DNA of 64,000 nucleotides from an uncultured Halomicronema sp. (GTDB lineage Bacteria; Cyanobacteriota; Cyanobacteriia; Phormidesmidales; Phormidesmidaceae), in the NCBI GenBank assembly GCA_937899725.1, contig CALCCA010000016.1, forward strand, positions 1-64,000, given 5' to 3'. Numbering within the stretch: position 1 is the stretch's first letter; every line of letters begins with the position of its first letter. The position numbers were made by a program, and so were the translations under genes. The notes under the pieces are model-generated. The model saw only the letters and a list, made by a program, of their open reading frames with translations. It did not search any database and was not told the DNA's origin. This document shows positions 1 to 64,000 of this stretch, in pieces.

Positions 1-824
1 GGAGAGGGCGATCGCCATCCTCTACATTTTGTGGATATTGCGATCGCGGCCTCTACGGCATCGTCAAAGACAGCGGCAACCCGGCTTTCCCTTTCAGCTT
101 ATAGACTAATTGACCTTACACCAGCCATAGAGGCCGCTTCCTAAAAGCAGTCAGCCAGAGGCAAATTTTGGCAACTTGACAATGTCGTACCCAACGTTCA
201 AAACGGAAAGTCAAGTCAACAGGGCTCTCCAAATATAGTAATTTCAACTAAGCATGAGAAGCTGAGTATCCTCAAAGCCTTGTATTGCAGTCAATTTGGT
301 TCTCAAATTCATTTAGGGTCACTATAAATCTTTTTCAATGGCGCTGACTCCAGACTGATTTTTCGTATCTGCAAAGACATTTCTGGGGTGATTTCAACGA
401 TAAGCTTCGATGAAATTTATTAATCCTAACGATATAAAAAAAATTAAGCGAGTAGTCCTAATTATCGTGGGGTACGTCATCGCTTGATGTGGCGCACTAA
501 AACCAATCCCGGCGGTGCGTTGGGCTATCGTCACCACACCCTCTTCAGCATCGTTTAATTAAGACTTTCTACGTGATCAAAAAACTGAGCTAGATGTCTG
601 GATGATCGAACAGCTTTCGTCCGGAGCAGGATTATTTTTTGATGATGGCGATCAGCAGCGATCGTTCCTTTTCCAATCTTGCCGATGAAACCAGTTATGC
701 CTTTAAGACGTTTAACCAAGAGTTCTTGGGTGCTGTGAGAGAGTAGGCAACGCAATCGTTAAAGGATTTTTCGCGAGTTTTTCCAACTTTTGACCCACCT
801 ATCAGACAGCTTTGGAGTTTTATC
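1..824. other. Non-coding region upstream of the amine oxidase
   Basis: No convincing gene. All three plus frames are open from the left window edge for about 30-47 codons (to roughly base 105-143), so the 3' end of a cut gene cannot be excluded, but nothing in them is recognisable. The middle is AT-rich. A copy of a dispersed repeat sits at 475-544. A weak half-match to the NtcA palindrome (GTA-N8-TAT) starts at 452. A short minus-strand reading frame at 555-755 has no recognisable features and is not called. Confidence 0.5.
475..544 (+). repeat. Dispersed repeat family A, copy 1
   Basis: About 70 bp with the core GGCGGTGCGTTGGGCT, preceded by a CGCTTGATGTGGCGC-like stretch and followed by a TCACCACACCCT-like stretch. 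Two further diverged copies with the same order of blocks are at 14203-14275 and 19042-19116. All three are intergenic. This kind of short palindromic repeat is common between cyanobacterial genes. Confidence 0.6.
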
Positions 825-2762
825 ATGACCGTTGCCCAAGAACCGACGACATCCCCGGCCACCGCTAGCGTTAGTCATCCTTTAGAGCCGCTGACCCCCG
901 AGGAGATCAAAGCCGCAGTCTCTATTGTGAAGACAGAAAAAGCGCTGACGGACAGCTTTCGCTTTGCCACTGTGACGCTCAAAGAGCCAGAAAAGCAGAC
1001 GGTGTTGAGCTTTCGTCTGGGCGACCCGATCGCTCGCGCAGTCTTTATGATTTTGCTGGATAATGCCACCGCGACAACCTACGAGGCGGTGGTTTCCCTT
1101 AATGAGCGGCGCTTGGTTGCTTGGGACGCAATTCCAGGCGTGCAGCCGCCCATTATGTTGGACGAATTTGTGGCCTGTGAGGCGGCGGTTAAGGCTTGTC
1201 CAGAGTTTCAAAGGGCGATCGCTAAGCGGGGCATCACCAATCCTGACCTGGTGATGGTCGATCCTTGGTCAGCCGGTCACTATGGCATCGCCGACGAAGT
1301 GGGTGTGCGACTGTCGCGGGCGCTGTGCTGGGTCAAAGCCAATCCCACCGACAACGGTTATGCCCACCCGATCGAAGGCGTCATCCCCGTGGTCGACCTC
1401 AATAAAATGGAAGTGATTCGCGTTGAAGACTATGGCGTGGTGCCTCTCCCCCCTGAGGATGGCAACTACATCCCTGAGTACGTCAAAAATTACCGGCAGG
1501 ATCTCAAACCGCTGGAGATTGTGCAACCCGACGGTCCCAGCTATGCGGTGGACGGTCACGAAATTAGCTGGCAAAAGTGGAAAGTTCGCGTTGGCTTCAC
1601 CCCTCGCGAAGGTCTCGTACTCTACGACGTGACCTACACCGACAACGGTGAAGATCGCCCCATTTTTTACCGGGCTTCCCTCGCCGAGATGACTGTTCCC
1701 TACGGCGATCCGCAACCCAATCACTATCGCAAAAACGCCTTTGACGTCGGCGAATACGGCATTGGCTCCCTCGCCAACTCGCTCAAATTAGGCTGCGACT
1801 GCCTCGGCGTCATCCACTACTTCGACGCCTTCATCACTGACTCGCGGGGTGAAGTCGCGCAGATCGAGAATGCTGTCTGCCTCCACGAAGAAGACTTTGG
1901 CATTCTCTGGAAGCATATGGACTGGCGCACCGAACAAACCGAAGTGCGTCGCTCTCGTCGCTTGGTGATCTCTTTCATCGCGACCGTTGGTAACTACGAA
2001 TATGGCTTTTACTGGTACTTCTACCAAGACGGCACCATTCAATATGAGGTGAAGCTGACCGGCATGGTGAGCACAGGAGCCGTTATGCCGGGTGAAGTGC
2101 CCAAATACGGCACGCTGGTGGCGCCCCAGCTCAACGCCCCGATTCACCAGCACATCTTTAATGTGCGGCTGGATATGAATATTGACGGAGCGAACAATTC
2201 GGTTTACGAAGTCGATATTGTGCCCGAAGACGACGAGCACAACCCCTATGGCAACGCTTTTTATGCTCAATCAACTCTGTTACCCACCGAGAAAGCCGCT
2301 CAGCGCCTGATCGACCCGATGAAAGGGCGCTATTGGAAAGTGGTGAACCCGGCCAAAACCAACGCGATGGGCTACCCAACTGCTTACAAGCTGATGCCCG
2401 GAGAGAATACCCTACCGCTGGCCCGACCCAGCGCCAGCGTGATTAACCGGGCGACTTATATGACTCAGCATCTATGGGTGACCCCCTACAGCGCCGACGA
2501 AAACTATCCCGCCGGCGACTATCCCAATCAGCATCCCGGTGGTGCGGGACTGCCCCAGTGGACAGCGGCCGATCGCCCAGTAGAAGACACAGATATCGTC
2601 GTTTGGTATACCTTTGCCCACAGTCATTCGCCCCGCGCTGAAGATTGGCCAGTGATGCCAGTCGCCACGATTGGGTTCATGCTCAAGCCGCTGAATTTCT
2701 TTGATGAGAATCCGGCCAACGACGTGCCGCCCTCCGTCAGCAAGCATTCTTGCTGCGGTTAG
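825..2762 (+). CDS. Copper-containing primary amine oxidase
   Basis: A copper/topaquinone amine oxidase of 645 residues, the usual family length. It oxidises primary amines (such as methylamine, tyramine or phenylethylamine) to an aldehyde, ammonia and hydrogen peroxide. The topaquinone signature Asn-Tyr-Glu-Tyr is at residues 390-393, so Tyr391 is the cofactor precursor. The copper ligands are His441 and His443 (motif HQH) and a third His in the C-terminal motif HSPRAEDWPVMP. No signal peptide is visible, so it may be cytoplasmic. The start ATG has a GGAG stretch just upstream. It is transcribed towards the minus-strand catabolic genes that follow. In this context the final amine-to-ammonium step of a methylated-amine pathway is a plausible job (inference). 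The family is very secure; the substrate is unknown. Confidence 0.93.
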   Translation: MTVAQEPTTSPATASVSHPLEPLTPEEIKAAVSIVKTEKALTDSFRFATVTLKEPEKQTVLSFRLGDPIARAVFMILLDNATATTYEAVVSLNERRLVAWDAIPGVQPPIMLDEFVACEAAVKACPEFQRAIAKRGITNPDLVMVDPWSAGHYGIADEVGVRLSRALCWVKANPTDNGYAHPIEGVIPVVDLNKMEVIRVEDYGVVPLPPEDGNYIPEYVKNYRQDLKPLEIVQPDGPSYAVDGHEISWQKWKVRVGFTPREGLVLYDVTYTDNGEDRPIFYRASLAEMTVPYGDPQPNHYRKNAFDVGEYGIGSLANSLKLGCDCLGVIHYFDAFITDSRGEVAQIENAVCLHEEDFGILWKHMDWRTEQTEVRRSRRLVISFIATVGNYEYGFYWYFYQDGTIQYEVKLTGMVSTGAVMPGEVPKYGTLVAPQLNAPIHQHIFNVRLDMNIDGANNSVYEVDIVPEDDEHNPYGNAFYAQSTLLPTEKAAQRLIDPMKGRYWKVVNPAKTNAMGYPTAYKLMPGENTLPLARPSASVINRATYMTQHLWVTPYSADENYPAGDYPNQHPGGAGLPQWTAADRPVEDTDIVVWYTFAHSHSPRAEDWPVMPVATIGFMLKPLNFFDENPANDVPPSVSKHSCCG

Positions 2763-2849
2763 CGGGAGATATCGCGCTGGGTTCAGTCAGCAATCTGCAT
2801 CGGGGTGTGAAGAAGCCTGAGTGATGTCTGTTCTTGTTTTAACGCCAGT

Positions 2850-3025
2850 TCGGGTTAAGCCAAACCCCGTTGCTTTCCCCTCTGGGGAGGGGCTAGTGGG
2901 GTAGGTGGAACACCTCTCAGCGGGAGGATCGACACCCACCCCGCCTTTGGCACCCCTCCCCAGAGGGGATTGTCGCTTCAACCGGCGGGTCAGCGTGCCT
3001 GATGCCCTTATCCCGAACTCAGGTT
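2850..3025 (-). repeat. Hairpin repeat family B, copy 1
   Basis: Intergenic element with two arms, CCCCTCTGGGGAGGGG (around 2877-2892) and CCCCTCCCCAGAGGGG (around 2954-2969), that can fold into a long stem-loop. It runs on into ACCGGCGGG and a TTATCCCGAACTCAGGTT end. An inverted full copy lies at 24471-24625 and a partial copy at 3910-3985. It looks like a MITE-type or REP-like palindrome between the convergent genes on either side. Confidence 0.7.
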
Positions 3026-3045
3026 GTTTTAGACAGGTGCTCGTT

Positions 3046-3774
3046 TTAGACGGGCGCGATCGCGGGGCTAGAACAAGGCACTGAACACAGCGCTAACCAA
3101 GTGTGGGCAACCTGTTCGGCAAAGGCCGCAGCGCCCTCAGCATGGGCGGTGATCTGCGCTTGAATTTGGCGATCAAGACGGGGATAGTGGGCATCGATCC
3201 AGTCACTTTTAGCCGCTAGCCAATCGGCAATAATGGCGGGCGTGACCTCTAGATGAAACTGAAAGCCGTAGATGTTGGTGCCAATGCGATAAGCCTGATG
3301 CGGGCAAATATCGTTGGTCATGAGCCAGGTGGCGGGCTCCGGCAGCTTAAAGGTGTCAAAGTGCCACTGCATGATGTGCAAATCTGCTGGGCAAGCCTGC
3401 AACCAGGGTTCTGTTGCCGCCGGCTGCACTACCCGCAGGGGTGAGAACCCCAGCTCCGGCTGACTGTGCGGATAGACGTGAGAGCCGAAGGCGCGGGCAA
3501 CCAGCTGAGCCCCCAAACACACACCCATAATGGGCTTGTGCTCGGCATGAAACTCGTGAATCAGCGCGACCACCCGCTTGAGATGAGGATATCGCTCATC
3601 CTCGTGGGCGTTCATGTGTCCCCCCAAAATAATCAGTCCCGCATAGTCCTCTGGCGGTGGAGCTGGCTGCTGTTCTGGCAGCCAAGTCAACAGCTCCGCC
3701 CCTGCCTTGACCAGGTGCTCTCCTAAAATCCCAACGGGATCTTGACTGCTGTTTTGAATGACGAGGATTTTCAT
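3046..3774 (-). CDS. Class I glutamine amidotransferase-like hydrolase
   Basis: A 242-residue class I glutamine amidotransferase (GATase1) fold protein of the GMP-synthase-like stand-alone group. The nucleophile elbow reads GVCLGAQ with Cys86, and the His-Glu pair of the triad is in FQFHLEV (His174, Glu176), so all catalytic residues are present. It could hydrolyse glutamine or a gamma-glutamyl amide. The latter fits the neighbouring glutamine-synthetase-like ligases, because enterobacterial PuuD, which hydrolyses gamma-glutamyl-GABA, has a related fold (established for PuuD, inferred here). It ends convergently with the amine oxidase and is followed upstream by a second, catalytically altered GATase-like gene. 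Start is ATG at 3774. Confidence 0.82.
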   Translation of the reverse strand: MKILVIQNSSQDPVGILGEHLVKAGAELLTWLPEQQPAPPPEDYAGLIILGGHMNAHEDERYPHLKRVVALIHEFHAEHKPIMGVCLGAQLVARAFGSHVYPHSQPELGFSPLRVVQPAATEPWLQACPADLHIMQWHFDTFKLPEPATWLMTNDICPHQAYRIGTNIYGFQFHLEVTPAIIADWLAAKSDWIDAHYPRLDRQIQAQITAHAEGAAAFAEQVAHTWLALCSVPCSSPAIAPV

Positions 3775-3909
3775 GACGAACGGCGATCGCCCCCCTAATG
3801 TGACGTCAGCCCTGAGCTGACCTGCTTATGCTAGCGACATCTCTCCGGCCAAACTGTTTGCCAGCGGACGGATAGGCGACCTAAATTATGCTGCTGTCTG
3901 GATGTCGCT

Positions 3910-3985
3910 CCTCCCGCTGAGAGTCGTTCAACCCACCCCATTCGCCCCTCTCCAGAGGGGAAAGCAATGGGGTTTGGCTTAAACC
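3910..3985 (+). repeat. Hairpin repeat family B, partial copy 2
   Basis: Half element matching one arm of the repeats at 2850-3025 and 24471-24625: an AACCCACCCCATT stretch, then CCCCTCTCCAGAGGGG and AAAGCAATGGGG. It lies between the two GATase-like genes. Confidence 0.6.
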
Positions 3986-4047
3986 CAAACTGATGTTATT
4001 GGAGAGCCAACGGCAGGGACTCTCGCCCGTCGACTGATCGCTGCCCG

Positions 4048-4854
4048 CTACAGGCTGCACTGTCCCAAAAAGAAGCGAAACTGCTGTTGGGTTTGCCAAA
4101 CATAATCTGTTGGCAGCCACAAATCTCGCAGGCCGTAGTCAATGTGCTGCGCCGAGACGAGATTGTCCCGACGTTCGGCCCGCATCATGCGCTCCAAGAT
4201 CCAGGGGTCGCGAGAATATTCGGGGTGGCCCGAAAAGGCCAAAATGTGACCGCCGAGCATCCAGCCGAGATATTCCGTCACGCCGCTAGTGCCCAAAGAC
4301 GCCGCTTCCGCCGGGAGTTGAATAATGCCGTCATTGTGGTGAACTTGAATCGCATAGGCGGTGCGGTCAGTGCCGAAATAGCTGCGAGCGGCCTCGCTGA
4401 GCTGAATGGTGACAACCGATAGCTCCGTGCCAGGGGGATTGCGATCAACTTTACCGCCTAATGCCTGGGCCAAAATTTGCGGCGCAAAAGAAAAGCCCGA
4501 CAGCTTGATCTGGCGCTGATGATAGTTGCGCAGCACGGCCTGCAATTGCAGAATCCACTCGTCTTGGTCGTAAGCGCCGCTAGCCGTGCCCGAAATCACG
4601 ATGCCGTCTAAATCAGCCAGCTCGGCATCGCTCGGGTAGTGACCTTTGCGCGGTTCAAACTTGATCAGTTCGACGCTTTTCAGCGTTGTTCCACCCAGGT
4701 CGTCGGGCTCACTCTGGGCACAGACTTCGGCAAACAGCTGCTGGTGCATTGTGTAGAAGCCATCGGCATAGCGCTCCAAAATTTCCGGTGCCCACCAGCG
4801 CAGGTCATCGGTGCCGACATCAAAACTCGCCAGCCGCAGGTTTTTTGCAGTCAT
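4048..4854 (-). CDS. GATase1-like protein lacking the catalytic cysteine
   Basis: A 268-residue class I GATase-like protein. The frame stays open upstream, but the ATG at 4854 (MTAKNLRLAS) is chosen because it avoids a 300-base overlap with the next gene. The fold is clear from IVISGTASGAYD, ILAQALGG and AFSGHPEYSRD. The position of the nucleophile is changed: the elbow reads GFSFAPQ, with Ser122 (codon TCT) where GICFGHQ-type enzymes carry Cys. The His-Glu pair (His210, Glu212) is kept. It may be a non-catalytic subunit, a binder of gamma-glutamyl compounds or a Ser variant. It lies between a normal GATase1 gene and a PhyH gene on the same strand, so it is probably co-transcribed with them. 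Fold secure, role unknown. Confidence 0.78.
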   Translation of the reverse strand: MTAKNLRLASFDVGTDDLRWWAPEILERYADGFYTMHQQLFAEVCAQSEPDDLGGTTLKSVELIKFEPRKGHYPSDAELADLDGIVISGTASGAYDQDEWILQLQAVLRNYHQRQIKLSGFSFAPQILAQALGGKVDRNPPGTELSVVTIQLSEAARSYFGTDRTAYAIQVHHNDGIIQLPAEAASLGTSGVTEYLGWMLGGHILAFSGHPEYSRDPWILERMMRAERRDNLVSAQHIDYGLRDLWLPTDYVWQTQQQFRFFLGQCSL

Positions 4855-4918
4855 AGCATTCGGTTCGGGGTAAAGGATGCAAGGGGGGACGGAGTGCGAT
4901 CGCTTAGCGCTGCGATGG

Positions 4919-5821
4919 TTACGGAACCAGAGCATCGCCACAATAATCGGCCAGAAAGGGGGTACGGTAGCCGTCCTGACTCCACAAGATCGGGAAATAG
5001 CTTTCATCCATTGCCAGCGTTTCGAGGCGACGATAGCGGCTAAAAATGAAGCCTTGGTCGCTGTGGGGCTGAAATTTGGCTTGGGGATGCAGAGTGCTAA
5101 TGGCCAAACTACGCCGGGTTTGATGGGTTGTCTGGTTGCGATCTGAACCATGCCAGAGCTGGCCGTGAAAGCAGATGGCGCTACCGGGAGATAACTCGAT
5201 GGACTGAATCTGGGGAGCATCTACCCTGGCTGCTGTTGCTGCCTGCCAGAGGGGAGCCCGGTAATCTTCGCGCGGCGCATGGAGAAAGCGGATTCTATCG
5301 GCGCTGGGCCAATGGTGGGAGCCAGGTACGATTTGCAGGGTACCGGCGGCTGAGGTGGCATGGCTGAGGGCGATCCAGCAGGTGACGACACTGGCCGGGT
5401 CGAGGCTAGCCACGTAAGTGCTGTTGCGGTGAAAGGACACCGGAGGAGCCGCCGGCGGCTTGAGCCAGCAGGCATCGAAGCCGTAGCGGGCGGCGGGCCA
5501 ACCCATCAGGCTGGCATTGAGGCGGGCGATCGCCGGCGACAGGGTAACGCTAGCCAGGGTGCGATCGCACCGCCACAGTCCGGTCATTTGGCGGGTGGCG
5601 TTGGGCTGACTGAGGCCAGGTCGGCCATACCACTCGTCTGGATAGATGCCGGTTTCAAACTGGGTGTCAAACAGCGGCTCAAACCGCCCCACAATGCGCT
5701 CAATCTGGGCCGCTGACAGCACATTCTCCAGAATTAGGTAGCCCTGCTGCTGAAACTGGTCAACCTGGCTGGGGGTAACGGGCGGATAGTCCTGACGGGC
5801 GGGGGGCGATAGATTCTGCAT
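4919..5821 (-). CDS. PhyH-family Fe(II)/2OG oxygenase, paralog 1 (HxN variant)
   Basis: A 300-residue member of the phytanoyl-CoA dioxygenase (PhyH) family of iron/2-oxoglutarate oxygenases, one of three paralogs in this window. Conserved blocks shared by all three are an N-terminal GYLILE-type stretch, VTCWIAL, GSH(H/R)W, the WHGS motif with the distal ligand His224, a 2OG-binding Arg-Arg (RRSL, about 236-237) and the C-terminal tail FLADYCGDAL. The first iron motif is unusual: His131-Arg-Asn133 (codon AAC) instead of the HxD present in paralogs 2 and 3 (HQD). Loss of the carboxylate may disable or change iron chemistry. The substrate is unknown; oxidation or N-demethylation of an amine or amide is plausible from context only. 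Confidence 0.85.
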   Translation of the reverse strand: MQNLSPPARQDYPPVTPSQVDQFQQQGYLILENVLSAAQIERIVGRFEPLFDTQFETGIYPDEWYGRPGLSQPNATRQMTGLWRCDRTLASVTLSPAIARLNASLMGWPAARYGFDACWLKPPAAPPVSFHRNSTYVASLDPASVVTCWIALSHATSAAGTLQIVPGSHHWPSADRIRFLHAPREDYRAPLWQAATAARVDAPQIQSIELSPGSAICFHGQLWHGSDRNQTTHQTRRSLAISTLHPQAKFQPHSDQGFIFSRYRRLETLAMDESYFPILWSQDGYRTPFLADYCGDALVP

Positions 5822-5914
5822 AAATTTAGAAAGTCAGACAGGCTGGGGGAACGTGTTCCAAAAAAGCGTACCGATCGTCGGGGTTTAACACGTACATGTT
5901 TAGCAAATGCTTTG

Positions 5915-6004
5915 TGGATCTCCCTTAAATCCCCTTGAAGAGGGGCTGCGAGCCAACATTTACATAGCCCCTTTTTCAAGGGGGCGGCGACAGCGGGGGA
6001 TCAC
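5915..6004. repeat. Inverted-repeat hairpin element
   Basis: About 90 bp between two PhyH genes with imperfect 35-bp inverted ends. It begins GGATCTCCCTTAAATCCCC, has CTTGAAGAGGGGCT and AGCCCCTTTTTCAAG as inner arms, and closes with GGGGGATC. It can form a long cruciform or RNA hairpin. It could end or attenuate the transcript between 6049 and 5821. No second copy was seen in the window. Confidence 0.55.
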
Positions 6005-6048
6005 ACAACTACGCCAAACAAATACTTTGACACTGCCAAACCCCGACG

Positions 6049-6942
6049 CTAGTCCACCAGGGCATCGCCGCAATAGTCGGCCAAAAACGGCGTGCGGTAG
6101 CCGTCTTCGCGCCACACAATGGGGAAGAAACTTTCATCCATGGTGTTGTCTCCCTGGCGTTTGTATTTACCCGCGATATAGCCACCGGGCACGTAGGTGT
6201 CAAAGTCTCTAAAGCGCGCCTCGGCGGGGATATAGGACAGCACCAGACTGCGACGAATAACGTTCATCGTATTCGCCCCCGAACCATGCCAAGCATTGCC
6301 GTGGTGAAACACACAGCCCCCTGGCGGAATGTCGAGCTGGACGACTTCTGGGCGATCAACCCCCGCCCGCTGCGCCGCCTGCTCCATATCAGCCAGGTAG
6401 CTTTTGTCCTGGTTGTGAAACGCGGGGACGGCGGCGGACATCTGCCAACGGTGCGACCCGCGCGCATACTCAATGGTGCTAGCCCCGGCCATCGCGTGGC
6501 TGAGGGCAATCCAGCAGGTGACGGTGCCCGGCGGGGTGTGGTAATTGATATACATCGAGTCTTGATGCAGGGTCGTTTCTTTGGCCCCCGGCGGCTTGAG
6601 CCACATCCCATCAGCCAGAAACCGCGCCCCCGACCAACCTTCTAGCATGGCGGCAATGCGACCAATTTTGGCGGACAGGAGGACTGCGGCCAGGGTGCGA
6701 TCGCACCGCCACACCCCGGTCATTTGCCCCGCTGCGCCTGGCTTACCCAAATAGGGATTCCAGTGCCATTCTTCGGGGTAAACCCCGGTTTCAAACTGGC
6801 CCGCAAACAGCGGCTCAAATCGCTCGACTAGGGGCGCGACGAGAGCCGGGGCAATCAGATCTTGAACCACCAGAAAGCCATCTCGATGGAACTGGGAAAT
6901 CTGCTCTGCAGTGATCGGGGCTTTGACTTGAGTTTGCGTCAC
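6049..6942 (-). CDS. PhyH-family Fe(II)/2OG oxygenase, paralog 2
   Basis: A 297-residue PhyH-type dioxygenase with the full facial triad: HQD (His126, Asp128) and distal His219 in WHGSG, plus Arg-Arg at about 230-231 for 2-oxoglutarate. It shares with paralogs 1 and 3 the QFHRDGFL(V/I) start and the tail MDESFFPI...FLADYCGDAL. The start is GTG at 6942, three bases after the stop of the upstream glutamine-synthetase-like gene. A GGAGG about 10-11 bases before it lies close to the end of that gene, so the two are probably translationally coupled. This tight link suggests that the oxygenase acts on the product or substrate of the ligase (inference). The exact substrate is unknown. Confidence 0.88.
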   Translation of the reverse strand: MTQTQVKAPITAEQISQFHRDGFLVVQDLIAPALVAPLVERFEPLFAGQFETGVYPEEWHWNPYLGKPGAAGQMTGVWRCDRTLAAVLLSAKIGRIAAMLEGWSGARFLADGMWLKPPGAKETTLHQDSMYINYHTPPGTVTCWIALSHAMAGASTIEYARGSHRWQMSAAVPAFHNQDKSYLADMEQAAQRAGVDRPEVVQLDIPPGGCVFHHGNAWHGSGANTMNVIRRSLVLSYIPAEARFRDFDTYVPGGYIAGKYKRQGDNTMDESFFPIVWREDGYRTPFLADYCGDALVD

Positions 6943-6945
6943 AGA

Positions 6946-8283
6946 TTAATAAACCTCCAGGTATTCGGTCTTTTCCCAATCGGTAATGTGATCGTGAAAC
7001 CGGGCCAGCTCAAACTGTTTCACCGTGGTGAACAGCTGACAAAACTCTGGGCCGAGCATCTCTTGCATGGCGCTGTCGGCCGCGAGCGCCGCTAGGGCGG
7101 CATCCAACGTTTTAGGGAAGGGGGGCAGGCTCGGATCTTCTTCGCTGGGGCCGTCTACCATCGGCTGTAGCTCCCGCTGCTCTTTGATGCCGAGCAGTCC
7201 GGCGGCGAGGGTGGCGGCGGCCGTTAGATAGGGATTGCTGAGGCCCGAACCCGCGCGCATTTCCAAATGGGTATCTTCATCCCCGGTGGCCTTGACCCGC
7301 ACCATCGCCGTGCGATCTTCGATGCCCCAACTGATGTTAGAAGGCGCAAACGTGTGGGGTTTGAGCCGTCGATAGCAGTTGGGCGTCGGCCCAATCAGCG
7401 GCATCATCGCCGGAGCATGAGCCAAAATCCCTTGAATAAACGATCGCGCCGTGGCCGACAGGCCGTGGGGGGCATCCTCGTCTAAAAACAGGTTGGTGTC
7501 CCCGTCCCACAGACTCAGGTGAAAGTGGCAGCAGCAACCGGCCATCCCCGCAAACGGCTTCGACATAAAGCTGGCCTGATAGCCCAAGTGATGAGCGATT
7601 TCCTTCACCGCATTTTTGAAGGTAAAGGCTTTGTCGGCCCCCTGAATGCCAATGCTGGGGCCATAGTTGATTTCAAACTGGGAAGGCGCGTACTCGCAGT
7701 TGTGGGTAATCACGTCAATGCCCGCCGCCTGCAGATAGTCCAGCATTTGGCTGATTTCTGGCACGTACTGATTGCGAATATGGTTGAAAATGTGGAGCCC
7801 GTCAAACAAAGGCTGTTGCGTCTCGGCATTGAGCAGGTAAAACTCAAACTCGTGGCCCATCATCACGTCGAAGCCGAGCTGTTTAGCGCGATCGAGCAGT
7901 GACTTCAACACGTAGCGGGGCGCTCCCAACAGCGGTTCTTCCGGCCCCCAATAGGCATCACAAACGACCTTCGCGGTGTGATCCATCCAGGGGACGGGGG
8001 TGCAACTGCTGAGGTCAGGAAAGAGCAGATGGTCGCGATAGCGCCGCTCTTCGTGATAACCGGACGTGGTGACGACTGATGAGGCCGTGTCTAAAGCCAG
8101 GGTGCCGCCGTAGAAGTTAAGACCTTTGCGGGCGTAGCCTTCGACTTTGCCGATGGGAATCACCTTTAAGCGGGAGACGCCATGCAGGTCGGGCAGCTCG
8201 AAGCGCACATATTTGACGCCCTGCTCAGTTAAGGATTCGACCCAGCTGGCGATGGTTTCCGGCGCGGCGGTGGTGACGACCAT
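6946..8283 (-). CDS. Glutamine synthetase-like gamma-glutamyl ligase (PuuA/GmaS-like)
   Basis: A 445-residue glutamine-synthetase-fold ligase. ATP-grasp-like glutamate/metal motifs are seen in order: GHEFEFYLL, CEYAPSQFEINYG, HFHLSLWDGD, NCYRRLKP, EDRTAMVRVK and HLEMRAGSGLSNPY. The start ATG at 8283 is supported by AGGAG ten bases upstream; the longer frame would overlap the region of the next gene. It lacks the N-terminal features of the GlnA used for ammonium assimilation and resembles amine-specific members (gamma-glutamylpolyamine or gamma-glutamylmethylamide synthetases). These couple glutamate to an amine with ATP. In this cluster, methylamine or another small amine is the likely substrate (inference). 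The gene is coupled to the PhyH gene downstream. Confidence 0.85.
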   Translation of the reverse strand: MVVTTAAPETIASWVESLTEQGVKYVRFELPDLHGVSRLKVIPIGKVEGYARKGLNFYGGTLALDTASSVVTTSGYHEERRYRDHLLFPDLSSCTPVPWMDHTAKVVCDAYWGPEEPLLGAPRYVLKSLLDRAKQLGFDVMMGHEFEFYLLNAETQQPLFDGLHIFNHIRNQYVPEISQMLDYLQAAGIDVITHNCEYAPSQFEINYGPSIGIQGADKAFTFKNAVKEIAHHLGYQASFMSKPFAGMAGCCCHFHLSLWDGDTNLFLDEDAPHGLSATARSFIQGILAHAPAMMPLIGPTPNCYRRLKPHTFAPSNISWGIEDRTAMVRVKATGDEDTHLEMRAGSGLSNPYLTAAATLAAGLLGIKEQRELQPMVDGPSEEDPSLPPFPKTLDAALAALAADSAMQEMLGPEFCQLFTTVKQFELARFHDHITDWEKTEYLEVY

Positions 8284-8342
8284 TAACGGTTGCTCCTGAT
8301 GAACATGCCCTAATCTCTCTAAAGACTTGGGCCAATGCTGTA

Positions 8343-9155
8343 TCACTCGGGACAAAACGGGGCTGGAGAACCGTTGTCCCAAGGCTCAATGTGTAGACCC
8401 GCTCGTGTGATGGCGTCCGCTAGGCGCGATCGCCAAGCCGTCTCCACAAACAGCGCGAGCCCGCCCTGATCGCTCTGCTGGGGCCGCGCCAACGATTGGG
8501 ACACCGCGATCGGGGGTTGCAGATGCAGGCCCTGCCAGCCGAACTGGGGATAGGTATCCAGTAGGGCGTAGAGAGACTGGACGGGCCCTTGCAGTTGTCC
8601 CGCCAGCAGGGCAAAATGGCCGACGCGCCAGTCGGGTGGGGGCGGGGGGATAGTGCCTCCTGCGAGATAGGTCATCGCCTGCAGCGGCGTGAGCTTGGAG
8701 CCCCAAAAATAGCTCGTGTGGACATTCAACAGCGGAATCGCCTGATACTCTGGCTGCGCTTGACACAGTTGCCAAACGGTCTGCAGCCCCGCCGCCCAAT
8801 CATCAGTGGTGAGCGGCAACAGCGAAAATCGGCCCTGGCTGAGTTGCTCGGTCGCCTGCATCAAGCCGATGATGGCCGTCCCGGCGGCGTCAACGTTAGG
8901 CACCGTCGGGATCTGGTCGTAGTGACGGCCCTGACGAGAGGTCGCCCCCGCTGGCAACCAGTCGGTCGGGTTGCCCTGACTGGGGAGCACGGTGGCGGCG
9001 GCGATCGCCACCTCAACGGCGGAGACCGAGATGCCGTAGGTCTGTAGCAGTAACCCAATCCAATAAGGCCCACACAGGTTGTCGGGTTGGGCACCGGCCT
9101 TTGCGTGCAGCGGCAACAGTGATTTGAGATAAGGCAGCAGGGCTAGGTCTAGCAT
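8343..9155 (-). CDS. Papain/C39-like cysteine hydrolase-like protein, function unknown
   Basis: A 270-residue protein I do not recognise by name. It has the layout of a small papain- or C39-like cysteine hydrolase: an N-terminal DNLCGPYW with Cys28 at the start of a helix, then DWRVGHFALLAG with His180 and a strand, and Asp200 soon after, which could form a Cys-His-Asp triad. A proline run (PPPPP near 170) precedes the His. It has no signal peptide or membrane helix. It lies between two glutamine-synthetase-like genes, so a hydrolase of gamma-glutamyl amides is possible, but this is speculation. It may belong to a DUF family such as DUF6885 (uncertain). Confidence 0.6.
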   Translation of the reverse strand: MLDLALLPYLKSLLPLHAKAGAQPDNLCGPYWIGLLLQTYGISVSAVEVAIAAATVLPSQGNPTDWLPAGATSRQGRHYDQIPTVPNVDAAGTAIIGLMQATEQLSQGRFSLLPLTTDDWAAGLQTVWQLCQAQPEYQAIPLLNVHTSYFWGSKLTPLQAMTYLAGGTIPPPPPDWRVGHFALLAGQLQGPVQSLYALLDTYPQFGWQGLHLQPPIAVSQSLARPQQSDQGGLALFVETAWRSRLADAITRAGLHIEPWDNGSPAPFCPE

Positions 9156-9520
9156 CGCGAGAGCATTGTTGTGGAACCACCCAACCGGCAGGGATGCGGG
9201 CTTTGTCGGCGTCTTGTCAGGATGAACTGAAACCTGACCAAACCCACCCTGCCGGCAACGGCAGATGTGTTCTCAAAAGTTGAACTAGTGCCGGGTCAAG
9301 CTGGAATTTGTCGGTTGGGTCAGTGCTGACGTAATCTAATGAAACCCTCTCTAGCATTGGGGTTCACTCGATTCAGCCCAGCCTACAGGGATACCGATTT
9401 TTTGCCACTAGGCGTAAATCTCACTCCCCGGCCCCTCGGCCCCCCGGCGGTTGCCCGATCACATCAAGCGTTCGAGCACTGAGAACGGGTATTGCCCACA
9501 CATCGAAAACTGACAGACCA
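9156..9520. other. Intergenic region, no gene seen
   Basis: About 365 bases between two minus-strand genes. It contains the phrase TTCTCAAAAGTTGAACTAG, which resembles the start of repeat family F (13756-13854), but the rest of that repeat is missing. Nothing else was found. Confidence 0.5.
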
Positions 9521-11023
9521 CTAGGGCAAACAGTCCATATACATATCCGTATCCCAGTCCGTCGCGGTGGCCAAGAACTTCTCCCACTCGTCTCGCTTAT
9601 ACCAGTGGAAAACGCGATACATCTCGCCGGGCATCGCCGACTTAATCACCTCATCCTCAGACAAGCGCTGCAGCGCGTCACCCAACGACATCGGCAACTT
9701 CTTCACCTGCTTACCAGCTTCCATCGCCTCGTATAGGTTGCGCTCCTCCGGTTCCCCCGGATCCAGGTCGCGTTTAATGCCATCGTCAAAGGCTTTGATA
9801 ATGGCTGACGCCATCAGATAGGGGTTCACCATCGAATCGACGGCTCGATACTCAAAGCGTCCGGGGGCCGATACTCGCAAGCCACAGGTGCGGTTTTGGA
9901 AGCCCCAGTCGGCATAGACCGGTGCCCACAGTCCCGTATCCCACAGGCGACGGTAGGAATTTACCGTTGAGCAGCCGATCGCCGTCAACGCGCCCAAATG
10001 CTCAATGACGCCGCCGATCGCCTGCAAACCAATCGGCCCCGGCTTCCTTGCATCCAGAGCCGGATCGGGCAGAAAGGTGTTTTTGCCGCCTTTGCGATAG
10101 CTAAAATTAGCCGCCATCCCCGGCAGCTGCTCTAGCCCCAGCTCGTTGATCTGATCCTCGCCGCCGCGCCATAGCGACACGTTGTGGTGACAGCCGTTGG
10201 CCGAGAGCCCCATAAACGGTTTGGACATGAAGCAGGCAATCAGCCCAAATTCGCGGGCGACCTGAGAGCAAATTTGACGATAGGTGGTGAGGCGATCGCT
10301 AGTGCGCAGCGCATCGTCATACATAAAGTTCAGCTCGAGCTGACCGGGGGCATCCTCATGATCACCCTGGATCATATCCAGCCCCATGGCATGGCAATAT
10401 TCGATCACCTTCAGCACCACCGGACGCAGCTGCTCAAACTGATCGATGTGATAGCAATAGGGCTTGGTCGCGCCGCCATCCGGCTTGCCGTCGGCTCCCT
10501 TCTTCAGCCACATCATCTCCGGTTCGGTGCCGTGGCGCAGATGTAGCCCATCGTGGTCGGCCTGAAACTGCGCGTGAATGCGGCGCAAATTGCCGCGACA
10601 GTCTGCCGTCAGGTAAGCACCGGGGTCTTCCGGTTCTTCGCGGTTGCGGAAGCAGGTGCAGTAGACCCGTGCCACTCGCGGATCCCAGGGGAGCTGACAA
10701 AAGGTGTCAGGGTCGGGAATGGCCACCAGCTCTGAGGCTTCTGGCCCATAGCCGATATAGTCGCCGTAGCGATCGATCAACAGGTTAGCCATGGCCCCAT
10801 AGACCAGCTGAATCCCTTTTTCGGCAATACTTTCCCAGTGAGCAGCTGGCACCCCTTTACCCGTAATGCGCCCCGTCACTGAGACAAACTGGTAGTAGAT
10901 ATATTGAATGCCCAGATCGTCAATCTTGCCCCGCACCTGCTTCACCCAGTCGGCCCGCTCCGGCTGCGCCACGTAGGCTGCTAAGTTCGTCAGGGTTTCG
11001 GGTTTGGAAGTCGCTACAGTCAC
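9521..11023 (-). CDS. Glutamine synthetase-family ligase (GlnT/GmaS-like)
   Basis: A 500-residue glutamine-synthetase-fold enzyme, distinct from the 445-residue one at 6946-8283. Motifs are GTEPEMMWLK, DHEDAPGQLELNF, CHHNVSLW, VNSYRRLWD and RFEYRAVDSMVNPY. The block DHEDAPGQ...TSDR resembles gamma-glutamylmethylamide synthetase (GmaS) and GlnT proteins as I remember them. GmaS joins methylamine and glutamate with ATP in the indirect methylamine pathway. The start is GTG at 11023 with GAGG a few bases upstream. Its position two genes from the Tmm-like monooxygenase fits methylamine use, but glutamine or another gamma-glutamyl amide could equally be the product. Fold very secure; specificity not. 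Confidence 0.82.
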   Translation of the reverse strand: MTVATSKPETLTNLAAYVAQPERADWVKQVRGKIDDLGIQYIYYQFVSVTGRITGKGVPAAHWESIAEKGIQLVYGAMANLLIDRYGDYIGYGPEASELVAIPDPDTFCQLPWDPRVARVYCTCFRNREEPEDPGAYLTADCRGNLRRIHAQFQADHDGLHLRHGTEPEMMWLKKGADGKPDGGATKPYCYHIDQFEQLRPVVLKVIEYCHAMGLDMIQGDHEDAPGQLELNFMYDDALRTSDRLTTYRQICSQVAREFGLIACFMSKPFMGLSANGCHHNVSLWRGGEDQINELGLEQLPGMAANFSYRKGGKNTFLPDPALDARKPGPIGLQAIGGVIEHLGALTAIGCSTVNSYRRLWDTGLWAPVYADWGFQNRTCGLRVSAPGRFEYRAVDSMVNPYLMASAIIKAFDDGIKRDLDPGEPEERNLYEAMEAGKQVKKLPMSLGDALQRLSEDEVIKSAMPGEMYRVFHWYKRDEWEKFLATATDWDTDMYMDCLP

Positions 11024-11370
11024 AGGAAACCTCTATCAAAATATTGGGCATTGGCAGCGCCAGGAAAGCAGACCTTGGTACGTTCTGAATGGCGCTGTCT
11101 TGTGGTTAGTAAATCGGGCCTAACCGCAGGACTCTGTAGCCGCAGATACCCCACCGCTGAATCGTCGTCGATTTAGTCATGAAACGTTAGTTTGAGAGCC
11201 CCCGGTACGGGATCTTTGAGGCCGCCAAATGCAGGACGTCTTGCCTTAAGCCATGGTCGCGTTGTTGCGGGCCGTCGACATTCAGCCGCCATTAGGTGCC
11301 GTTTGCTGATCAATGCTCGAACTCTCGAGGCCATCTTGAAAACGCCGGGGGCCTCAGCGTCCCGCCCCCA
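11024..11370. repeat. Intergenic region with repeat family F, copy 1
   Basis: About 350 bases with no gene. At roughly 11305-11365 it holds a degenerate copy of repeat family F: a CAATGCTCGAACTCTCGA block, then GGCCATCTTGAAAACGCC and a GC-rich stretch. Compare 13756-13854 and 18770-18858. Confidence 0.5.
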
Positions 11371-12156
11371 TCAATCCAGCAACTGAATGGGGTCGCCAGC
11401 TTTGACCACGCCTTCAACCAAAACCGCACCGTAGACGCCCGCAAACCCTTCATGGGCCTGGGAGACATGCTTGATAATTTCAGAATTGGCGGCAGCAGTG
11501 TCCGGATCAAGCGTGATCATTTTGCAGCGGGGGTCTCGTTCCAGCACGTTGATTTCCAGCGTTTCACCGATCTTGAGGCGTTTTCCCACGAGCTCAATTT
11601 CGTAGGGTTTGTCTTCGTGCCAATCCACATACAGATTGGCGCGAAAGCGGCGCTTGTCAATCGTCGTTTCTAGTTCCCGCGTGAGGATAGCGCCGAGCTG
11701 CAGTGAAAATAACGCTAGGGGCCGACAGTCATACTGGCTGCGCTGGGTAAATTTCAGGCTGAGGGACTGATCATTCGTCACCGTTTTCAGGTGTTCTAAA
11801 AACGTGCCGTCTTCCAGGTTATAAAGTTCACCCTCGGGGGTTGCTATCTCAACAGCAAACTGCTCGGCGGCGGGATACAGCGGATTGATGCCGGGGGCCA
11901 TGCCCTGGGCGGCGGCTAAATGTTCGGGCTTGAGTGTGGCGCTGTGATGTTTATAGCGGGGTTGATAGCGCAGGAGAGAGGCTTGCTCGCGGCCTGTGTG
12001 CCAAGGAAAACCGGGGTTGCCATGGCCCTTGACTACGCCGTAGAGGCGATCGCCCATCAGACCGGCAAAGGCGACAAAGGCCTCATCGAGCTGTTCGCCC
12101 TTCATGCTTTTGACCGGATAGCGCCAGATACTTTCTATCGTGCCGACTGTAGACAT
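11371..12156 (-). CDS. MOSC-domain protein (YcbX/mARC-like)
   Basis: A 261-residue protein with an N-terminal MOSC beta-barrel (GTIESIWRYPVKSMKG near the start) and a C-terminal MOSC domain (NLYVDW, INVLERDPRCKMITLD, GVYGAVLVEG). These proteins bind molybdenum cofactor through a Cys, here most likely the Cys in RCKMITLD. Bacterial YcbX and mammalian mARC reduce N-hydroxylated compounds, and mARC has been reported to reduce trimethylamine N-oxide. The start ATG at 12156 has GGAG nine bases upstream; a longer frame is less likely. It sits next to the Tmm-like gene, so an N-oxide or N-hydroxyl reductase role or an editing role is possible (inference). It lacks the C-terminal ferredoxin domain of YcbX. 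Confidence 0.78.
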   Translation of the reverse strand: MSTVGTIESIWRYPVKSMKGEQLDEAFVAFAGLMGDRLYGVVKGHGNPGFPWHTGREQASLLRYQPRYKHHSATLKPEHLAAAQGMAPGINPLYPAAEQFAVEIATPEGELYNLEDGTFLEHLKTVTNDQSLSLKFTQRSQYDCRPLALFSLQLGAILTRELETTIDKRRFRANLYVDWHEDKPYEIELVGKRLKIGETLEINVLERDPRCKMITLDPDTAAANSEIIKHVSQAHEGFAGVYGAVLVEGVVKAGDPIQLLD

Positions 12157-12238
12157 GGGAGAGAACTCCAGGGCAAAAGGGATATGGGCAAACTGCCTAG
12201 CGTCTTGGCTCACTGACTAACACAGGGCTCCAGGCTTC

Positions 12239-13594
12239 TTAAGCCTGGATGGGCTGCTTGTCTAAAAAACCGGCCATAGAGTCATCCATCGCCTCCAGCC
12301 AAGGGGTGTGATGAATGGGCGCTTTTGTGCCCGTGCAGGGGGAGACAAACGACTTGTCGCGATAGCCGAGAATGCTGTGTTCTTTGTCGTGCTCCCATGC
12401 TTTGAACAAATCCGTTGTCATCTCCCAGTCGCAGGGGGCATAGTCCACCAGCTGGGCTAAATCGACAATGTAGTCTTTTTGGAAATCGATCTGCTCAAAG
12501 GCATCCTGCAGGGCGGCTTCCCGCTGCTGCCACAGGGCCATGTCGTGGGCGATCGCGGTCTCATTGGGCAGCTCAATGCGTCCCAGCACGACGTCGCGAG
12601 CGTACCAGGCTTGCACGTCAAACATGCTGAAGGTGTAGAACTGATCCTGCATGCCCAAATACATCAGCTTGGGATTGGTTTCCCAGAAGATGCCTTTGTA
12701 GAGCGCGCCGGGATAAAGACGATTCTGAGCCTTGAGCCGCAAACTATCCGCTAAGAACGGGAAGTGATGCTGATAGCCGACGCAGAATACGATCGCATCG
12801 ACTAACTGCTGGCTGCCGTCTTTGAAGTGGGCGGTGGGGCCGTCGAGATGGGTCAGCAGGGGCACCTCTTTGATGCCCTCGGGCCAGTCGAAGCCCATGG
12901 GGGCCGTGCGATAGCTAATCGTCACCGATTTAGCCCCGTACTTATAGGTTTGCAGAGCGATGTCTTCTGCCGAATAGCTGCTGCCGACCACCAACAAATC
13001 TTTGCCGGCAAACTCTCGGGCGTCGCGGAAGTCATGGCTGTGCAATAGCCGTCCGGGGAACTGCTCAATGCCCGCAAACACCGGCAATTTGGGCACAGAG
13101 AAATGTCCTGTACAGACAATGACGTAATCAAATTCCTCGGTGTATTCGCGATCGCCCTGCAGGTCTTTTACCCGCACTGTGAACGTATCGCTAGCCTCTA
13201 CGTAATCCACATAGCGCACCACCGTGCTGAAACGAATATAGCGCTCCAGATTGCCCTTTTTTGCCCGTCCCACAATGTAGTCGTAGAGCACCTCGCGCGG
13301 CGGAAAGGAGGGAATCGGCTGGCCGAAATGTTCGTCAAAGCTGTAGTCAGCAAACTCCAGGCATTCTTTCGGCCCATTCGACCAGAGATAACGATACATG
13401 CTGCCGTGAACAGGCTCACCGTGTTCATCCAGGCCGGTGCGCCAGGTGTAGTTCCACAGTCCCCCCCAGTCGGCTTGCTTTTCAAAACACACCAGCTCTG
13501 GGATATCGGCCCCGGTCAATCGCGCCTGGGCAAATGCGTGAAGCTGTGACAGGCCACAGGGACCCGCACCAATAACGGCAATGCGAGAGGGCAT
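12239..13594 (-). CDS. tmm: Trimethylamine monooxygenase-like flavin monooxygenase
   Basis: A 451-residue class B flavin monooxygenase that closely follows bacterial trimethylamine monooxygenase (Tmm), which uses FAD, NADPH and O2 to turn trimethylamine into TMAO. The FAD motif GAGPCG is at 9-14. Tmm-typical stretches are WGGLWNYTWRTGLDE, SMYRYLWSNGPKECLEFADY, the NADPH motif VGSSYSAED, YRTAPMGF, YLGMQDQFYTFSMFD and HHTPWLEAMDDS. The FMO signature F-x-G-x3-HSHDF is present. The length fits Tmm (about 450). The start ATG at 13594 has AAGG six bases upstream. Tmm is known mainly from Roseobacter, SAR11 and Methylocella, so it is unusual here. Related activities on other tertiary amines or dimethylsulfide are possible. 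Confidence 0.85.
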   Translation of the reverse strand: MPSRIAVIGAGPCGLSQLHAFAQARLTGADIPELVCFEKQADWGGLWNYTWRTGLDEHGEPVHGSMYRYLWSNGPKECLEFADYSFDEHFGQPIPSFPPREVLYDYIVGRAKKGNLERYIRFSTVVRYVDYVEASDTFTVRVKDLQGDREYTEEFDYVIVCTGHFSVPKLPVFAGIEQFPGRLLHSHDFRDAREFAGKDLLVVGSSYSAEDIALQTYKYGAKSVTISYRTAPMGFDWPEGIKEVPLLTHLDGPTAHFKDGSQQLVDAIVFCVGYQHHFPFLADSLRLKAQNRLYPGALYKGIFWETNPKLMYLGMQDQFYTFSMFDVQAWYARDVVLGRIELPNETAIAHDMALWQQREAALQDAFEQIDFQKDYIVDLAQLVDYAPCDWEMTTDLFKAWEHDKEHSILGYRDKSFVSPCTGTKAPIHHTPWLEAMDDSMAGFLDKQPIQA

Positions 13595-13755
13595 GGGCAA
13601 CCTTGTCTAAACTCTAAATGTTGTAGACCTTATACCCCTTTTTGGCCGGGTCTTTTGCTAATCGGTATACCGAGCACTGGAAGCGAGTGCATTCTCAAAC
13701 GCTGACAGAGCAGTGTCGGGCCATATGACGGCGGGTCAGGTGATCGAGATGAGGT

Positions 13756-13854
13756 CGTTCTCAATAGTTGAACTTCCGATGCCATCTTGGCAACGCCGGG
13801 GAGCTGAGGGGCCGGGGAGCCAGATCTGTCGCCTTGTTTCAGAGCATCGGTATA
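13756..13854 (+). repeat. Dispersed repeat family F, copy 2
   Basis: Starts CGTTCTCAATAGTTGAAC and ends CTGTCGCCTTGTTTCAGAG followed by ATCGGTAT. The copy at 18770-18858 has the same start, middle (CGATGCC then TCTTG) and end with about 70-75% identity. The end also matches the edge of repeat family E. Confidence 0.6.
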
Positions 13855-13937
13855 ACCCCGTGAGTCGAGGGTAGCGATGTGTCGCCGTTGTGGGCGGTCA
13901 GGAAATCGCGCTTAAACAATGTACCAATGTACCGGTA

Positions 13938-14103
13938 ATACCAGTTCTACGAATTACAGCTACACAAACAAGGCGGCTTTCCCCAGTCGGAGACAATGCT
14001 TGTTGGCCTGGCCTGCCCATCGGGCTGACGCCGCCGCTCAGCCGACGTTCCTTGAGCGGAGTCGAAAGGAAGATCTGTATCCCAGTTTCAGAGAATTGGT
14101 ATA
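13938..14103 (+). repeat. Dispersed repeat family E, copy 1
   Basis: About 165 bp. The left end (first 29 bases, beginning ATACCAGTTCTACGAATT) is perfectly repeated in inverted orientation at 49666-49694. The right end (TTTCAGAGAATTGGTAT) matches the inverted left end of the copy at 49552. The inner part contains TTCCTTGAGCGGAGTCGAAA in both copies. It looks like a small non-autonomous element. Confidence 0.72.
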
Positions 14104-14202
14104 AATCCGGTTTTCTCCGCAGGAGACGCTCCGCGTAGGCGCAGCCAGCCCTCGGGCTTACGACTCCGCTCAACCGACGTATACCGAGAGATCGTCGGGT
14201 GT

Positions 14203-14275
14203 GGCATCGCTTAGCGTGACGCCCCAAGGCCAACCCTGGCAGTGCGTTGGGCTGTCGCCCCAACATACCCTACAG
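14203..14275 (+). repeat. Dispersed repeat family A, copy 2
   Basis: Block order GCTTAGCGTGACGCCCCAA, then CAGTGCGTTGGGCTGTCGCC and CATACCCTACAG, as in 475-544 and 19042-19116. Confidence 0.6.
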
Positions 14276-14320
14276 CAATATTTATTTGTGGCGACCTAAC
14301 TCAACGGGCGCAGCAGTACC

Positions 14321-14845
14321 TTAAGCCTCGCGATCAAAAGCCGCCTGAACCGACTCGATATCGACGCGGGCAGTTTGGATCAAAAGCCGGGGGTGTTCTG
14401 GCCAAAGCTGGTGCCAAGCCAGGATCGCCGTGCCGTCAATTCGGGCAGGTACGGCGCGGTGGAGCGGCAAGGGTGACAACCGAAAGCGCGGTTTGGTGAC
14501 GGCAACCTGGGCCAATCGTTCCAGTCCAGCCGCGGCGGGCAGTACCAGATTCGCCGTCTGACAGGGCTTGACCCACACGTTTGACGGCAAAGGCGTGAGC
14601 GCCGCCCGGAAATCCACATTTTCCGGCAGGGCCACGCGAAAGTTGTTTTCGCAGAGGCGGAGCACCGTGGCGGGAGCTGAGTTGAGGGAAACTGCGCAGG
14701 ACTGAAACGGCGCTAAGTGGGAAACGGCGGCAGAAAAAAGGGCGATCGCCGTCTGCAATCCATCCACACCGGCAAAGTCCCACAGGCGACAGTCCAGTTC
14801 ATCCATCGGCGATGAAGCGATCGAGACCGGGGCCGCAGCAGCCAT
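14321..14845 (-). CDS. Hypothetical protein coupled to the Tdm-like gene
   Basis: A 174-residue protein with no family I recognise. It starts three bases after the stop codon of the DUF1989-GcvT gene, so the two are almost certainly co-translated and may form a complex. It has no signal peptide and no membrane helix. The sequence alternates beta-like stretches (CAVSLNSAPATVLRLCENN, RVDIESVQAAF). In size it is near the gamma subunit of heterotetrameric sarcosine oxidase, which accompanies a GcvT-like domain, but I see no decisive motif, so this is only a suggestion. Confidence 0.65.
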   Translation of the reverse strand: MAAAAPVSIASSPMDELDCRLWDFAGVDGLQTAIALFSAAVSHLAPFQSCAVSLNSAPATVLRLCENNFRVALPENVDFRAALTPLPSNVWVKPCQTANLVLPAAAGLERLAQVAVTKPRFRLSPLPLHRAVPARIDGTAILAWHQLWPEHPRLLIQTARVDIESVQAAFDREA

Positions 14846-14848
14846 AAT

Positions 14849-16714
14849 TTAAGCCCTCGCTCGACTTTTGGTGGGGTCATAGAGTGATAGTGGCCCGACT
14901 TCAGCCGGAATCCGGCGCTTCAACCCGTCCAGCAGGCCGACTGCGAGCACCGTGCCCGGTGCCGCATACTCGGGGGCCACCTGGGCCAGGGCAATGCTGC
15001 GGTTGAGCACCGGCGAAAAGGTGCCGCTGGTGACATGACCGACGCGCCAGCGTTCCTCGACCGGATACACACACTGCCCGCCACCGGTCACTTCGTTCCC
15101 TTCTAGCAGCAGCCCCACCGCGACAAAAGGCGGGCGATCGCGCAGTTTTTCTAACGCGGCTCGGCCGATGAAGTCTGCCTTGCTTTTCAGCGCCACGCTC
15201 CAGCCAATGCCCGCCTGATAGGGCGAAATCAAGTCGCTGAACTCGCGGCCAGCGGCGAGCAGTCCGGCTTCAATGCGGGCACGATCGAGGGCCTGCATCC
15301 CCAAGGGCAGCAAGTCATAGGCTGTCCCTGCCTGCATCAACGCATCCCATAGTGCCGCCCCCTGCTCAGGATGCACGAACAGTTCATAGCCCAGTTCGCC
15401 GGTGTAGCCCGTGCGAGAAATCAGGATGGGGATGTCATTAAGCTGGCCGGTCACAAAGCGAAAATAGGTCAGCTCATTGAGATCGGTCACATCCCACCCA
15501 GCGTCAATCGCCACGAGCGATCGCAACAGCTCGCGCGACGCTGGCCCCTGCAACGCTAGGTTGTGCCAGCGGTGACTGCTGGGCTCTACCGTCGCCGCCC
15601 ACCCCTGGCGCTGCGCCACCTCTTGCAGCCAGAGCCCATCGGTGTCGCAGTTGCCGACATAGCGATAGCGGGTGGCTCCGAGCCGAAACACAATGCCATC
15701 ATCAATCATGCCGCCGTGGGGGTTGAGCAGACAGCCATAGGCCGATTGGCCCACGTCCAGCTTGGCAAGATTGCGGGAAAAGGTCCATTGCAGCAGTGCT
15801 AAAGCCGCTGGCCCGCTCACCTCAAACTTGCGCAGGGCCGAGAGATCCATCAGGGCCACGCGCTGCCGTAAGGCCCAATATTCCGCCTGGTCGCCCTGGT
15901 GTGGATAGCTCAGGGGTACCCAAAACCCGCTATATTCCGCCAGGTTTTGAGTCAGAGACCGAATGCGGGGCGTAAAGGCGCTGTCTTGTGTCAGCCGCAG
16001 GGGCAGTGCGCGCGCGACGCGACGCCCGATCGTGGGCCGCAAGTCGGCCTCGGCCCCATAGATCCGCACATGAATTGCGGTCGGTCGCCAGCCGTTCGCC
16101 GCGTCAATATCATCGGGACAGGCCGAACTGGCACAGAGTAAGTCAGTCTGGGCTTGCAGCACCACATAGTCACCCGGACGCGACCAAGATTCGGCTGAGG
16201 TGATTTCCCCCGTGGCTGCCGCCGCCGTATTGAAGAAAAAGTTCACGGCAGGCCAGCCCGCTCGCGGCGCGATGCCATAGTCAGCCAGCACCTGGTTAAA
16301 GTTCTCACTACAGCTGGGATGGCCGGGATAGCCCGCATCTTCATAATATTGAGCGGTGCAGGCCAGCATAAAGCTGTCGTGGCGAGCACAGGTATCTTGC
16401 ACCACGGTCACAAGGGGACGCATGGCCTGGGAGAAATAGTGGCTGTGTAAGCCGCCAGGCTGGGGCATCGCCTGACCCAGTAGCGTCCGCGTCACGGTGC
16501 TGTCAAGCGCTTCTTGATGGCGATCGCCCGCAAAGGCCAAAAAGTCAGAGCACTGACTGCCTTCAATATCGATGATTTGAATGTACTGTCCCGCCTTGAC
16601 CCGGTAAGCGATCGCCGTGGCAGCGGCGATCCGATACTCGGCCATCACGTGACCTAAGGGCGACGGCACGTCGCGGTGGGGGGCGAGGGGGGGTGAACCG
16701 GGGTGAACCTGCAT
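14849..16714 (-). CDS. tdm: DUF1989-GcvT fusion, TMAO demethylase (Tdm)-like
   Basis: A 621-residue two-domain protein. Residues about 20-220 are a DUF1989 (urea-carboxylase-associated) domain with Cys-rich motifs (GHPSCSENFN, LLCASSACPDD) that can bind a metal. Residues about 245-615 are a GcvT/aminomethyltransferase domain that binds tetrahydrofolate (VALMDLSALRKFEVSG, ISRTGYTGELGYELFV, VTSGTFSPVLNRSIALAQV). TMAO demethylase has this domain order: the metal domain splits TMAO into dimethylamine and formaldehyde, and the GcvT domain captures formaldehyde on tetrahydrofolate. This protein is shorter than the Methylocella enzyme. It is one gene apart from tmm, which supports the assignment. 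An alternative is a demethylase for another N-methyl compound. Confidence 0.75.
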   Translation of the reverse strand: MQVHPGSPPLAPHRDVPSPLGHVMAEYRIAAATAIAYRVKAGQYIQIIDIEGSQCSDFLAFAGDRHQEALDSTVTRTLLGQAMPQPGGLHSHYFSQAMRPLVTVVQDTCARHDSFMLACTAQYYEDAGYPGHPSCSENFNQVLADYGIAPRAGWPAVNFFFNTAAAATGEITSAESWSRPGDYVVLQAQTDLLCASSACPDDIDAANGWRPTAIHVRIYGAEADLRPTIGRRVARALPLRLTQDSAFTPRIRSLTQNLAEYSGFWVPLSYPHQGDQAEYWALRQRVALMDLSALRKFEVSGPAALALLQWTFSRNLAKLDVGQSAYGCLLNPHGGMIDDGIVFRLGATRYRYVGNCDTDGLWLQEVAQRQGWAATVEPSSHRWHNLALQGPASRELLRSLVAIDAGWDVTDLNELTYFRFVTGQLNDIPILISRTGYTGELGYELFVHPEQGAALWDALMQAGTAYDLLPLGMQALDRARIEAGLLAAGREFSDLISPYQAGIGWSVALKSKADFIGRAALEKLRDRPPFVAVGLLLEGNEVTGGGQCVYPVEERWRVGHVTSGTFSPVLNRSIALAQVAPEYAAPGTVLAVGLLDGLKRRIPAEVGPLSLYDPTKSRARA

Positions 16715-16766
16715 CTGTACTTAATCCAATGCCCGCTATTCGGGCGGGCCGGCACGGCATGAAGCT

Positions 16767-17477
16767 TTACGTAAAGGGAAAGGGCTGCCAGGGAATCCAT
16801 TGGTGCCAGAATTTGGCGAGGGTGCCATCCGCTGCGAGCTGATCGAGGGTCTGATTGAGCGCAGTCAGGAGCCCGGTGCTGTCAGGATGCAGGGCGATCG
16901 CAAATCGATGGCGACTGGCCACCGTGAAGGCAAGCCGCAGGCTCGGATCAGCCGCCGCTGCTGTAATTAGCACCAATTCATCATCCACCAGCGCGTCAAT
17001 TTCCCCGGCCCTGAGCGCCGCCAGCATCTCGGGCAACACGCGATCGCTGCCAGGAAACGGCACTAACTCAACGTCACCCCACTGTTCGCCCAGCTCAATG
17101 TTAGTGCTGTCCGCGAGGCCGCCGAGCTTGAGTCCTGACAAATCGGCGGCGGTGTGAATCGAGCTATCGGCCCTGACAATCACCGCTTCATTAAAAATTC
17201 CATAGGGGCGAGTGAAGCGGCTGTGGGTGAGGCGCTCATCGGTAATCGCCTGGTTAAACCAAACGATGTCACATTGCTGAGCCTGCAACTTGGCATAAAA
17301 CTGCTCCATTGGCAGGTTGAGCCACACGGGCGTGAGTTCCAGCTGGGCGCAAACGGCCCGCGCCACATCCGGTTCGTAGCCCAAGCGCTGACCGCTCTCA
17401 ACATAGGTCATTGGCCGCGCATCAAAATCGCTGGCCCCAATCGTCAGCTGGCCAGGCTGGAGAGTAGAAAAATCCAT
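16767..17477 (-). CDS. Family 3 solute-binding-like protein without signal peptide
   Basis: A 236-residue domain like the periplasmic binding proteins of amino-acid ABC transporters (SBP_bac_3): TIGASDFDARPMTYVE, GYEPDVARAVCAQL, QQCDIVWFNQAITDER, ADLSGLKLGG, and ALRAGEIDALVDDE. Unlike transporter subunits, it begins directly with the mature domain; no signal peptide or lipobox precedes ATG 17477, and no permease or ATPase genes are nearby. It is therefore probably cytoplasmic, perhaps sensing or buffering an amine or amino acid for the pathway, or it could be a small enzyme of the cyclohexadienyl-dehydratase kind. It lies 52 bases upstream of the Tdm-like gene, on the same strand. Confidence 0.78.
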   Translation of the reverse strand: MDFSTLQPGQLTIGASDFDARPMTYVESGQRLGYEPDVARAVCAQLELTPVWLNLPMEQFYAKLQAQQCDIVWFNQAITDERLTHSRFTRPYGIFNEAVIVRADSSIHTAADLSGLKLGGLADSTNIELGEQWGDVELVPFPGSDRVLPEMLAALRAGEIDALVDDELVLITAAAADPSLRLAFTVASRHRFAIALHPDSTGLLTALNQTLDQLAADGTLAKFWHQWIPWQPFPFT

Positions 17478-17687
17478 GCAGTTGAGTCAATTTAACGAAT
17501 AGCTTATTGTCAAGACTCAGGAGCCTACCCGTCGTAGCTCAGAGCACAAAGCGCCCCCGCGCGTCGAACGCTGACGGGGCTGAGGCGCATCGCTGTAACG
17601 GCCAGTACAAACCCTGAGACGGATCGGCGGCACTATAAAACAGTCCCGGTCTTAAGAATTTAAAGGGTTAAGGTGTTGAGTTCTCCC

Positions 17688-18584
17688 ATGTCCTACCAGC
17701 CGCTGCAGCTGAATGATCGTCAGATCCGGCAGTTTCATGCCGATGGCTTTTTGATTTTAGAGACCTTCCTCGGTATGGATTGGGTGCAGCGCCTGCGCGA
17801 TCGCATTGAGCCGTTGTTTCACGGCGACTTCGAGACGGGCATCTATCCCGATGAATGGTACTGGCGACCCGGCCTGAGCCTGCCCGACGTGACCCGCGAA
17901 ATTTGCAATGCTTGGAAATGCGATCGCACCATTGCCAGCGTGGCCCTCTCCTCAGAAGTCGGGCGTCTCAGCGCCCAGTTAGCGGGCTGGCCCGGCGCCC
18001 GCATTGGGCAAGACAGCTTGTGGTATAAGCCGCCGGGCGGCGGCAAAGAAATTGCCCTGCACCAGGATGGGGCCTACATTGACTACCTCACCCCGGCAGA
18101 AATGGTGACCTGCTGGATCGCCCTGGATGACGTCAACTTAGACATTGGCACCCTGCAATATGCTCGCGGTTCCCACCGCTGGCCCTTAGTGTCTGCCCTC
18201 ACCGGGGAATTTCACGCGCCGCAAAAAGATTATCGCTGGGCCATGTTAGAAACCGCCAAAGCCGCCGGTGTGTCTGACCCAGAGATTGTCCCTGTCACCA
18301 TCCCGGCTGGCGGGTGTGCCTTTCACCACGGGCTCACCTGGCACGGCTCGGGCAAAAATCTTAGTGCCACCCGGCCGCGCCGCAGCCTCGGCATTCATAC
18401 CGTCAGTTCGGCCACCCAGTTCAGCGAGCACCCGGCAGGCTACATTTACGGGCGCTACAAACACGTTGGCGATGACAAGATGGACGAATCTTTCTTTCCC
18501 ATTCTCTGGACTGAAACGGGCGATCGCTCAGCCCATTTAGCCAATTATTGCGGCGATGCCCTCGCTCCCCTGGTGACCGCCTAG
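17688..18584 (+). CDS. PhyH-family Fe(II)/2OG oxygenase, paralog 3
   Basis: A 298-residue PhyH dioxygenase related to those at 4919-5821 and 6049-6942. Iron ligands are intact: HQD (His125, Asp127) and His219 in WHGSG; Arg-Arg at about 231-232 binds 2-oxoglutarate. It keeps the shared start (FHADGFLILE), VTCWIAL and the tail MDESFFPILW...LANYCGDAL. It is the only gene of the catabolic island between 3.0 and 21.1 kb on the plus strand and diverges from the SBP-like gene at 17477. The ATG at 17688 is chosen. A GTG at 17673 behind AAAGGG is an alternative that adds five residues. Substrate unknown. Confidence 0.87.
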   Translation: MSYQPLQLNDRQIRQFHADGFLILETFLGMDWVQRLRDRIEPLFHGDFETGIYPDEWYWRPGLSLPDVTREICNAWKCDRTIASVALSSEVGRLSAQLAGWPGARIGQDSLWYKPPGGGKEIALHQDGAYIDYLTPAEMVTCWIALDDVNLDIGTLQYARGSHRWPLVSALTGEFHAPQKDYRWAMLETAKAAGVSDPEIVPVTIPAGGCAFHHGLTWHGSGKNLSATRPRRSLGIHTVSSATQFSEHPAGYIYGRYKHVGDDKMDESFFPILWTETGDRSAHLANYCGDALAPLVTA

Positions 18585-18640
18585 CCGCGATCGCCAGTCT
18601 GCCATTGATTAAGCTTTCGCTCGCGTGGGGCTGCGATGCT

Positions 18641-18762
18641 AAGAGTCTGCCAAGAAATAACGTGTCCAAGAACCCGGTTTCTATGAAAACTTGCCGCAGA
18701 CTGTTGAGCTGTTCCCAGCAACCGGGTTCTTCTGGCGGGATATTTTTTATTTGGGATTGCTC
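18641..18762 (+). repeat. Palindromic repeat family C, copy 1
   Basis: A MITE-like element. GAACCCGGTTTCTATGAAA and its inverted partner TTCCCAGCAACCGGGTTC (18670-18729) form an imperfect stem around a CTTGCCGCAGACTGTTGA loop. The flanks CCAAGAAATAA and ATTTTTTATTTGGGATTGCT are shared with copy 2 at 42156-42272. Confidence 0.75.
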
Positions 18763-18769
18763 TAATACT

Positions 18770-18858
18770 CGTTCTCAATGATCGAACTCTCGATGCCCTC
18801 TTGACAACCCGTGGGGCAGGGGAGTTAGACCTGTCGCCTTGTTTTAGAGAATTAGTAT
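18770..18858 (+). repeat. Dispersed repeat family F, copy 3
   Basis: Begins CGTTCTCAATGATCGAAC and ends GTCGCCTTGTTTTAGAGAAT followed by TAGTAT. It matches 13756-13854 block by block. Confidence 0.6.
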
Positions 18859-19041
18859 GACACCACCCTACCAGCGATTAAATGCTTTTTTGAAAATCTC
18901 CTGAGCGGAGAATTGAGGTCGCTCTGAGCGCAAAATAACCGGCGAACTCATCGGGGATGATATCGCCTCAGAGCCGCACTTTAAGTTCCTGATTGGCGAT
19001 TCCCCGATTCTGGTAAGTGAGTAGCCCCCATGATCGTAGGG

Positions 19042-19116
19042 GGCGTCAGCGCTTGGCGTGACGCCCCAAAACCAATTCAGGCGGTACGTTGGGCTGTCGC
19101 CACAACACACGCTGCA
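19042..19116 (+). repeat. Dispersed repeat family A, copy 3
   Basis: Order GCGCTTGGCGTGACGCCCC, AAAACCAATTCAGGCGG, TACGTTGGGCTGTCGCC, ACAACACACGCTGCAC. It is the best preserved of the three copies and has a short inverted pair (GGGGCGTCA...TGACGCCCC-like). Confidence 0.6.
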
Positions 19117-19200
19117 CTTAAATGCCGACCATAATCAAGGGGGAACGCACCCATCGATACGTCCCCCCTGATGCCAATTACCGATACCGGTGTTTGGCCG

Positions 19201-19641
19201 TTAGCGATCGCGCAATCGCCGCCGCTTCCGAGGCCGCTGCCGCCCGGTCAGGCCCACCAGACCCGTCATGCCGAACACAGCCAACGGCACCTTGCGAGCT
19301 GTCGGCTCAGCCACCTGTGACTGCCCTGGGCGAGCCGTCTGCCGCACCGCTTCTCGCTCCATCACGCCCTCGTAGAGCGAGGTCATGGCGGAAGCTGCCC
19401 CGGCCACCAGTAACAGGCCCAACACAGGTGGGCTCTTGGGGGTAGAGCGGCCACTGCTGATGTGGAACGATGCGTAGATGAAATACAAAAAGATCAGCGC
19501 TGCTACCACGATCATGATGCCGATCAGGATAGGGCGATCGGCAAAGGTATAGATCGCGCCCCCCGTTGGCCCATCAATCGCCCCTTCAAACGCTGCCCAA
19601 CCGTTAAACGGGCTGGCGGCTCCAACTATCCAGCTAACCAT
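19201..19641 (-). CDS. Small membrane protein downstream of amt
   Basis: A 146-residue protein with two hydrophobic segments, about residues 37-60 (ILIGIMIVVAALIFLYFIYA) and 72-88 (PVLGLLLVAGAASAM), and a very basic C-terminus (RQRPRKRRRLRD). A strong GAGGAG lies eight bases before ATG 19641, and the gene begins 12 bases after the amt stop, so it belongs to the amt operon. I do not recognise the family. A PsbZ/PsaL-type or transporter-accessory small protein cannot be told from sequence. It may act with the transporter at the membrane (inference). Confidence 0.68.
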   Translation of the reverse strand: MVSWIVGAASPFNGWAAFEGAIDGPTGGAIYTFADRPILIGIMIVVAALIFLYFIYASFHISSGRSTPKSPPVLGLLLVAGAASAMTSLYEGVMEREAVRQTARPGQSQVAEPTARKVPLAVFGMTGLVGLTGRQRPRKRRRLRDR

Positions 19642-19653
19642 AGGGGTGTCTCC

Positions 19654-21066
19654 TCAAATAACGTCAGTTGTCGTTGTGGTCGAACTGCCCGGCCCAGCAT
19701 GGATGGGATCTAATAGGCCATCCTCATTGAGCAGGGGATATTCCGGATATCCTCTGAGGCCAAAATCACCCAGGTCGAGCCCTTCGATTTCTTCCTCGGG
19801 GGGGACGCGCAGCAGGTTGAGCTTTTTCAGCACCCAACTACAGCCATAGCCAGGAATCAGCCCCAGCACGATGGTGCAGAGGAACGTGCCCACCAGCTGA
19901 GCGATAAAATTGGTTGGCGGGTAGTCCCCAATGGCATAGCCAGTGCCCATGACGCCCACCGCCATCGAGCCAATGACACCACAGTAGCCGTGGACAGCAA
20001 ATGCACCCACGGCATCATCAATGCCTTTCTGCTCAACAAACTTACCGACGAAGGGCATCGTATAAGCGCCAATAAAGGCAATCAGCAGCACCAAGGGCGG
20101 CGCATACAGGTCAAGCCCAGCCCCGACTGAGATAATGCCGGCCAGCCCGCCGGAAATGGTGTAAAAGGGGTCACCCTTAGAGCCCAAATAAGAGCCGATA
20201 ATCCCAATGCAAAGTGCCAAGGTGGTGTTGACCCCAATGGAGGCCAGCGTCATCGGCGTGCCATAGATCGTCGTTTCTACGGTGGCTCCGGGGAGGAAAA
20301 TAACACAGCCTGCCAGGAAGGCATAAAACCCCACGAAGATGAGCATCAGCCCCACCATGGTCAGCGGCAAGTTGTGCGGCCGAATGTCGCGGGCTACGCC
20401 CCGAGAATCAAACTTGCCAATGCGCGGCCCGAGATTGATCAGGACGCCGAGCGCAAAGAAACCGGAGACGCCGTGAACGACCGCCGAGCAACCAAAATCG
20501 TGGTAGCCCATGGTGTTGAACCAACCCCAATAGTTCCAGCCCCAGGAAGCCGCAACCACCCAAAGGAAGCCCCCCAAAATGGCGGCCAAAATTAGGTAAG
20601 CGCCGAGCTTGATGCGCTCAATGACCGCTCCCGACATAATTGAGGCCGTGGTCATGGCAAATAGAGAGAACGCAAACCAAAAAACGCCCGTCAGGTTGTC
20701 GGCAATGTTCGGCCCCATCGCCGGCGACCAAGGATAGGTGGTCGCCACAAAACCCAGCAATCCTTCCCCATCGAGGGTGCCAAGGTTTTCGGGCAGGGCC
20801 GTGCTCCAGGGACCCAAAATCGGCCCAAAGCGCGGAAAGATGGAAAAGGCCGCGTAGACCCACCAACCAAAGAAGTAAAACGACAGTCCGACGACTGAGA
20901 GGGTCAGCAGGTTTTTGACCATCGTTGCCAACACGTTTTTAGCCCGAGAGGCGCCGCCCTCATAGGCCAAAAAGCCAACGTGAATTAGCAACATAAACAC
21001 AGCGGCCCAATAGTAATAGACCTCTGAGACGAAGACTCCTAAAAATGCTTGTGCATCAGGCTCCAT
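19654..21066 (-). CDS. amt: Amt-family ammonium/methylammonium transporter
   Basis: A 470-residue, strongly hydrophobic Amt/MEP/Rh-family channel. The twin pore histidines are at about His198 (SAVVHGVSG) and His359 (FAVHGYCGVIG), and the conserved Asp is in YHDFGCS. It differs from AmtB-like proteins (DFGCSAVVH instead of DFAGG-x-VVH), so it may be a subgroup with other selectivity such as methylammonium. The start ATG at 21066 has AGGAG six bases upstream (a TTG two codons earlier is an alternative). A perfect NtcA-type palindrome lies about 100 bases upstream, consistent with induction under nitrogen limitation. The C-terminus is long, ending in Ser/Thr runs. It is the promoter-proximal gene of a two-gene operon. 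Confidence 0.9.
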   Translation of the reverse strand: MEPDAQAFLGVFVSEVYYYWAAVFMLLIHVGFLAYEGGASRAKNVLATMVKNLLTLSVVGLSFYFFGWWVYAAFSIFPRFGPILGPWSTALPENLGTLDGEGLLGFVATTYPWSPAMGPNIADNLTGVFWFAFSLFAMTTASIMSGAVIERIKLGAYLILAAILGGFLWVVAASWGWNYWGWFNTMGYHDFGCSAVVHGVSGFFALGVLINLGPRIGKFDSRGVARDIRPHNLPLTMVGLMLIFVGFYAFLAGCVIFLPGATVETTIYGTPMTLASIGVNTTLALCIGIIGSYLGSKGDPFYTISGGLAGIISVGAGLDLYAPPLVLLIAFIGAYTMPFVGKFVEQKGIDDAVGAFAVHGYCGVIGSMAVGVMGTGYAIGDYPPTNFIAQLVGTFLCTIVLGLIPGYGCSWVLKKLNLLRVPPEEEIEGLDLGDFGLRGYPEYPLLNEDGLLDPIHAGPGSSTTTTTDVI

Positions 21067-21166
21067 ACTCAACTCCTAGTAACAAAAATGCAGCTGAAAA
21101 AGTTCAGGAAAAGGTGACAAAAACCCTCTCCATGTGTCAAGTTCAAGGCAGCATTTGCCTAAAAAT

Positions 21167-21180
21167 GTACCGAGAACTAC
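21167..21180 (-). promoter_or_regulatory. Candidate NtcA-binding site upstream of amt
   Basis: GTA-N8-TAC (GTACCGAGAACTAC on the plus strand), the consensus for the global nitrogen regulator NtcA of cyanobacteria. It lies about 100 bases upstream of the amt start codon. A well-placed TAN3T -10 box was not obvious, so activation geometry is unproven. Confidence 0.5.
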
Positions 21181-21817
21181 TGACTTGAACTAAATCAGAT
21201 GCTAAGGGAACAAAGAAAAACGAAGAAATTCACCCGATGAGCGCTTGGTTTTTGGGCCTACCAAACGATTGTTGCGGATCAAAAATCCAAGCCGTAGCTT
21301 CAAAGCTTCCTGACATCAGCGTGTCACAAAGAATTTCGTTGCAAAGAGTCTGCATTCTCTGACTTTTGAAGGATGTATTGACGGCTACTAACTCAACAGA
21401 AAAGTTACTTAATTGGGGTGCGAATCCAGGCGATCGCTCAGATTGAGGGCTTGCTATCCGGCCCAACTTTGATTTTTGTGACGGCCTAAAAATCTAGCGT
21501 TGCCCCCGGTTAACCGAGATCCGGTTTTCTTCGCAGTGAGCCATGAAGAACGGTCGCCGCCTGTGGCGTTGCATTTGTGTATCGAATCTCACAATAAAAA
21601 GCGAGCCTGACGACAAGGATGAATTGACAGCTGAGTGACGCGATCAGGCGATCCATTCAGAGCGATCGCGGCTGCCCTTAGGTCACTCTTGGGGACGCTC
21701 AGGCGACTCCGCCAGCGTCATTCAGACAACACGATCAGCCTTTGCTTTGCCCCGCTGATCATCCCCAACGGCCTCACCCTGAGCGGATTTTGATTGAGAA
21801 CATGAGCCCCCATACCG
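21181..21817. other. Intergenic region between amt and the alcohol dehydrogenase
   Basis: Divergent promoter region of about 640 bases. No gene is supported. A minus-strand reading frame of 78 codons at 21230-21466 has no recognisable feature. HIP1 sites are present. Confidence 0.5.
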
Positions 21818-23008
21818 ATGGCTAACCCGATTTACACCTATGCCTTTCCGACCACAATTCACTTCGGTGCCGCTGCTCGTCAGCGGTTACCAGCCGTCAT
21901 CGCTGAGCTCGGGATGCGCCGCCCCCTGATTGTTAGCGATCGCGACATTGCCAACCTGCCCTGGTTTGCCGATGTGGTGCAGCTGGTCAACACCCCCACG
22001 ATGCCCTATACGGGGGTGGGGGGTAATCCTGTGTTGTCTCAAGTGGAGGCGGGGCGAGCGGCCTTTCGCGAGCAGGAGGCGGATGGCATTGTGGCCGTGG
22101 GGGGCGGTGCGCCGATGGATGTGGCCAAGGCGATCGCCCTGATGGCGCATCATCCCGGCCACCTGTTTGATTATGAAGACGGCCGGGCCGATGCGCGCCC
22201 GGTTAACCAGCCGGTGCCGCCCATTGTCGCGGTGCCCACCACCGCCGGTACAGGCAGCGAAGTCGGTCGCAGCGCGGTCATTTCTGATGACGCCACCCAT
22301 GCCAAAAAGATCGTGTTTGCGCCGCAGTTGCTGCCTCAGACCGTGCTGGCCGATCCGGAATTGCTGCTGGGGCTGCCCGCTAAAGTCACGGCTGCTACCG
22401 GCATGGATGCCCTGACCCACTTGGTCGAGGCTTTTTTGGCGAACGGTTACCAGCCGCTCTGTGATGGCATTGCCCTAGAGGGGCTGCGGTTGGTGGCCGA
22501 ACACCTAACCGATTGCGTCACCTTTGCCCGGCGATTACAGGCGGGGGATGCTCTGAGTGAGGCCGAATCCGTCGCCCATCTAGCGGCCCGAGGTGGCATG
22601 TTAAATGCTTCTATGATGGGGGCGATCGCCTTTCAAAAAGGACTCGGCGTCACCCATTCCTGTGCCCATGCCCTCTCGACCGTATGCGATACGCACCACG
22701 GCTTAGCCAATGCCATCATGCTGCCCGCTGCCATGCGATTTAATCTAGCAGCTGCGCCGGCAAAGTTTTTGCGCCTAGCCCAGACGATCCAGCCAGCAGC
22801 CACTAGCGGCCAAGACTTCCTTGACTGGATTCTGGCCCTCCGGCACGCGATTGGCATTCCTGAAACATTGACCGCACTGGGCGTCTCTACCGCTACCACC
22901 GATCAGCTCGTGGGGGTGGCGCTGCAAGATATCTGTCATCAGCTCAACCCGCGTCCGGTGACCCCCACCGATTTCTACGCTCTGTATCAAGAGGCCTTTG
23001 CCGCCTAA
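21818..23008 (+). CDS. Iron-containing alcohol dehydrogenase
   Basis: A 396-residue group III (iron-dependent) alcohol dehydrogenase using NAD(P)H, cytoplasmic. Signs are the glycine-rich cofactor loop DGIVAVGGGAPMDVAKAI and VPTTAGTGSEVGRSAVI. Metal ligands are Asp and His in MDALTHLVEAF and two His in THSCAHAL and THHGLANAIM. It overlaps nothing and ends five bases before an aldehyde dehydrogenase gene, so the pair can oxidise an alcohol to an aldehyde and then to an acid. The same pairing occurs in choline to betaine systems (GbsB/GbsA of Bacillus) and in 4-hydroxybutyrate use, but neither substrate is shown here. Confidence 0.9.
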   Translation: MANPIYTYAFPTTIHFGAAARQRLPAVIAELGMRRPLIVSDRDIANLPWFADVVQLVNTPTMPYTGVGGNPVLSQVEAGRAAFREQEADGIVAVGGGAPMDVAKAIALMAHHPGHLFDYEDGRADARPVNQPVPPIVAVPTTAGTGSEVGRSAVISDDATHAKKIVFAPQLLPQTVLADPELLLGLPAKVTAATGMDALTHLVEAFLANGYQPLCDGIALEGLRLVAEHLTDCVTFARRLQAGDALSEAESVAHLAARGGMLNASMMGAIAFQKGLGVTHSCAHALSTVCDTHHGLANAIMLPAAMRFNLAAAPAKFLRLAQTIQPAATSGQDFLDWILALRHAIGIPETLTALGVSTATTDQLVGVALQDICHQLNPRPVTPTDFYALYQEAFAA

Positions 23009-23013
23009 GCGTT

Positions 23014-24411
23014 ATGCTCTCGATCATCAACCCAGCGACCGCAGCGCCAATGGCTGAAATCGCTGTCGACAACGCGACGGCTGTCCAACGCAAGGCGGCG
23101 GTCGCCCGCGCGGCTCAACCGACCTGGGCAGCGCTTCCCCTTACCGAACGGATCAGCCTGATTCACCAATTTCGTCAACTCCTGCAGCAACAGCAGTCAC
23201 GCCTGGCTGCCATCCTCACGGCTGAAACCGGCAAGCCCATTGCCCAGGCCGAAGCCGAGATTGGGGCCACCCTAGAGCGCATCGACTTTTTTACTGCTCA
23301 GGTGGCAGCAGTCATAACGCCCACGATCGCCCATCAAGATTGCTCCAGCGTGCCCGGTAGCGCCCGGTTGGAGGAAGTGATCACCCACGAGCCCCTAGGC
23401 GTTGTCGCCAATATCTCCGCCTGGAATTACCCTTATTTCGTCGGTGCCAACGTATTCATCCCCGCCCTGCTAACCGGAAATGCGGTGTTGTACAAACCGT
23501 CAGAATTTGCCAGCCTCACTGGCCAGGCGATCGCCGATCTCTTCCACACTGCCGGGGTGCCGCCAGACATCTTTGTGCCAGTGATGGGCGGGGGGGCGAT
23601 CGGTGCCGCGCTGCTTGAGCAACCGCTGGATGGCGTGTTCTTCACGGGCTCCTACGCCACTGGCAAAAAGATTGCGGCAGCAGCAGCGGCCCAGCTCGCC
23701 AAAATGCAGCTCGAACTCGGTGGCAAAGATCCCGCGTATGTCTGCAATGACGTGACGGATGTGCCTGCGACCGCCGCCGCCTTGGCCGATGGCGCTTTCT
23801 ACAACAATGGTCAAAGCTGCTGCGCGGTCGAGCGCATTTACGTTCACGCTGAGATTTATGACGCGTTTCTGACGGCGTTTTTGGCGGCCGTGCAGGCCTT
23901 TAAGATGGGCGACCCAACTGACCCCGACACCTACCTGGGGCCGCTGAGTCGGCAGCCTCACTTAGAGGCGCTAGAAGGCCAGGTCAAAGACGCGATCGCC
24001 CAGGGCGCCACCTTGCAAACGGGAGGGCATCGGGTTGAGGGCACGGGCTGGTATTTTGCGCCTACGGTGCTCACCGAAGTGACTGCTGAGATGGCCGTTA
24101 TGCGAGCCGAAACCTTTGGTCCGGTGATTGGCATTCAAAAGGTCACCAGCGATGAAGCCGCGATCGCGCTGATGAACGACACCGACTATGGTTTGACGGC
24201 GGCTGTCTACAGCCGTGATCGTCAGCGAGCCCAGGCGATTTTGAGTCAGGTAAAAAGCGGCACCGCCTACTGGAACTGCTGCGATCGGGTGAGCCCCCGC
24301 CTGCCCTGGTCAGGACGCGGCCATTCCGGACTGGGCACCACCCTTTCGCTAGAAGGAATTCGTACCTTTACCCAATCGCGGGGCTGGCATTTAAAGGCGC
24401 CTAGCAGCTAA
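23014..24411 (+). CDS. NAD(P)-dependent aldehyde dehydrogenase
   Basis: A 465-residue aldehyde dehydrogenase superfamily enzyme. The catalytic Glu is in LELGGKDPAY and the nucleophilic Cys in NNGQSCCAVER; NAD-binding blocks are NISAWNYPYFVG, YKPSEFA and FFTGSYATGK. It is somewhat shorter than the 480-500 usual for betaine aldehyde or succinate semialdehyde enzymes. It lies in one operon with the upstream alcohol dehydrogenase (five-base gap) and probably oxidises that enzyme's product. Substrate unknown; formaldehyde or a short amino-aldehyde are possibilities because of the nearby amine genes. Confidence 0.9.
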   Translation: MLSIINPATAAPMAEIAVDNATAVQRKAAVARAAQPTWAALPLTERISLIHQFRQLLQQQQSRLAAILTAETGKPIAQAEAEIGATLERIDFFTAQVAAVITPTIAHQDCSSVPGSARLEEVITHEPLGVVANISAWNYPYFVGANVFIPALLTGNAVLYKPSEFASLTGQAIADLFHTAGVPPDIFVPVMGGGAIGAALLEQPLDGVFFTGSYATGKKIAAAAAAQLAKMQLELGGKDPAYVCNDVTDVPATAAALADGAFYNNGQSCCAVERIYVHAEIYDAFLTAFLAAVQAFKMGDPTDPDTYLGPLSRQPHLEALEGQVKDAIAQGATLQTGGHRVEGTGWYFAPTVLTEVTAEMAVMRAETFGPVIGIQKVTSDEAAIALMNDTDYGLTAAVYSRDRQRAQAILSQVKSGTAYWNCCDRVSPRLPWSGRGHSGLGTTLSLEGIRTFTQSRGWHLKAPSS

Positions 24412-24829
24412 GAGAGTAATTGAAAAATAGCCTCCCCGATCGCGGGGGTGGGGATGGTCCGGAGTTGTCTAACCTGAGTTCGGGATCAGGGCATGAGGCT
24501 CGCTTGCCCGCCGGTTGAGGCGACAATCCCCTCTGGGGCGGGGTGCCAAAAGCGGGGTGGGTGTCGATCCTTCGGCTGAGTGGCTCAACCCACCCCATTA
24601 GCCCCTCCCCAGAGGGGAAAGCAACTAATCTATGGCCCGTGGGCGTAGCCACCCTACGGCAAGTCTGCTCTGCCGCTCGGTATTACCGGCTCGTACCTCT
24701 TGCCGGGCTTGCAAGTTGCGGGCAGTCTGCCCCTCTCGCCAGCACCAGAGGTTTCCTCTTTCCTCGCAGGCCCGGACTCGGGATGCCGGCTCGGTGAAAT
24801 GCCCCGGCCTGTGAAAGCTGAGACTTGAC
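24412..24829. other. Intergenic region with repeat family B
   Basis: About 420 bases. Repeat B copy 3 occupies 24471-24625. The remainder (24640-24820) is GC-rich with no gene seen. The promoter of the TetR gene lies at its right end. Confidence 0.5.
24471..24625 (+). repeat. Hairpin repeat family B, copy 3
   Basis: Inverted copy of 2850-3025: AACCTGAGTTCGGGAT start, CCGCCGGTTGA, CCCCTCTGGGGCGGGG, GTGGGTGTCGATCC, then CCCCTCCCCAGAGGGG and AAAGCAAC. The two CCCCTC arms can pair. Confidence 0.7.
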
Positions 24830-24831
24830 AT

Positions 24832-24849
24832 CTATCTACTGATAGGTAA
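24832..24849 (+). promoter_or_regulatory. Operator-like site upstream of the TetR gene
   Basis: CTATCTACTGATAGGTAA, with a CTATC/GATAG palindrome. It matches 14 of 18 positions of the site at 25453-25470 in front of the SDR gene. TTGACA at 24825-24830 may be the -35 box, so the site would overlap the core promoter, which fits autorepression by the TetR protein. Confidence 0.55.
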
Positions 24850-24859
24850 GTATAGTCGT

Positions 24860-25435
24860 ATGACTAGCTCAACTGCTCAAAAAATCTTGGATGTGGCTCA
24901 AGATCTCGTGCGTAATCGAGGGTATAGCGCCTTCAGTTATGCCGATATTGCTGCGCAAATTGGTATTCGTAAGGCGAGCATTCACTATCACTTTGCCTCT
25001 AAAGAAGAATTGGCCTTGGCGTTAGTGCGGCGTTACCGGATGACTTTTTTGCAAGCGCTACAGTCGATTGAGCAGGCGATCGCTGATCCGCCAGCGCAAT
25101 TGCAGGAGTTTTGCGCCCTCTATCGGGGGGGGCTCATCCATCAGCAAATGTGTTTGTGTGGCATGTTGTCGGCTGAACTGGTTGTCTTACCTCAATCGGT
25201 ACAGAGCGAGGTGAGAGACTTTTTTGGGGAGATGACTGCTTGGCTGCAGGCGCTGTTAGAGCGGGGGGTGGCGAGCGATCGCTTCCAGATTCGGGGGTCA
25301 GCGGCTGATGAAGCGGCGCTGCTGTTGGCTACCGTCCAGGGGGCACAACTCCTGGCACGGGCGGCGGCAGACAGTGAAGCCGAATTTGATCGCCTGATGC
25401 ACCGATTGTTTTTAGCGCTTTGCCCCGGCGGGTAA
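24860..25435 (+). CDS. TetR/AcrR-family transcriptional regulator
   Basis: A 191-residue regulator with an N-terminal TetR helix-turn-helix (ILDVAQDLVRNRGYSAF, YADIAAQIGIRKASIHYHF, KEELALALV) and a helical ligand-binding C-terminal half. Similar to the YxaF/AcrR-like repressors of SDR or oxidoreductase genes. The start codon lies only about ten bases after a palindromic site, so the mRNA leader is very short. A matching site precedes the next gene, suggesting that it represses itself and the SDR-cupin genes and responds to a small molecule (inference). Confidence 0.88.
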   Translation: MTSSTAQKILDVAQDLVRNRGYSAFSYADIAAQIGIRKASIHYHFASKEELALALVRRYRMTFLQALQSIEQAIADPPAQLQEFCALYRGGLIHQQMCLCGMLSAELVVLPQSVQSEVRDFFGEMTAWLQALLERGVASDRFQIRGSAADEAALLLATVQGAQLLARAAADSEAEFDRLMHRLFLALCPGG

Positions 25436-25452
25436 TTTTTTTGCTCATTTAA

Positions 25453-25470
25453 CTACCTTCTAGTAGGTAA
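25453..25470 (+). promoter_or_regulatory. Operator-like site upstream of the SDR gene
   Basis: CTACCTTCTAGTAGGTAA with CTAC/GTAG ends, similar to the site before the TetR gene (14 of 18 positions). It lies 32 bases before the SDR start codon. Confidence 0.55.
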
Positions 25471-25501
25471 AATCTTTTTTATGACCAGGAGGTCTATTGT
25501 G

Positions 25502-26281
25502 ATGTCTCAAGAATTTGTCGGACAAAAGCTCATCGTGATCGGCGGTACCAGTGGTATCGGCAAAAGTGTGGCGCAACTCGCCCTCAAGGCGGGTGCCTCG
25601 GTGGTGCTGATCGGCAGGCAGGTTGATAAGTTGCAGGCCGCTTTTGCCGAGCTGAGTGCGCTGGGCAAAGTCTTTGGCGAGCAGGCTGATATTACTAGCC
25701 CTGATGGGCGACAGGCTTTGCTGAGTCGTCTGCAGGCTCATCATGCCGACGCCACCTTGCTGGTAAACGCGGCGGGCGTCTTTGTGCCCAAATCGTTTTT
25801 GGAACATACCGCTGCCGACTACGATCGCTATTTAGAGATCAACAAGGCGATCTTTTTCATCACCCAGGCCGTTGCAAAAAATATGATTGAGCAGGGCCAG
25901 GGGGGCGCGATCGTGAATATTGGCTCCATGTGGGCGCAGCAAGCGGTACAGGCCACGCCGTCATCCGCCTATTCCATGGCGAAGGCGGGCTTGCATGCGC
26001 TGACTCAGCATCTGGCGATGGAGTTGGCTAGCCAGCAGATTCGGGTCAATGCTGTGTCTCCAGCGGTGGTCGAAACGCCCATCTACGAGGGATTCATTCC
26101 TCCAGCGGCGGTGCACTCGACGCTAGAGGGGTTCAATACCTTCCACCCGATTGGTCGAGTGGGGCAGCCTCAAGACGTGGCGGAGACAGTGGTCTTTCTG
26201 CTCAGCGATCGCACGAGCTGGGTAACCGGGGCCATTTGGGACGTGGATGGCGGCGTCATGGCGGGGCGTAATCAGTTTTGA
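25502..26281 (+). CDS. Short-chain dehydrogenase/reductase
   Basis: A 259-residue classical SDR, NAD(P)-dependent. The cofactor motif GGTSGIG is near residue 15, NAAG is in LLVNAAGVF, and the catalytic Ser-Tyr-Lys is in [10 protein letters not shown]. The start ATG at 25502 is fixed by a perfect AGGAGG nine bases upstream; an in-frame ATG at 25481 precedes the Shine-Dalgarno sequence and is rejected. It probably belongs to the regulon of the adjacent TetR gene. Substrate unknown (alcohol, ketone or aldehyde). Confidence 0.9.
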
Positions 26282-26401
26282 GATGACTGCTCGCCGGGTC
26301 TCTAGTCAGCCGCCATGCCCGGCAAGCGCGAAAGTTTTGGCTCGGCGGACGGTGCTATGTGACCCCACCTTGATATTTCTTTTGATTGGAGCCTTATTCC
26401 C

Positions 26402-27097
26402 ATGCAATTACTCGCAGATCTCAATGAACGGGCCGTGGTCGCAACCCACGATCTCGCCTGGAGCGACTCTCCCATGGCCGGCGTTGAGCGCCGCCTGATC
26501 GAACGCGACGGCGCCGAAGTGGCCCGCGCCACCTCGATCGTTCGCTATGCACCCAATCGCCATTTTTCTGCTCATACCCACGGGGGGGGCGAAGAATTCT
26601 TCGTTCTCGACGGCACCTTCTCGGATGAGCACGGTGACTATTCAGCAGGCACTTATGTGCGCAATCCGGTCGGGTCAACCCACACGCCGTTTAGCCAGGA
26701 GGGTTGCACCATTTTGGTCAAGCTCTGGCAAATGCACCCAGATGACCAGCAGCGAGTGGTGGTAGATACCCGCACGGCGGCTTGGCGGCCTGGCTTGGTA
26801 GACGGACTGGCCGTGATGCCGCTGCACCATTTTGGGTCGGAGCATGTGGCCTTGGTGCGCTGGGCACCGGGCACTCAGTTTCAGCCCCATGGTCACTGGG
26901 GCGGCGAGGAGATTTTTGTGCTGGACGGCGTGTTTGCCGATGAGTTGGGCGCCTACCCGCAGGGGACTTGGCTGCGCAATCCGACCGGCAGTCGCCACAC
27001 GCCCTTTAGCGAGGCGGGAACGCTCATTTATGTCAAAACGGGTCACCTGCCCGCGACCTTGAGCCCCACGTCAACCCCGGTAACACTCAGTCGATAA
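26402..27097 (+). CDS. Double-cupin protein (ChrR-like)
   Basis: A 231-residue protein with two cupin domains of the ChrR/anti-ECF-sigma cupin type. The first has SAHTHGGGEEFFVLDG and a later His in GSTHTPF. The second has QPHGHWGGEEIFVLDG and GSRHTPF. Each has the His-x-His-x3-4-Glu...His set for a metal. The zinc-binding anti-sigma N-terminal domain of ChrR is missing, so it is more likely an enzyme or metal-binding detoxification protein, for example for an organic peroxide or dione. A GGAG sequence lies in front of the start. It follows the SDR gene by 120 bases on the same strand. Confidence 0.85.
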   Translation: MQLLADLNERAVVATHDLAWSDSPMAGVERRLIERDGAEVARATSIVRYAPNRHFSAHTHGGGEEFFVLDGTFSDEHGDYSAGTYVRNPVGSTHTPFSQEGCTILVKLWQMHPDDQQRVVVDTRTAAWRPGLVDGLAVMPLHHFGSEHVALVRWAPGTQFQPHGHWGGEEIFVLDGVFADELGAYPQGTWLRNPTGSRHTPFSEAGTLIYVKTGHLPATLSPTSTPVTLSR

Positions 27098-27306
27098 CGC
27101 GATCGCCGGTCAAGCTTCGAGGTTTCTGCCCCATGATCGGCTAAGCCCGTCGCTCAATCCGATCGATAAACTCTATGGACTTGGCGGTTGAGTTCTGTAC
27201 GCTAATGTGGACAAGGATTTGGCTGATTGAGCCGGTAGGGCGATTGCAGTTCCCCTTCTTGATCAGCCAGATAAACTGCTGTTGTCTAACGCGTGACGCC
27301 CCTACT

Positions 27307-28137
27307 ATGTCCGTGACTGCTGAAGAGTTGGCCTCTCCACCCGCGATCGCCCCCGTGCCTGACTACATTCAAGCACGGCGATCGCTCGTGTTCCTCGTCC
27401 TGTCGGGGCTATTTCTCGGCACCCTGGGGATGCTGAACATCTTGGGGATTAGCCGCTTCGTCCAGATTTTTGCCTGGCATGACGTGGTGGTTACCGTGGC
27501 CGTGGGGGCGCTGCCGTATCCGTTGACCTTTCTCTGCACTGATCTGATTTCCGAACTCTATGGCCGCCAGCGGGCCAATCAGGTGGTGTGGGTGGGGCTA
27601 CTGCTCAACTTTTGGGTGGTATTGGTGGTGTGGCTCGGGGGCGTGCTGCCGGGGTTTGAAGCGATTGATCCGGCCAGTGGAGCAATCATGCGTGATGCGG
27701 CCGATCGCCTGCCCGTGTTTTTTGAAATTCGGAATTTGACCTTTGGCACGGTGACCGCCTCGATGGTGGCGTACCTGATGGCTCAGTTTGTCGATGTGCA
27801 GCTCTTTCACTTTTGGAAAACGCTGACCCAAGGTAAATATCTCTGGCTGCGCAACAACGGGTCAACGCTGCTGAGCCAGCTAGTCGATACGGCGGCGGTA
27901 GTGCTGATTGCTCACTTTTTGGCGGGGGTGCTGCCTGTGGTGGCCGATCAGCCGCTGTGGCCCCAACTCGTCGCGTTTATCGGTTACGGCTATGCCTTTA
28001 AATTTGTGGCTGCGCTGCTCGATACGGGGCCGTTTTATCTCTGTGTTTATTGGCTATCCAATTATTTACAGTTAGCTTCGCCGGTCTTTGCGGCTCGTCT
28101 CAACCCCGCTCCGCCGTTAGAGGGCGAGATCCTCTAG
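27307..28137 (+). CDS. YhhQ-family queuosine precursor transporter
   Basis: A 276-residue integral membrane protein of the YhhQ (VUT) family, which imports queuine precursors such as preQ0. Signs are several hydrophobic helices and the conserved TFLCTDLISELYGRQRAN block, followed by DVQLFHFWK and WLRNNGSTLLSQLVDT. The ATG at 27307 is preferred; an upstream ATG at 27175 would add a 44-residue, non-conserved extension. It is located in the plasma membrane and stands alone. Function is by family only. Confidence 0.88.
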   Translation: MSVTAEELASPPAIAPVPDYIQARRSLVFLVLSGLFLGTLGMLNILGISRFVQIFAWHDVVVTVAVGALPYPLTFLCTDLISELYGRQRANQVVWVGLLLNFWVVLVVWLGGVLPGFEAIDPASGAIMRDAADRLPVFFEIRNLTFGTVTASMVAYLMAQFVDVQLFHFWKTLTQGKYLWLRNNGSTLLSQLVDTAAVVLIAHFLAGVLPVVADQPLWPQLVAFIGYGYAFKFVAALLDTGPFYLCVYWLSNYLQLASPVFAARLNPAPPLEGEIL

Positions 28138-28541
28138 GGCCGCTTTTCTGAAACGGGACGCAGTCAGGCCTCATCAGGCTGATCCCGATGGATGGACGAA
28201 AAAAAAGCGGGGTGTCTAAGGGGAGGGCAATCGCCATTTTTAGGCGGCCTAACCGTTAGGAAAAACCCGTTGGGTCGGCTGCCTAGCCTGCCCCCCCGCC
28301 ACACACAGGTAGCCAGTCCGTCACCGACTGCCAAAGAACGGCCAGGATGGCCATCAAACCCGTCAGACAAAGGCTAGAGAGTTGAGCCGTGGGGGCTGGG
28401 TGGCGCCACCGTTGGGCGTATCAGGTTTGAATACAAGCATCCCACGGACAATTTCGGCCACCCTGATCGCGGTTGACGTCGGCTCACATCCGCTGTCGTG
28501 ATATAAACTGGAGTCTTTCTACGACCTCTAGTTGACTCTTT
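28138..28541. other. Intergenic region, no gene seen
   Basis: About 400 bases upstream of minD. Short frames on both strands have no recognisable features. No repeats matching other sites were noticed. Confidence 0.5.
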
Positions 28542-29342
28542 ATGACCCGCGTTGTTGTTTTGACATCTGGTAAAGGCGGCGTTGGTAAAACGACTTGCAC
28601 CGCCAATCTGGGGATGGCCCTAGCGCAGAAAGGGCGACGGGTGGCGGTCATTGACGCGGACTTTGGGCTGCGCAATCTCGACCTGCTGCTGGGGCTCGAA
28701 AACCGCATCGTCTACACCGCGCTAGATATCTTGGCCGGGGATTGTCGGCTCGACCAGGCGCTGGTCAAAGACAAACGCCAGCCGAACTTGGCCTTGCTGC
28801 CGGCAGCGCAAAATCGGTCGAAAGAATCCATCACCCCAGAGCAGATGACTGAGCTGGTGGCCAAGCTGTCGGCAGCGGGCTATCACTTTGTTTTAATTGA
28901 CTGCCCGGCGGGGATTGAGGGCGGCTTCAGAAATGCGATCGCCGCCGCCAAAGAAGCTGTGATTGTCACCACGCCGGAGATTTCTGCCGTGCGCGATGCC
29001 GATCGCGTAATTGGTCTGCTCGAAGCCAACGACATCAAGGCGAAGCGGCTGATCATCAACCGTCTCAAGCCCGCCATGGTGCAAGAAGATCTGATGATGT
29101 CAGTGCAAGATGTGCAAGATATTTTGGCTGTGCCATTATTAGGCGTTGTGCCCGATGACGAACGTGTGATCGTCTCCACTAATAAAGGTGAACCCTTGGT
29201 GCTCGAAAAGAAACTCTCCCTCGCGGGGGTCGCCTTTTCTAACATTGCCCGGCGGTTTCTCGGTGAAAAGGTGCCGTTCTTAGATTTGACCGCCCCTCAC
29301 GATGATCTGTTTTCGCGATTTCGCCGCATGTTTCGGGGCTAA
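28542..29342 (+). CDS. minD: Septum-site determining protein MinD
   Basis: A 266-residue Walker-type ATPase that places the division septum by recruiting MinC to the membrane. The deviant Walker A SGKGGVGKTT is at about 9-18, the switch region VIDADFGLRNLDLL follows, and LIDCPAGIE is present. The C-terminal amphipathic helix that binds the membrane is FSRFRRMF. The length is typical. It is followed 45 bases later by minE, so minD-minE form an operon, as usual in cyanobacteria. No minC is present here. Confidence 0.97.
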   Translation: MTRVVVLTSGKGGVGKTTCTANLGMALAQKGRRVAVIDADFGLRNLDLLLGLENRIVYTALDILAGDCRLDQALVKDKRQPNLALLPAAQNRSKESITPEQMTELVAKLSAAGYHFVLIDCPAGIEGGFRNAIAAAKEAVIVTTPEISAVRDADRVIGLLEANDIKAKRLIINRLKPAMVQEDLMMSVQDVQDILAVPLLGVVPDDERVIVSTNKGEPLVLEKKLSLAGVAFSNIARRFLGEKVPFLDLTAPHDDLFSRFRRMFRG

Positions 29343-29387
29343 ACCGTTGATCACCCGTCTAGTAATCTGTCTTGTATTGATTTGCCC

Positions 29388-29897
29388 ATGCTGAGTGAAC
29401 TGTTAGATCGGCTCTTTAACCGCGGTCGCCCTGAAACTAGCCGCACCGCCGTCAAGCGCCGGTTGCAATTTGTATTAGCCCACGATCGCGCTGATTTATC
29501 GCCGGACATGGTGGAGCAAATGCGGCAAGAGATTTTGGCCGTGGTGTCTCGCTATGTTGAGATTGACACCGAGGGATTGGAATTTTCTCTGGAAAATGAC
29601 GATCGCATGACTGCCCTCATCGCCAACTTGCCCATTCGTCGCATTCGACCCACGCCAATCGCCGCTGAGATGCCGATCGCCGCTGAGACGCCGGTCGCTG
29701 ACGCTGACGCTGCAGAGGCGACTTCAGAAACCGTTGCCGAAACGGCTACCGCGACCGCAGCAGTGGCTGAAGGCCCGGCAGGCGATCCGGAAACCATCGC
29801 AGGGGCCGCTGCCGCGACCGCTGACGCCGCCCCCCCCAGTGATGACAACAGCGACGAAAAACCGCCCGCCACCGCTGATACACCGGTGGAGTCTTGA
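29388..29897 (+). CDS. minE: MinE with a long Ala/Thr-rich C-terminal tail
   Basis: A 169-residue MinE, the topological regulator of MinCD. The conserved domain is residues 1-88: an N-terminal membrane helix [31 protein letters not shown], and [13 protein letters not shown]. Most cyanobacterial MinE proteins are about 90-100 residues. Here a low-complexity acidic tail of about 80 residues (Ala, Thr, Glu, Asp, Pro) follows, probably disordered. ATG 29388 is used, matching the usual MLSE-type start; a TTG two codons earlier is possible. The gene ends 3 bases before the next gene. Confidence 0.93.
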
Positions 29898-29900
29898 CGC

Positions 29901-30314
29901 ATGACGGAAGCCAAATCGCCGCAGACGGCTCTGCAGCAAGGGGCTGAGGCACTGCATCTCGGCGCGATTTCGCATCACATTTTGCTCTGTGCTGATCAAA
30001 CGAAGCCGAAATGTTGCGATAAGGCGACCAGCCTCGTCGCGTGGAACTATCTGAAGCAGCGGCTGCAGGAGCTGAATTTGACAGCGCCCACGGAGCAGCG
30101 CTCTGGCTGTGTCTTTCGCACCAAGGCCAATTGCCTGCAGGTCTGCCAGCAGGGGCCGATTTGTTTGGTTTATCCCGATGGAGTGTGGTACCACAGCGCC
30201 GACCCGCCCGTGCTGGAGCGCATCCTTCAAGAGCATGTAATCGGCGGCAAAGTTGTTGAGGAATACGCCTTTGTCGTAAATCCTTTGCTACCCTTAGGGG
30301 CAACTGACGAATAG
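29901..30314 (+). CDS. Thioredoxin-like [2Fe-2S] ferredoxin domain protein
   Basis: A 137-residue protein of the thioredoxin-like [2Fe-2S] ferredoxin family. Cys residues are in [15 protein letters not shown] and [23 protein letters not shown], and a tail of VPDG-type residues ([10 protein letters not shown]) follows. It starts three bases after minE, so it is translated from the min operon mRNA. This coupling of a redox protein to minDE is unusual. Role unknown; it could transfer electrons or sense iron or redox state. Confidence 0.85.
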
Positions 30315-30585
30315 ACCGTCGGTGGCGAGTACAAGTCTGAGGCGAGTATTAAACCCCTCAGCCAGCAGGAGGAATCGGTCGGCTAGTGCCGCTACTGAGC
30401 GCTAACAGACGCTTCACACGGATGGCTCACTGTGATCACGCGATCGGGCATAAATGCGTAAGTAAATAAACGATACGAAATTCGGGAATTCAGTAATCTT
30501 TCGCCCTGTCCGTATCCTATTCCGTGAGAGTGGGTAACCTGTAGTAGGGTTAATTGACATTGATTTTTCACACAAGCAGGTCAGC

Positions 30586-31233
30586 ATGAAAGACGGGAAT
30601 GCGGGGGATCAGAAGACGCTACTGCTCATCGATGATGATCCCAATTTGATCTTGCTAGTCAAAGATTATTTAGAGTTTCGGGGTTACAGCGTCATCACCG
30701 CCGAAAACGGTCGAGAGGCGTTAGATATCTTGAATAGCAACAATCCTGACATGATCATCTGTGATGTGATGATGCCAGAGATGGATGGCTATGCCTTTGT
30801 CGAGCATGTGCGCGACAATCCCGAAACGGAATGGATTCCCGTCCTCTTTTTATCTGCCAAGGGGCAAAGCCAAGACCGGGTCAAGGGCCTCAACACCGGC
30901 GCTGACGTCTATATGGTGAAGCCGTTTGAGCCAGAAGAACTGGTGGCTCAGGTCGAGTCATCGCTGAAGCAAGCGTCACGGTTGATTCGTCAGCAGGTGC
31001 GAGGAGCCTCTTCAACGCCCACCATTAGCGTGCCCTTTGATGTCGAACTCACCCCGACGGAACTCAAGGTGGTGCAGTTTGTAGCCCGAGGCATGGCGAA
31101 CCGCGAAATTGCGGAAGAGCTGCAGGTGAGCCAGCGCACGATTGAGAGCCACGTCAGCAATATGCTCGGCAAAACTGGCCTGCACAACCGCACCGAGCTA
31201 GCCCGCTGGGCGATCGAAAACAGTAAGGCGTAA
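30586..31233 (+). CDS. NarL/LuxR-type response regulator (Ycf29-like)
   Basis: A 215-residue response regulator. The N-terminal receiver domain has the acidic pair (LIDDD), phosphoacceptor Asp in IICDVMMPEMDG and the Lys in MVKPFEPEEL. The C-terminal LuxR-type helix-turn-helix is LTPTELKVVQFVARGMANREIAEELQ, VSQRTIESHVSNM. It strongly resembles Ycf29, a NarL-type regulator conserved in cyanobacteria and some red algal plastids. It stands alone without a kinase. The target is unknown. Confidence 0.9.
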   Translation: MKDGNAGDQKTLLLIDDDPNLILLVKDYLEFRGYSVITAENGREALDILNSNNPDMIICDVMMPEMDGYAFVEHVRDNPETEWIPVLFLSAKGQSQDRVKGLNTGADVYMVKPFEPEELVAQVESSLKQASRLIRQQVRGASSTPTISVPFDVELTPTELKVVQFVARGMANREIAEELQVSQRTIESHVSNMLGKTGLHNRTELARWAIENSKA

Positions 31234-31299
31234 ACGGCACATTCGCCGCGAAATCGCTGACTTAACGACAGCTAGTTTGATATGCTAGTTGTCCGATGT

Positions 31300-31372
31300 G
31301 CTGGTGTAGCTCAGTTGGTAGAGCTGCTGATTTGTAATCAGCCGGTCGCAGGTTCGAGTCCTGTCACCAGCT
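31300..31372 (+). tRNA. trnT: tRNA-Thr (anticodon UGU)
   Basis: A 73-base cloverleaf. The acceptor arm GCTGGTG pairs with CACCAGC. The anticodon stem GCTGA/TCAGC encloses loop TTTGTAA with anticodon TGT at 31333-31335. The T-arm has GGTTCGAGTCC. No CCA is encoded. A T-rich stretch (TTATTTTTTAA) follows at once. It borders the possible defence region at 31.4-37.0 kb. Confidence 0.95.
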
Positions 31373-31456
31373 TATTTTTTAACCTATATGAGACAACGCT
31401 TGGTCTTGGCGGTGATTCTGTAAAGCGCCAGGCTGGTCAGGCATAGTTTGTGCTGC

Positions 31457-31897
31457 CTACATCGTGACATCGCCTTCAACATTGCCCACAACCTTACCCC
31501 CAAACACCTGGCCGATGGTCTGATTCTTTTCTCCGACAACGTTCTGGACGATCTGGGTGCCGGGGGTCCCATCCGCTGTCTCTTCTTCCATGATTTGAGC
31601 GATCGCCGTCGCTAAATCGGGATCTTCGCTCAAGAGCACTGCTAGTTCTTCTTGCAAGACGGCTTGCCGAGCAGTGCTATCCGGTTTAGTGGCAACTTGA
31701 GTGGCCGCGACCTTGAGATCCTCCTTCTCTGCCACTTTGGGCCGGAGGCGCTCCCAAATCCTTTGAGCCTTGGCCCAAGCTGCCTCACCAAAATTTTCGG
31801 ACACGACGTCGGTGACTGTGCTGGTAGCTTGCCCCCCGAGCTTTAAGAGATGAGGAAGAAATGGAGTCAAAAACGCTGTTACTAGGGCGATATCCAT
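31457..31897 (-). CDS. Small effector-like protein with C-terminal amyloid-type motif
   Basis: A 146-residue protein with no known domain name. The N-terminus (residues 1-20, IALVTAFLTPFLPHLLKL) is hydrophobic and could insert into a membrane. A helical charged region follows (about 36-108). The C-terminal 35 residues contain NQTIGQVFGGKVV (125-137), almost identical to NQTIGQVYGGIVV at residues 22-34 of the STAND NTPase encoded at 34711-36942. In bacterial NLR-type systems a C-terminal amyloid motif on an effector matches one at the N-terminus of a nearby STAND protein, so this could be its cell-killing partner (inference). ATG 31897 has GGAGGA five bases upstream. Confidence 0.75.
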   Translation of the reverse strand: MDIALVTAFLTPFLPHLLKLGGQATSTVTDVVSENFGEAAWAKAQRIWERLRPKVAEKEDLKVAATQVATKPDSTARQAVLQEELAVLLSEDPDLATAIAQIMEEETADGTPGTQIVQNVVGEKNQTIGQVFGGKVVGNVEGDVTM

Positions 31898-32244
31898 AAT
31901 TCCTCCAGAAAATTTACAGAGATGGCAATGTCGTCACCGCCTTTACTTTAGCGTTTGCCTCACCATATTTTTGGCCAGGGCAAACACGCTCTGATTAAGG
32001 TGTCTTGATGCCTCGGCCAATCATAGTGAGATTCACAACAGGGGTTCAAGGTGTCTAGCCCCATATTGGAGAGTTGTGAGGAGTCCTGCCAGCTGCCACT
32101 GCAGGCATCATCAGTCTTGAAAAGGAGACACATTAAGTTATGTGATTGCTGAGGTGATTTATCTGGAAGCGCAATCAATCAAATGAATTTAATTAGCGTA
32201 TCGAGCATTTTTGACATCACCGATTCTGATATAGGCTCTGCTGC
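31898..32244. other. Divergent intergenic region
   Basis: About 350 bases between the minus-strand small effector-like gene and the plus-strand protease gene. It should contain both promoters; none is clear. No gene supported. Confidence 0.45.
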
Positions 32245-34590
32245 ATGGATCTTCGTTCAAGATCGCTACTGCCACCAAAAATCTTTGCTGAAGCAGTAGT
32301 GCGCTCCCATAGTGGCGAATCATTATTGCGTTCATCCAGGCTCATCACCAGTGAGAACGTGGCGTTATTTCACGCCACCCCCAATCTATTGGGTATTGCG
32401 GCAGAGCGGCTGCGAGCAGCAGACTTTGAGGTACTGGATATTGGCTCGTCATCGATTAATATTGCTGCTGCCCCCGAGGTTTACGCACGTGCCTTAGGAG
32501 CCAATCTAGAAGTTATCGAACGCCCTGTTACCAAAGATCTGGGCCGCCGTGAGATAGCCGACTTTATTAATTCGGCAGATCCCGCTCCGCTGGGGGAGAT
32601 TGATATTTCCCAGACTCCTTGGAATGACATTCTTGATGGGGTCGCCATCAGCGAACCGGCATATTTTCTGCAGCGGGCTCAACTCAGTGCCACACCGCCA
32701 CAAACCAATACTCGATATTTAAACGTTCCTGATGAGTTAGCGATTGAGTTAGGGGCTACAGAAGCGCACGCGCAGGGAATTACCGGAAAAGGTGTCAAAG
32801 TCGTCATTGTTGATTCAGGCTGTTTTACAGAGCACCCCTTCTTTAAACAAAACAACTACGACATTGATGTCGTACTGGGACCAGGTTCAGTAAACCCCAA
32901 AGCGGATGTCAGTGGCCATGGTACGGGAGTGGTGGCAAATCTCCTCGCGATCGCCCCCGATGCCGACCTGACGGTACTCAAAGCTGATATAGCCTTGCGA
33001 AATAAGTCTCGAAACGTCAACTCTGTTGCTGCCTTTAGGGCTGCCGTAGCGCTCAAGCCGGACATCATTTCTTGTAGTTGGGGCTCCGATTTGCGTAACC
33101 CCTATGAGCTATCGTCCTTCCATAAGGTGATGGCCGCCGCAATCGCCGATGCCGTGCGCCAGGGCATTGCCGTTTTCTTTGCGGCTGGTAATGGCCAATG
33201 GGGCTTTCCATCTCAACATCCCGATGTAATTGCAGTGGGTGGCGTCTTTAAACATCTGGAAGGATCTCTCAAGGGCCGGGTGGAAGCCAGCAACTATGCC
33301 AGCAGCTTCATCAGTGCCATCTATCCCGGCCGTCGAGTTCCCGATGTCTGTGGCCTCGTGGGTCGCCTGCCCAACGCCGCTTATATTCTGTTGCCCGTAT
33401 CCCCTGGCAGCAGCATCGATCAGGTATACGCTGCGGTAGACGATGAAACAACAGCCACAGACGGTTGGGCGGCCTTTAGCGGCACCTCCTCGGCGGCTCC
33501 CCAACTAGCAGGGGCTTGCGCTTTGCTAGAGCAATTCGTCCCGGGACTAGGTCCCCTTAAAACCAAGCAAATTCTGCAAGAAACTGCCCTCGACATTCTC
33601 GAAGGCAGCAGCAATCCAGCTAGTGGATCGAGGCAAGCACGAGCAGGACCAGATCTGGCCACCGGCTATGGTTTAGCTGTTGCATATAAAGCTATTCAGG
33701 CTGCTAAAAAACAGAAAGAGTCGCAGCGTAATCGATCAAGTAAGTTTGATCAGCCTCTCGAATCAGCAGTGCTGAGTAGTACTCAAGATTCTCACCAAAC
33801 GTTAGCTGATTTCTGTAAGTTCAACTATCAAGAGATAAACACCATGTCTACATTAGATGATTACACTTTACGGAAAATCAGACAGAAAATAGATGAAATT
33901 CAGATCGACTTAAACTCATGCTTAAAAGAAAGACATGCTGACCTAGCCAATGAAAATATTGAATTAGTGATTCATGAAGGCAACTTCATTGAACGGCTTC
34001 CTGAGTCTGAAGCCACTTCCTATCTTCTCGAGACACTCAGGTCTGTTTTGAATAGTAAGGATAATGAGAGTAAGATCAATCCTGCTCTAATTGAGAAGAG
34101 ACATGTTTTTGCAGCTGAGAGTCTCTTGAAAAAAGGAAAGTGTATATCCTTGGCGAAAGATGTTCTTGTTGCAGCTATGAAACTTAAGGGTAAGCATTAT
34201 AGATATATAGTAGCCATCGATGGCAGGACATTTGAAATCTTGCCAGAATACTTCTCAAAACTCATATTAAGTTCATCAGAGAACTTCACCCTGATCATCA
34301 ATACCGAGGCCAAGGCCACGGTAAAAGGAATTAACCTCGAAGGAGAAGTGGAAACAATCACCTCACAAATAAAGAATAAGGTTTTGACCATAGATATAGT
34401 AGATCGAGATAGGATTTCCGAATTAGCTGCTGAAGCAATAGGAGAAATTCATAAGGTTAGCTCTCTGGGTCCCTTCGGTTTACTAGGTGATAAGGTATGC
34501 GATGATGAAGTTTGGCTTGAAGTAAGCAACGGTTGGGTCAAACAGAGCGATCCAGAACCAAGGACAGTGTATTCAGCGCCTCCTTGTTAG
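32245..34590 (+). CDS. Subtilisin-like (S8) protease with unknown C-terminal extension
   Basis: A 781-residue protein. Residues about 165-495 form an S8 peptidase domain with the triad Asp190 (VVIVDSG), His225 (SGHGTGV) and Ser415 (SGTSSAAP), and an oxyanion Asn in AAGNGQWG. The first 160 residues (NVALFHATPNLLGIAAERL) may be a prodomain-like fold. No signal peptide is seen, so it is probably cytoplasmic. Residues about 500-781 match nothing I know. The DNA coding for them (from about 33720) is clearly AT-richer than the first two thirds, which suggests a domain captured by recombination. Its neighbours are the amyloid-motif protein and the STAND NTPase, so a role in a proteolytic conflict or cell-death system is plausible (inference). 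Confidence 0.87.
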   Translation: MDLRSRSLLPPKIFAEAVVRSHSGESLLRSSRLITSENVALFHATPNLLGIAAERLRAADFEVLDIGSSSINIAAAPEVYARALGANLEVIERPVTKDLGRREIADFINSADPAPLGEIDISQTPWNDILDGVAISEPAYFLQRAQLSATPPQTNTRYLNVPDELAIELGATEAHAQGITGKGVKVVIVDSGCFTEHPFFKQNNYDIDVVLGPGSVNPKADVSGHGTGVVANLLAIAPDADLTVLKADIALRNKSRNVNSVAAFRAAVALKPDIISCSWGSDLRNPYELSSFHKVMAAAIADAVRQGIAVFFAAGNGQWGFPSQHPDVIAVGGVFKHLEGSLKGRVEASNYASSFISAIYPGRRVPDVCGLVGRLPNAAYILLPVSPGSSIDQVYAAVDDETTATDGWAAFSGTSSAAPQLAGACALLEQFVPGLGPLKTKQILQETALDILEGSSNPASGSRQARAGPDLATGYGLAVAYKAIQAAKKQKESQRNRSSKFDQPLESAVLSSTQDSHQTLADFCKFNYQEINTMSTLDDYTLRKIRQKIDEIQIDLNSCLKERHADLANENIELVIHEGNFIERLPESEATSYLLETLRSVLNSKDNESKINPALIEKRHVFAAESLLKKGKCISLAKDVLVAAMKLKGKHYRYIVAIDGRTFEILPEYFSKLILSSSENFTLIINTEAKATVKGINLEGEVETITSQIKNKVLTIDIVDRDRISELAAEAIGEIHKVSSLGPFGLLGDKVCDDEVWLEVSNGWVKQSDPEPRTVYSAPPC

Positions 34591-34710
34591 TTAAATAACA
34601 TTAAAAATATTGGCGGTCACAGAAATCTTTGGATATCTGCACATGCCGCGATTCCTAACCAGACATAGCTGCAGTCAGTGAAGTTCAGCTTTCACACAAC
34701 AGAGAATTGC

Positions 34711-36942
34711 TTAATTTATTTTGTCACAATCTCTGTTGTCAACATAACCAGGCATCTGAGTGTTACAAAAATAGGCTTTCTGTATATTGATTGAGTCCCT
34801 AAGAACAGCACCCTCGAGATTGACATTGGTCAGGTCTACACCTTCAAAGTTCACTCCTGAAAAATTGGTGTTCTGCAAGATAGCCATATGAAGATCTATC
34901 CCCTCTACAATAGCTCCTGTGAAATCAGCATTTGTGAGTTGTGCATTTTGGAAATCTGCATCTCTGAGATAAGCATTTTGAAAATTACTTGATATCAGAA
35001 ATGAATCTTGAAATTCTGCAGATTCCAAAAGAGCTTGCTGAAAATTAGAATCCGACAAATCGGCAAAGGAAAAGTTAGCCTGCGAGAGGTTATAATTTGA
35101 GAAGTTAATTCCTCTAAGAATCTCATTACATAAATTTATGGCTCGAAGTTCTTTTCTCGCTGTAAACTTTAGGTAATTGACAAGCAATCCCTTTTCAGGA
35201 TTTCTGTCGCAACCTGGACTCCATAAAATCGAATAAGCTCGACTTGATAGATAAAAATGAGCTGTTGTTGCCATCATCAATAGCGGCAAGGCAACTGCAA
35301 AAACAGTGAATAGCTTTAAGGATAGAATGAATAGACGCCACCTTTTTTCTTGCTTCCAGCTAGCTTCAATATAATCTGTTGCCAATGACGATAGCTTGAC
35401 TGGCTGGCTAGCTATATTTAAGAAGTATTTGGCATCTTCTGAACGATCTCCTCTTAATAAATAGTCTTTGCTCTTTCCTTGAGATTTCCACTCTTGCGCT
35501 TCATCTTCAATTTTTGTCTTTTTCCTTAAGTCCTCTCTCCACTGGTAAATCCATCCTTGAAACTGACCCCAGTTATTGATCAGAGCTTCATGAGCGAGCT
35601 CAATCACCTCGCCATCTTCTTCAGTCAAAAAGGTAACTAAAAAGCGAACTCCAGGAGCAGCAAATTTTTTGATAATGGATTCTATTAATGGAATTTCGTT
35701 CTTGCTCGTGACAAATTCTGCCTTTCTGGCTCGGCGACGTGTTATTTCGCTCCCTTCATTAACTTGCACCAAGGCGACAAAAATTCTAGGGGCGACTACT
35801 TGCTCGTCTTTGCTGAGAGAGTTGTAGAGCTTTTGAGCTTCTTCTGCCAATGCGCCGCCGACACCACCAAGGGTGTTCAACGTCTCTAGGGGCTCATCGC
35901 CTTCTTCCAGTTCTTCCCAAATGCGCTGTAGGGCAAACTGCAAGAGGGGGAGAGCACCTTGATATCCCCGAGTTTGTTCGACCAGGAGTTGCACTGTGGC
36001 GGGGTCAAAGTCATAGCCAGCCTGTTTAGCAGGTTCGGCAATGGCGGTGGCCAAATCGTCCGGCTGCATGATGGGCACCAGAAACCCTTGGGTTGAAAAG
36101 AGCTTGTTGAACTCGGGATATCGTTGCGTGTCCCCCAGAAAATCACTGCGGCAGGTAATGATGACTGACACATATTGGGAGCTATCTGACGCCGCAAACA
36201 GCAGATTTTTGATAAAAGCATCCCGCCGCGCAATAAATTTTTCCCGCTTTTGTTGATCGTCAGTGCCATTGCCTTTCGGTTCGTAGGCATAAATTTCCTC
36301 AAACTGATCCACGAGGATGATTAGGGGAGACGTGACAATGTCAGGGAAGCCAAAGGCAATCCGCTTGAGGCCAGTAAAGTCCCCGTCATCATCCGCTTCC
36401 TTAAGCAAGGCCTCAAAATCAAGTGCCTTCTTAACTGGATTCGGGTCTTCGGTGGCAACTTTAGCGAGGGCCACTGCCAGAGAATAGAGCGAATCACTCC
36501 CTGGCACCAACACCGCCACACGAGCCTGCCCCTGGCCCGGTAATGGGCGTCGTCCTAATTCTGGCAACAATCCTGCCCGAGCCAGGGATGACTTACCCGA
36601 GCCGGAAGGACCATAGATGGGCAAGAGTCGGGGTTTATTTTCAGCGTTGTACAGATCACGAAACGTGTTCCACAGCGTCTGGATTTCATCTGCCCGGCCA
36701 AAGTAGCGATCGCCGTCGGTCTCATTAAAGGCTAATAGCCCCTTGTAGGGATTCGGCCCCAGAGTCCGAGAGGACTGTGGGGCGGGGGTAGTGACAGAGC
36801 CATCAGCCGAGTTGATAATGGCTTGCCCACCGCTGACGTAGACCACAATGCCGCCATACACCTGACCAATGGTCTGGTTGCGATCGCCTTGAGTCGTTTG
36901 ATTGATTTGGTTAGAGGTAGAAGCGTCCGGCTGTCCAGACAT
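34711..36942 (-). CDS. STAND NTPase with amyloid-like N-terminus, TM helix and pentapeptide repeats
   Basis: A 743-residue signal-transduction NTPase. Order: NQTIGQVYGGIVVYV (22-36), an amyloid-type motif shared with the protein at 31457-31897; a linker; an nSTAND1-like NTPase with Walker A GPSGSGKSS (111-119) and Walker B-like IILVDQFEEIY (208-218); a helical arm with LPLLQFALQRIWEEL; one membrane helix (about 537-565); then about 120 residues of pentapeptide repeats such as ANFSFADLSDSNF, in place of the WD40 repeats often found in such proteins. A frame-extending ATG at 37002 exists, but 36942 (MSGQPDAST) is preferred. The 5' half of the gene is GC-rich and the 3' half AT-rich. Such proteins act as sensors in cell-death or antiphage defence; this one is unproven. 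Confidence 0.86.
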   Translation of the reverse strand: MSGQPDASTSNQINQTTQGDRNQTIGQVYGGIVVYVSGGQAIINSADGSVTTPAPQSSRTLGPNPYKGLLAFNETDGDRYFGRADEIQTLWNTFRDLYNAENKPRLLPIYGPSGSGKSSLARAGLLPELGRRPLPGQGQARVAVLVPGSDSLYSLAVALAKVATEDPNPVKKALDFEALLKEADDDGDFTGLKRIAFGFPDIVTSPLIILVDQFEEIYAYEPKGNGTDDQQKREKFIARRDAFIKNLLFAASDSSQYVSVIITCRSDFLGDTQRYPEFNKLFSTQGFLVPIMQPDDLATAIAEPAKQAGYDFDPATVQLLVEQTRGYQGALPLLQFALQRIWEELEEGDEPLETLNTLGGVGGALAEEAQKLYNSLSKDEQVVAPRIFVALVQVNEGSEITRRRARKAEFVTSKNEIPLIESIIKKFAAPGVRFLVTFLTEEDGEVIELAHEALINNWGQFQGWIYQWREDLRKKTKIEDEAQEWKSQGKSKDYLLRGDRSEDAKYFLNIASQPVKLSSLATDYIEASWKQEKRWRLFILSLKLFTVFAVALPLLMMATTAHFYLSSRAYSILWSPGCDRNPEKGLLVNYLKFTARKELRAINLCNEILRGINFSNYNLSQANFSFADLSDSNFQQALLESAEFQDSFLISSNFQNAYLRDADFQNAQLTNADFTGAIVEGIDLHMAILQNTNFSGVNFEGVDLTNVNLEGAVLRDSINIQKAYFCNTQMPGYVDNRDCDKIN

Positions 36943-37251
36943 GTTGCACCAGCGTCGATATCGTGATGTGGCAAGAGAACTTGCCCATGACCTTATCATC
37001 AAAACTTAGTCGATGGTCTGATTGCGATCACTAGCAAATTATCGACCGCTTTAGATCAGCGATTTTTCGTGGATCTTGGCCCGAATGTGACCCAGCTCAC
37101 GTGAGTTCAGGTTAGTTGACGGCGACACTCAGAATTCTCAGGGAGGGATTAAGTCAGGCTTATTTGACGGTCAGGGAGGGCTCAGGGACGGGCCGCACTA
37201 TAGAAATCAAGCTGATGAAACAACTAACCCCCTTTAAGGAGTTCACACACC
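36943..37251. other. Promoter region between the STAND gene and the repeat-protein gene
   Basis: About 310 bases holding divergent promoters. TTGACGGTCAGGG with flanking CAGGGAGGG and TCAGGGACGGG repeats lies near 37140-37195, and CTATAGAAAT near 37198. No gene supported. Confidence 0.45.
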
Positions 37252-37845
37252 ATGAAACGCATTGCCCTCGCCCTGACTGCTTTGACCGCTGTTACCCTCG
37301 CAATCGCTCCCGCTAGCTACGCCGCTCCCGATTTTGACGAGCTGCGTCAAGAGAACCTCGATAAGGATGCGGTCAATTTCGATGAGCTGCGTCGCGAGAA
37401 CCTAGAGAAAGACGCCGTCACTGAGATTCAAGTCAAAACGATTCGCTTTGACGACTTGCGCCGCGAAAACCTCGATAAGGACGCCGTTGATTTTGAAGAA
37501 CTGCGTCGCGAGAATCTCGACAAAGATGCTGTGGTTGAGGTTTACGTCAAAGGCGTTGACTTCGATGAGTTACGTCGTGAAAACCTGGACAAAGACGCTG
37601 TTAACTTCGACGAACTGCGTCGCGAGAACCTCGACAAGGACGCATTTGTTGAGCTGCAGGTGAAAGGCGTTGACTTCGATGAGCTACGTCGCGAGAACCT
37701 GGATAAGGATGCGAGCAATTTGGACGAGTTGCGCCAAGAGAATCTAGAGAAAGGCCGCAAGTTTGATGAACTGCGTCGCGAAAACTTGGATAAAGATGCC
37801 ATTGATGGCGATGAGCTGCGCCGCGAAAACCTCGACAAAGACTAA
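37252..37845 (+). CDS. Secreted protein of ten FDELRRENLDKDA repeats
   Basis: A 197-residue protein with a clear Sec signal peptide (residues 1-24, ending ASYA-AP). The mature part is ten copies of a 13-residue unit with consensus FDELRRENLDKDA. Spacing alternates: short spacers (VN, VD, SN) and longer ones containing VELQVKGVD-type residues, so that pairs repeat about every 38 residues for the first three pairs; the last four copies are closer together. No enzyme motif. The Asp/Glu/Arg/Lys-rich amphipathic unit suggests helices that could form a solenoid or bind cations (inference). AAGGAG lies nine bases before ATG, and a hairpin terminator follows at 37905. Family not recognised. Confidence 0.88.
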   Translation: MKRIALALTALTAVTLAIAPASYAAPDFDELRQENLDKDAVNFDELRRENLEKDAVTEIQVKTIRFDDLRRENLDKDAVDFEELRRENLDKDAVVEVYVKGVDFDELRRENLDKDAVNFDELRRENLDKDAFVELQVKGVDFDELRRENLDKDASNLDELRQENLEKGRKFDELRRENLDKDAIDGDELRRENLDKD

Positions 37846-37904
37846 ACAACTGGCTTGATCGGCGACGCTCTTAGCGTCAAAACGTTTTCCTCACACACCT
37901 GTCG

Positions 37905-37937
37905 CCCCCTTGATTGTTTGATTGAGGGGGTCTTATT
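37905..37937 (+). terminator. Likely terminator hairpin after the repeat protein
   Basis: CCCCCTTGATTG and its partner TGATTGAGGGGG (37905-37930, with some G-U pairs) form a stem with a very short loop, followed by TCTTATT. It lies 60 bases after the stop codon of the repeat-protein gene. Confidence 0.6.
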
Positions 37938-38034
37938 GTGGTTGGCGATGAGGGCGCTAGTCTGGTCCTCACCGGATTGGTGACGGCTGTGATGCCGCGA
38001 TCGCCGCTCAGTCATTTCGGGCATGCCCGCTCAG

Positions 38035-39639
38035 TTATTGCAAATCGAGCACCTGGCGGATTAAGACCTGATCGCCCGCATTCAGACTAAACCGGCCTTT
38101 TTCAATATCGCGGATCCAGCTCTGGCTTTTGCCGAGCCGATCAGCCAGGGCTCGCTGGGTTAGTTTTTGCTGCTGGCGAGCGGCTTTGATCATGCTGCCT
38201 GAGAGTTGCTGACTGGCGCGTTCCGTGCTTTGAGTTTGCGACTTGCGACGACGACTGGGCGGGTTACGCTTGGTGATTTGCTGCCAGCCCTCCGGCGATT
38301 CAAAGCCGAGCAGGCGAGCATTGAGTAAGCGCTGCCATTTGTCGCGGGGGGCGGTGTTGGTCAAACTCTGGTGACTCTGGGCGTCATCAGTCCAAAAGGC
38401 GAGCGCCTCGTCGGCATCTTCGGGAATCGTGGCCAGCTTAGTCCACAACGGTTGAATTTCGGGCGGGTAGGTTTCGGGGTCAAATATCGGCTTGAGGCCG
38501 TAGTGATAGACCGCCTCCAAATCGCCCTCAAAGGTTTTGAGTAAACGCTTGTGCGCGCCGCGAATGGTGGTGGCTTGGGTGAGACGGTCTTCACCGTAGG
38601 CGATCCGCAATAGCGTGCGAACGGTCATGCGGTGATCGCCGCCAAGGCGGAGCTTAAACGAGAGCCACAGCATCAAGCGCACCGCGCCCTCATGCTGTTG
38701 CCAGTTGCTCATGACCTCTGATAGCAAGGCTTGGGGCAGAGTGCCGTACTGATAAAAAGCGGTGTGGTGGCGGTAGTTTTGTTTGTTTAAGAAGCGTTCG
38801 GCCCAAAGGCCCCCTTGAATAGTAAAACTGAGGCCAATCAGGTGGCGATCGCCTGCCGCATCTTCTTCAAAAAAGTATTCTGTATCTAGCAGCTGCCAGA
38901 CCGCATGCTCTGGCAAGGTAAAAGCGGGGACTTTGCCCTGGCGCGGCCAATTCATTGAGACCAACAGCCGACAACATTGATAGACCCACTCTTTAATTAG
39001 CGTCAGTTTTTCTAACTTGGTGAGGTCTTTGCGTTTGTCGAGCCCTAAATACTGCTCAATTTGCTGGTCGTTAATGACGAATGACTCTGCCCACGGGCGA
39101 TCGACGGTCACGGCATAGGCGGCAAAAATCAGATGCAGGCAGGCGGCCCGGATATCAAACCGCGATAGAGCGGCTTGGCCTGCTCGCATTCCCAAGGGTT
39201 GGGGAGCGACCTGCTCCGGGTCGGCATCGAGACGAAAAGTCATGTCGCCGCGCCCCCGATGCACGAGTCGGCGATAACAGAGTTTGTCGTCGGCATCGGC
39301 CTGCCAAGATAGCGCCTGCTGCTGCGTTAAGACATTGCAGGTTTCCCAAATCACCATCGAAGAGGCAAAAGGGGTCGTTTTGCCATTGAGAAAGATCTCG
39401 GGAATGGCGGCGGGGAGCAGGCTACTTTTACAGCGTCCTTTTTTCGGTTGTAGGGGCGCTAGGGACTCAACACTGCAAACGGTGACACAACGCGGCACCT
39501 CAACATCAGGACAACCATTGCAGAGAGTGGGATCAATCCAGTAGCCATCACTATCGCTGTTGGGCTTGATGGCCCCCTCTGGACAGACTGGATGACAGCT
39601 CTCACAAACAATGCAGTCATCTTTGATGGTGTAAACCAT
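38035..39639 (-). CDS. cnfR: CnfR/PatB, nitrogen fixation transcription regulator
   Basis: A 534-residue regulator with an N-terminal ferredoxin-like domain binding two 4Fe-4S clusters (Cys9, 12, 15, 19 in CIVCESCHPVCPEGAI, and Cys40, 43, 51, 55), a long middle part, and a C-terminal XRE-type helix-turn-helix (about 475-534: KLTQRALADRLGKSQSWIRDIEKG). This layout is unique to CnfR (Leptolyngbya) and PatB (Anabaena), which activate nif genes when oxygen is low. Length fits (PatB about 530). It lies next to the nif cluster, as in Leptolyngbya boryana, and is transcribed leftwards from a roughly 1.1-kb upstream region. It should control nifB and nifP promoters in this window (from the family). 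Confidence 0.92.
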   Translation of the reverse strand: MVYTIKDDCIVCESCHPVCPEGAIKPNSDSDGYWIDPTLCNGCPDVEVPRCVTVCSVESLAPLQPKKGRCKSSLLPAAIPEIFLNGKTTPFASSMVIWETCNVLTQQQALSWQADADDKLCYRRLVHRGRGDMTFRLDADPEQVAPQPLGMRAGQAALSRFDIRAACLHLIFAAYAVTVDRPWAESFVINDQQIEQYLGLDKRKDLTKLEKLTLIKEWVYQCCRLLVSMNWPRQGKVPAFTLPEHAVWQLLDTEYFFEEDAAGDRHLIGLSFTIQGGLWAERFLNKQNYRHHTAFYQYGTLPQALLSEVMSNWQQHEGAVRLMLWLSFKLRLGGDHRMTVRTLLRIAYGEDRLTQATTIRGAHKRLLKTFEGDLEAVYHYGLKPIFDPETYPPEIQPLWTKLATIPEDADEALAFWTDDAQSHQSLTNTAPRDKWQRLLNARLLGFESPEGWQQITKRNPPSRRRKSQTQSTERASQQLSGSMIKAARQQQKLTQRALADRLGKSQSWIRDIEKGRFSLNAGDQVLIRQVLDLQ

Positions 39640-40779
39640 AAGTAGTAGCCCTCGGAGTGATCGGGGGTGCGCATAACAGGCAGAAACGGTGGCAGTGAAT
39701 TCTCAGCTCTGATGCAAATTGCCATGCAATGGCCTCGACGGCACTCGGTGAATGCGCCGCAACCGCAGGCTGAATTCTGCTAGCTCCTGACTACAGGGAT
39801 AACAATCCAAAATCTTGGTTTTTATATCATTCAATACAGTTTAAGTGTCTCTTAATATCTGAAAAAACCAGAAGTTTTAGACAAACTTTCTTTCACTTTA
39901 AAGTGTCGCCAAATTGACCGTTCTGGAATTTTGATTTTCGGCAATTCCTGACATTATTTTGATGTTGTTACAATGTTGGCAATTGTTCATCTAACTGTTT
40001 ATCTCTTGATTTTTGTGTGGCTTGCCAATGGGTTAAAATCAGTGGCGATCGCTGTCGTATTTGCTTGAGATGCCCTGGTGGAAAGGGTTTTAGGTAAAGG
40101 ACGGAGATCCTGATGCGGAAGATCTAGCCGTTACATCAAGCACCGAAGCGAGCAGTTGCCAGACGTCAGCGGTGAACTTAATCCATTTCTTAAAAACCTA
40201 TCGTAATCATTGACAGGCTCGATGTAAAGCCTCGTTAATAGCTCTTAAAACTTGTTTTCTAAGTGCTTTATTTATCGCTTGAGGGTTGAACTGTACGGAT
40301 CTTCGAGCACGAATATTTGCTAATATTTCAGTAAGAGAGTGTGCTTGTTGAAAACCGTCGAATCCCCAGTCAACACCGATTGTTTAGGGCAGGTTTTGCC
40401 TGGTTGGCTGGTGCGATCGCCTCATTCAGCTTGTTTGTGATGCCACACTCGTCAGCTTTTTTGCCGTTTTTATGAGTGGTGGCTGCCTTGCTACCAATGG
40501 CAGGCGTTTCTGTGCGAGAACGTCCGGCCAATGGAGTCGCTGGTGTCATTGACACTGCGATCGCCGGCTGACACTGCAATCAGGCAGGGCAGTCCTGCTG
40601 GGTCATCGCTTTGCCCCAGTGGTGGAGCGGTGGGGCGTGATCGGGCGGGGGCTGATGGCGGGTGAGCAAAAGCCGATAGGCCTAGCGGCGCTCATGGTGA
40701 CATAACGCCGCTGCCGTCTGGCTCTGAGGGCAGAGCAAGCATGGCGACCCCGTTGATCGATTGTCGAGGAAACGATGTG
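39640..40779. other. Long intergenic region upstream of cnfR
   Basis: About 1.1 kb without a supportable gene, AT-rich from about 39800 to 40350. TTTAAGTGTC (near 39840) and TTTAAAGTGTC (near 39896) form a direct pair that could be a protein-binding site. No NtcA palindrome was found. Short frames at 40370-40579 and 40603-40875 (minus) have no recognisable features. Confidence 0.5.
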
Positions 40780-41181
40780 ATGACCACCGTAGAGTTTTAC
40801 GAAAAGCCGGGATGTGTAGGCAATGCCAAGCAAAAGCGACTGTTGCAGGCGGCGGGCCACGAGCTGCGGGTGCATAACCTGCTGACTGAACGGTGGACCG
40901 CTGAGCGACTGCGACCGTTTTTTGGCGATCGCCCCGTCGCCGACTGGTTTAACCCCACCGCGCCGCCGATCACTCAGGGGCAGGTTTTGCCGGCGACGCT
41001 GCTGGCTGACGAAGCCCTAAGCCTCATGGTGCAACAGCCGATTCTGATTCGCCGCCCCCTATTACAAGCCGGCGATCGCCAAGTTGCCGGATTCGACTTG
41101 GCCGCGATCGATGACTGGCTGGGCCTGACTCCCAGCACCGACCTGACGCAAGACGTGCAGACCTGTCCGCACACTCACTGA
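40780..41181 (+). CDS. ArsC-fold nitrogenase-associated protein (NifO-like)
   Basis: A 133-residue ArsC/thioredoxin-fold protein of the nitrogenase-associated (NifO-like) group: VEFYEKPGCVGNAKQKRLL at the N-terminus with one Cys, then HNLLTERWTAERLRPFFGDRPVADWFN, which is typical of this group. Such genes sit in nif clusters; NifO has been linked to nitrogenase activity under nitrate, with unknown chemistry. The ATG at 40780 is chosen because GAGGA lies nine bases upstream. Extension to 40741 is less likely. Divergent from cnfR. Confidence 0.83.
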   Translation: MTTVEFYEKPGCVGNAKQKRLLQAAGHELRVHNLLTERWTAERLRPFFGDRPVADWFNPTAPPITQGQVLPATLLADEALSLMVQQPILIRRPLLQAGDRQVAGFDLAAIDDWLGLTPSTDLTQDVQTCPHTH

Positions 41182-41284
41182 GTTCCCGATCACGGCAAGC
41201 GGAGGAGCCGGAAGTCAAAATTTAGTCAAAACGAAATCGAGATGCTTGTGAAGCATTACGCGCACCAACCCCATTTGCCCCGCC

Positions 41285-41324
41285 GCTCCCCTGCTCCCCT
41301 GCTCCCTTGCTCCCTTGCTCCCCG
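41285..41324 (+). repeat. Five tandem copies of an 8-base repeat
   Basis: GCTCCCCT, GCTCCCCT, GCTCCCTT, GCTCCCTT, GCTCCCCG in a row. It lies in the leader of the next gene (start 41371) and is part of a C/T-rich tract that continues to about 41350. It resembles the short tandem repeats typical of filamentous cyanobacteria. Confidence 0.8.
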
Positions 41325-41370
41325 GCTTCCTCTACTCCCAACTTCCTCACTCTTTAGGAGACGATGCCCC

Positions 41371-41688
41371 ATGATGACCCTACAAACGGCTGATGCAAAA
41401 AGCTCTGCCCTAACGTTTTTAATGGAGGATTTAGAAATTCCGGCGGAAGATCAGGACTTCTTTGCCGTGCTTTCAGTGCGCGAATCGGGTAGCGAATGGT
41501 ACGTGGTGGAAATCGGCGTCGAAGGTCTGCCCGATAAGTGGATTTTGCAGGTGTTTGATACGGGTGTGTGTGACCCCTGCTATACCTTCGTGTCGCCGAT
41601 GCCCAAAGGCGAAGATGCTGACCTGGAAGAGTTTCCGACAGAGATCGCGGCGGCGCTCTCCGCCGAACGCAATGGCGGCAGAATTTGA
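41371..41688 (+). CDS. Small acidic protein of unknown function
   Basis: A 105-residue protein, acidic, soluble, with two Cys in the motif TGVCDPCYTFVSPMP. ATG 41371 has AGGAG ten bases upstream; the upstream frame encodes a Pro/Leu-rich stretch that is only the repeat tract and is excluded. The next gene follows after 24 bases on the same strand, so the two are likely co-transcribed with the NifO-like gene. I do not recognise the family. It probably belongs to the nif-associated accessory set from position only. Confidence 0.7.
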   Translation: MMTLQTADAKSSALTFLMEDLEIPAEDQDFFAVLSVRESGSEWYVVEIGVEGLPDKWILQVFDTGVCDPCYTFVSPMPKGEDADLEEFPTEIAAALSAERNGGRI

Positions 41689-41712
41689 CCGTTTTTATTT
41701 TGAGATAGTGCT

Positions 41713-42087
41713 ATGACCTTTACGCTTCCGCCTGAAGATCAACCCCCAGTCGCCATCACTGATGTCGATGCCGCCCTACGCCGACAGCTCGAACTCTCAA
41801 CCCGCAAGCATTTTTTTGAAGCCTGCGACGGGCCGACCCAGTCTCTCTTGATGGAATGCCGATGGCTCATTAGCCTCTCTGAGGTGTTGATACTGGTGAT
41901 TTACTGCCCCGATGCGACGGTCAACTGGCGCGTGCTCAATCGCATTGCCACCATTGCCGCCACGGTGGCGCAGTTCAGTCCGCTCGCGAAAATCCGCGTG
42001 TGTCCGCCGATGGGGCAGGGCGGCCCCTTTGATATGCGCGTTGACGAACGCTCGGAATATCGCGATCGCATTGAGGGCGATCGTTAG
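41713..42087 (+). CDS. Hypothetical protein, nif-flanking
   Basis: A 124-residue protein with one moderately hydrophobic segment (ISLSEVLILVIYCPDA). No known motif. It lies 24 bases downstream of the preceding small gene, on the same strand. Stop at 42087, followed by repeat family C. Function unknown. Confidence 0.65.
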   Translation: MTFTLPPEDQPPVAITDVDAALRRQLELSTRKHFFEACDGPTQSLLMECRWLISLSEVLILVIYCPDATVNWRVLNRIATIAATVAQFSPLAKIRVCPPMGQGGPFDMRVDERSEYRDRIEGDR

Positions 42088-42584
42088 CCCAGCACTGCTC
42101 CTCAGACAAACCATCGTGAACACCTCGGGTAAAGGTGGCAAGAATGCAGGAAATAAGAGTATTCCAAGAAATAATCTGTCCAAGCACCCGGTTTCTAGGA
42201 AAGCTTGCCGCAGACGGTTGACCAGTTCCTAGAAACCGGGTGCTTCAGGAGGGTTATTTTTTCTGGCATTGCTGAATCGAAGTATGGATCTATGTGAGTT
42301 GCCAGTTATCTCGCCCCCTTTTTTTGTCTGCCCGGAGGGCTGTAAGCCTCCAATTCTGGGGGACTTTGAGAAATCCGGCTCCCCCAGAGTTGGGGGCTGG
42401 GGGGCAAATTCATCCCGTAATTCAGCAACGCCTTTTTTCTTTGGGATTGCTCTCAAGCTGATATCGATGCCTTGATAAATCAGCATGGTGAGCTAGCGCC
42501 TGAGTCCAGCTGCGTTCGCTGTAACGATGATTTGGCGGTGGTAAAAGTCATTGGTGATGGCTCAAAGTCACCGGCAACGATGGG
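42088..42584. other. Intergenic region with palindromes
   Basis: About 500 bases between convergent genes. It contains repeat C copy 2 (42156-42272) and a second palindromic part (about 42340-42410) with GGCTCCCCCAGAGTTGGGGGC and the matching CCAATTCTGGGGGACTTTG. No gene. Confidence 0.6.
42156..42272 (+). repeat. Palindromic repeat family C, copy 2
   Basis: A perfect 20-base inverted repeat: AAGCACCCGGTTTCTAGGAA (42182-42201) with its exact complement at 42226-42245, around a loop GCTTGCCGCAGACGGTTGA-like. Flanks match copy 1 at 18641-18762. It is a strong hairpin, likely a MITE-type element that can also end transcription. Confidence 0.82.
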
Positions 42585-43208
42585 TCAGGCATCAGATTTC
42601 TCACCCCGCCTGCGGCTACGCCGATACTTGCTCTGATACTCCCGCCGCTGTTTAGTAATCTCATACAGCACAATGCCCGATGTTGTGCCGAGATTGAGAC
42701 TTTCAATCATGCCAAACATGGGAATGCTCACGCACATTTCACTCCGCGCCACGGCTAAATCGCTGATGCCTCTCGACTCGTTGCCAAACCAGACGGCTAG
42801 CCTGGTGTGGGTGTAGTCGGCCTCGTGTAGGATGACGTTTTTCTGTCCCTTGACATGGGGAGAAGTCACAATCGACACAAACCGATTTTTCTCTAAGTGG
42901 TCGAGGCAGGCTTCTGTGCTGTCGAAACGCTTGACGAAGCTCCACTTAATCGCTGAAACAGACGTCTTAGACAGCGATCGCTTTTCTCGCATCTCTTGCC
43001 AATCTTCCGGCAGTGCTTGTCGAGGGTCCACCACGTAAGCTTTTTCTACACCCAAAGCGTTGACGTTGCGGATCACGGTTCCGATATTTTTGATGTCGTT
43101 GGGATCTTCCAGCACAGCAATCAAGTTTTTACATCTATAGTCTTTGATTTCGTCGGCCCGCTGCCGAACTGTGCTCTTTTGCACCGGTGTATCCAGTGGT
43201 TCTGCCAT
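42585..43208 (-). CDS. TrmH-family RNA methyltransferase (SpoU)
   Basis: A 207-residue SPOUT methyltransferase that 2'-O-methylates RNA with S-adenosylmethionine. Motifs are NIGTVIRNVNALG near the N-terminus, VWFGNESRGISD in the middle, and the knot IPMFGMIESLNLGTTSGIVLYE at the C-terminus. It resembles tRNA (Gm18) TrmH or 23S rRNA methyltransferases; the target is not decidable. The ATG at 43208 is preferred to the longer frame starting at 43325. C-terminus basic (KYRRSRRRGEK). Confidence 0.88.
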   Translation of the reverse strand: MAEPLDTPVQKSTVRQRADEIKDYRCKNLIAVLEDPNDIKNIGTVIRNVNALGVEKAYVVDPRQALPEDWQEMREKRSLSKTSVSAIKWSFVKRFDSTEACLDHLEKNRFVSIVTSPHVKGQKNVILHEADYTHTRLAVWFGNESRGISDLAVARSEMCVSIPMFGMIESLNLGTTSGIVLYEITKQRREYQSKYRRSRRRGEKSDA

Positions 43209-43429
43209 GGTGTCGCCCTCATGCCTCACACTCAATTGGATCAATGGTTGCAGTTTTTGTGAAAGCGGTAGGTTGCACCTCGGGATGGCGACTTGTCTGT
43301 TATCGCTGACGCCTACGCTCAACATGGCAAGGATATTTGTGGCGAAGCTTGCACCGATATCTTAGCGATCAATGATGCCAAATTTCGCCAGATTGATCGC
43401 TTTAATGCCCGTGTTGGTTCTGGGCATCG

Positions 43430-43804
43430 CTACCAATCGCGCCATTCCTCCGTAACATCTTCGGTGGTCGTGAGGCCGCATTCTTGGGCAGCGACCAAAA
43501 TTATCTCGCCCAAGTCTTCGCGCTCATCTGTTTCGATCAGTGAGCCGCCACAACGATTATTCAAGTCATTCAGTTGTAGAACGGCTTTCTTGATGACAAA
43601 TCTGAGTTGATCTTCGTCAGGATCGGTATTTGCGGCGATGTCTGCAAGGTAAGCGTCCACAATTGCCGCGCATCGGTCAATATCCGCTTGAGTGTAATCG
43701 CAGTCAAAGTCAGGTTCGTTGTCATTCCCTTCCATAAACGAAACCATGCCTTCGAGAAGACGCTGCCGCATTTCAGTCACAGGTGTTGCAGGCAATTCAG
43801 ACAT
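43430..43804 (-). CDS. Hypothetical acidic protein
   Basis: A 124-residue acidic, mostly helical soluble protein (EPDFDCDYTQADIDRCAAI, DEDQLRFVIKKAVLQL). It has four Cys without a clear metal motif. I do not recognise a family. ATG at 43804. It lies between the methyltransferase and the gamma-glutamylcyclotransferase-like gene on the same strand. Confidence 0.65.
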   Translation of the reverse strand: MSELPATPVTEMRQRLLEGMVSFMEGNDNEPDFDCDYTQADIDRCAAIVDAYLADIAANTDPDEDQLRFVIKKAVLQLNDLNNRCGGSLIETDEREDLGEIILVAAQECGLTTTEDVTEEWRDW

Positions 43805-43861
43805 GATTTTCTCGCCGCAGAACGTCTATTCAGTCGCTAGGCGAACGATTAAAGGTCCTCA

Positions 43862-44014
43862 TCAATGCGTCTGACTGAGCAGAGCGATCGCCTCTCGCTG
43901 CTTTAAATACTCGCAATAGTCGGCCAAGTTATCGAACTCAATATAGCCGAGCACGAACTCGGCGGTGAGCCACAGGCAGACTTCACAAATAAAAGGGCAC
44001 AGTTTGAAGGACAT
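43862..44014 (-). CDS. Small hypothetical protein (50 aa)
   Basis: A 50-codon frame, MSFKLCPFICEVCLWLTAEF at the start, then VLGYIEFDNLADYCEYLKQREAI and a TGA stop. It begins 24 bases after the end of the gamma-glutamylcyclotransferase-like gene and lies on the same strand. Four Cys. Coding is plausible but not shown; no good Shine-Dalgarno sequence is visible. Confidence 0.4.
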   Translation of the reverse strand: MSFKLCPFICEVCLWLTAEFVLGYIEFDNLADYCEYLKQREAIALLSQTH

Positions 44015-44037
44015 GGGGTTAATTCAAAGTGGCGAAC

Positions 44038-44586
44038 TTAGGCGCAAGCGCTTTGCAAGCCGCGCATGTAGTCGAACAGTTGCCAACAGTATGTTTCTGG
44101 CAGTTGGCAGGTGACCGCGCCTCGCAGTACCACGTTGAAATACCAGTCATTGGGGGGAATCTCGGTGGGCGTCTTTTTGACCACAACATAGGTGCGGACG
44201 CCGACATATTGCTGGGTGTCGCAGGCGATCGCGACGGACTCGTGGCGATATCCGTTTTGCTGGACGCCTTCGCGCTGGTCAAGGCGATCGCTCAGGTACC
44301 ATGGCAGGCGATACAGCACCCCCTGAACGGCACTGTGGGCATCGGGCAAAATATCGAGCGCGCCGCACTGCCGCTGAGCTGAGTAGTAGTGAAAGCCTAA
44401 TCGGTAGCCCTTGAGGGTCGCTGGGCCAACGACGTAGGGATGGGTGTTTTCGCCCAGCGATCGCTTCAAATCAACCGGACACATGCATGAACCGTAGGCG
44501 AAGTAATAGAAAAATGGGGCGATCGCGCCAGACTCACTCACGGCTGGCGCGATGGTTGAAACTAGCTCAGGCTCAGAGGTCAGCAT
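44038..44586 (-). CDS. Gamma-glutamylcyclotransferase-like (AIG2/GGCT) protein
   Basis: A 182-residue protein with a GGCT/AIG2-like fold. FYYFAYGSCMCP (residues about 25-36) is the substrate loop, typically YFAYGSNM in the family, so Asn is replaced by Cys here. GALDILPDAHSAVQGVLYRLP and LDQREGVQQNGYRHESV follow. Enzymes of this fold release 5-oxoproline from gamma-glutamyl peptides or amines. Start ATG 44586 is preferred; the longer frame starts at TTG and would overlap the neighbour. The Glu in DQREGV fits the catalytic Glu. It lies within the nif arm; a link to glutathione or ammonium metabolism is plausible. Confidence 0.82.
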   Translation of the reverse strand: MLTSEPELVSTIAPAVSESGAIAPFFYYFAYGSCMCPVDLKRSLGENTHPYVVGPATLKGYRLGFHYYSAQRQCGALDILPDAHSAVQGVLYRLPWYLSDRLDQREGVQQNGYRHESVAIACDTQQYVGVRTYVVVKKTPTEIPPNDWYFNVVLRGAVTCQLPETYCWQLFDYMRGLQSACA

Positions 44587-44608
44587 GGTCTGAAGCAATG
44601 GTGAGGGG

Positions 44609-45256
44609 TCACTCGGGGATACAAAAGTGTTCTGCAACCAGGGCGGAGAGGTCGTCGGGGTTGACGCGTTGATAGCGATGTTTGCCGGGCATCACGGTGA
44701 GATTGGGCGCTTTAGAACAGGTCTTTTGACAGCCGGTGTAGCGAATCTCAACCTGGTCTTGCAGGTTGTAGGTTTGCAAAATTTGTTCTAAAGCGGTGAC
44801 CATTTTGCGACCGCCCCGCTTTTGGCAGCCTGACTTGCGGCAGACCAAAATGTGGGAGGGTTTTTTCGCGGTGGCCACTTTGGGGAGCGGTAGTGGAGCC
44901 GTCTCCCTGGGAGGGCCTGCGGCTTCGGTGGCGGTGGCGGTGGGGTCAGCTGGTGCGGTGGCGGCAAGGTCGCGAGGGGAAAGGAAAAAGACCTGATAGG
45001 CCTGCAGTTTGACTACCCCGGCTTTGAAGTCGATTTGGCTGCTGCCGATGCAGTGTAGGCGATCGCCCACTCGGACGGCAGACCGCATATAGCTGCGCAA
45101 TTCTTTGGGGAGCTTGATCACCACTTCCTCTTGCTCAACTTCCAAAATGATGGATTTGACTTTTCGCGCATCGCCCCCGACAAAGCCCAGAAAGGTGCCT
45201 TCGAGGTTGAAGATGCGAGGGGGGTGGGGATGGCCGTTGGGCAAGGGATAGTTCAT
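44609..45256 (-). CDS. Two-domain [2Fe-2S] ferredoxin-like protein
   Basis: A 215-residue protein. The N-terminal half (residues 12-90: NLEGTFLGFVGGDARKVKSI, RVGDRLHCIGSS) resembles a small OB-fold-like domain. A Pro/Ala/Thr-rich linker follows (about 100-130). The C-terminal half is a thioredoxin-like [2Fe-2S] ferredoxin with Cys in HILVCRKSGCQKRGG and YTGCQKTCSKAPNL. Similar proteins occur beside nif genes in cyanobacteria, possibly in electron delivery. ATG 45256 is chosen; the frame upstream is the repeat tract at 45380-45482. The sequence before ATG is C/T-rich with no Shine-Dalgarno. Confidence 0.82.
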   Translation of the reverse strand: MNYPLPNGHPHPPRIFNLEGTFLGFVGGDARKVKSIILEVEQEEVVIKLPKELRSYMRSAVRVGDRLHCIGSSQIDFKAGVVKLQAYQVFFLSPRDLAATAPADPTATATEAAGPPRETAPLPLPKVATAKKPSHILVCRKSGCQKRGGRKMVTALEQILQTYNLQDQVEIRYTGCQKTCSKAPNLTVMPGKHRYQRVNPDDLSALVAEHFCIPE

Positions 45257-45379
45257 GGGAGGAGGGGGAGTGAGGAGTAGGAGGAGTGGAGGGGAGAGGG
45301 AGCGCGGGGGCAGGGGGTGCACTGGAGGGGCGAGGCGTTTTGGCATTAACTTATCGGTCAAAGGAGCAATGTGACTTGC

Positions 45380-45482
45380 CAAAATGCCTCGCCCGTACGG
45401 ATTCTCTGGGTTGCAAAATCCTGGCCCGTACGCTCCAAAAGGCCTCGCCCGTACGGGTTCTCTGGGTTGCAAAAGGCCTTGC
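45380..45482. repeat. Direct repeats of family D, intergenic
   Basis: Two near-identical 34-base units (45384-45418 and 45441-45474) containing GCCTCGCCCGTACGG and TTCTCTGGGTTGCAAAA. They belong to the GGGCGAGGCATT family found at 54155, 55216 and 60499 and precede the [2Fe-2S] gene. Confidence 0.7.
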
Positions 45483-45502
45483 TCGCAGGAGAGCCGCATC
45501 GT

Positions 45503-45706
45503 TTAATTGAGGCGTTTGGCGTTGACGGTTTGGGGGAGTTTTGGCGGATCGGTGAGGCCGCTGATCGAGAGTTCCCAGCCGTTTTCGAGGGTGACGAGGG
45601 TGGTATCGCCGTCGCGGCTTTGGCTGACGACGTGCTCTTCGAGATCTTTTTTGGGCACGTAAACCATTAAGGAGCCGTTTTCGCCGCTGTGGAGCATGAT
45701 TTTCAT
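45503..45706 (-). CDS. nifT: NifT/FixU nitrogen fixation protein
   Basis: A 67-residue NifT: MKIMLHSGENGSLMVYVPKKDLEE and VTLENGWELSISG with PQTVNAKRLN at the end, the family consensus. It belongs to the nif regulon in proteobacteria and cyanobacteria; its molecular role is not known and it is not essential. ATG 45706 follows a GAGG. It lies downstream of nifV on the same strand. Confidence 0.93.
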   Translation of the reverse strand: MKIMLHSGENGSLMVYVPKKDLEEHVVSQSRDGDTTLVTLENGWELSISGLTDPPKLPQTVNAKRLN

Positions 45707-45843
45707 ATCAGAGCCTCGGGTAAGTGAATGGCAACGGTCAGTAAAACATCGGCAGGGTGAACAAGAGAAAGATGGAACCGGCGTTGAGGGGGCGCGTACC
45801 AGGCGGCGGTCGAATGTGCCCTCAACTCGGTTCCACCGAGGCG

Positions 45844-46983
45844 CTACCTCGTCGCTCCAAGGGTCATTTCTTGGGCCGCGATCGCAAACAGTTCCTCCGG
45901 CGTGAGGTTGCGCTTGAGCTGGGTTGAGCGATCGCGCACGACATCTAAAACGGATTGGCCGTGATCGGCGTCGAGCTGCAGGCCGTAGTCTTGCAGCACC
46001 TGATTGAGCAGGCTGCGACCAGAATGCTTGCCGACCACCAGGCGACGCTGCCAGCCTACTTCTTTGGGGTCAAAGGGTTCGTAGGTGCTGGGGTTTTGCA
46101 AAACGCCGTGGGCATGAATGCCGGACTCATGGGCAAAGGTGTTTTGGCCGACGATCGCCTTCCACGGCGGCACGGGGCAGTTCACGGCCTTCGCGACAAA
46201 GCGCGACAGTTCTAAAAAGTGTTGCGTCTGCACCCCGGTTTTGAGGCCGTAAATTTGCTTTAGCGCCATTACCACTTCTTCTAGCGCCGCATTGCCCGCC
46301 CGTTCGCCCAGGCCATTCACCGTGGTGTTCATTGAGGTGGCCCCCGCGCGCACACCGGCTAAGGCATTGGCGGTGGCCAGCCCCAGATCGTTGTGGGTGT
46401 GCATTTCGACGGGAATTGTTAAGGACGCCACCAGCTTTTGCACTTTGGCAAAGGTCGTGAAAGGGTCAAGAATGCCGACGGTGTCGCAAAAGCGAAAGCG
46501 GAAGGCCCCCCATTCCTGCGCGTATTGGGCGGCGTCGATCAGAAAAGTTTCATCAGCGCGGGAGCTATCTTCACCACCGACACTGACTTCCAACCCGTGA
46601 TCGCGGGCAAAGGAGATGGCATCGCGCAGCTGCTCTAACATGCGCGCCCAGCGGCCGCCAAACTTCACCTGAATCTGCATGTCAGAGACGGGGATAGAAA
46701 TGTGTACCCGCTTGAGCCCGCAATAAATCGAGGCTTGAATGTCGGCGATGTTGGCGCGGTTCCACCCGAGCAGTTGGGCATTGAGGCCCAGATCAACGAT
46801 TGCTCGAATGGCTTGAGCTTCTGATTGCCCCATGGCGGGGATGCCCACTTCGAGCTCTTGGACGCCGATGGCGTCGAGAAATTTAGCGATCGCGATTTTT
46901 TCGTCTAAGCCAAAGGCCACACCGGCAGCCTGTTCGCCATCGCGTAGGGTCGTATCGTTGATGTAGATTGCGGGAGTGGTCAC
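45844..46983 (-). CDS. nifV: Homocitrate synthase NifV
   Basis: A 379-residue homocitrate synthase that condenses acetyl-CoA with 2-oxoglutarate; homocitrate is the organic acid of FeMo-cofactor. Residues: INDTTLRDGEQAAGVAF, HISIPVSD, MHTHNDLGLATANAL (metal-binding His-x-His) and NTTVNGLGERAGN. The start is GTG at 46983 with a strong GGAGG five bases upstream, which decides the start. It belongs to the leftward nif arm, followed by nifT. Confidence 0.95.
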   Translation of the reverse strand: MTTPAIYINDTTLRDGEQAAGVAFGLDEKIAIAKFLDAIGVQELEVGIPAMGQSEAQAIRAIVDLGLNAQLLGWNRANIADIQASIYCGLKRVHISIPVSDMQIQVKFGGRWARMLEQLRDAISFARDHGLEVSVGGEDSSRADETFLIDAAQYAQEWGAFRFRFCDTVGILDPFTTFAKVQKLVASLTIPVEMHTHNDLGLATANALAGVRAGATSMNTTVNGLGERAGNAALEEVVMALKQIYGLKTGVQTQHFLELSRFVAKAVNCPVPPWKAIVGQNTFAHESGIHAHGVLQNPSTYEPFDPKEVGWQRRLVVGKHSGRSLLNQVLQDYGLQLDADHGQSVLDVVRDRSTQLKRNLTPEELFAIAAQEMTLGATR

Positions 46984-47048
46984 GGCAGCCTCCGAAAAAA
47001 TGTGGGGTAGTCGAGATCAGGGAACGCAGACGGCATGAGCGGGACTGC

Positions 47049-47192
47049 TTAGGTGCCGGACTGCTGCTTGAGGGAGTCGTAGCGGGCTTTTTTGAGGGTT
47101 TCGATATCGGCAGCCATCATCCGGTTGAGGAAGATCTGTTGCGCCCAAGCCAGGCCAAACACAAAGCTAATAATCATGAGGGAAGACAACAT
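47049..47192 (-). CDS. Small membrane protein (47 aa) between nifV and dpsA
   Basis: A 47-residue frame: MLSSLMIISFVFGLAWAQQ forms a hydrophobic helix, then FLNRMMAADIETLKKARYDS and a basic-polar tail. AGGAG lies nine bases before ATG 47192, good support that it is translated. It sits 65 bases upstream of nifV. I do not recognise it; a one-helix nif-associated protein. Confidence 0.68.
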   Translation of the reverse strand: MLSSLMIISFVFGLAWAQQIFLNRMMAADIETLKKARYDSLKQQSGT

Positions 47193-47287
47193 GGGAGGCG
47201 GCTCCTAAGTGAAAGAAGATGAGGAAACCAGAAGCCAGCTAGTGGCAAGGTGTGTGCTAACTTCTGGTGCAAATCGTCACCGAGGCC

Positions 47288-47827
47288 CTACTGCACAAAG
47301 GCCAGTGTGAGGCTGTCGGCAGTGAGGAAGTGGTCGAGGTGGAAGGCGCGCTCTTCGGTCGCGAGCAAAATTTGCTCGTAGAGATAGCGAGTGGCGCGAT
47401 CGCCCACACTTTCGGCCTGGGAGGAGAGTCGCCGCAGCAGAGCGATCGCCGATTGTTCCGCCGCGAGATCGTTTTCGATCATTTGACGGCAGTTGTAGAT
47501 GCCGTCGGGCTCAGGCTCAAAACAGCACAGATCGGCCAGTAGCGCAAAGCTGCCAGCGGGCACGCCGCCCAGGCCGTTGAGGCGCTCGGCGACATCGTGG
47601 GCATGGCCTTGAGCCGCCTCATAGCTCTCTTGCAAGAACTCGTGTACCGAGAGAAATTCAGCGCCTTCCACCACAAAGTGATGCTTTTGGTACTGCAAAT
47701 AGAGCGCTTGAAAACTGGCGTATACCAGATTCAGCCCTTCGCAGACGGCAGCGGTGATCTCGGTTTCGAGGTTGATGGGGTTAGTCCCCACTTCACCAAA
47801 GGCGCGGACGAGAGTTTGAGTGGTCAT
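47288..47827 (-). CDS. dpsA: DpsA, ferritin-like DNA-protection protein
   Basis: A 179-residue Dps-family ferritin that oxidises iron with hydrogen peroxide and stores it in a 12-mer shell. Ferroxidase ligands lie in [19 protein letters not shown] (His pair) and HAHDVAERL; the Asp usually four residues before that Glu is His, as I recall for the Thermosynechococcus DpsA. TGGAG lies eight bases before ATG 47827. In this position it may protect nitrogenase and supply iron. Confidence 0.88.
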
Positions 47828-48018
47828 ATCATTTGCTCCAGTAGGTCAGAAAAACAACGGTCAATCAGAACGACAAAAGGCGGTTGGCCTGCTAAGGGCG
47901 GTCATCAGCTAGCGACTTAATGTCTGTACCGCAACGGTTTCAGCCCCGAGCTGGGTAGGTGGAGCGGGTGCGGTAATGCCGGTTCCACAAGGGTTGGGCA
48001 ACTCACTGATGACGCGCC

Positions 48019-48288
48019 CTAGTGATTGGTTTGGCAAGCTACCTGGGTTTCCCAGCAGCGCTCTAGCCAATCCACCCCGGTCTGGCGAGACGTGGTGAAC
48101 TGACGAATCGTGCTGCGGGCTAACACCAACGCGGTGGCATGACTTACCTCGACTCGCAACGTGCCGTCAGCGGGACAAGCACAAGGAATATTGAGTTCTT
48201 GCAAGCGGCGGTAAATCGACCAGCGATCGCACCGCTGTACCGCAACGACTTGACCCGGATTAGGGGTGAGGGCAGCACATTTATTCAT
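48019..48288 (-). CDS. Asr1405/Asl0597-family protein
   Basis: An 89-residue small protein with the family pattern [35 protein letters not shown] and WLERCW. Members sit beside nif or uptake hydrogenase genes in cyanobacteria; function unknown. The start overlaps the nifP stop by 8 bases, so translation is coupled. ATG 48288. Confidence 0.85.
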
Positions 48289-49009
48289 GGGATGAAAACT
48301 CCAACTGTGAGAGAGGTGTACGAGAAAGCTGTTGCACTTCGGCCTCTAACGCTTCGATGCGATCAAGTAGGGTGCGAAATGCGGTTGCCTGAGCCGCCGG
48401 GAGTTGGGCATGCTCCAACGGTGTGGCGGTGGTGTTGCAGCGGCAGACGTTGCGGTTGGGAATGCCGACGGCGGTGCAGTTAGCGGGAACGTCAGTCAAC
48501 ACGACAGAGCCCGCGCCGACCCGGGCCTGGTCACCAATGTGAATATTGCCGAGAATTTTGGCCCCGGTGCCGATGACGACGCGACTGCCCACGGTGGGGT
48601 GGCGCTTGCCAGTTTCTTTGCCGGTGCCCCCCAGGGTGACGCCTTGGTAAATCAAGGTGCCGTCGCCGACAATGGCCGTTTCGCCAATGACGACGCCCAT
48701 GCCGTGATCAATAAAGAGGCCGCGACCCAGTTGCGCACCGGGGTGAATCTCAATGCCGGTGACGCAGCGAGACAGGTGTGAAATCAAGCGCGGCCAAAAG
48801 CTGACTTGGCGGTTGTGCAGCCAGTGGGCTAAGCGATGCGCCGCGATCGCATGCAGGCCGGGGTAGCAGCACAGCACTTCGAGCCAGTTGCGGGCGGCTG
48901 GGTCATGCTTAAAGATGACGGCGACGTCATCAGCGAGAGGTAACTGCTGCCGCCACTCGGGGCGGCGCAACCAGCGTTGAATTGAGAACCTGGGCAGAGA
49001 CAGCGACAT
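48281..49009 (-). CDS. nifP: Serine O-acetyltransferase NifP (CysE-type)
   Basis: A 242-residue serine acetyltransferase making O-acetylserine for cysteine, needed for Fe-S clusters under nitrogen fixation. Left-handed beta-helix repeats: [53 protein letters not shown] 49009 ([10 protein letters not shown]) is used; the long frame back to 49228 is intergenic. It heads the leftward arm from the 1.9-kb promoter region, as in Leptolyngbya, where nifP is a CnfR target. Confidence 0.93.
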
Positions 49010-49228
49010 GGCTTTGGGGGGCTGTGTTTCTCTGCTTATAGCAAGGGCGATTTCGGGGCGGCGATCGCTCCGGCCCAATCCAGATTTACTAGAACAATTA
49101 AGGCTGCACTCAACCGCTGAAACGCTTGTAATTAGTCGCTGTTTGAATTTCCTAGAGGAGGGGGGACTGGTATTTCCGCCCCTGGGCTCGGGTATTTCTA
49201 AGGGATGGTGCAAGTATTCTGCACTCAA

Positions 49229-49242
49229 GTAAAAACCCTTAC
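49229..49242 (-). promoter_or_regulatory. Candidate NtcA-binding site upstream of nifP
   Basis: GTA-AAAACCCT-TAC, a perfect GTA-N8-TAC match, about 220 bases upstream of the nifP start. A TAN3T -10 box at the usual distance was not found. It could control nifP or the divergent nifB region. Confidence 0.45.
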
Positions 49243-49551
49243 CTATAAATAGATAGAGCTAATTTGAGCGGACAACTTAAAATCACGCTCGGCTGTACTC
49301 AAAGACTGATTTTGCTCAGTCCAAATTTTGTAGCGATCAGTGAAACGGTAGCAGATGCTGCAAAATCACCTCTATTTAATTCAGCATTCCTTAACACCGT
49401 CTCGGTCGGCGTTGAGGAACTGCGATCGCTCCCATCTCGATGCCCCCGTCAAAACCGATGAGTTCTGCTGTTTAGAGACCGCCTCCTGGCTTTGACCGCT
49501 GCTGCTGACAGATGCTCAGGACAGGACTCCCGATGCCATCCTGGGGAGCCA

Positions 49552-49694
49552 ATACCAATTCTCTGAAACGGGGCTACAGACGTTCCTTGAGCGGAGTCGA
49601 AAGGCACGTCGGCTGAGCGGAGTCGTTCGCATCGCGTCTCCCCGAGGGAGAAAGCCGACTTGTCTGTGTAGCTGTAATTCGTAGAACTGGTATA
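49552..49694 (-). repeat. Dispersed repeat family E, copy 2
   Basis: Inverted relative to 13938-14103. Its right end contains the complement of ATACCAGTTCTACGAATT and extends to 29 identical bases. Its left end, ATACCAATTCTCTGAAAC, matches the inverted right end of copy 1. Confidence 0.72.
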
Positions 49695-50725
49695 AGGGGG
49701 CGTCGCAAAACAGTGATGCCCTTTCAATAAGTGGGTGCAATAGATGAGTCAGTGAGTGCAATAGATGAGTTTGCTTCTAGCGGAGAGAAGCTGATCTGCT
49801 GGAATATCGTTGCGCAACGACGCCAAACGCCTCAATCAAACAACGCGACGCTCCTCCGGTGCCCCCCCGGCCCCCGCGCTCCTCATCTCCCCACTCCCTA
49901 CCCTCCACCCTCTACTCTTCTCCCGACCTCTTCAAGAGCAGCTGTGAAATGGTTGAAATCAACGCCGTTTACATTGCTTAATCGCAAAACGTAAAATTCA
50001 CTACTTATATATAGAGGCGATCAGAAAGTTCGATACATCGGCAATTTTGTCTCTTCAGAGAAAGTTTGGATTTTGGTATCAGGTTTAGCAAAATCGGGCT
50101 TTTGAGTACTCAATAAAATGTACTTTTTAATCGCCTCAAATCACATCAATCCCTTACCCAAGTAGCGATTGCGCTGAGTGCAGAAACACCGGGCCGGGCA
50201 ACAAAAATGGTAGTGCAGCCCGTGATTAATACCAGTCCCCCGATCTTGAAAAAAGATTCTATCCCCTCAGGGCCAGGGTTGTAGCACTTGAGTGCACGGC
50301 TAATCATCCAATAAATCCTATCGCGATCGCTCCTCAGTCTCGCCGATGAGCCATTGATATAACTCTTTCAACGCCGAACGACGAGTCTTAACCCAACGAG
50401 CGATGCGGCGAAGTCAACAAAAACCTGGACAACTTCAGCTCAGTTAGAGCGTGCTCAAAAGCCCGAAGCCCAGTTTTTCTGATTTCAACGACCAGCTCTT
50501 GCCAAGCGATGCGATTTCAGGCGTATTCACCCTTTGCGGCTGTCCTCAAGCCCTCTCGTAGAGCAAACGAGCACAGCCCCCACCTTATACACCTAGGAAA
50601 TTGCTGTTTAGCCCCGAGACTCTGACCCTCGGCCACCATCACACTCTCCTGAAAGCCAGGACGTTGCTTTGATCGCTATCACATAACTGGTTCTATTCCT
50701 GCTCTGGCAGGGGCTTAGAACACCC

Positions 50726-50741
50726 CCCTGTGTTTACAGGG
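50726..50741 (+). other. Small perfect hairpin in the nifB leader
   Basis: CCCTGT-GTTT-ACAGGG, a six-base perfect stem, about 210 bases upstream of the nifB start. No T-run follows, so not a standard terminator. Confidence 0.4.
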
Positions 50742-50950
50742 TTGATGCCATCGACGCAACGTCCTCTTTTTCTTACCGGTCTTTCTTGAGAGCTGAACTC
50801 CGACCCCCACCGCATCCAGTTCCTCACTCTGTTGATCTCTTCCTCCTCTTAAATTCCTTTCTGCCGCTCCTGATTGCTCTCCTGCCGCTGCTGAATCCTT
50901 CGACGCCCGGTTTAGCCTTGCTGAGTTCTGCCCTTTACACCGCCAAACCC

Positions 50951-52435
50951 ATGACGCCACCGCCACCTCCCTCTGCCCTTGCTTCCGCGCCTACTGCGAC
51001 GCCCGAGCTGGACATTACCTTGACCAAAACCAAAACCCAGGTCAAGAAGTCTGGCGGCGGCTGCGGCTGCACCAGTAAAAAAGACGAATCTGCTACTGGC
51101 ATGAGCGAATCGATGCAGGCCCGCATCGAAAAGCATCCTTGCTATAGCGAAGAAGCTCACCACCACTATGCTCGTATGCACGTGGCGGTAGCTCCGGCCT
51201 GCAACATTCAGTGCAACTATTGCAACCGCAAATATGACTGCGCCAACGAGAGCCGTCCCGGTGTGGTCAGCGAGCTGCTGACCCCCGAAGAAGCGGCGCA
51301 CAAAGTGCTCGTCGTTGCGGGCAAAATTCCGCAAATGACGGTATTGGGCATTGCTGGGCCGGGTGACCCGCTGGCGAACCCCGAAAAAACCTTCCGCACC
51401 TTTGAGCTGATTGCCGAAGACGCCCCAGATATCAAATTGTGCCTCTCGACTAATGGCCTGATGCTGCCGGATCACGTCGATCGCATCAAAGCTCTGAACG
51501 TCGATCACGTCACCATCACGATTAATATGGTGGACCCCGCCGTCGGCGAAAAGATTTATCCCTGGGTGCACTATCGCCGCAAGCGCTATCGCGGCATTGA
51601 GGGCGTCAAAATTCTGCACGAACGGCAGATGGAAGGGTTGGCGGCACTGCAAAATGCCGACATCCTGTGCAAAGTCAACTCGGTGCTAGTGCCTGGTGTC
51701 AACGATGAGCACCTACCCGAAGTGAACGCCGCCATTCGTGAGCGGGGGGCCTTCCTGCACAACATCATGCCGCTGATTTCCGCTCCAGAGCACGGCACCT
51801 ACTTTGGCTTAAATGGTCAGCGCGGGCCTAACCCTAAAGAGCTGAAAGCTGTACAAGACAGCTGTGCTGGCAACCTGAAGCTGATGCGCCACTGTCGCCA
51901 GTGTCGGGCTGATGCCGTGGGCCTGCTGGGTGAAGACCGCAGTCAGGAATTCACCAAAGAGAAGTTCATGGAAATGCCGGCGGACTACAGCCTTGAAGCT
52001 CGCCAAGCCGTGCACAGCGGTATCGAGCAAAATCGGGCGGCGGTCGCTGAGAAGAAAGCGGCGGCCAAAGCGGCCAAAGCGCCTCCAGTCGATAGCCCGA
52101 AGATTCTCCTAGCCGTGGCGACTAAAGGTGGGGGCTTGGTCAATCAGCACTTTGGTCATGCCAAGGAATTCATGATTTACGAGGTGGATGCTACCGAGGC
52201 CAAGTTCATCGGGCACCGCAAAGTAGCCGACTACTGCCAGGGCGGTTACGGCGAAGAAGCAGCGCTGGACGGCATCATCAGCACCGTCGCCGACTGTAAG
52301 GCCGTGCTGGCCGCCAAGGTTGGCCCCTGCCCGCAAAAAGAGCTGAAAAAAGCGGGCCTGCAGGTCGTGGAAGCCTACGACGTGATCGAGACTGTGGCTC
52401 GTCAGTTCTACGACGAGCATGTCTTGGCGGCTTAG
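50951..52435 (+). CDS. nifB: FeMo-cofactor biosynthesis protein NifB
   Basis: A 494-residue radical SAM enzyme that makes NifB-co, the iron-sulfur-carbide core of FeMo-cofactor. The SAM-cluster motif is CNIQCNYC (Cys84, 88, 91). A Cys-rich start ([10 protein letters not shown]) precedes it. The C-terminal domain (about 365-494) is a NifX-like cofactor-binding domain ([22 protein letters not shown]). ATG 50951 is selected. It heads the rightward operon nifB-fdxN-nifS-nifU. Confidence 0.97.
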
Positions 52436-52505
52436 CTGCTTCGAGGACTGCACTCCGGTGCAGTCCGTCTGCCTCAATCCTGTTCACCCCAAGAGGAATC
52501 GAGCC

Positions 52506-52874
52506 ATGACATACGCCATCACCAGTGACTGTATTAGCTGCGATCGCTGTCTCTCGGCCTGTCCCACCGGCGCGATCGCAACGAATGGTACGAACGTGTG
52601 GATTGAGGTTGATCGCTGTAACCAGTGTGAGGGGGCCTACGGAGTTCCCCAATGCTGGTCGGTGTGCCCCACCAACGAAGGCTGTGTGCCCCTGACCACT
52701 GGGGTCGCCTCGGTGGCCCTAGCGGCTGCCGGTGCGCCGACCAACGATTACTGGACGGCCTGGTTCGCCAAATATACCCAGATGGTAGAGCGCCTCAAAG
52801 GGACGCCGCAGTCGGGGTATTGGCGGCAGTGGTTTGACGACTACGCCCAACGGCTGCAGCAACTGCAGGCCTAA
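52506..52874 (+). CDS. fdxN: Ferredoxin FdxN, nif-associated
   Basis: A 122-residue bacterial-type ferredoxin with two 4Fe-4S motifs: CISCDRCLSACPTGAI and CNQCEGAYGVPQCWSVCP. This CxxC-x8-CxxxC type with a long insert is typical of FdxN, thought to pass electrons in cofactor assembly (NifB). The C-terminal 50 residues form helical tails. ATG 52506 follows AGAGGAA. Positioned between nifB and nifS as usual. Confidence 0.94.
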   Translation: MTYAITSDCISCDRCLSACPTGAIATNGTNVWIEVDRCNQCEGAYGVPQCWSVCPTNEGCVPLTTGVASVALAAAGAPTNDYWTAWFAKYTQMVERLKGTPQSGYWRQWFDDYAQRLQQLQA

Positions 52875-52957
52875 GCCTCGCCAGTCACCGGTCCGGAACT
52901 GTCCGTTTGCCTCGAATGCCTGACCCCCAAACCTTTATTGCTAGCGCGGAGATTGTG

Positions 52958-54151
52958 ATGGTTATTTATTTAGACAACAACGCCACCACCCGAATTGACC
53001 CAGCTGTGGTGGAGGCGATGCTGCCTTACCTGACCGAGCTGTATGGTAACCCTTCGTCAATGCACAGCTTTGGGGGCCAGGTCGGGGCCTCCGTGCAAGA
53101 TGCGCGCGAAAAAGTCGCCGCTCTGCTCGGGGCCGAAGATACCGAAATCATCTTCAATAGCTGCGGCAGCGAAGGCAACAACACGGCCATTCACGCGGCA
53201 CTGGCGGCCCAACCCGAGAAGCGCCACATCGTCACCACCGCCGTTGAGCACCCGGCCATTCTGAATGTGTGTAAGCACTTAGAAAAGAAGGGCTACACCG
53301 TCACTTACCTCTCGGTAGATGGGCGCGGTCAGCTGGATCTGATGGAACTGGAAGCCTCCATGACCGGCGGCACCGCCCTCGTCACCACCATGTACGCCAA
53401 TAACGAAACCGGAGTAATTTTCCCGGTTGAAGAGATTGGGGCGATCGCCCATGAATACGGCGCCACTTTCCACGTTGACGCCGTGCAGGCAGTGGGCAAA
53501 GTCGCGATTGACCTGAGCACCAGCAACATCGACTTGCTCACGCTCTCTGGTCACAAACTGCATGCCCCGAAAGGGATTGGCGCACTGTATGTGCGACGGG
53601 GCTTCCGGTTCCGGCCCTTCCTGCTCGGTGGCCACCAAGAACGCGGTCGTCGCGCCGGGACGCAAAACGTACCGGCCATCGTCGCCCTGGGCAAAGCGGC
53701 TGAGCTCGCCCAACGTGACCTGCGCAATGCCCCCAAGGAAGCCTGGCTGCGCGACTGCCTAGAGCGCGAACTGCTGGCCAACATTCCCGATTGTGAGGTC
53801 AACGGCGGCGGCTCGCCCCGGTTGCCCAACACCACCAACATTGGCTTCAAATACATCGAAGGCGAAGCCATTCTCTACATGCTCAACCGCGAAGGCATCT
53901 GCGCTTCCTCCGGTTCGGCCTGTACGTCGGGTTCCCTCGATCCGTCCCATGTGCTGACGGCGATGGGTCTGCCTTACACCATCTTGCACGGCTCGATTCG
54001 CTTTAGCCTGTCGCGCTTCACTACCGAAAGCGATGTGCAGCATGTGCTGGCGGTGATGCCCGGCATTGTTGAAAAACTACGGGCGATGTCGCCTTTCAAC
54101 AACGATCAGGCCGAATGGCTGCAAGAACGCGACGTGGCTGTCGCCACCTAG
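52958..54151 (+). CDS. nifS: Cysteine desulfurase NifS
   Basis: A 397-residue PLP-dependent cysteine desulfurase that supplies sulfur for nitrogenase clusters. The PLP Lys is in TLSGHKLHAPKG and the catalytic Cys in SSGSACTSGSLDPSHV. The N-terminus is VIYLDNNATTRIDP. The ATG at 52958 follows GGAG; a longer frame begins at TTG 52907. It is part of the nifBSU operon. Confidence 0.96.
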   Translation: MVIYLDNNATTRIDPAVVEAMLPYLTELYGNPSSMHSFGGQVGASVQDAREKVAALLGAEDTEIIFNSCGSEGNNTAIHAALAAQPEKRHIVTTAVEHPAILNVCKHLEKKGYTVTYLSVDGRGQLDLMELEASMTGGTALVTTMYANNETGVIFPVEEIGAIAHEYGATFHVDAVQAVGKVAIDLSTSNIDLLTLSGHKLHAPKGIGALYVRRGFRFRPFLLGGHQERGRRAGTQNVPAIVALGKAAELAQRDLRNAPKEAWLRDCLERELLANIPDCEVNGGGSPRLPNTTNIGFKYIEGEAILYMLNREGICASSGSACTSGSLDPSHVLTAMGLPYTILHGSIRFSLSRFTTESDVQHVLAVMPGIVEKLRAMSPFNNDQAEWLQERDVAVAT

Positions 54152-54154
54152 TAA

Positions 54155-54221
54155 GGGTGAGGCATTGTCGAGAAAACCTTCGGACATCTAGCGAAACGTC
54201 ATTCCGACAATGCCTTGCCCC
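54155..54221 (+). repeat. Repeat family D, copy between nifS and nifU
   Basis: Ends GGGTGAGGCATTGTCG and CGACAATGCCTTGCCCC are inverted repeats flanking about 34 bases. Related to 55216-55289 and 60499-60572. It lies directly after the nifS stop codon. Confidence 0.7.
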
Positions 54222-54292
54222 TGCCCCCCCGAATTCCCCGAAGTCTCCCCGCTACGTTCCCTCCTCCTGACCCCTTACCCCCTGAAACTGCC

Positions 54293-55201
54293 ATGTGGGA
54301 CTACTCAGAAAAAGTACTTGACCTGTTCTATAACCCCCTCAACCAGGGGGCGATTGAAAATCCTGATCAGCCTGATGTAGCAGTGTTCTATGGCGAAGTG
54401 GGCAGCATTGCCTGCGGGGATGCCTTGAGACTGCACCTCAAGGTTCAGGTGTCAGCGGATGAGATTTTGGATGCCCGGTTCCAAACCTTTGGCTGCACGA
54501 GCGCGATCGCCTCTTCCTCGGCCCTAACGGAAATCATCAAAGGCAAAACCCTAGACGAAGCGCTCAACATCTCAAATCACGACATTGCGGATTTTCTCGG
54601 CGGCCTGCCGGAAGCCAAGATGCACTGCTCGGTGATGGGCCAAGAAGCGTTAGAAGCTGCCATCTACAAATATCGCGGTATTGAAGTCAAGCACGATGAC
54701 GATGACGAAGGTAGCCTGATTTGCCAGTGCTACGGCATCACCGAGCCGAAAATTCGCCGCGTCATCATCGAAAACGACCTCGCCGATGTTGAGCAAGTCA
54801 CCAACTACATCAAGGCGGGTGGCGGCTGTGGCTCTTGCCTCGCGGGCATTGAAGACATCCTGATCGAAGTGCAGCAAGAGCGGGACGCCGTCCCTGGTCG
54901 GGTCGCCGCCGAAATCGCGATCGCCCAGATTGACGACACCGCCGCGCCGCGCCATCTCACCACCGTGCAAAAAATCAAGCTGATTCAGCAGGTGCTGGAT
55001 ACCGAGATTCGGCCCATTCTCATGGCCGACGGCGGTGATGTCGAACTGTTTGACGTCGCGGGCGATCGCGTTCAGGTCACGCTCAAAGGTGCTTGCGGCG
55101 GCTGCGCCAGCAGCACTGCCACCCTTAAAAATTCCATCGAGGCCAAGTTAAAGGATCTGGTTTTGCCCAGCCTCACGGTTGAAGAAGTTCCCGTCCTTTA
55201 A
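54293..55201 (+). CDS. nifU: Fe-S scaffold protein NifU
   Basis: A 302-residue three-domain scaffold: N-terminal IscU-like domain (FYGEVGSIACGDALRLHL, FQTFGCTSAIASSS, MHCSVMG), a central [2Fe-2S] domain (ICQCYGI, GGGCGSCLAGI), and a C-terminal Nfu domain with CGGC (GACGGCASST). All key Cys are present. It builds clusters for nitrogenase with NifS. ATG 54293 is chosen; the upstream C/T-rich sequence is non-coding. Confidence 0.97.
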   Translation: MWDYSEKVLDLFYNPLNQGAIENPDQPDVAVFYGEVGSIACGDALRLHLKVQVSADEILDARFQTFGCTSAIASSSALTEIIKGKTLDEALNISNHDIADFLGGLPEAKMHCSVMGQEALEAAIYKYRGIEVKHDDDDEGSLICQCYGITEPKIRRVIIENDLADVEQVTNYIKAGGGCGSCLAGIEDILIEVQQERDAVPGRVAAEIAIAQIDDTAAPRHLTTVQKIKLIQQVLDTEIRPILMADGGDVELFDVAGDRVQVTLKGACGGCASSTATLKNSIEAKLKDLVLPSLTVEEVPVL

Positions 55202-55215
55202 TTTCGCCTGCCCCC

Positions 55216-55289
55216 GTACGGGCGAGGCATTTCGGTTGTCACTGACTGGACTATCAAGCAACGTCATTCACGAAATGCCTCGCCCCTAC
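55216..55289 (+). repeat. Repeat family D, 74-bp copy upstream of nifH
   Basis: Starts GTACGGGCGAGGCATTTCG and ends CGAAATGCCTCGCCCCTAC (inverted repeats). Its inner sequence (TTGTCACTGACTGGACTATC and following) is identical to the complement of the element at 60499-60572; overall 71 of 74 bases match in inverted orientation. Confidence 0.85.
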
Positions 55290-55390
55290 CCCCACCCTCC
55301 CCACCCCCTACTCCCCACTTCCCCACCCATGAACACACTTTCGACAGCCCTGCACTTCGGGCGATCGCCACCCGCCTGACCCCGAAGTTG

Positions 55391-55430
55391 TCAGAAATCA
55401 ACCTTTCACTTACCCGCTCCTGATTTCTGA
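55391..55430 (+). promoter_or_regulatory. Perfect 10-bp inverted repeat upstream of nifH
   Basis: TCAGAAATCA and TGATTTCTGA, exact complements separated by 20 bases, about 110-150 bases upstream of the nifH start. Either a protein-binding site or a hairpin ending nifU mRNA. No T-run follows, so a protein site is possible. Confidence 0.5.
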
Positions 55431-55486
55431 TGCCTCACCTGCGAATTCCGAACTCCGAGTTCCGAACTCTCAATTCCGAATTCTGA

Positions 55487-56413
<927 letters not shown>

Positions 56414-56428
56414 ACCGTTTTGCTGAAG

Positions 56429-56502
56429 AAATCGGGTCGCGCTGAGCGGCCTCTAACCCAGCGTTTACCCCGTTCAGGTGGGGCCAAACAGCGCCCCGAT
56501 TT
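56429..56502 (+). other. Stem-loop between nifH and nifD
   Basis: AAATCGGG and GCGCTG on the left pair with CAGCGC and CCCGATTT on the right, giving a 14-bp stem with a small bulge and a loop of about 45 bases. A hairpin here is expected to stabilise or separate the abundant nifH mRNA from nifDK, as in other diazotrophs. Confidence 0.65.
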
Positions 56503-56544
56503 CTGACTTCCTCTCCACTCACTCACCCTACCTAAGAGGTCACC

Positions 56545-57990
56545 ATGGCCACCGTAGAAGATCGCAAAGCGCTCGTCCAGGAAGTCCTGGAAGCGTATCC
56601 CGCCAAAGCTAAAAAGAGCCGCTCCAAGCACCTGAACGTGACCGAAGCAGACGCCTCCGACTGCGGTGTCAAGTCCAATAAAAAGTCCGTTCCTGGCGTC
56701 ATGACCACCCGTGGCTGTGCCTATGCCGGGGCTAAGGGTGTGGTCTGGGGGCCGGTTAAAGACATGATTCACATTAGCCACGGCCCGGTGGGCTGCGGCT
56801 ACTACTCCTGGTCTGGTCGGCGTAACTATTACATCGGCACCACGGGGGTTGATACCTTCGGCACGATGCAGTTCACCTCTGATTTCCAAGAGCGTGACAT
56901 CGTGTTTGGGGGTGACAAAAAGCTCGACAAGCTGATTGATGAACTCGAAGTGCTCTTTCCCCTCAGCAAAGGCACCACGATTGAATCAGAATGTCCGGTG
57001 GGCTTGATTGGTGATGACATTGAAGCCGTCGCCCGTAAGCAAGCCAAGAAAACGGGCAAGCCAGTGGTTCCTGTGCGGTGTGAAGGCTTCCGCGGCGTGT
57101 CGCAATCGCTGGGTCACCACATTGCCAACGACACTGTGCGGGATTGGGTGCTGCCCAAGGCCGACGAGTATCGGCAACTCCCCGAAGGCTATGAGCCTGG
57201 CCCCTACGACGTCAACATCATTGGTGACTACAACATTGGTGGTGATGCTTGGCCCAGCCGCTTATTGCTGGAGGCGATCGGCCTGCGCGTGATCTGTCAG
57301 TTCTCGGGTGATGGCACCTTTAATGAAGTGGTGATGACGCCCCTGGCGAAGATGAACCTGATCCACTGCTATCGCTCGATGAACTACATCTGTCGCTTCA
57401 TGGAAGAGAAGTATCAGATTCCCTGGTTGGAGTACAACTTCTTTGGCCCCACCCAAATCGCCAAGTCACTGCGCAAAATTGCGGCTCAGTTTGACGAAAC
57501 CATCCAAGCGAAAGCGGAAGAAGTCATCGCCAGCTTCCAGCCCCGGATGGACGCCATTCTGGATAAGTATCGCGCTCGTCTCGAAGGTAAGGAAGTGATG
57601 ATGATGGTGGGTGGCCTGCGGCCGCGCCACGTTGTCCCCGCTTTTGAAGACTTAGGGATGAAGGTGATCGGCACCGGCTATGAATTCGGTCACGGCGATG
57701 ACTACAAGCGGACTGCTGACTACGTCGGCGAAGGCACCGTCATCTATGACGACGTCAGTGGCTTTGAGTTTGAAGAACTTGCCAAGAAGATGAAGCCCGA
57801 CCTAATCGCCGCTGGCATTAAAGAGAAGTACGTCTTCCAGAAGATGGCGCTACCTTTCCGCCAGATGCACTCCTGGGATTATTCCGGCCCGTATCACGGC
57901 TACGAAGGCTTTGAAGTCTTTGCCCGCGACATGGATATGGCGATCAATAACCCCACCTGGAGTTTAGTTAACGCCCCTTGGGCTGAGTAG
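56545..57990 (+). CDS. nifD: Nitrogenase MoFe protein alpha chain NifD
   Basis: A 481-residue alpha subunit. P-cluster Cys are in [19 protein letters not shown] and [12 protein letters not shown]. FeMo-cofactor surroundings [16 protein letters not shown] and [15 protein letters not shown] are present. The gene is uninterrupted; the excision element known in heterocystous species is absent. ATG 56545 follows AAGAGGT. Confidence 0.99.
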
Positions 57991-58135
57991 GGGAGTCGGG
58001 AGTCGAGGGCAGAGAGTCGCGGGCACGCCCGGATTTCCTACCCTCCTCCCCCTACCCATCCACTCCCCACCCTCTACCCTCCACTCATCCACTCTTCACC
58101 CCCCTCACTCATTCACCGCTCCCGAGGAGAACCCC

Positions 58136-59704
58136 ATGACTGAGAACACCAATCCCCAAGTGCCGGCGAACCCGTCTGAGCCTGGCAAGATTCAAGACCA
58201 CTTCGATCTGTTCCATACCGATACGTACCAAGACCTATTTGAGTACAAGCGTCAGTTTGAAGGGGCGCACGATCGCGACCTCGTCACCGAAACTGCTGAA
58301 TGGACCAAAAGCTGGGAGTATCGTGAAAAGAATTTTTCGCGGGAAGCGCTGACGATCAACCCGGCTAAAGCCTGTCAACCTTTGGGTTCGCTGTTTGTCG
58401 CTTCTGGGTTTGAAGGCACGCTGCCCTACAGCCATGGTTCACAAGGCTGCGTAGCGTACTTCCGCACCCACCTAACCAGAAACTACAAAGAGCCCTTCCA
58501 GGCCGTCTCCTCTTCTATGACTGAGGATGCTGCGGTATTTGGTGGTCTCAATAACCTCAAGAATGGCTTGCAGAACTCTTACGAACTCTATAAGCCCAAG
58601 ATGATTGCCCTCTGCACCACCTGTATGGCTGAGGTGATTGGGGATGACATCGGCGCGTTCATTCAGACGGCCAAAAACGAGGAACTGATTCCTCAGGAGT
58701 TGCCGGTTCCTGCTGCTCACACGCCCAGCTTTGTGGGTTCTCACATCACTGGCTATGACAACATGCTGGTGAGCATTCTCAAAACGCTGACCGCCGGCAA
58801 AAAAGCCGAAACCACTAACGGCAAGTTCAACTTCAACCTGGGTTTTGACCCCTACATTGGCAACCTGCGCGAACTGAAGCGGATTCTCGGCCTGTTTGGC
58901 ATCGATTACACCATCCTCTCGGACAACTCCGATACGTTTGATTCGCCTAACACCGGCGAGTTCAAGATGTACAACGGGTTGACCACGCTCGAAGAGGCCG
59001 GTGATTCGATTAATGCCGAAGGCAGCTTCTTCTTCCAGAAGTACACCACGCCCAAAACTCAGGACTACATCACGAAGGAATGGGCGCAAAAGACCTATAA
59101 CTTCCGTCCCTTCGGCATCAAAGGCACCGATGAGTTCTTGATGGCGCTGTCTGCCGTCACGGGCAAGGCGATTCCTCAGGAACTGCAGCAAGAGCGGGGC
59201 CGGGCGGTTGATGCGATGACTGACTCGCAAGCCTGGATTCACGGCAAGCGCGTAGCCCTTTACGGCGACCCGGATCATGTGTTTGGCATCACTCAGTTCT
59301 TACTGGAAATGGGCGCTGAGCCCGTCCACATCGTGGTCACCAACAGCAACCCCGACTTCGAGGCCGAACTCCGGGAAGTGCTGACCAACAGCCCTTACGG
59401 CCAAGAGGCCACCATCTGGGGCAAGAAGGATCTGTGGCACCTGCGTTCCCTGATGTTCACTGAGCCGGTTGACCTGCTAATTGGTAACTCCTACGGCAAG
59501 TACCTCTGGCGTGATACCCATACGCCTCTGGTGCGCATTGGTTACCCGATCTTCGATCGCCACCACATGCACCGTTACGCCACCTTGGGCTACCAGGGCG
59601 CGATCAACCAGTTCAACTGGATCGTCAACACCATCTTGGATGAACTCGATCGCAAGACGATCATCCCGTCGAAGACGGACATCTCCTTTGACTTGATCCG
59701 TTAG
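58136..59704 (+). CDS. nifK: Nitrogenase MoFe protein beta chain NifK
   Basis: A 522-residue beta subunit with P-cluster Cys in PAKACQPLG, SQGCVAYFRTHL and TTCMAEVIGDD. It pairs with NifD. The 145-base nifD-nifK gap is C/T-rich, and GAGGAG precedes ATG 58136. Length is as expected. Confidence 0.99.
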   Translation: MTENTNPQVPANPSEPGKIQDHFDLFHTDTYQDLFEYKRQFEGAHDRDLVTETAEWTKSWEYREKNFSREALTINPAKACQPLGSLFVASGFEGTLPYSHGSQGCVAYFRTHLTRNYKEPFQAVSSSMTEDAAVFGGLNNLKNGLQNSYELYKPKMIALCTTCMAEVIGDDIGAFIQTAKNEELIPQELPVPAAHTPSFVGSHITGYDNMLVSILKTLTAGKKAETTNGKFNFNLGFDPYIGNLRELKRILGLFGIDYTILSDNSDTFDSPNTGEFKMYNGLTTLEEAGDSINAEGSFFFQKYTTPKTQDYITKEWAQKTYNFRPFGIKGTDEFLMALSAVTGKAIPQELQQERGRAVDAMTDSQAWIHGKRVALYGDPDHVFGITQFLLEMGAEPVHIVVTNSNPDFEAELREVLTNSPYGQEATIWGKKDLWHLRSLMFTEPVDLLIGNSYGKYLWRDTHTPLVRIGYPIFDRHHMHRYATLGYQGAINQFNWIVNTILDELDRKTIIPSKTDISFDLIR

Positions 59705-59815
59705 GGAGCCAGGGCGCAGGGGGGGCAAGGCGCAGACAGTGGCCTCTCCCCTGCCCCTCATCTTCCCCTCTCCCCTGCCTTCTCTCCCTGCTCCACCCTC
59801 CACTCCTCCCCTGCT

Positions 59816-60112
59816 ATGAAACTCAGCGAAGAAGTCGAACTTGACGGTCCCCCCCTTTACGACATGGGTAGCCGCGTCCGCGTCAAAAAGGTCATTCGCA
59901 ACGATGGCACTTTTCCGGGCAAAGACATCGGCTTCCACCTCGCCAAAAAGGGCGACGTTGGCTACATCGTGGGCATTGGCACCTACCTGCAGCGCGCCTA
60001 CATTTATTCCGTTCACTTTATTGAAAGCAACTATGTCGTTGGTTGCCTCAGCCGCGAACTCGAACTGACCGACGACGACTACAAGCCGTTGATTCAACAA
60101 GAAGACTGGTAA
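59816..60112 (+). CDS. nifZ: Nitrogen fixation protein NifZ
   Basis: A 98-residue NifZ: GPPLYDMGSRVRVKKVIRND and GDVGYIVGIGTYLQRAYIYSVHF. NifZ acts in maturing the P-cluster of the MoFe protein. It follows nifK after a C/T-rich 110-base gap and is 5 bases from the next gene. Confidence 0.9.
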   Translation: MKLSEEVELDGPPLYDMGSRVRVKKVIRNDGTFPGKDIGFHLAKKGDVGYIVGIGTYLQRAYIYSVHFIESNYVVGCLSRELELTDDDYKPLIQQEDW

Positions 60113-60117
60113 GACCG

Positions 60118-60438
60118 ATGAATACCTTCACCGCTCACCCTCACTCCCATCCGCCCCTGGCCCCGCGCCAACCCCGCCTCGGCCTTTTGAATCCCTTGCG
60201 CCGCTGGATTGATCAGATTGAAGTTCGCGATCGCACCTTTGCCCACCGGGTTTGCCAGGTGATTCCCTGCTGTTGCCCGTTTGAACGCACCTTTACGGCG
60301 CTGGGTCGCGAAATTCATATTCCGGCCCTCTGCGAACTCAACCCGATTTACGACGAACTCGTGGGCCTGCGGTTTCGCTCGTTGAGCTATCTCGCTGATG
60401 TCTGCGAAGAAGATATCACCCGCTATATCTGCGATTGA
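60118..60438 (+). CDS. Mo-dependent nitrogenase C-terminal-family protein
   Basis: A 106-residue protein of the Mo-nitro_C family (PF06967, by recognition): LLNPLRRWIDQIEVRDRTFAHRVCQVIP, CPFERTFTALGREIHIPALCELNP and LVGLRFRSLSYLADVCEEDIT. It is found only near nif genes in cyanobacteria; role unknown. ATG 60118 is chosen, five bases after nifZ, so they are coupled. Confidence 0.87.
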   Translation: MNTFTAHPHSHPPLAPRQPRLGLLNPLRRWIDQIEVRDRTFAHRVCQVIPCCCPFERTFTALGREIHIPALCELNPIYDELVGLRFRSLSYLADVCEEDITRYICD

Positions 60439-60498
60439 TGGGGGCGATCGCTCCCCACCCCCATACGGGCGAGGCATTTCGAATCACACGCACATTCC

Positions 60499-60572
60499 GT
60501 ACGGGCGAGGCATTTCGTGAATGACGTTGCTTGATAGTCCAGTCAGTGACAACCGAAATGCCTCGCCCCTGC
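60499..60572 (-). repeat. Repeat family D, 74-bp copy upstream of nifEN
   Basis: Inverted copy of 55216-55289 (71 of 74 bases). A second partial end, CATACGGGCGAGGCATTTCG, lies just before it at 60465-60483. It occupies the upstream part of the nifEN frame and so supports the later nifEN start. Confidence 0.85.
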
Positions 60573-60640
60573 AGCCCCTGCACCACCGGCCTCGCCCCTG
60601 CCGCCTCGCTACCCTCCCCGCCCCTTACCTGCCCGCCGCC

Positions 60641-63514
60641 ATGAAAATGACCTCTGGGAAAATTAACGAGCTTCTGACCCAGCCGGGTTGCGAGCACAAT
60701 CACAAAAAAGAAGGCAAGGGTAAAAACAAAGCCTGTCAGCAACAAGCTCAGCCCGGTGCCGCCCAGGGTGGCTGTGCCTTTGATGGCGCCAGCATTGCCC
60801 TCGTCCCCATTACTGACGTCGCGCACCTGGTGCACGGCCCGATCGCCTGTGCAGGCAACTCTTGGGGCAGCCGGGGCAGCCTATCCTCTGGCCCCATGAT
60901 CTACAAGATGGGGTTCACCACTGACCTGAGCGAAAACGACATCATCTTTGGCGGGGAAAAGAAGCTCTACAAAGCGGTGCGGGAAGTCAAGGAACGCTAT
61001 AACCCCGCCGCCGTGTTTGTCTACCTCACCTGCGTCACGGCGCTGATTGGGGATGATTTGGATGCGGTGTGTAAGGCCGCCAGTGAGAAATTTGAGATTC
61101 CCGTCGTGCCCGTCAGCTCGCCGGGCTTTGTCGGCAGCAAGAACCTCGGCAACCGCATTGGCGGTGAGGCCCTGCTGGAGTATGTCGTGGGCACCGGCGA
61201 ACCGGAAACCACCACCCCCTATGACATCAACTTGATTGGCGAATACAACATCGCGGGCGAGATGTGGGGCGTTACACCGCTGCTAGAAAAAGTGGGCATT
61301 CGGGTGCTCTCGAAAATCACGGGTGACGCTCGCTATCAAGAAATTACCTACGCGCATCGGGCCAAGCTCAACGTGATGATCTGCTCGAAAGCGCTGATCA
61401 ACATGGCCCACAAAATGCAGGAGCGCTACGACATTCCCTATATTGAAGCGTCCATCTACGGCGTCGAGGATATCAATAACCTGCTGCGGACGATCGCTGC
61501 TCACTTCAATGACGAGGCTTTGCAAGCCCGCGTTGAAGCCCTCATTGCAGAAGAGACTGCTCGACTCACCGACGCCTTAGCCCCCTACCGTCAACGCCTG
61601 CAGGGCAAGCGTGTAGTGCTATACACCGGTGGCGTTAAGAGCTGGTCAATCATTTCGGCGGCCCATGACCTGGGCATTGATGTCGTGGCGACGAGCACCA
61701 AAAAGAGCACCGAAGAAGACAAAGCCCGCATCAAAAATCTGCTCGGCAAAGACGGCATGATGCTGCAAAAGGGCAATGCTCAAGAGCTGCTGAAGGTGAT
61801 CGCTAAAACTAAAGCCGACATGCTGATCGCGGGGGGACGCAACCAGTACACCGCCCTCAAAGCGCGCATTCCTTTCCTCGACATCAATCAAGAACGTCAC
61901 CATCCTTATGCCGGGTATATCGGCATGATTGAGATGGCCAAGGAACTGGACGAAGCGCTGCACAGCCCGATTTGGGAGCAGGTGCGCCGGGTAGCGCCTT
62001 GGGAGCAAACAGACGATGGCTTAGGCGAGCCGGTGCTCGGAGTGGGGCAGAACGTCCTCGAACCCCACGCTGCCGAGCAAGATCACCGCGCCCCGGCCCC
62101 CACCAAAGTGGTCTCGCGTCGCAAAGGCGTGGCGGTCAACCCGCTGAAGCAAAGCCAACCTCTCGGGGCGGCCCTGGCTTATCTGGGCGTCAAAGGCATC
62201 ATGCCGCTGTTCCATGGGTCGCAAGGGTGTACGGCCTTTGCCAAGGTGATGCTGGTGCGCCACTTTCGGGAAGCGATTCCGCTCTCTACCACGGCGATGA
62301 CCGAGGTCTCGACCATTCTCGGCGGCGAGGACAACGTGGAAACGGCGCTCCTGACGCTGATCGAAAAGTCTCAGCCCGAAATCGTCGGGCTCTGTACCAC
62401 CGGCCTGACGGAAACGCGGGGCGATGACATGGAGGGCATTTTGCGCACGATTCGCAAGCGTCGTACTGAACTCGCAAAACTGCCGATCGCCTTTGCCTCC
62501 ACCCCTGACTTTAAGGGTGCCTTGCAAGATGGTTTTGCCGCCGCCGTTGAAGCCCTAGTGCGGGACATTCCCATCGAGCATGATGACAGTGTCGATGTCG
62601 ATGCTCTGCACGCTGACCCTTACTATCCCTATCCTGCCGACGAAACCCACACTCAGGTGACGGTGCTTGCGGGGCCGTCCCTCGCCCCAGGCGATGTGCA
62701 AGCAGTCAAAGATATGGTGACAGCCTTTGGCCTTACCGCCGTGATGGTGCCCGACTTGTCGATGTCGCTCGACGGTCATCTGTCTGACGAATACAGTGCG
62801 GTGACCAGTGGTGGCACCACCGTTGATGAACTGAAGACGCTGTATCAGTCGCGCTACACGATCGCGATCGGTCACATCATGACCACCGCCGCTGAGATCT
62901 TGCAGCAGCGCTTTGGCACTGAGTTCACCGTCTTCAGCAGTTTGACGGGCTTAGGCGAAGTCGATGTCTTCTTGCAAAAGCTGTCAGACCTTAGCGGCCA
63001 GCCCGTGCCCGCCAAATATCAGCACCAGCGGCAGCAACTGCAAGACGCCATTCTCGACACCCATTTCTTTTTTGGTCGCAAGCGGGTGGCTCTGGCGCTA
63101 GAGCCTGATTTGCTGCACACCGTGGCTTGGTGGCTCAAGACGACCGGGGCAGAAGTCCACGCTGCCGTCACCACCACCAAATCCAAGCTGCTGAAGGACT
63201 TGCCCATTGACACAGTCACCATTGGCGATTTGGAAGACTTTGCCGAACTGGCTCAAGGGGCCGACCTGCTGATTGGCAACTCCAACGCCAAAGCCATTGC
63301 GAAAAAGCTGGACGTGCCGCTTTATCGCTTGGGCTTCCCCGTGTTCGATCGCCTGGGCAATGGCCGCCGCACCACCGTGGGCTACGACGGTACGACCCAG
63401 CTGTTGTTTGATGTCGGCAACTTGTTTTTAGAAGCCGATGAGGAGAATGCCCACGCGCTGGTGCATAGCTGGCGAGAAGGCCAGGGGGAAATGAGTCACG
63501 AGTTGTTGGTATAG
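60641..63514 (+). CDS. nifEN: NifE-NifN fusion, FeMo-cofactor scaffold
   Basis: A 957-residue single frame. Residues about 1-450 are NifE ([34 protein letters not shown]) and about 496-957 are NifN ([52 protein letters not shown]). A Pro/Ala-rich linker of about 45 residues joins them, with no stop codon between. NifEN is the scaffold where NifB-co becomes FeMo-co. Fused nifEN genes are known in some cyanobacteria. ATG 60641 is selected; the upstream 120 bases of open frame are the repeat element. It is followed by nifX after 68 bases. Confidence 0.96.
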
Positions 63515-63582
63515 CTGCCTGCGCTGGTGCTGCCACCACTCCTCTATTCCTCGCCGCTTGATTTTCCACAAGGAGACCCCTG

Positions 63583-64000
63583 ATGAAAGTTGCATTCACA
63601 ACCCGAGACTCAGAAACCATTAATGCCCACTTTGGCTCGGCCCAGCGAGTGGATGTCTATGAGGTGGACACCGCTGGCTACGCCTTTTTAGAGACGCTGG
63701 AATTTGGCGGCAATCTCAAAGAAGACGGCAACGAAGACAAGCTAGAGCCCAAAGTCAAAGCGTTGGACGGCTGCACCCTGGTCTATGTCTCTGCCATTGG
63801 CGGCAGTGCGGCAGCGCGACTGATTCGCAAAAATATTACCCCCGTTAAGGCCCAGACAGAGGCAGATGATATTCAAGATGTGCTGACCCGGTTGGTGGAA
63901 ACCCTCAACGGCAGTCCGCCCCCCTGGTTACGCAAGGCGCTGCAAAAGAGTCAGCCCCGCAACTTTGAAGACGACTTTGACACTATCGAGGAGGAAGTAC
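63583..64000 (+). CDS. nifX: FeMo-cofactor carrier NifX (cut by window end)
   Basis: The first 139 codons of NifX, open to the window end: MKVAFTTRDSETINAHFGSA, VDVYEVDT and CTLVYVSAIGGSAAARLI. The NifX/NafY family binds NifB-co or VK-cluster during transfer to NifEN. AAGGAG lies seven bases before ATG 63583. The usual length is 130-160, so only the last few residues are missing. Residues after position 110 (LNGSPPPWLRKALQK) are typical of cyanobacterial NifX. Confidence 0.94.
   Translation, partial: MKVAFTTRDSETINAHFGSAQRVDVYEVDTAGYAFLETLEFGGNLKEDGNEDKLEPKVKALDGCTLVYVSAIGGSAAARLIRKNITPVKAQTEADDIQDVLTRLVETLNGSPPPWLRKALQKSQPRNFEDDFDTIEEEV

Follow-up and report, generated by a model that had tools for sequence, protein, structure and literature searches.

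The window, by which we mean the whole 64,000 nt stretch of cyanobacterial DNA analyzed here, contains an island that, judging by its genes, very probably turns trimethylamine into usable nitrogen. Our explanation of the whole, to which we give a probability of roughly 0.55, is that the block arrived by horizontal transfer and serves to scavenge nitrogen from methylated amines. In the proposed route Tmm would oxidize trimethylamine to TMAO, and a two-domain Tdm variant would convert TMAO to dimethylamine and formaldehyde, its GcvT domain taking the C1 unit. GSb would then couple dimethylamine and/or methylamine to the glutamate gamma-carboxyl, and PhyH3 would hydroxylate the N-methyl of the gamma-glutamyl amide to give formaldehyde and a demethylated amide, with glutamine as the end product. 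A single ligase-oxygenase pair (GSb and PhyH3) would in this way replace Dmm and the Mgs/Mgd pathway. SBP may bind the gamma-glutamyl amide as carrier or sensor, Amt would retain ammonium inside the cell, and methylamine may also be turned into ammonium on a side path by the copper amine oxidase. Control by NtcA is probable, joined in some relatives by a repressor of the GntR type. The features are as follows.

825..2762, + strand: copper amine oxidase, AGAO-like; Pfam PF01179; NYEY cofactor motif; possible methylamine oxidase
3046..3774, - strand: GAT1, class-I glutamine-amidotransferase-like; nucleophile Cys kept (GVCLG); possible gamma-glutamyl amide hydrolase
4048..5220, - strand: GAT2 ORF; amidotransferase-like part at about residues 144-338, nucleophile Cys apparently replaced (GFSFAPQ); Pfam search without a match; real start probably inside this ORF
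4919..5821, - strand: PhyH1, PhyH oxygenase paralogue; HxN where HxD is expected
6049..6942, - strand: PhyH2, PhyH oxygenase paralogue; HxD...H kept
6946..8382, - strand: GSa, divergent glutamine-synthetase-like ligase
8343..9155, - strand: DUF6885 protein (domain match)
9521..11023, - strand: GSb, glutamine-synthetase-like (gamma-glutamyl) ligase of its own clade; predicted substrates methylamine and/or dimethylamine
11136..11149, - strand: NtcA-type box ahead of GSb, a perfect GTAN8TAC
11371..12213, - strand: MOSC-domain protein (domain match)
12239..13600, - strand: Tmm, predicted trimethylamine monooxygenase (FMO); NCBIfam cut-off passed, and tree
14321..14845, - strand: orf14.3, orphan protein, predicted ORF; directly downstream of Tdm in 3/3 Tdm-bearing cyanobacterial genomes
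14849..16714, - strand: Tdm-like TMAO demethylase, two-domain (DUF1989 + GcvT), without N-terminal DUF1989-like domain; 621 aa
16767..17477, - strand: SBP, family-3 solute-binding-like; without apparent signal peptide; accompanies GSb
17595..17608, + strand: perfect NtcA-type box in the promoter region between divergently oriented SBP and PhyH3
17673..18584, + strand: PhyH3, Fe(II)/2-oxoglutarate oxygenase; HxD...H and R; candidate N-demethylase of gamma-glutamyl amides
19654..21072, - strand: Amt ammonium transporter; block-linked in G121
21167..21180, - strand: NtcA-type box upstream of Amt; second box at 21375-21388
21818..23008, + strand: iron-containing alcohol dehydrogenase (Fe-ADH); possible island extension
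23014..24411, + strand: aldehyde dehydrogenase (ALDH); possible island extension

An earlier, sequence-only reading had placed an amine oxidase, two GS-like ligases, an FMO, a DUF1989-GcvT fusion and Amt in one run (825-21066), and all were found inside it. The three PhyH proteins, SBP, GAT1/GAT2, the MOSC protein and the DUF6885 protein are additional to that list, while Fe-ADH and ALDH sit just outside the run. A GS2-FeADH-ALDH run is present in Kaiparowitsia, with gene order judged by reading.

Tmm and the Tdm-like protein

The FMO scores 787.7 bits with the NCBIfam model for trimethylamine monooxygenase (NF058570; curated cut-off 675). In the protein tree it falls within Tmm and not beside it, grouped with proteins of Kaiparowitsia, G011 and G121 (support 92/85 for these four cyanobacterial sequences, 100/99 for the 15-row set that encloses them), and many members of the tree come from Tdm-bearing loci. 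The phylogeny proposed by the sequence-only reading thus agrees with its naming of this protein, and clustering outside Tmm was not observed. Oxidation of trimethylamine to TMAO by the FMO is well supported by homology. Identity is 60–65% to the 79 non-cyanobacterial loci kept from the best-matching 80 of 595 genome loci, a similarity-ranked sample and no census, and 32 of those 79 also encode a Tdm-type protein. Many Mesorhizobium, Rhizobium and Pseudomonas as well as 3 Actinomycetota are among the best 80 of 595, which does not bear out the statement that Tmm and Tdm are known mainly from marine proteobacteria.

The protein encoded at 14849-16714 has a DUF1989 + GcvT (+ GCV_T_C) fusion architecture. 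Its best NCBIfam model is TMAO demethylase (NF053776; cut-off 1100), where it reaches 828.8 bits, and because this cut-off is missed we name the protein a Tdm-like variant. The match covers model positions 153-763, the first ~150 positions being absent from the protein, and residues 6-620 align to the solved TMAO demethylase 9q59 (E 1e-182). It groups with Tdm proteins from tmm loci, as had been supposed; a grouping with unrelated DUF1989-GcvT enzymes was not seen. Residues C119, H132, C135, C199 and D202 (and D57) are identical in all three cyanobacterial Tdm-like proteins. These five correspond to C263, H276, C279, C343 and D346, which together with the D198 region are the proposed Zn/Fe ligands of M. 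silvestris Tdm in PMC12560246; the numbering offset was set in this analysis and is least sure for D198/D57. An N-terminal DUF1989-like domain is missing from 3/3 cyanobacterial proteins. An extra N-terminus of at least 114 aa, counted on longest ORFs, is present in 32/32 non-cyanobacterial Tdm proteins examined, and the domain is described as ubiquitous among Tdm homologues in PMC12560246. Splitting of TMAO by the two-domain variant is supported by homology. As a Tdm that naturally does without the N-terminal domain, the variant provides a test of that domain's purpose.

Distribution, linkage and regulation

Among 386 cyanobacterial genomes (G000 being that of the window), Tmm over the cut-off was found in 4, Tdm (DUF1989-GcvT) in 3, GSb in 4 and PhyH3 in 5. 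All four occur together in G000, G011 and G121. G320 is alone among the four Tmm genomes in giving no Tdm, GSb or PhyH3 matches, and its Tmm, which the tree places inside a group of marine alphaproteobacteria, was acquired separately. The search for the same block in other cyanobacteria, advised at the outset, found the core (Tmm, Tdm, orf14.3, GSb, PhyH3 and SBP) again in two other families: G011 repeats the gene run PhyH3-SBP-Tdm-orf14.3-Tmm-GSb, and G121 has those genes plus Amt. Because of this recurrence the clustering is not attributable to chance. The block is rare among cyanobacteria, and its horizontal acquisition, as part of the best explanation, is somewhat favored.

The copper amine oxidase exceeds the cut-off of NF008559 (984.6 bits against 651), and its nearest solved structures are Arthrobacter-type amine/phenylethylamine oxidases. 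It had been counted as part of the amine block, yet it is not island-specific, being found in 40 of the 386 genomes; a 94%-identical copy is present in the same-family genome G215, where the Tmm search gave no match. A link between amine use and diazotrophy had also been drawn. It holds for co-residence on the contig, which carries nifH (55541-56413) and a nifK-like gene (58136-59704), and not for anything further, since the nearest nif-type gene identified (homocitrate-synthase-like, 45844-46983) is more than 20 kb from the island, with the ORFs at 38–45 kb left unannotated.

NtcA-type boxes precede GSb, SBP/PhyH3 and Amt in the window. A composite element (NtcA box plus palindrome) was searched across G121 with up to 2 mismatches tolerated, giving three matches (control 0), each of them exact and lying in front of Amt, GSb or Tdm; as Amt shares the element with GSb and Tdm, it points to nitrogen. 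The composite element is absent from the islands of the window and of G011. With up to 3 mismatches allowed, the palindrome had no match in the window's first 25 kb and one, at 3 mismatches, in the G011 region (0.6 expected). None of the four G011 promoters tested has a perfect NtcA box, nor do Tmm, GSb and PhyH of Kaiparowitsia, and no TAN3T -10 was found downstream of the NtcA-type boxes of the window. Expression of the block is probably under NtcA nitrogen control.

Later steps and competing explanations

The route from trimethylamine to ammonium had been called nearly complete. Homology upholds Tmm and Tdm; completeness was overstated, as the later steps are predictions. That Dmm genes are lacking holds for the sole marker tried, the PF11927 (HODM/DmmA alpha-like) profile, which had no match in G000, G121, G320 or G386. 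G011 and G005 do have PF11927 matches. MgsA, the only Mgs/Mgd marker searched genome-wide, gave only weak class-II amidotransferase matches (25–34%) in G000. The two ligases are GS-like as claimed, but not standard GmaS: GSb (315.3) and GSa (273.6) both score below the 469.6 required by TIGR03105, and in the tree GSb stands in a clade of its own. Close relatives of GSa were absent among the loci compared.

MgsABC (N-methylglutamate synthase) homologues are directly downstream of GSb in 4/4 non-cyanobacterial GSb-bearing tmm/tdm loci (L090, L093, L112 and L174), a position that ties GSb to methylamines. These loci belong to marine alphaproteobacteria and Pseudonocardia. We infer that GSb glutamylates dimethylamine and/or methylamine. 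PhyH3 matches PF05721, with H130, D132 and H219 (HxD...H) and R237 as the 2OG-binding Arg; its nearest solved relatives are distant and mostly natural-product oxygenases (best E 1e-17), and its AlphaFold2 model has a pLDDT of 33.7. GSb, a PhyH oxygenase and the signal-peptide-less, probably cytosolic SBP travel together, including in G005, which gave no Tmm or Tdm matches. PhyH3 would demethylate the amide product of GSb, the pair standing in for Dmm and Mgs. With rather less than even confidence we propose a new route, in which a GSb-type ligase would make gamma-glutamyl-(di)methylamide and PhyH would strip the methyls oxidatively as formaldehyde to leave glutamine. Two enzymes, together with a binding protein in the cytosol, would then take over what Dmm, Mgs and Mgd do elsewhere. 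In that case GSb would be portable, its product being passed to Mgs, P450 or PhyH depending on the bacterium. In G005 a PF11927 protein is close to GSb, so the dimethylamine step may be haem-dependent there, with PhyH serving something else.

A less probable explanation, though the strongest of the competing ones, retains Tmm and Tdm with conventional later steps: a GmaS-like GS (GS2, contig C96 of G000) and the copper amine oxidase would take methylamine, an unrecognized enzyme would take dimethylamine, and GSb-PhyH-SBP would serve another amine co-induced under nitrogen starvation. GS2 matches 7cql, a solved type III GS/GmaS (E 7e-174), far more nearly than GSb does, so GSb is possibly dispensable for methylamine; close GS2 copies (68–74%) are found in G121 and G011, and the copper amine oxidase adjoins the island. 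The retention of GSb-PhyH-SBP in G005 fits as well, and other amines are suggested by the P450 found beside GSb or at most 2 genes away in 5/6 other GSb-clade loci (exception Rhodococcus), these P450s being 53–68% identical to the Mycobacterium one. However, GSb is located directly upstream of mgsABC homologues within tmm/tdm loci, PhyH3 and GSb are present in 3/3 Tmm+Tdm cyanobacteria, and the copper amine oxidase has no match in G121 and, in G011, lies well away from the Tmm block.

Tmm also oxidizes dimethylsulfide. It is conceivable, if doubtful, that the FMO is a broad N/S-oxygenase (one that detoxifies dimethylsulfide or trimethylamine, for instance) and that the DUF1989-GcvT protein acts on another C1 substrate, in a cluster that makes or breaks a specialized metabolite with three PhyH proteins and amidotransferases. 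The sub-threshold score of the two-domain protein, the degenerate active sites of PhyH1 and GAT2, and a related PhyH pair in G300 that adjoins a P450-like protein and a 2138-aa protein, which we read as biosynthetic, would agree with this. Yet the FMO and the fusion are close together and match the Tmm and Tdm types that occur at one and the same locus in 32 non-cyanobacterial cases, the metal ligands are conserved, and in G121 the composite element of GSb and Tdm also stands before Amt. It is very improbable that the island has no function today and persists as decaying or silent cargo, for although PhyH1 lacks the HxD Asp and GAT2 the nucleophile Cys, the regulatory boxes are in place and Tmm, Tdm, GSb, SBP, PhyH3 and Amt all have open frames, full length for cyanobacterial relatives and 57–88% conserved across several cyanobacterial families.

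Comparison with known systems

The aerobic trimethylamine oxidation pathway of Ruegeria pomeroyi consists of Tmm, Tdm, Dmm, GmaS, Mgs and Mgd in PMC13390433. Shared with it are clustered Tmm and Tdm, a GS-type ligase in the cluster and, as predicted for the scavenging island from its genes, the conversion of trimethylamine through TMAO to dimethylamine and nitrogen-source use. Unlike that pathway, the genome of the window has no PF11927 match and no close MgsA (Mgd being outside the search), Tdm is without the N-terminal domain, and a PhyH oxygenase and SBP are present; NtcA-type boxes are found where the R. pomeroyi pathway has the published regulators TmaR/TmoR.

Trimethylamine scavenging by a cyanobacterial FMO is a proposal already made for the diazotroph Trichodesmium, for whose Tery_3826 a role in organic-nitrogen scavenging was suggested in PMC12206446, trimethylamine oxidation being the point of reference. 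The island FMO resembles it in this proposed role; however, Tery_3826 is described there as a single FMO, whereas that of the island sits within a Tmm-Tdm block. The island extends the Tmm-Tdm trimethylamine pathway to cyanobacteria, and since its contig also carries nif genes, a phototroph could turn to organic nitrogen in place of costly nitrogen fixation.

GSb is like GmaS (type III GS) in its GS fold, conserved GS motifs and likely gamma-glutamylation of an amine, but differs in its separate clade (100/100), ~30% identity to the GmaS-like GS2 and score below the TIGR03105 cut-off. P450-GS clusters (piperidine/morpholine-type; Gordonia pGKT2) are tied to degradation of cyclic secondary amines. 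Part of this tie is given in PMC9477822. Like the island, these clusters have a GSb-clade ligase beside an oxygenase, and SBP adjoins the GSb-clade gene in Rhodococcus and, as a cytosolic form, in Mycobacterium; their oxygenase is a P450, whereas that of the island is a PhyH 2OG enzyme. PhyH3 shares the PF05721 family, HxD...H and R with SnoK and MysH, although the similarity to such oxygenases is a distant one. As a replacement for the usual later steps GSb and PhyH3 seem to be an undescribed enzyme pair, and where Dmm and Mgs markers are absent they offer specific candidates, open to assay, for the dimethylamine/methylamine steps that are missing.

Gene content of the island and nif genes of the same contig

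The sequence-only reading had described a catabolic island for methylated amines, with a nearly complete route from trimethylamine, beside a nif cluster. ORFs were listed for the first 23 kb of the window, and 18 proteins from the first 25.5 kb plus 10 from further along were compared with Pfam, some of them also with NCBIfam. All of the genes named in that reading were found where it had placed them. As far as sequence can show, its interpretation is right about the first two enzymes and incomplete beyond them. Beyond those genes there are three PhyH-family oxygenases (PhyH1 to PhyH3), a family-3 solute-binding-like protein (SBP), two amidotransferase-like proteins (GAT1 and GAT2), a MOSC protein, a DUF6885 protein and the 174-aa orphan orf14.3. 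The new element is the module of GSb, PhyH and SBP, and the second point of interest is a Tdm without one of its domains.

Features of the window
4048-5220, GAT2
4919-5821, PhyH1
6946-8382, GSa, glutamine-synthetase-like ligase
9521-11023, GSb, glutamine-synthetase-like ligase
12239-13600, trimethylamine monooxygenase (Tmm), an FMO
14321-14845, orf14.3
14849-16714, DUF1989-GcvT protein (Tdm), TMAO demethylase-like
16767-17477, SBP
17673-18584, PhyH3
45844-46983, homocitrate-synthase-like, same contig as the island
55541-56413, nifH, same contig as the island
56545-57990, presumptive nifD, placed from gene order only
58136-59704, nifK-like, same contig as the island
60521-63514, probable NifEN fusion of 997 aa, containing two nitrogenase-component-1 stretches

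GAT2 adjoins PhyH1 and both have degenerate active sites, GAT2 missing the nucleophile Cys and PhyH1 reading HxN, with the same Asn in a PhyH paralogue of genome G300. A STAND NTPase with pentapeptide repeats lies at 34711-37002.

Tmm and a shortened Tdm in cyanobacteria

On the NCBIfam trimethylamine-monooxygenase model the FMO reaches 787.7 bits, with a cut-off of 675. Among the best 80 of 595 Tmm loci, Kaiparowitsia implicata is the closest named relative at 81%, and the other 79 stand at 60-65% (Pseudonocardia, Burkholderiales, Pseudomonas and others). Tmm exceeds the curated cut-off in four (G000, which is the window's own, G011, G121 and G320) of 386 cyanobacterial genomes, a sample of the phylum that includes G000; with weaker FMO matches included the count is 75. 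A first Tmm tree held at most four Mesorhizobium rows and was made without G011, and a second, maximum-likelihood tree of 41 hand-picked rows included it. In the 41-row tree G011 groups with the window and Kaiparowitsia (100/99), G121 joins next (92/85), and this clade of four adjoins two actinobacterial Tmm (87/89). The Tmm of G320 sits amid marine alphaproteobacteria. A single cyanobacterial origin of all Tmm was rejected, one clade of all five giving a p-AU of 3e-9. Because of this rejection and the placement of G320, Tmm was taken up by cyanobacteria at least twice. The G320 locus (L007), a separate acquisition of marine-alphaproteobacterial type, is near a gene reading as PsbC.

For the Trichodesmium FMO Tery_3826 a role in scavenging organic nitrogen has been proposed, in a passage that refers to trimethylamine (PMC12206446), and Tmm genes of Arthrobacter and Mycobacterium are already published (PMC5023230). 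No mention of Tdm in cyanobacteria was found in passages of PMC11537045, PMC12206446 and PMC5023230.

The best model for the DUF1989-GcvT protein is TMAO demethylase (828.8 bits against a cut-off of 1100), the first ~150 positions being absent. NF053776 is matched with its DUF1989 part in three of the 386 genomes (G000, G011 and G121), none above cut-off, and in the GcvT part only in three more. The comparison set was 32 proteins of this architecture encoded at tmm loci outside cyanobacteria. With longest ORFs used throughout, an N-terminal region of at least 114 aa is present in all 32 and absent from all three cyanobacterial proteins. PMC12560246 calls this N-terminal domain ubiquitous among Tdm homologues. 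All three cyanobacterial Tdm retain the positions equivalent to the Zn and Fe ligands given in print. They deviate at several otherwise near-invariant positions, mainly in the GcvT half.

In each of the three genomes orf14.3 comes immediately downstream of Tdm. It was tried as a detached Tdm N-terminal domain, and showed no profile similarity to that domain or DUF1989 (hhalign probability below 1%). It had no Pfam match and no match among the plasmids searched, and its single-sequence AlphaFold2 model (pLDDT 38.5) was too low for use.

A conserved block and its upstream elements

Locus proteins were compared using matches above 80 bits, with loci L001-L003, L005 and L008-L033 excluded. The block is conserved and clustered in other cyanobacteria, in the order PhyH3, SBP, Tdm, orf14.3, Tmm, GSb in G011 and Amt, PhyH3, SBP, GSb, Tmm, Tdm, orf14.3 in G121, there followed by FA-desaturase-like, alpha/beta-hydrolase-like and type III GS-like genes. 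Relatives of PhyH3 (E <=1e-30) occur in five of 386 genomes, namely G000 (three copies), G005, G011, G121 and G300 (two weaker), and GSb (E <=1e-60) in four (G000, G005, G011, G121). G005 carries PhyH-SBP-GSb with a type III GS and a C26-type hydrolase, with no Tmm or Tdm at the search thresholds used, and in Kaiparowitsia GSb adjoins Tmm while PhyH lies on another contig; the PhyH-SBP-GSb set is therefore separable from Tmm-Tdm. Among annotated plasmid relatives of PhyH3, the records listed (25 of 37) matched at only 25-31%, and an AlphaFold2 model of PhyH3, made with its two window paralogues (pLDDT 33.7), was too low for use. In G300 (L149 9506-11345) tandem PhyH relatives (45-46%) adjoin two further proteins, one P450-like and the other, of 2138 aa, resembling a biosynthetic megaenzyme.

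The copper amine oxidase, which had been counted as part of the island, does not define it and was rejected as a core member. It occurs in 40 of 386 cyanobacterial genomes (8 at >=57%); G215, of the same family as the window's genome, has a copy 94% identical with no Tmm or GSb at search thresholds. G011 has it away from the island, and G121 gave no match. Its nearest solved relatives are Arthrobacter-type amine/phenylethylamine oxidases, and it may contribute.

Seven perfect NtcA-type boxes occur in the window against 3.2 expected, a number reached in 7 of 100 shuffles. Boxes are present in 4 of 12 upstream stretches, at three distinct sites (GSb; SBP/PhyH3, shared; Amt), and three of the seven fall within the 2,572 bp lying upstream of island genes (binomial p 0.002, promoter composition ignored). 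No TAN3T was found within 34 bases after these boxes. In G121, 6 of 7 promoters, all but that of the C26 hydrolase, have a box (four distinct sites), in a stretch that is box-dense overall (10 in 19.5 kb vs 1.8 expected). None was found in four G011 promoters, nor for Kaiparowitsia Tmm, GSb or PhyH.

Island genes share regulatory elements in G121 and partly in G005. The composite GTAN8TAC-N4-TTGTNATAACAA, searched with up to two mismatches, has three matches in the whole G121 genome, all exact, preceding Amt, GSb and Tdm, against 0 for the reversed control. G005 has seven matches (control 2). The two best precede GSb and the type III GS, another, at two mismatches, precedes a copper amine oxidase 70% identical to the window's, and four are elsewhere. 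In G000, G011, G386 (Kaiparowitsia) and G320 there were 1, 1, 1 and 2 matches, none in an island (controls 2, 0, 0 and 3). In Kaiparowitsia the match separates the ORF of a GntR regulator from a divergently oriented desaturase-like gene, or falls at the start of them, and the island region of G121 contains a GntR gene of 53% similarity. The palindrome of this composite was rejected as a general island feature, since a search of the first 25 kb of the window did not find it, and the composite was not found in the window.

The proposed later demethylation steps and the gene partners of GSb

The remark that Dmm genes are lacking agrees with a search for one marker, PF11927 (HODM/DmmA alpha-like), which was not found in the window's genome, nor in G121, G320 or Kaiparowitsia. 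G011 has it far from the island. In G005 a PF11927 haem-dependent N-demethylase-like protein (L151 277-1161) lies 1.1 kb from GSb, which counts against one scheme for all these genomes. For MgsA, class-II amidotransferase matches were no more than weak (25-38%) in the five cyanobacterial genomes searched, and stronger (>=40%) in the two other genomes.

On contig C96 of the window's genome, a GS close to 7cql adjoins desaturase-like and alpha/beta-hydrolase-like genes. The entry 7cql, labelled type III glutamate-ammonia ligase, is presumably GmaS. Relatives of these genes are found in G121's island, that of the GS also in G011.

Conserved run of FA_desaturase-like membrane protein, alpha/beta hydrolase and GmaS-like GS
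L176 1856-5439, window's genome (C96)
L037 3355-6877, G121

As the run comes after Tdm-orf14.3 in G121, its desaturase-like member is a further oxygenase candidate. In Kaiparowitsia (L177 7548-11480) a type III GS-like gene is followed by iron alcohol dehydrogenase and aldehyde dehydrogenase genes resembling those at 21818-24411 of the window. An agmatinase-family-like gene accompanied by accessory genes of ABC-transporter-like and Hyp-like type occurs in G121 (L036 1890-7751), near the amine island, and in the window's genome (L179 5928-12671, contig C175); we take both to resemble guanidine-hydrolase clusters.

We infer all enzymatic activities, above all PhyH demethylation of gamma-glutamyl amides. 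No literature linking phytanoyl-CoA dioxygenase, methylamine and glutamine synthetase was found in a search that most subscription journals fell outside. The window's SBP has an N-terminus that is not hydrophobic and an in-frame stop codon upstream.

The GS tree was made without L035, L004, L180, L188, L122 and L186, so that the second GS of G005 (sole row L186) is absent; the Gordonia fusion was trimmed to its first 500 residues, and GSa and the GlnA row drew long-branch warnings. In this tree GSb falls in a clade of 15 rows (100/100), separate from type III GS/GmaS. Among the matches listed, GSb is followed directly by MgsA, MgsB and MgsC homologues in four non-cyanobacterial tmm+tdm loci, three from marine alphaproteobacteria and one from a Pseudonocardia MAG (L041 and L174, one contig), and a P450 of one family is near GSb in 5 of 6 other clade loci. 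The P450 adjoins GSb in Mycobacterium, Gordonia and Streptomyces clavuligerus, and is two genes off in Paracoccus and one in Ruegeria. The Rhodococcus stretch has ferredoxin and reductase genes and no P450. An SBP relative (38-42%) follows GSb in Mycobacterium and Rhodococcus. GSb would form a gamma-glutamyl amide, with partners that differ by host: Mgs, P450 or, in cyanobacteria, PhyH. A shared GSb product handed to differing partners would be the simplest common reading of these gene neighbourhoods.
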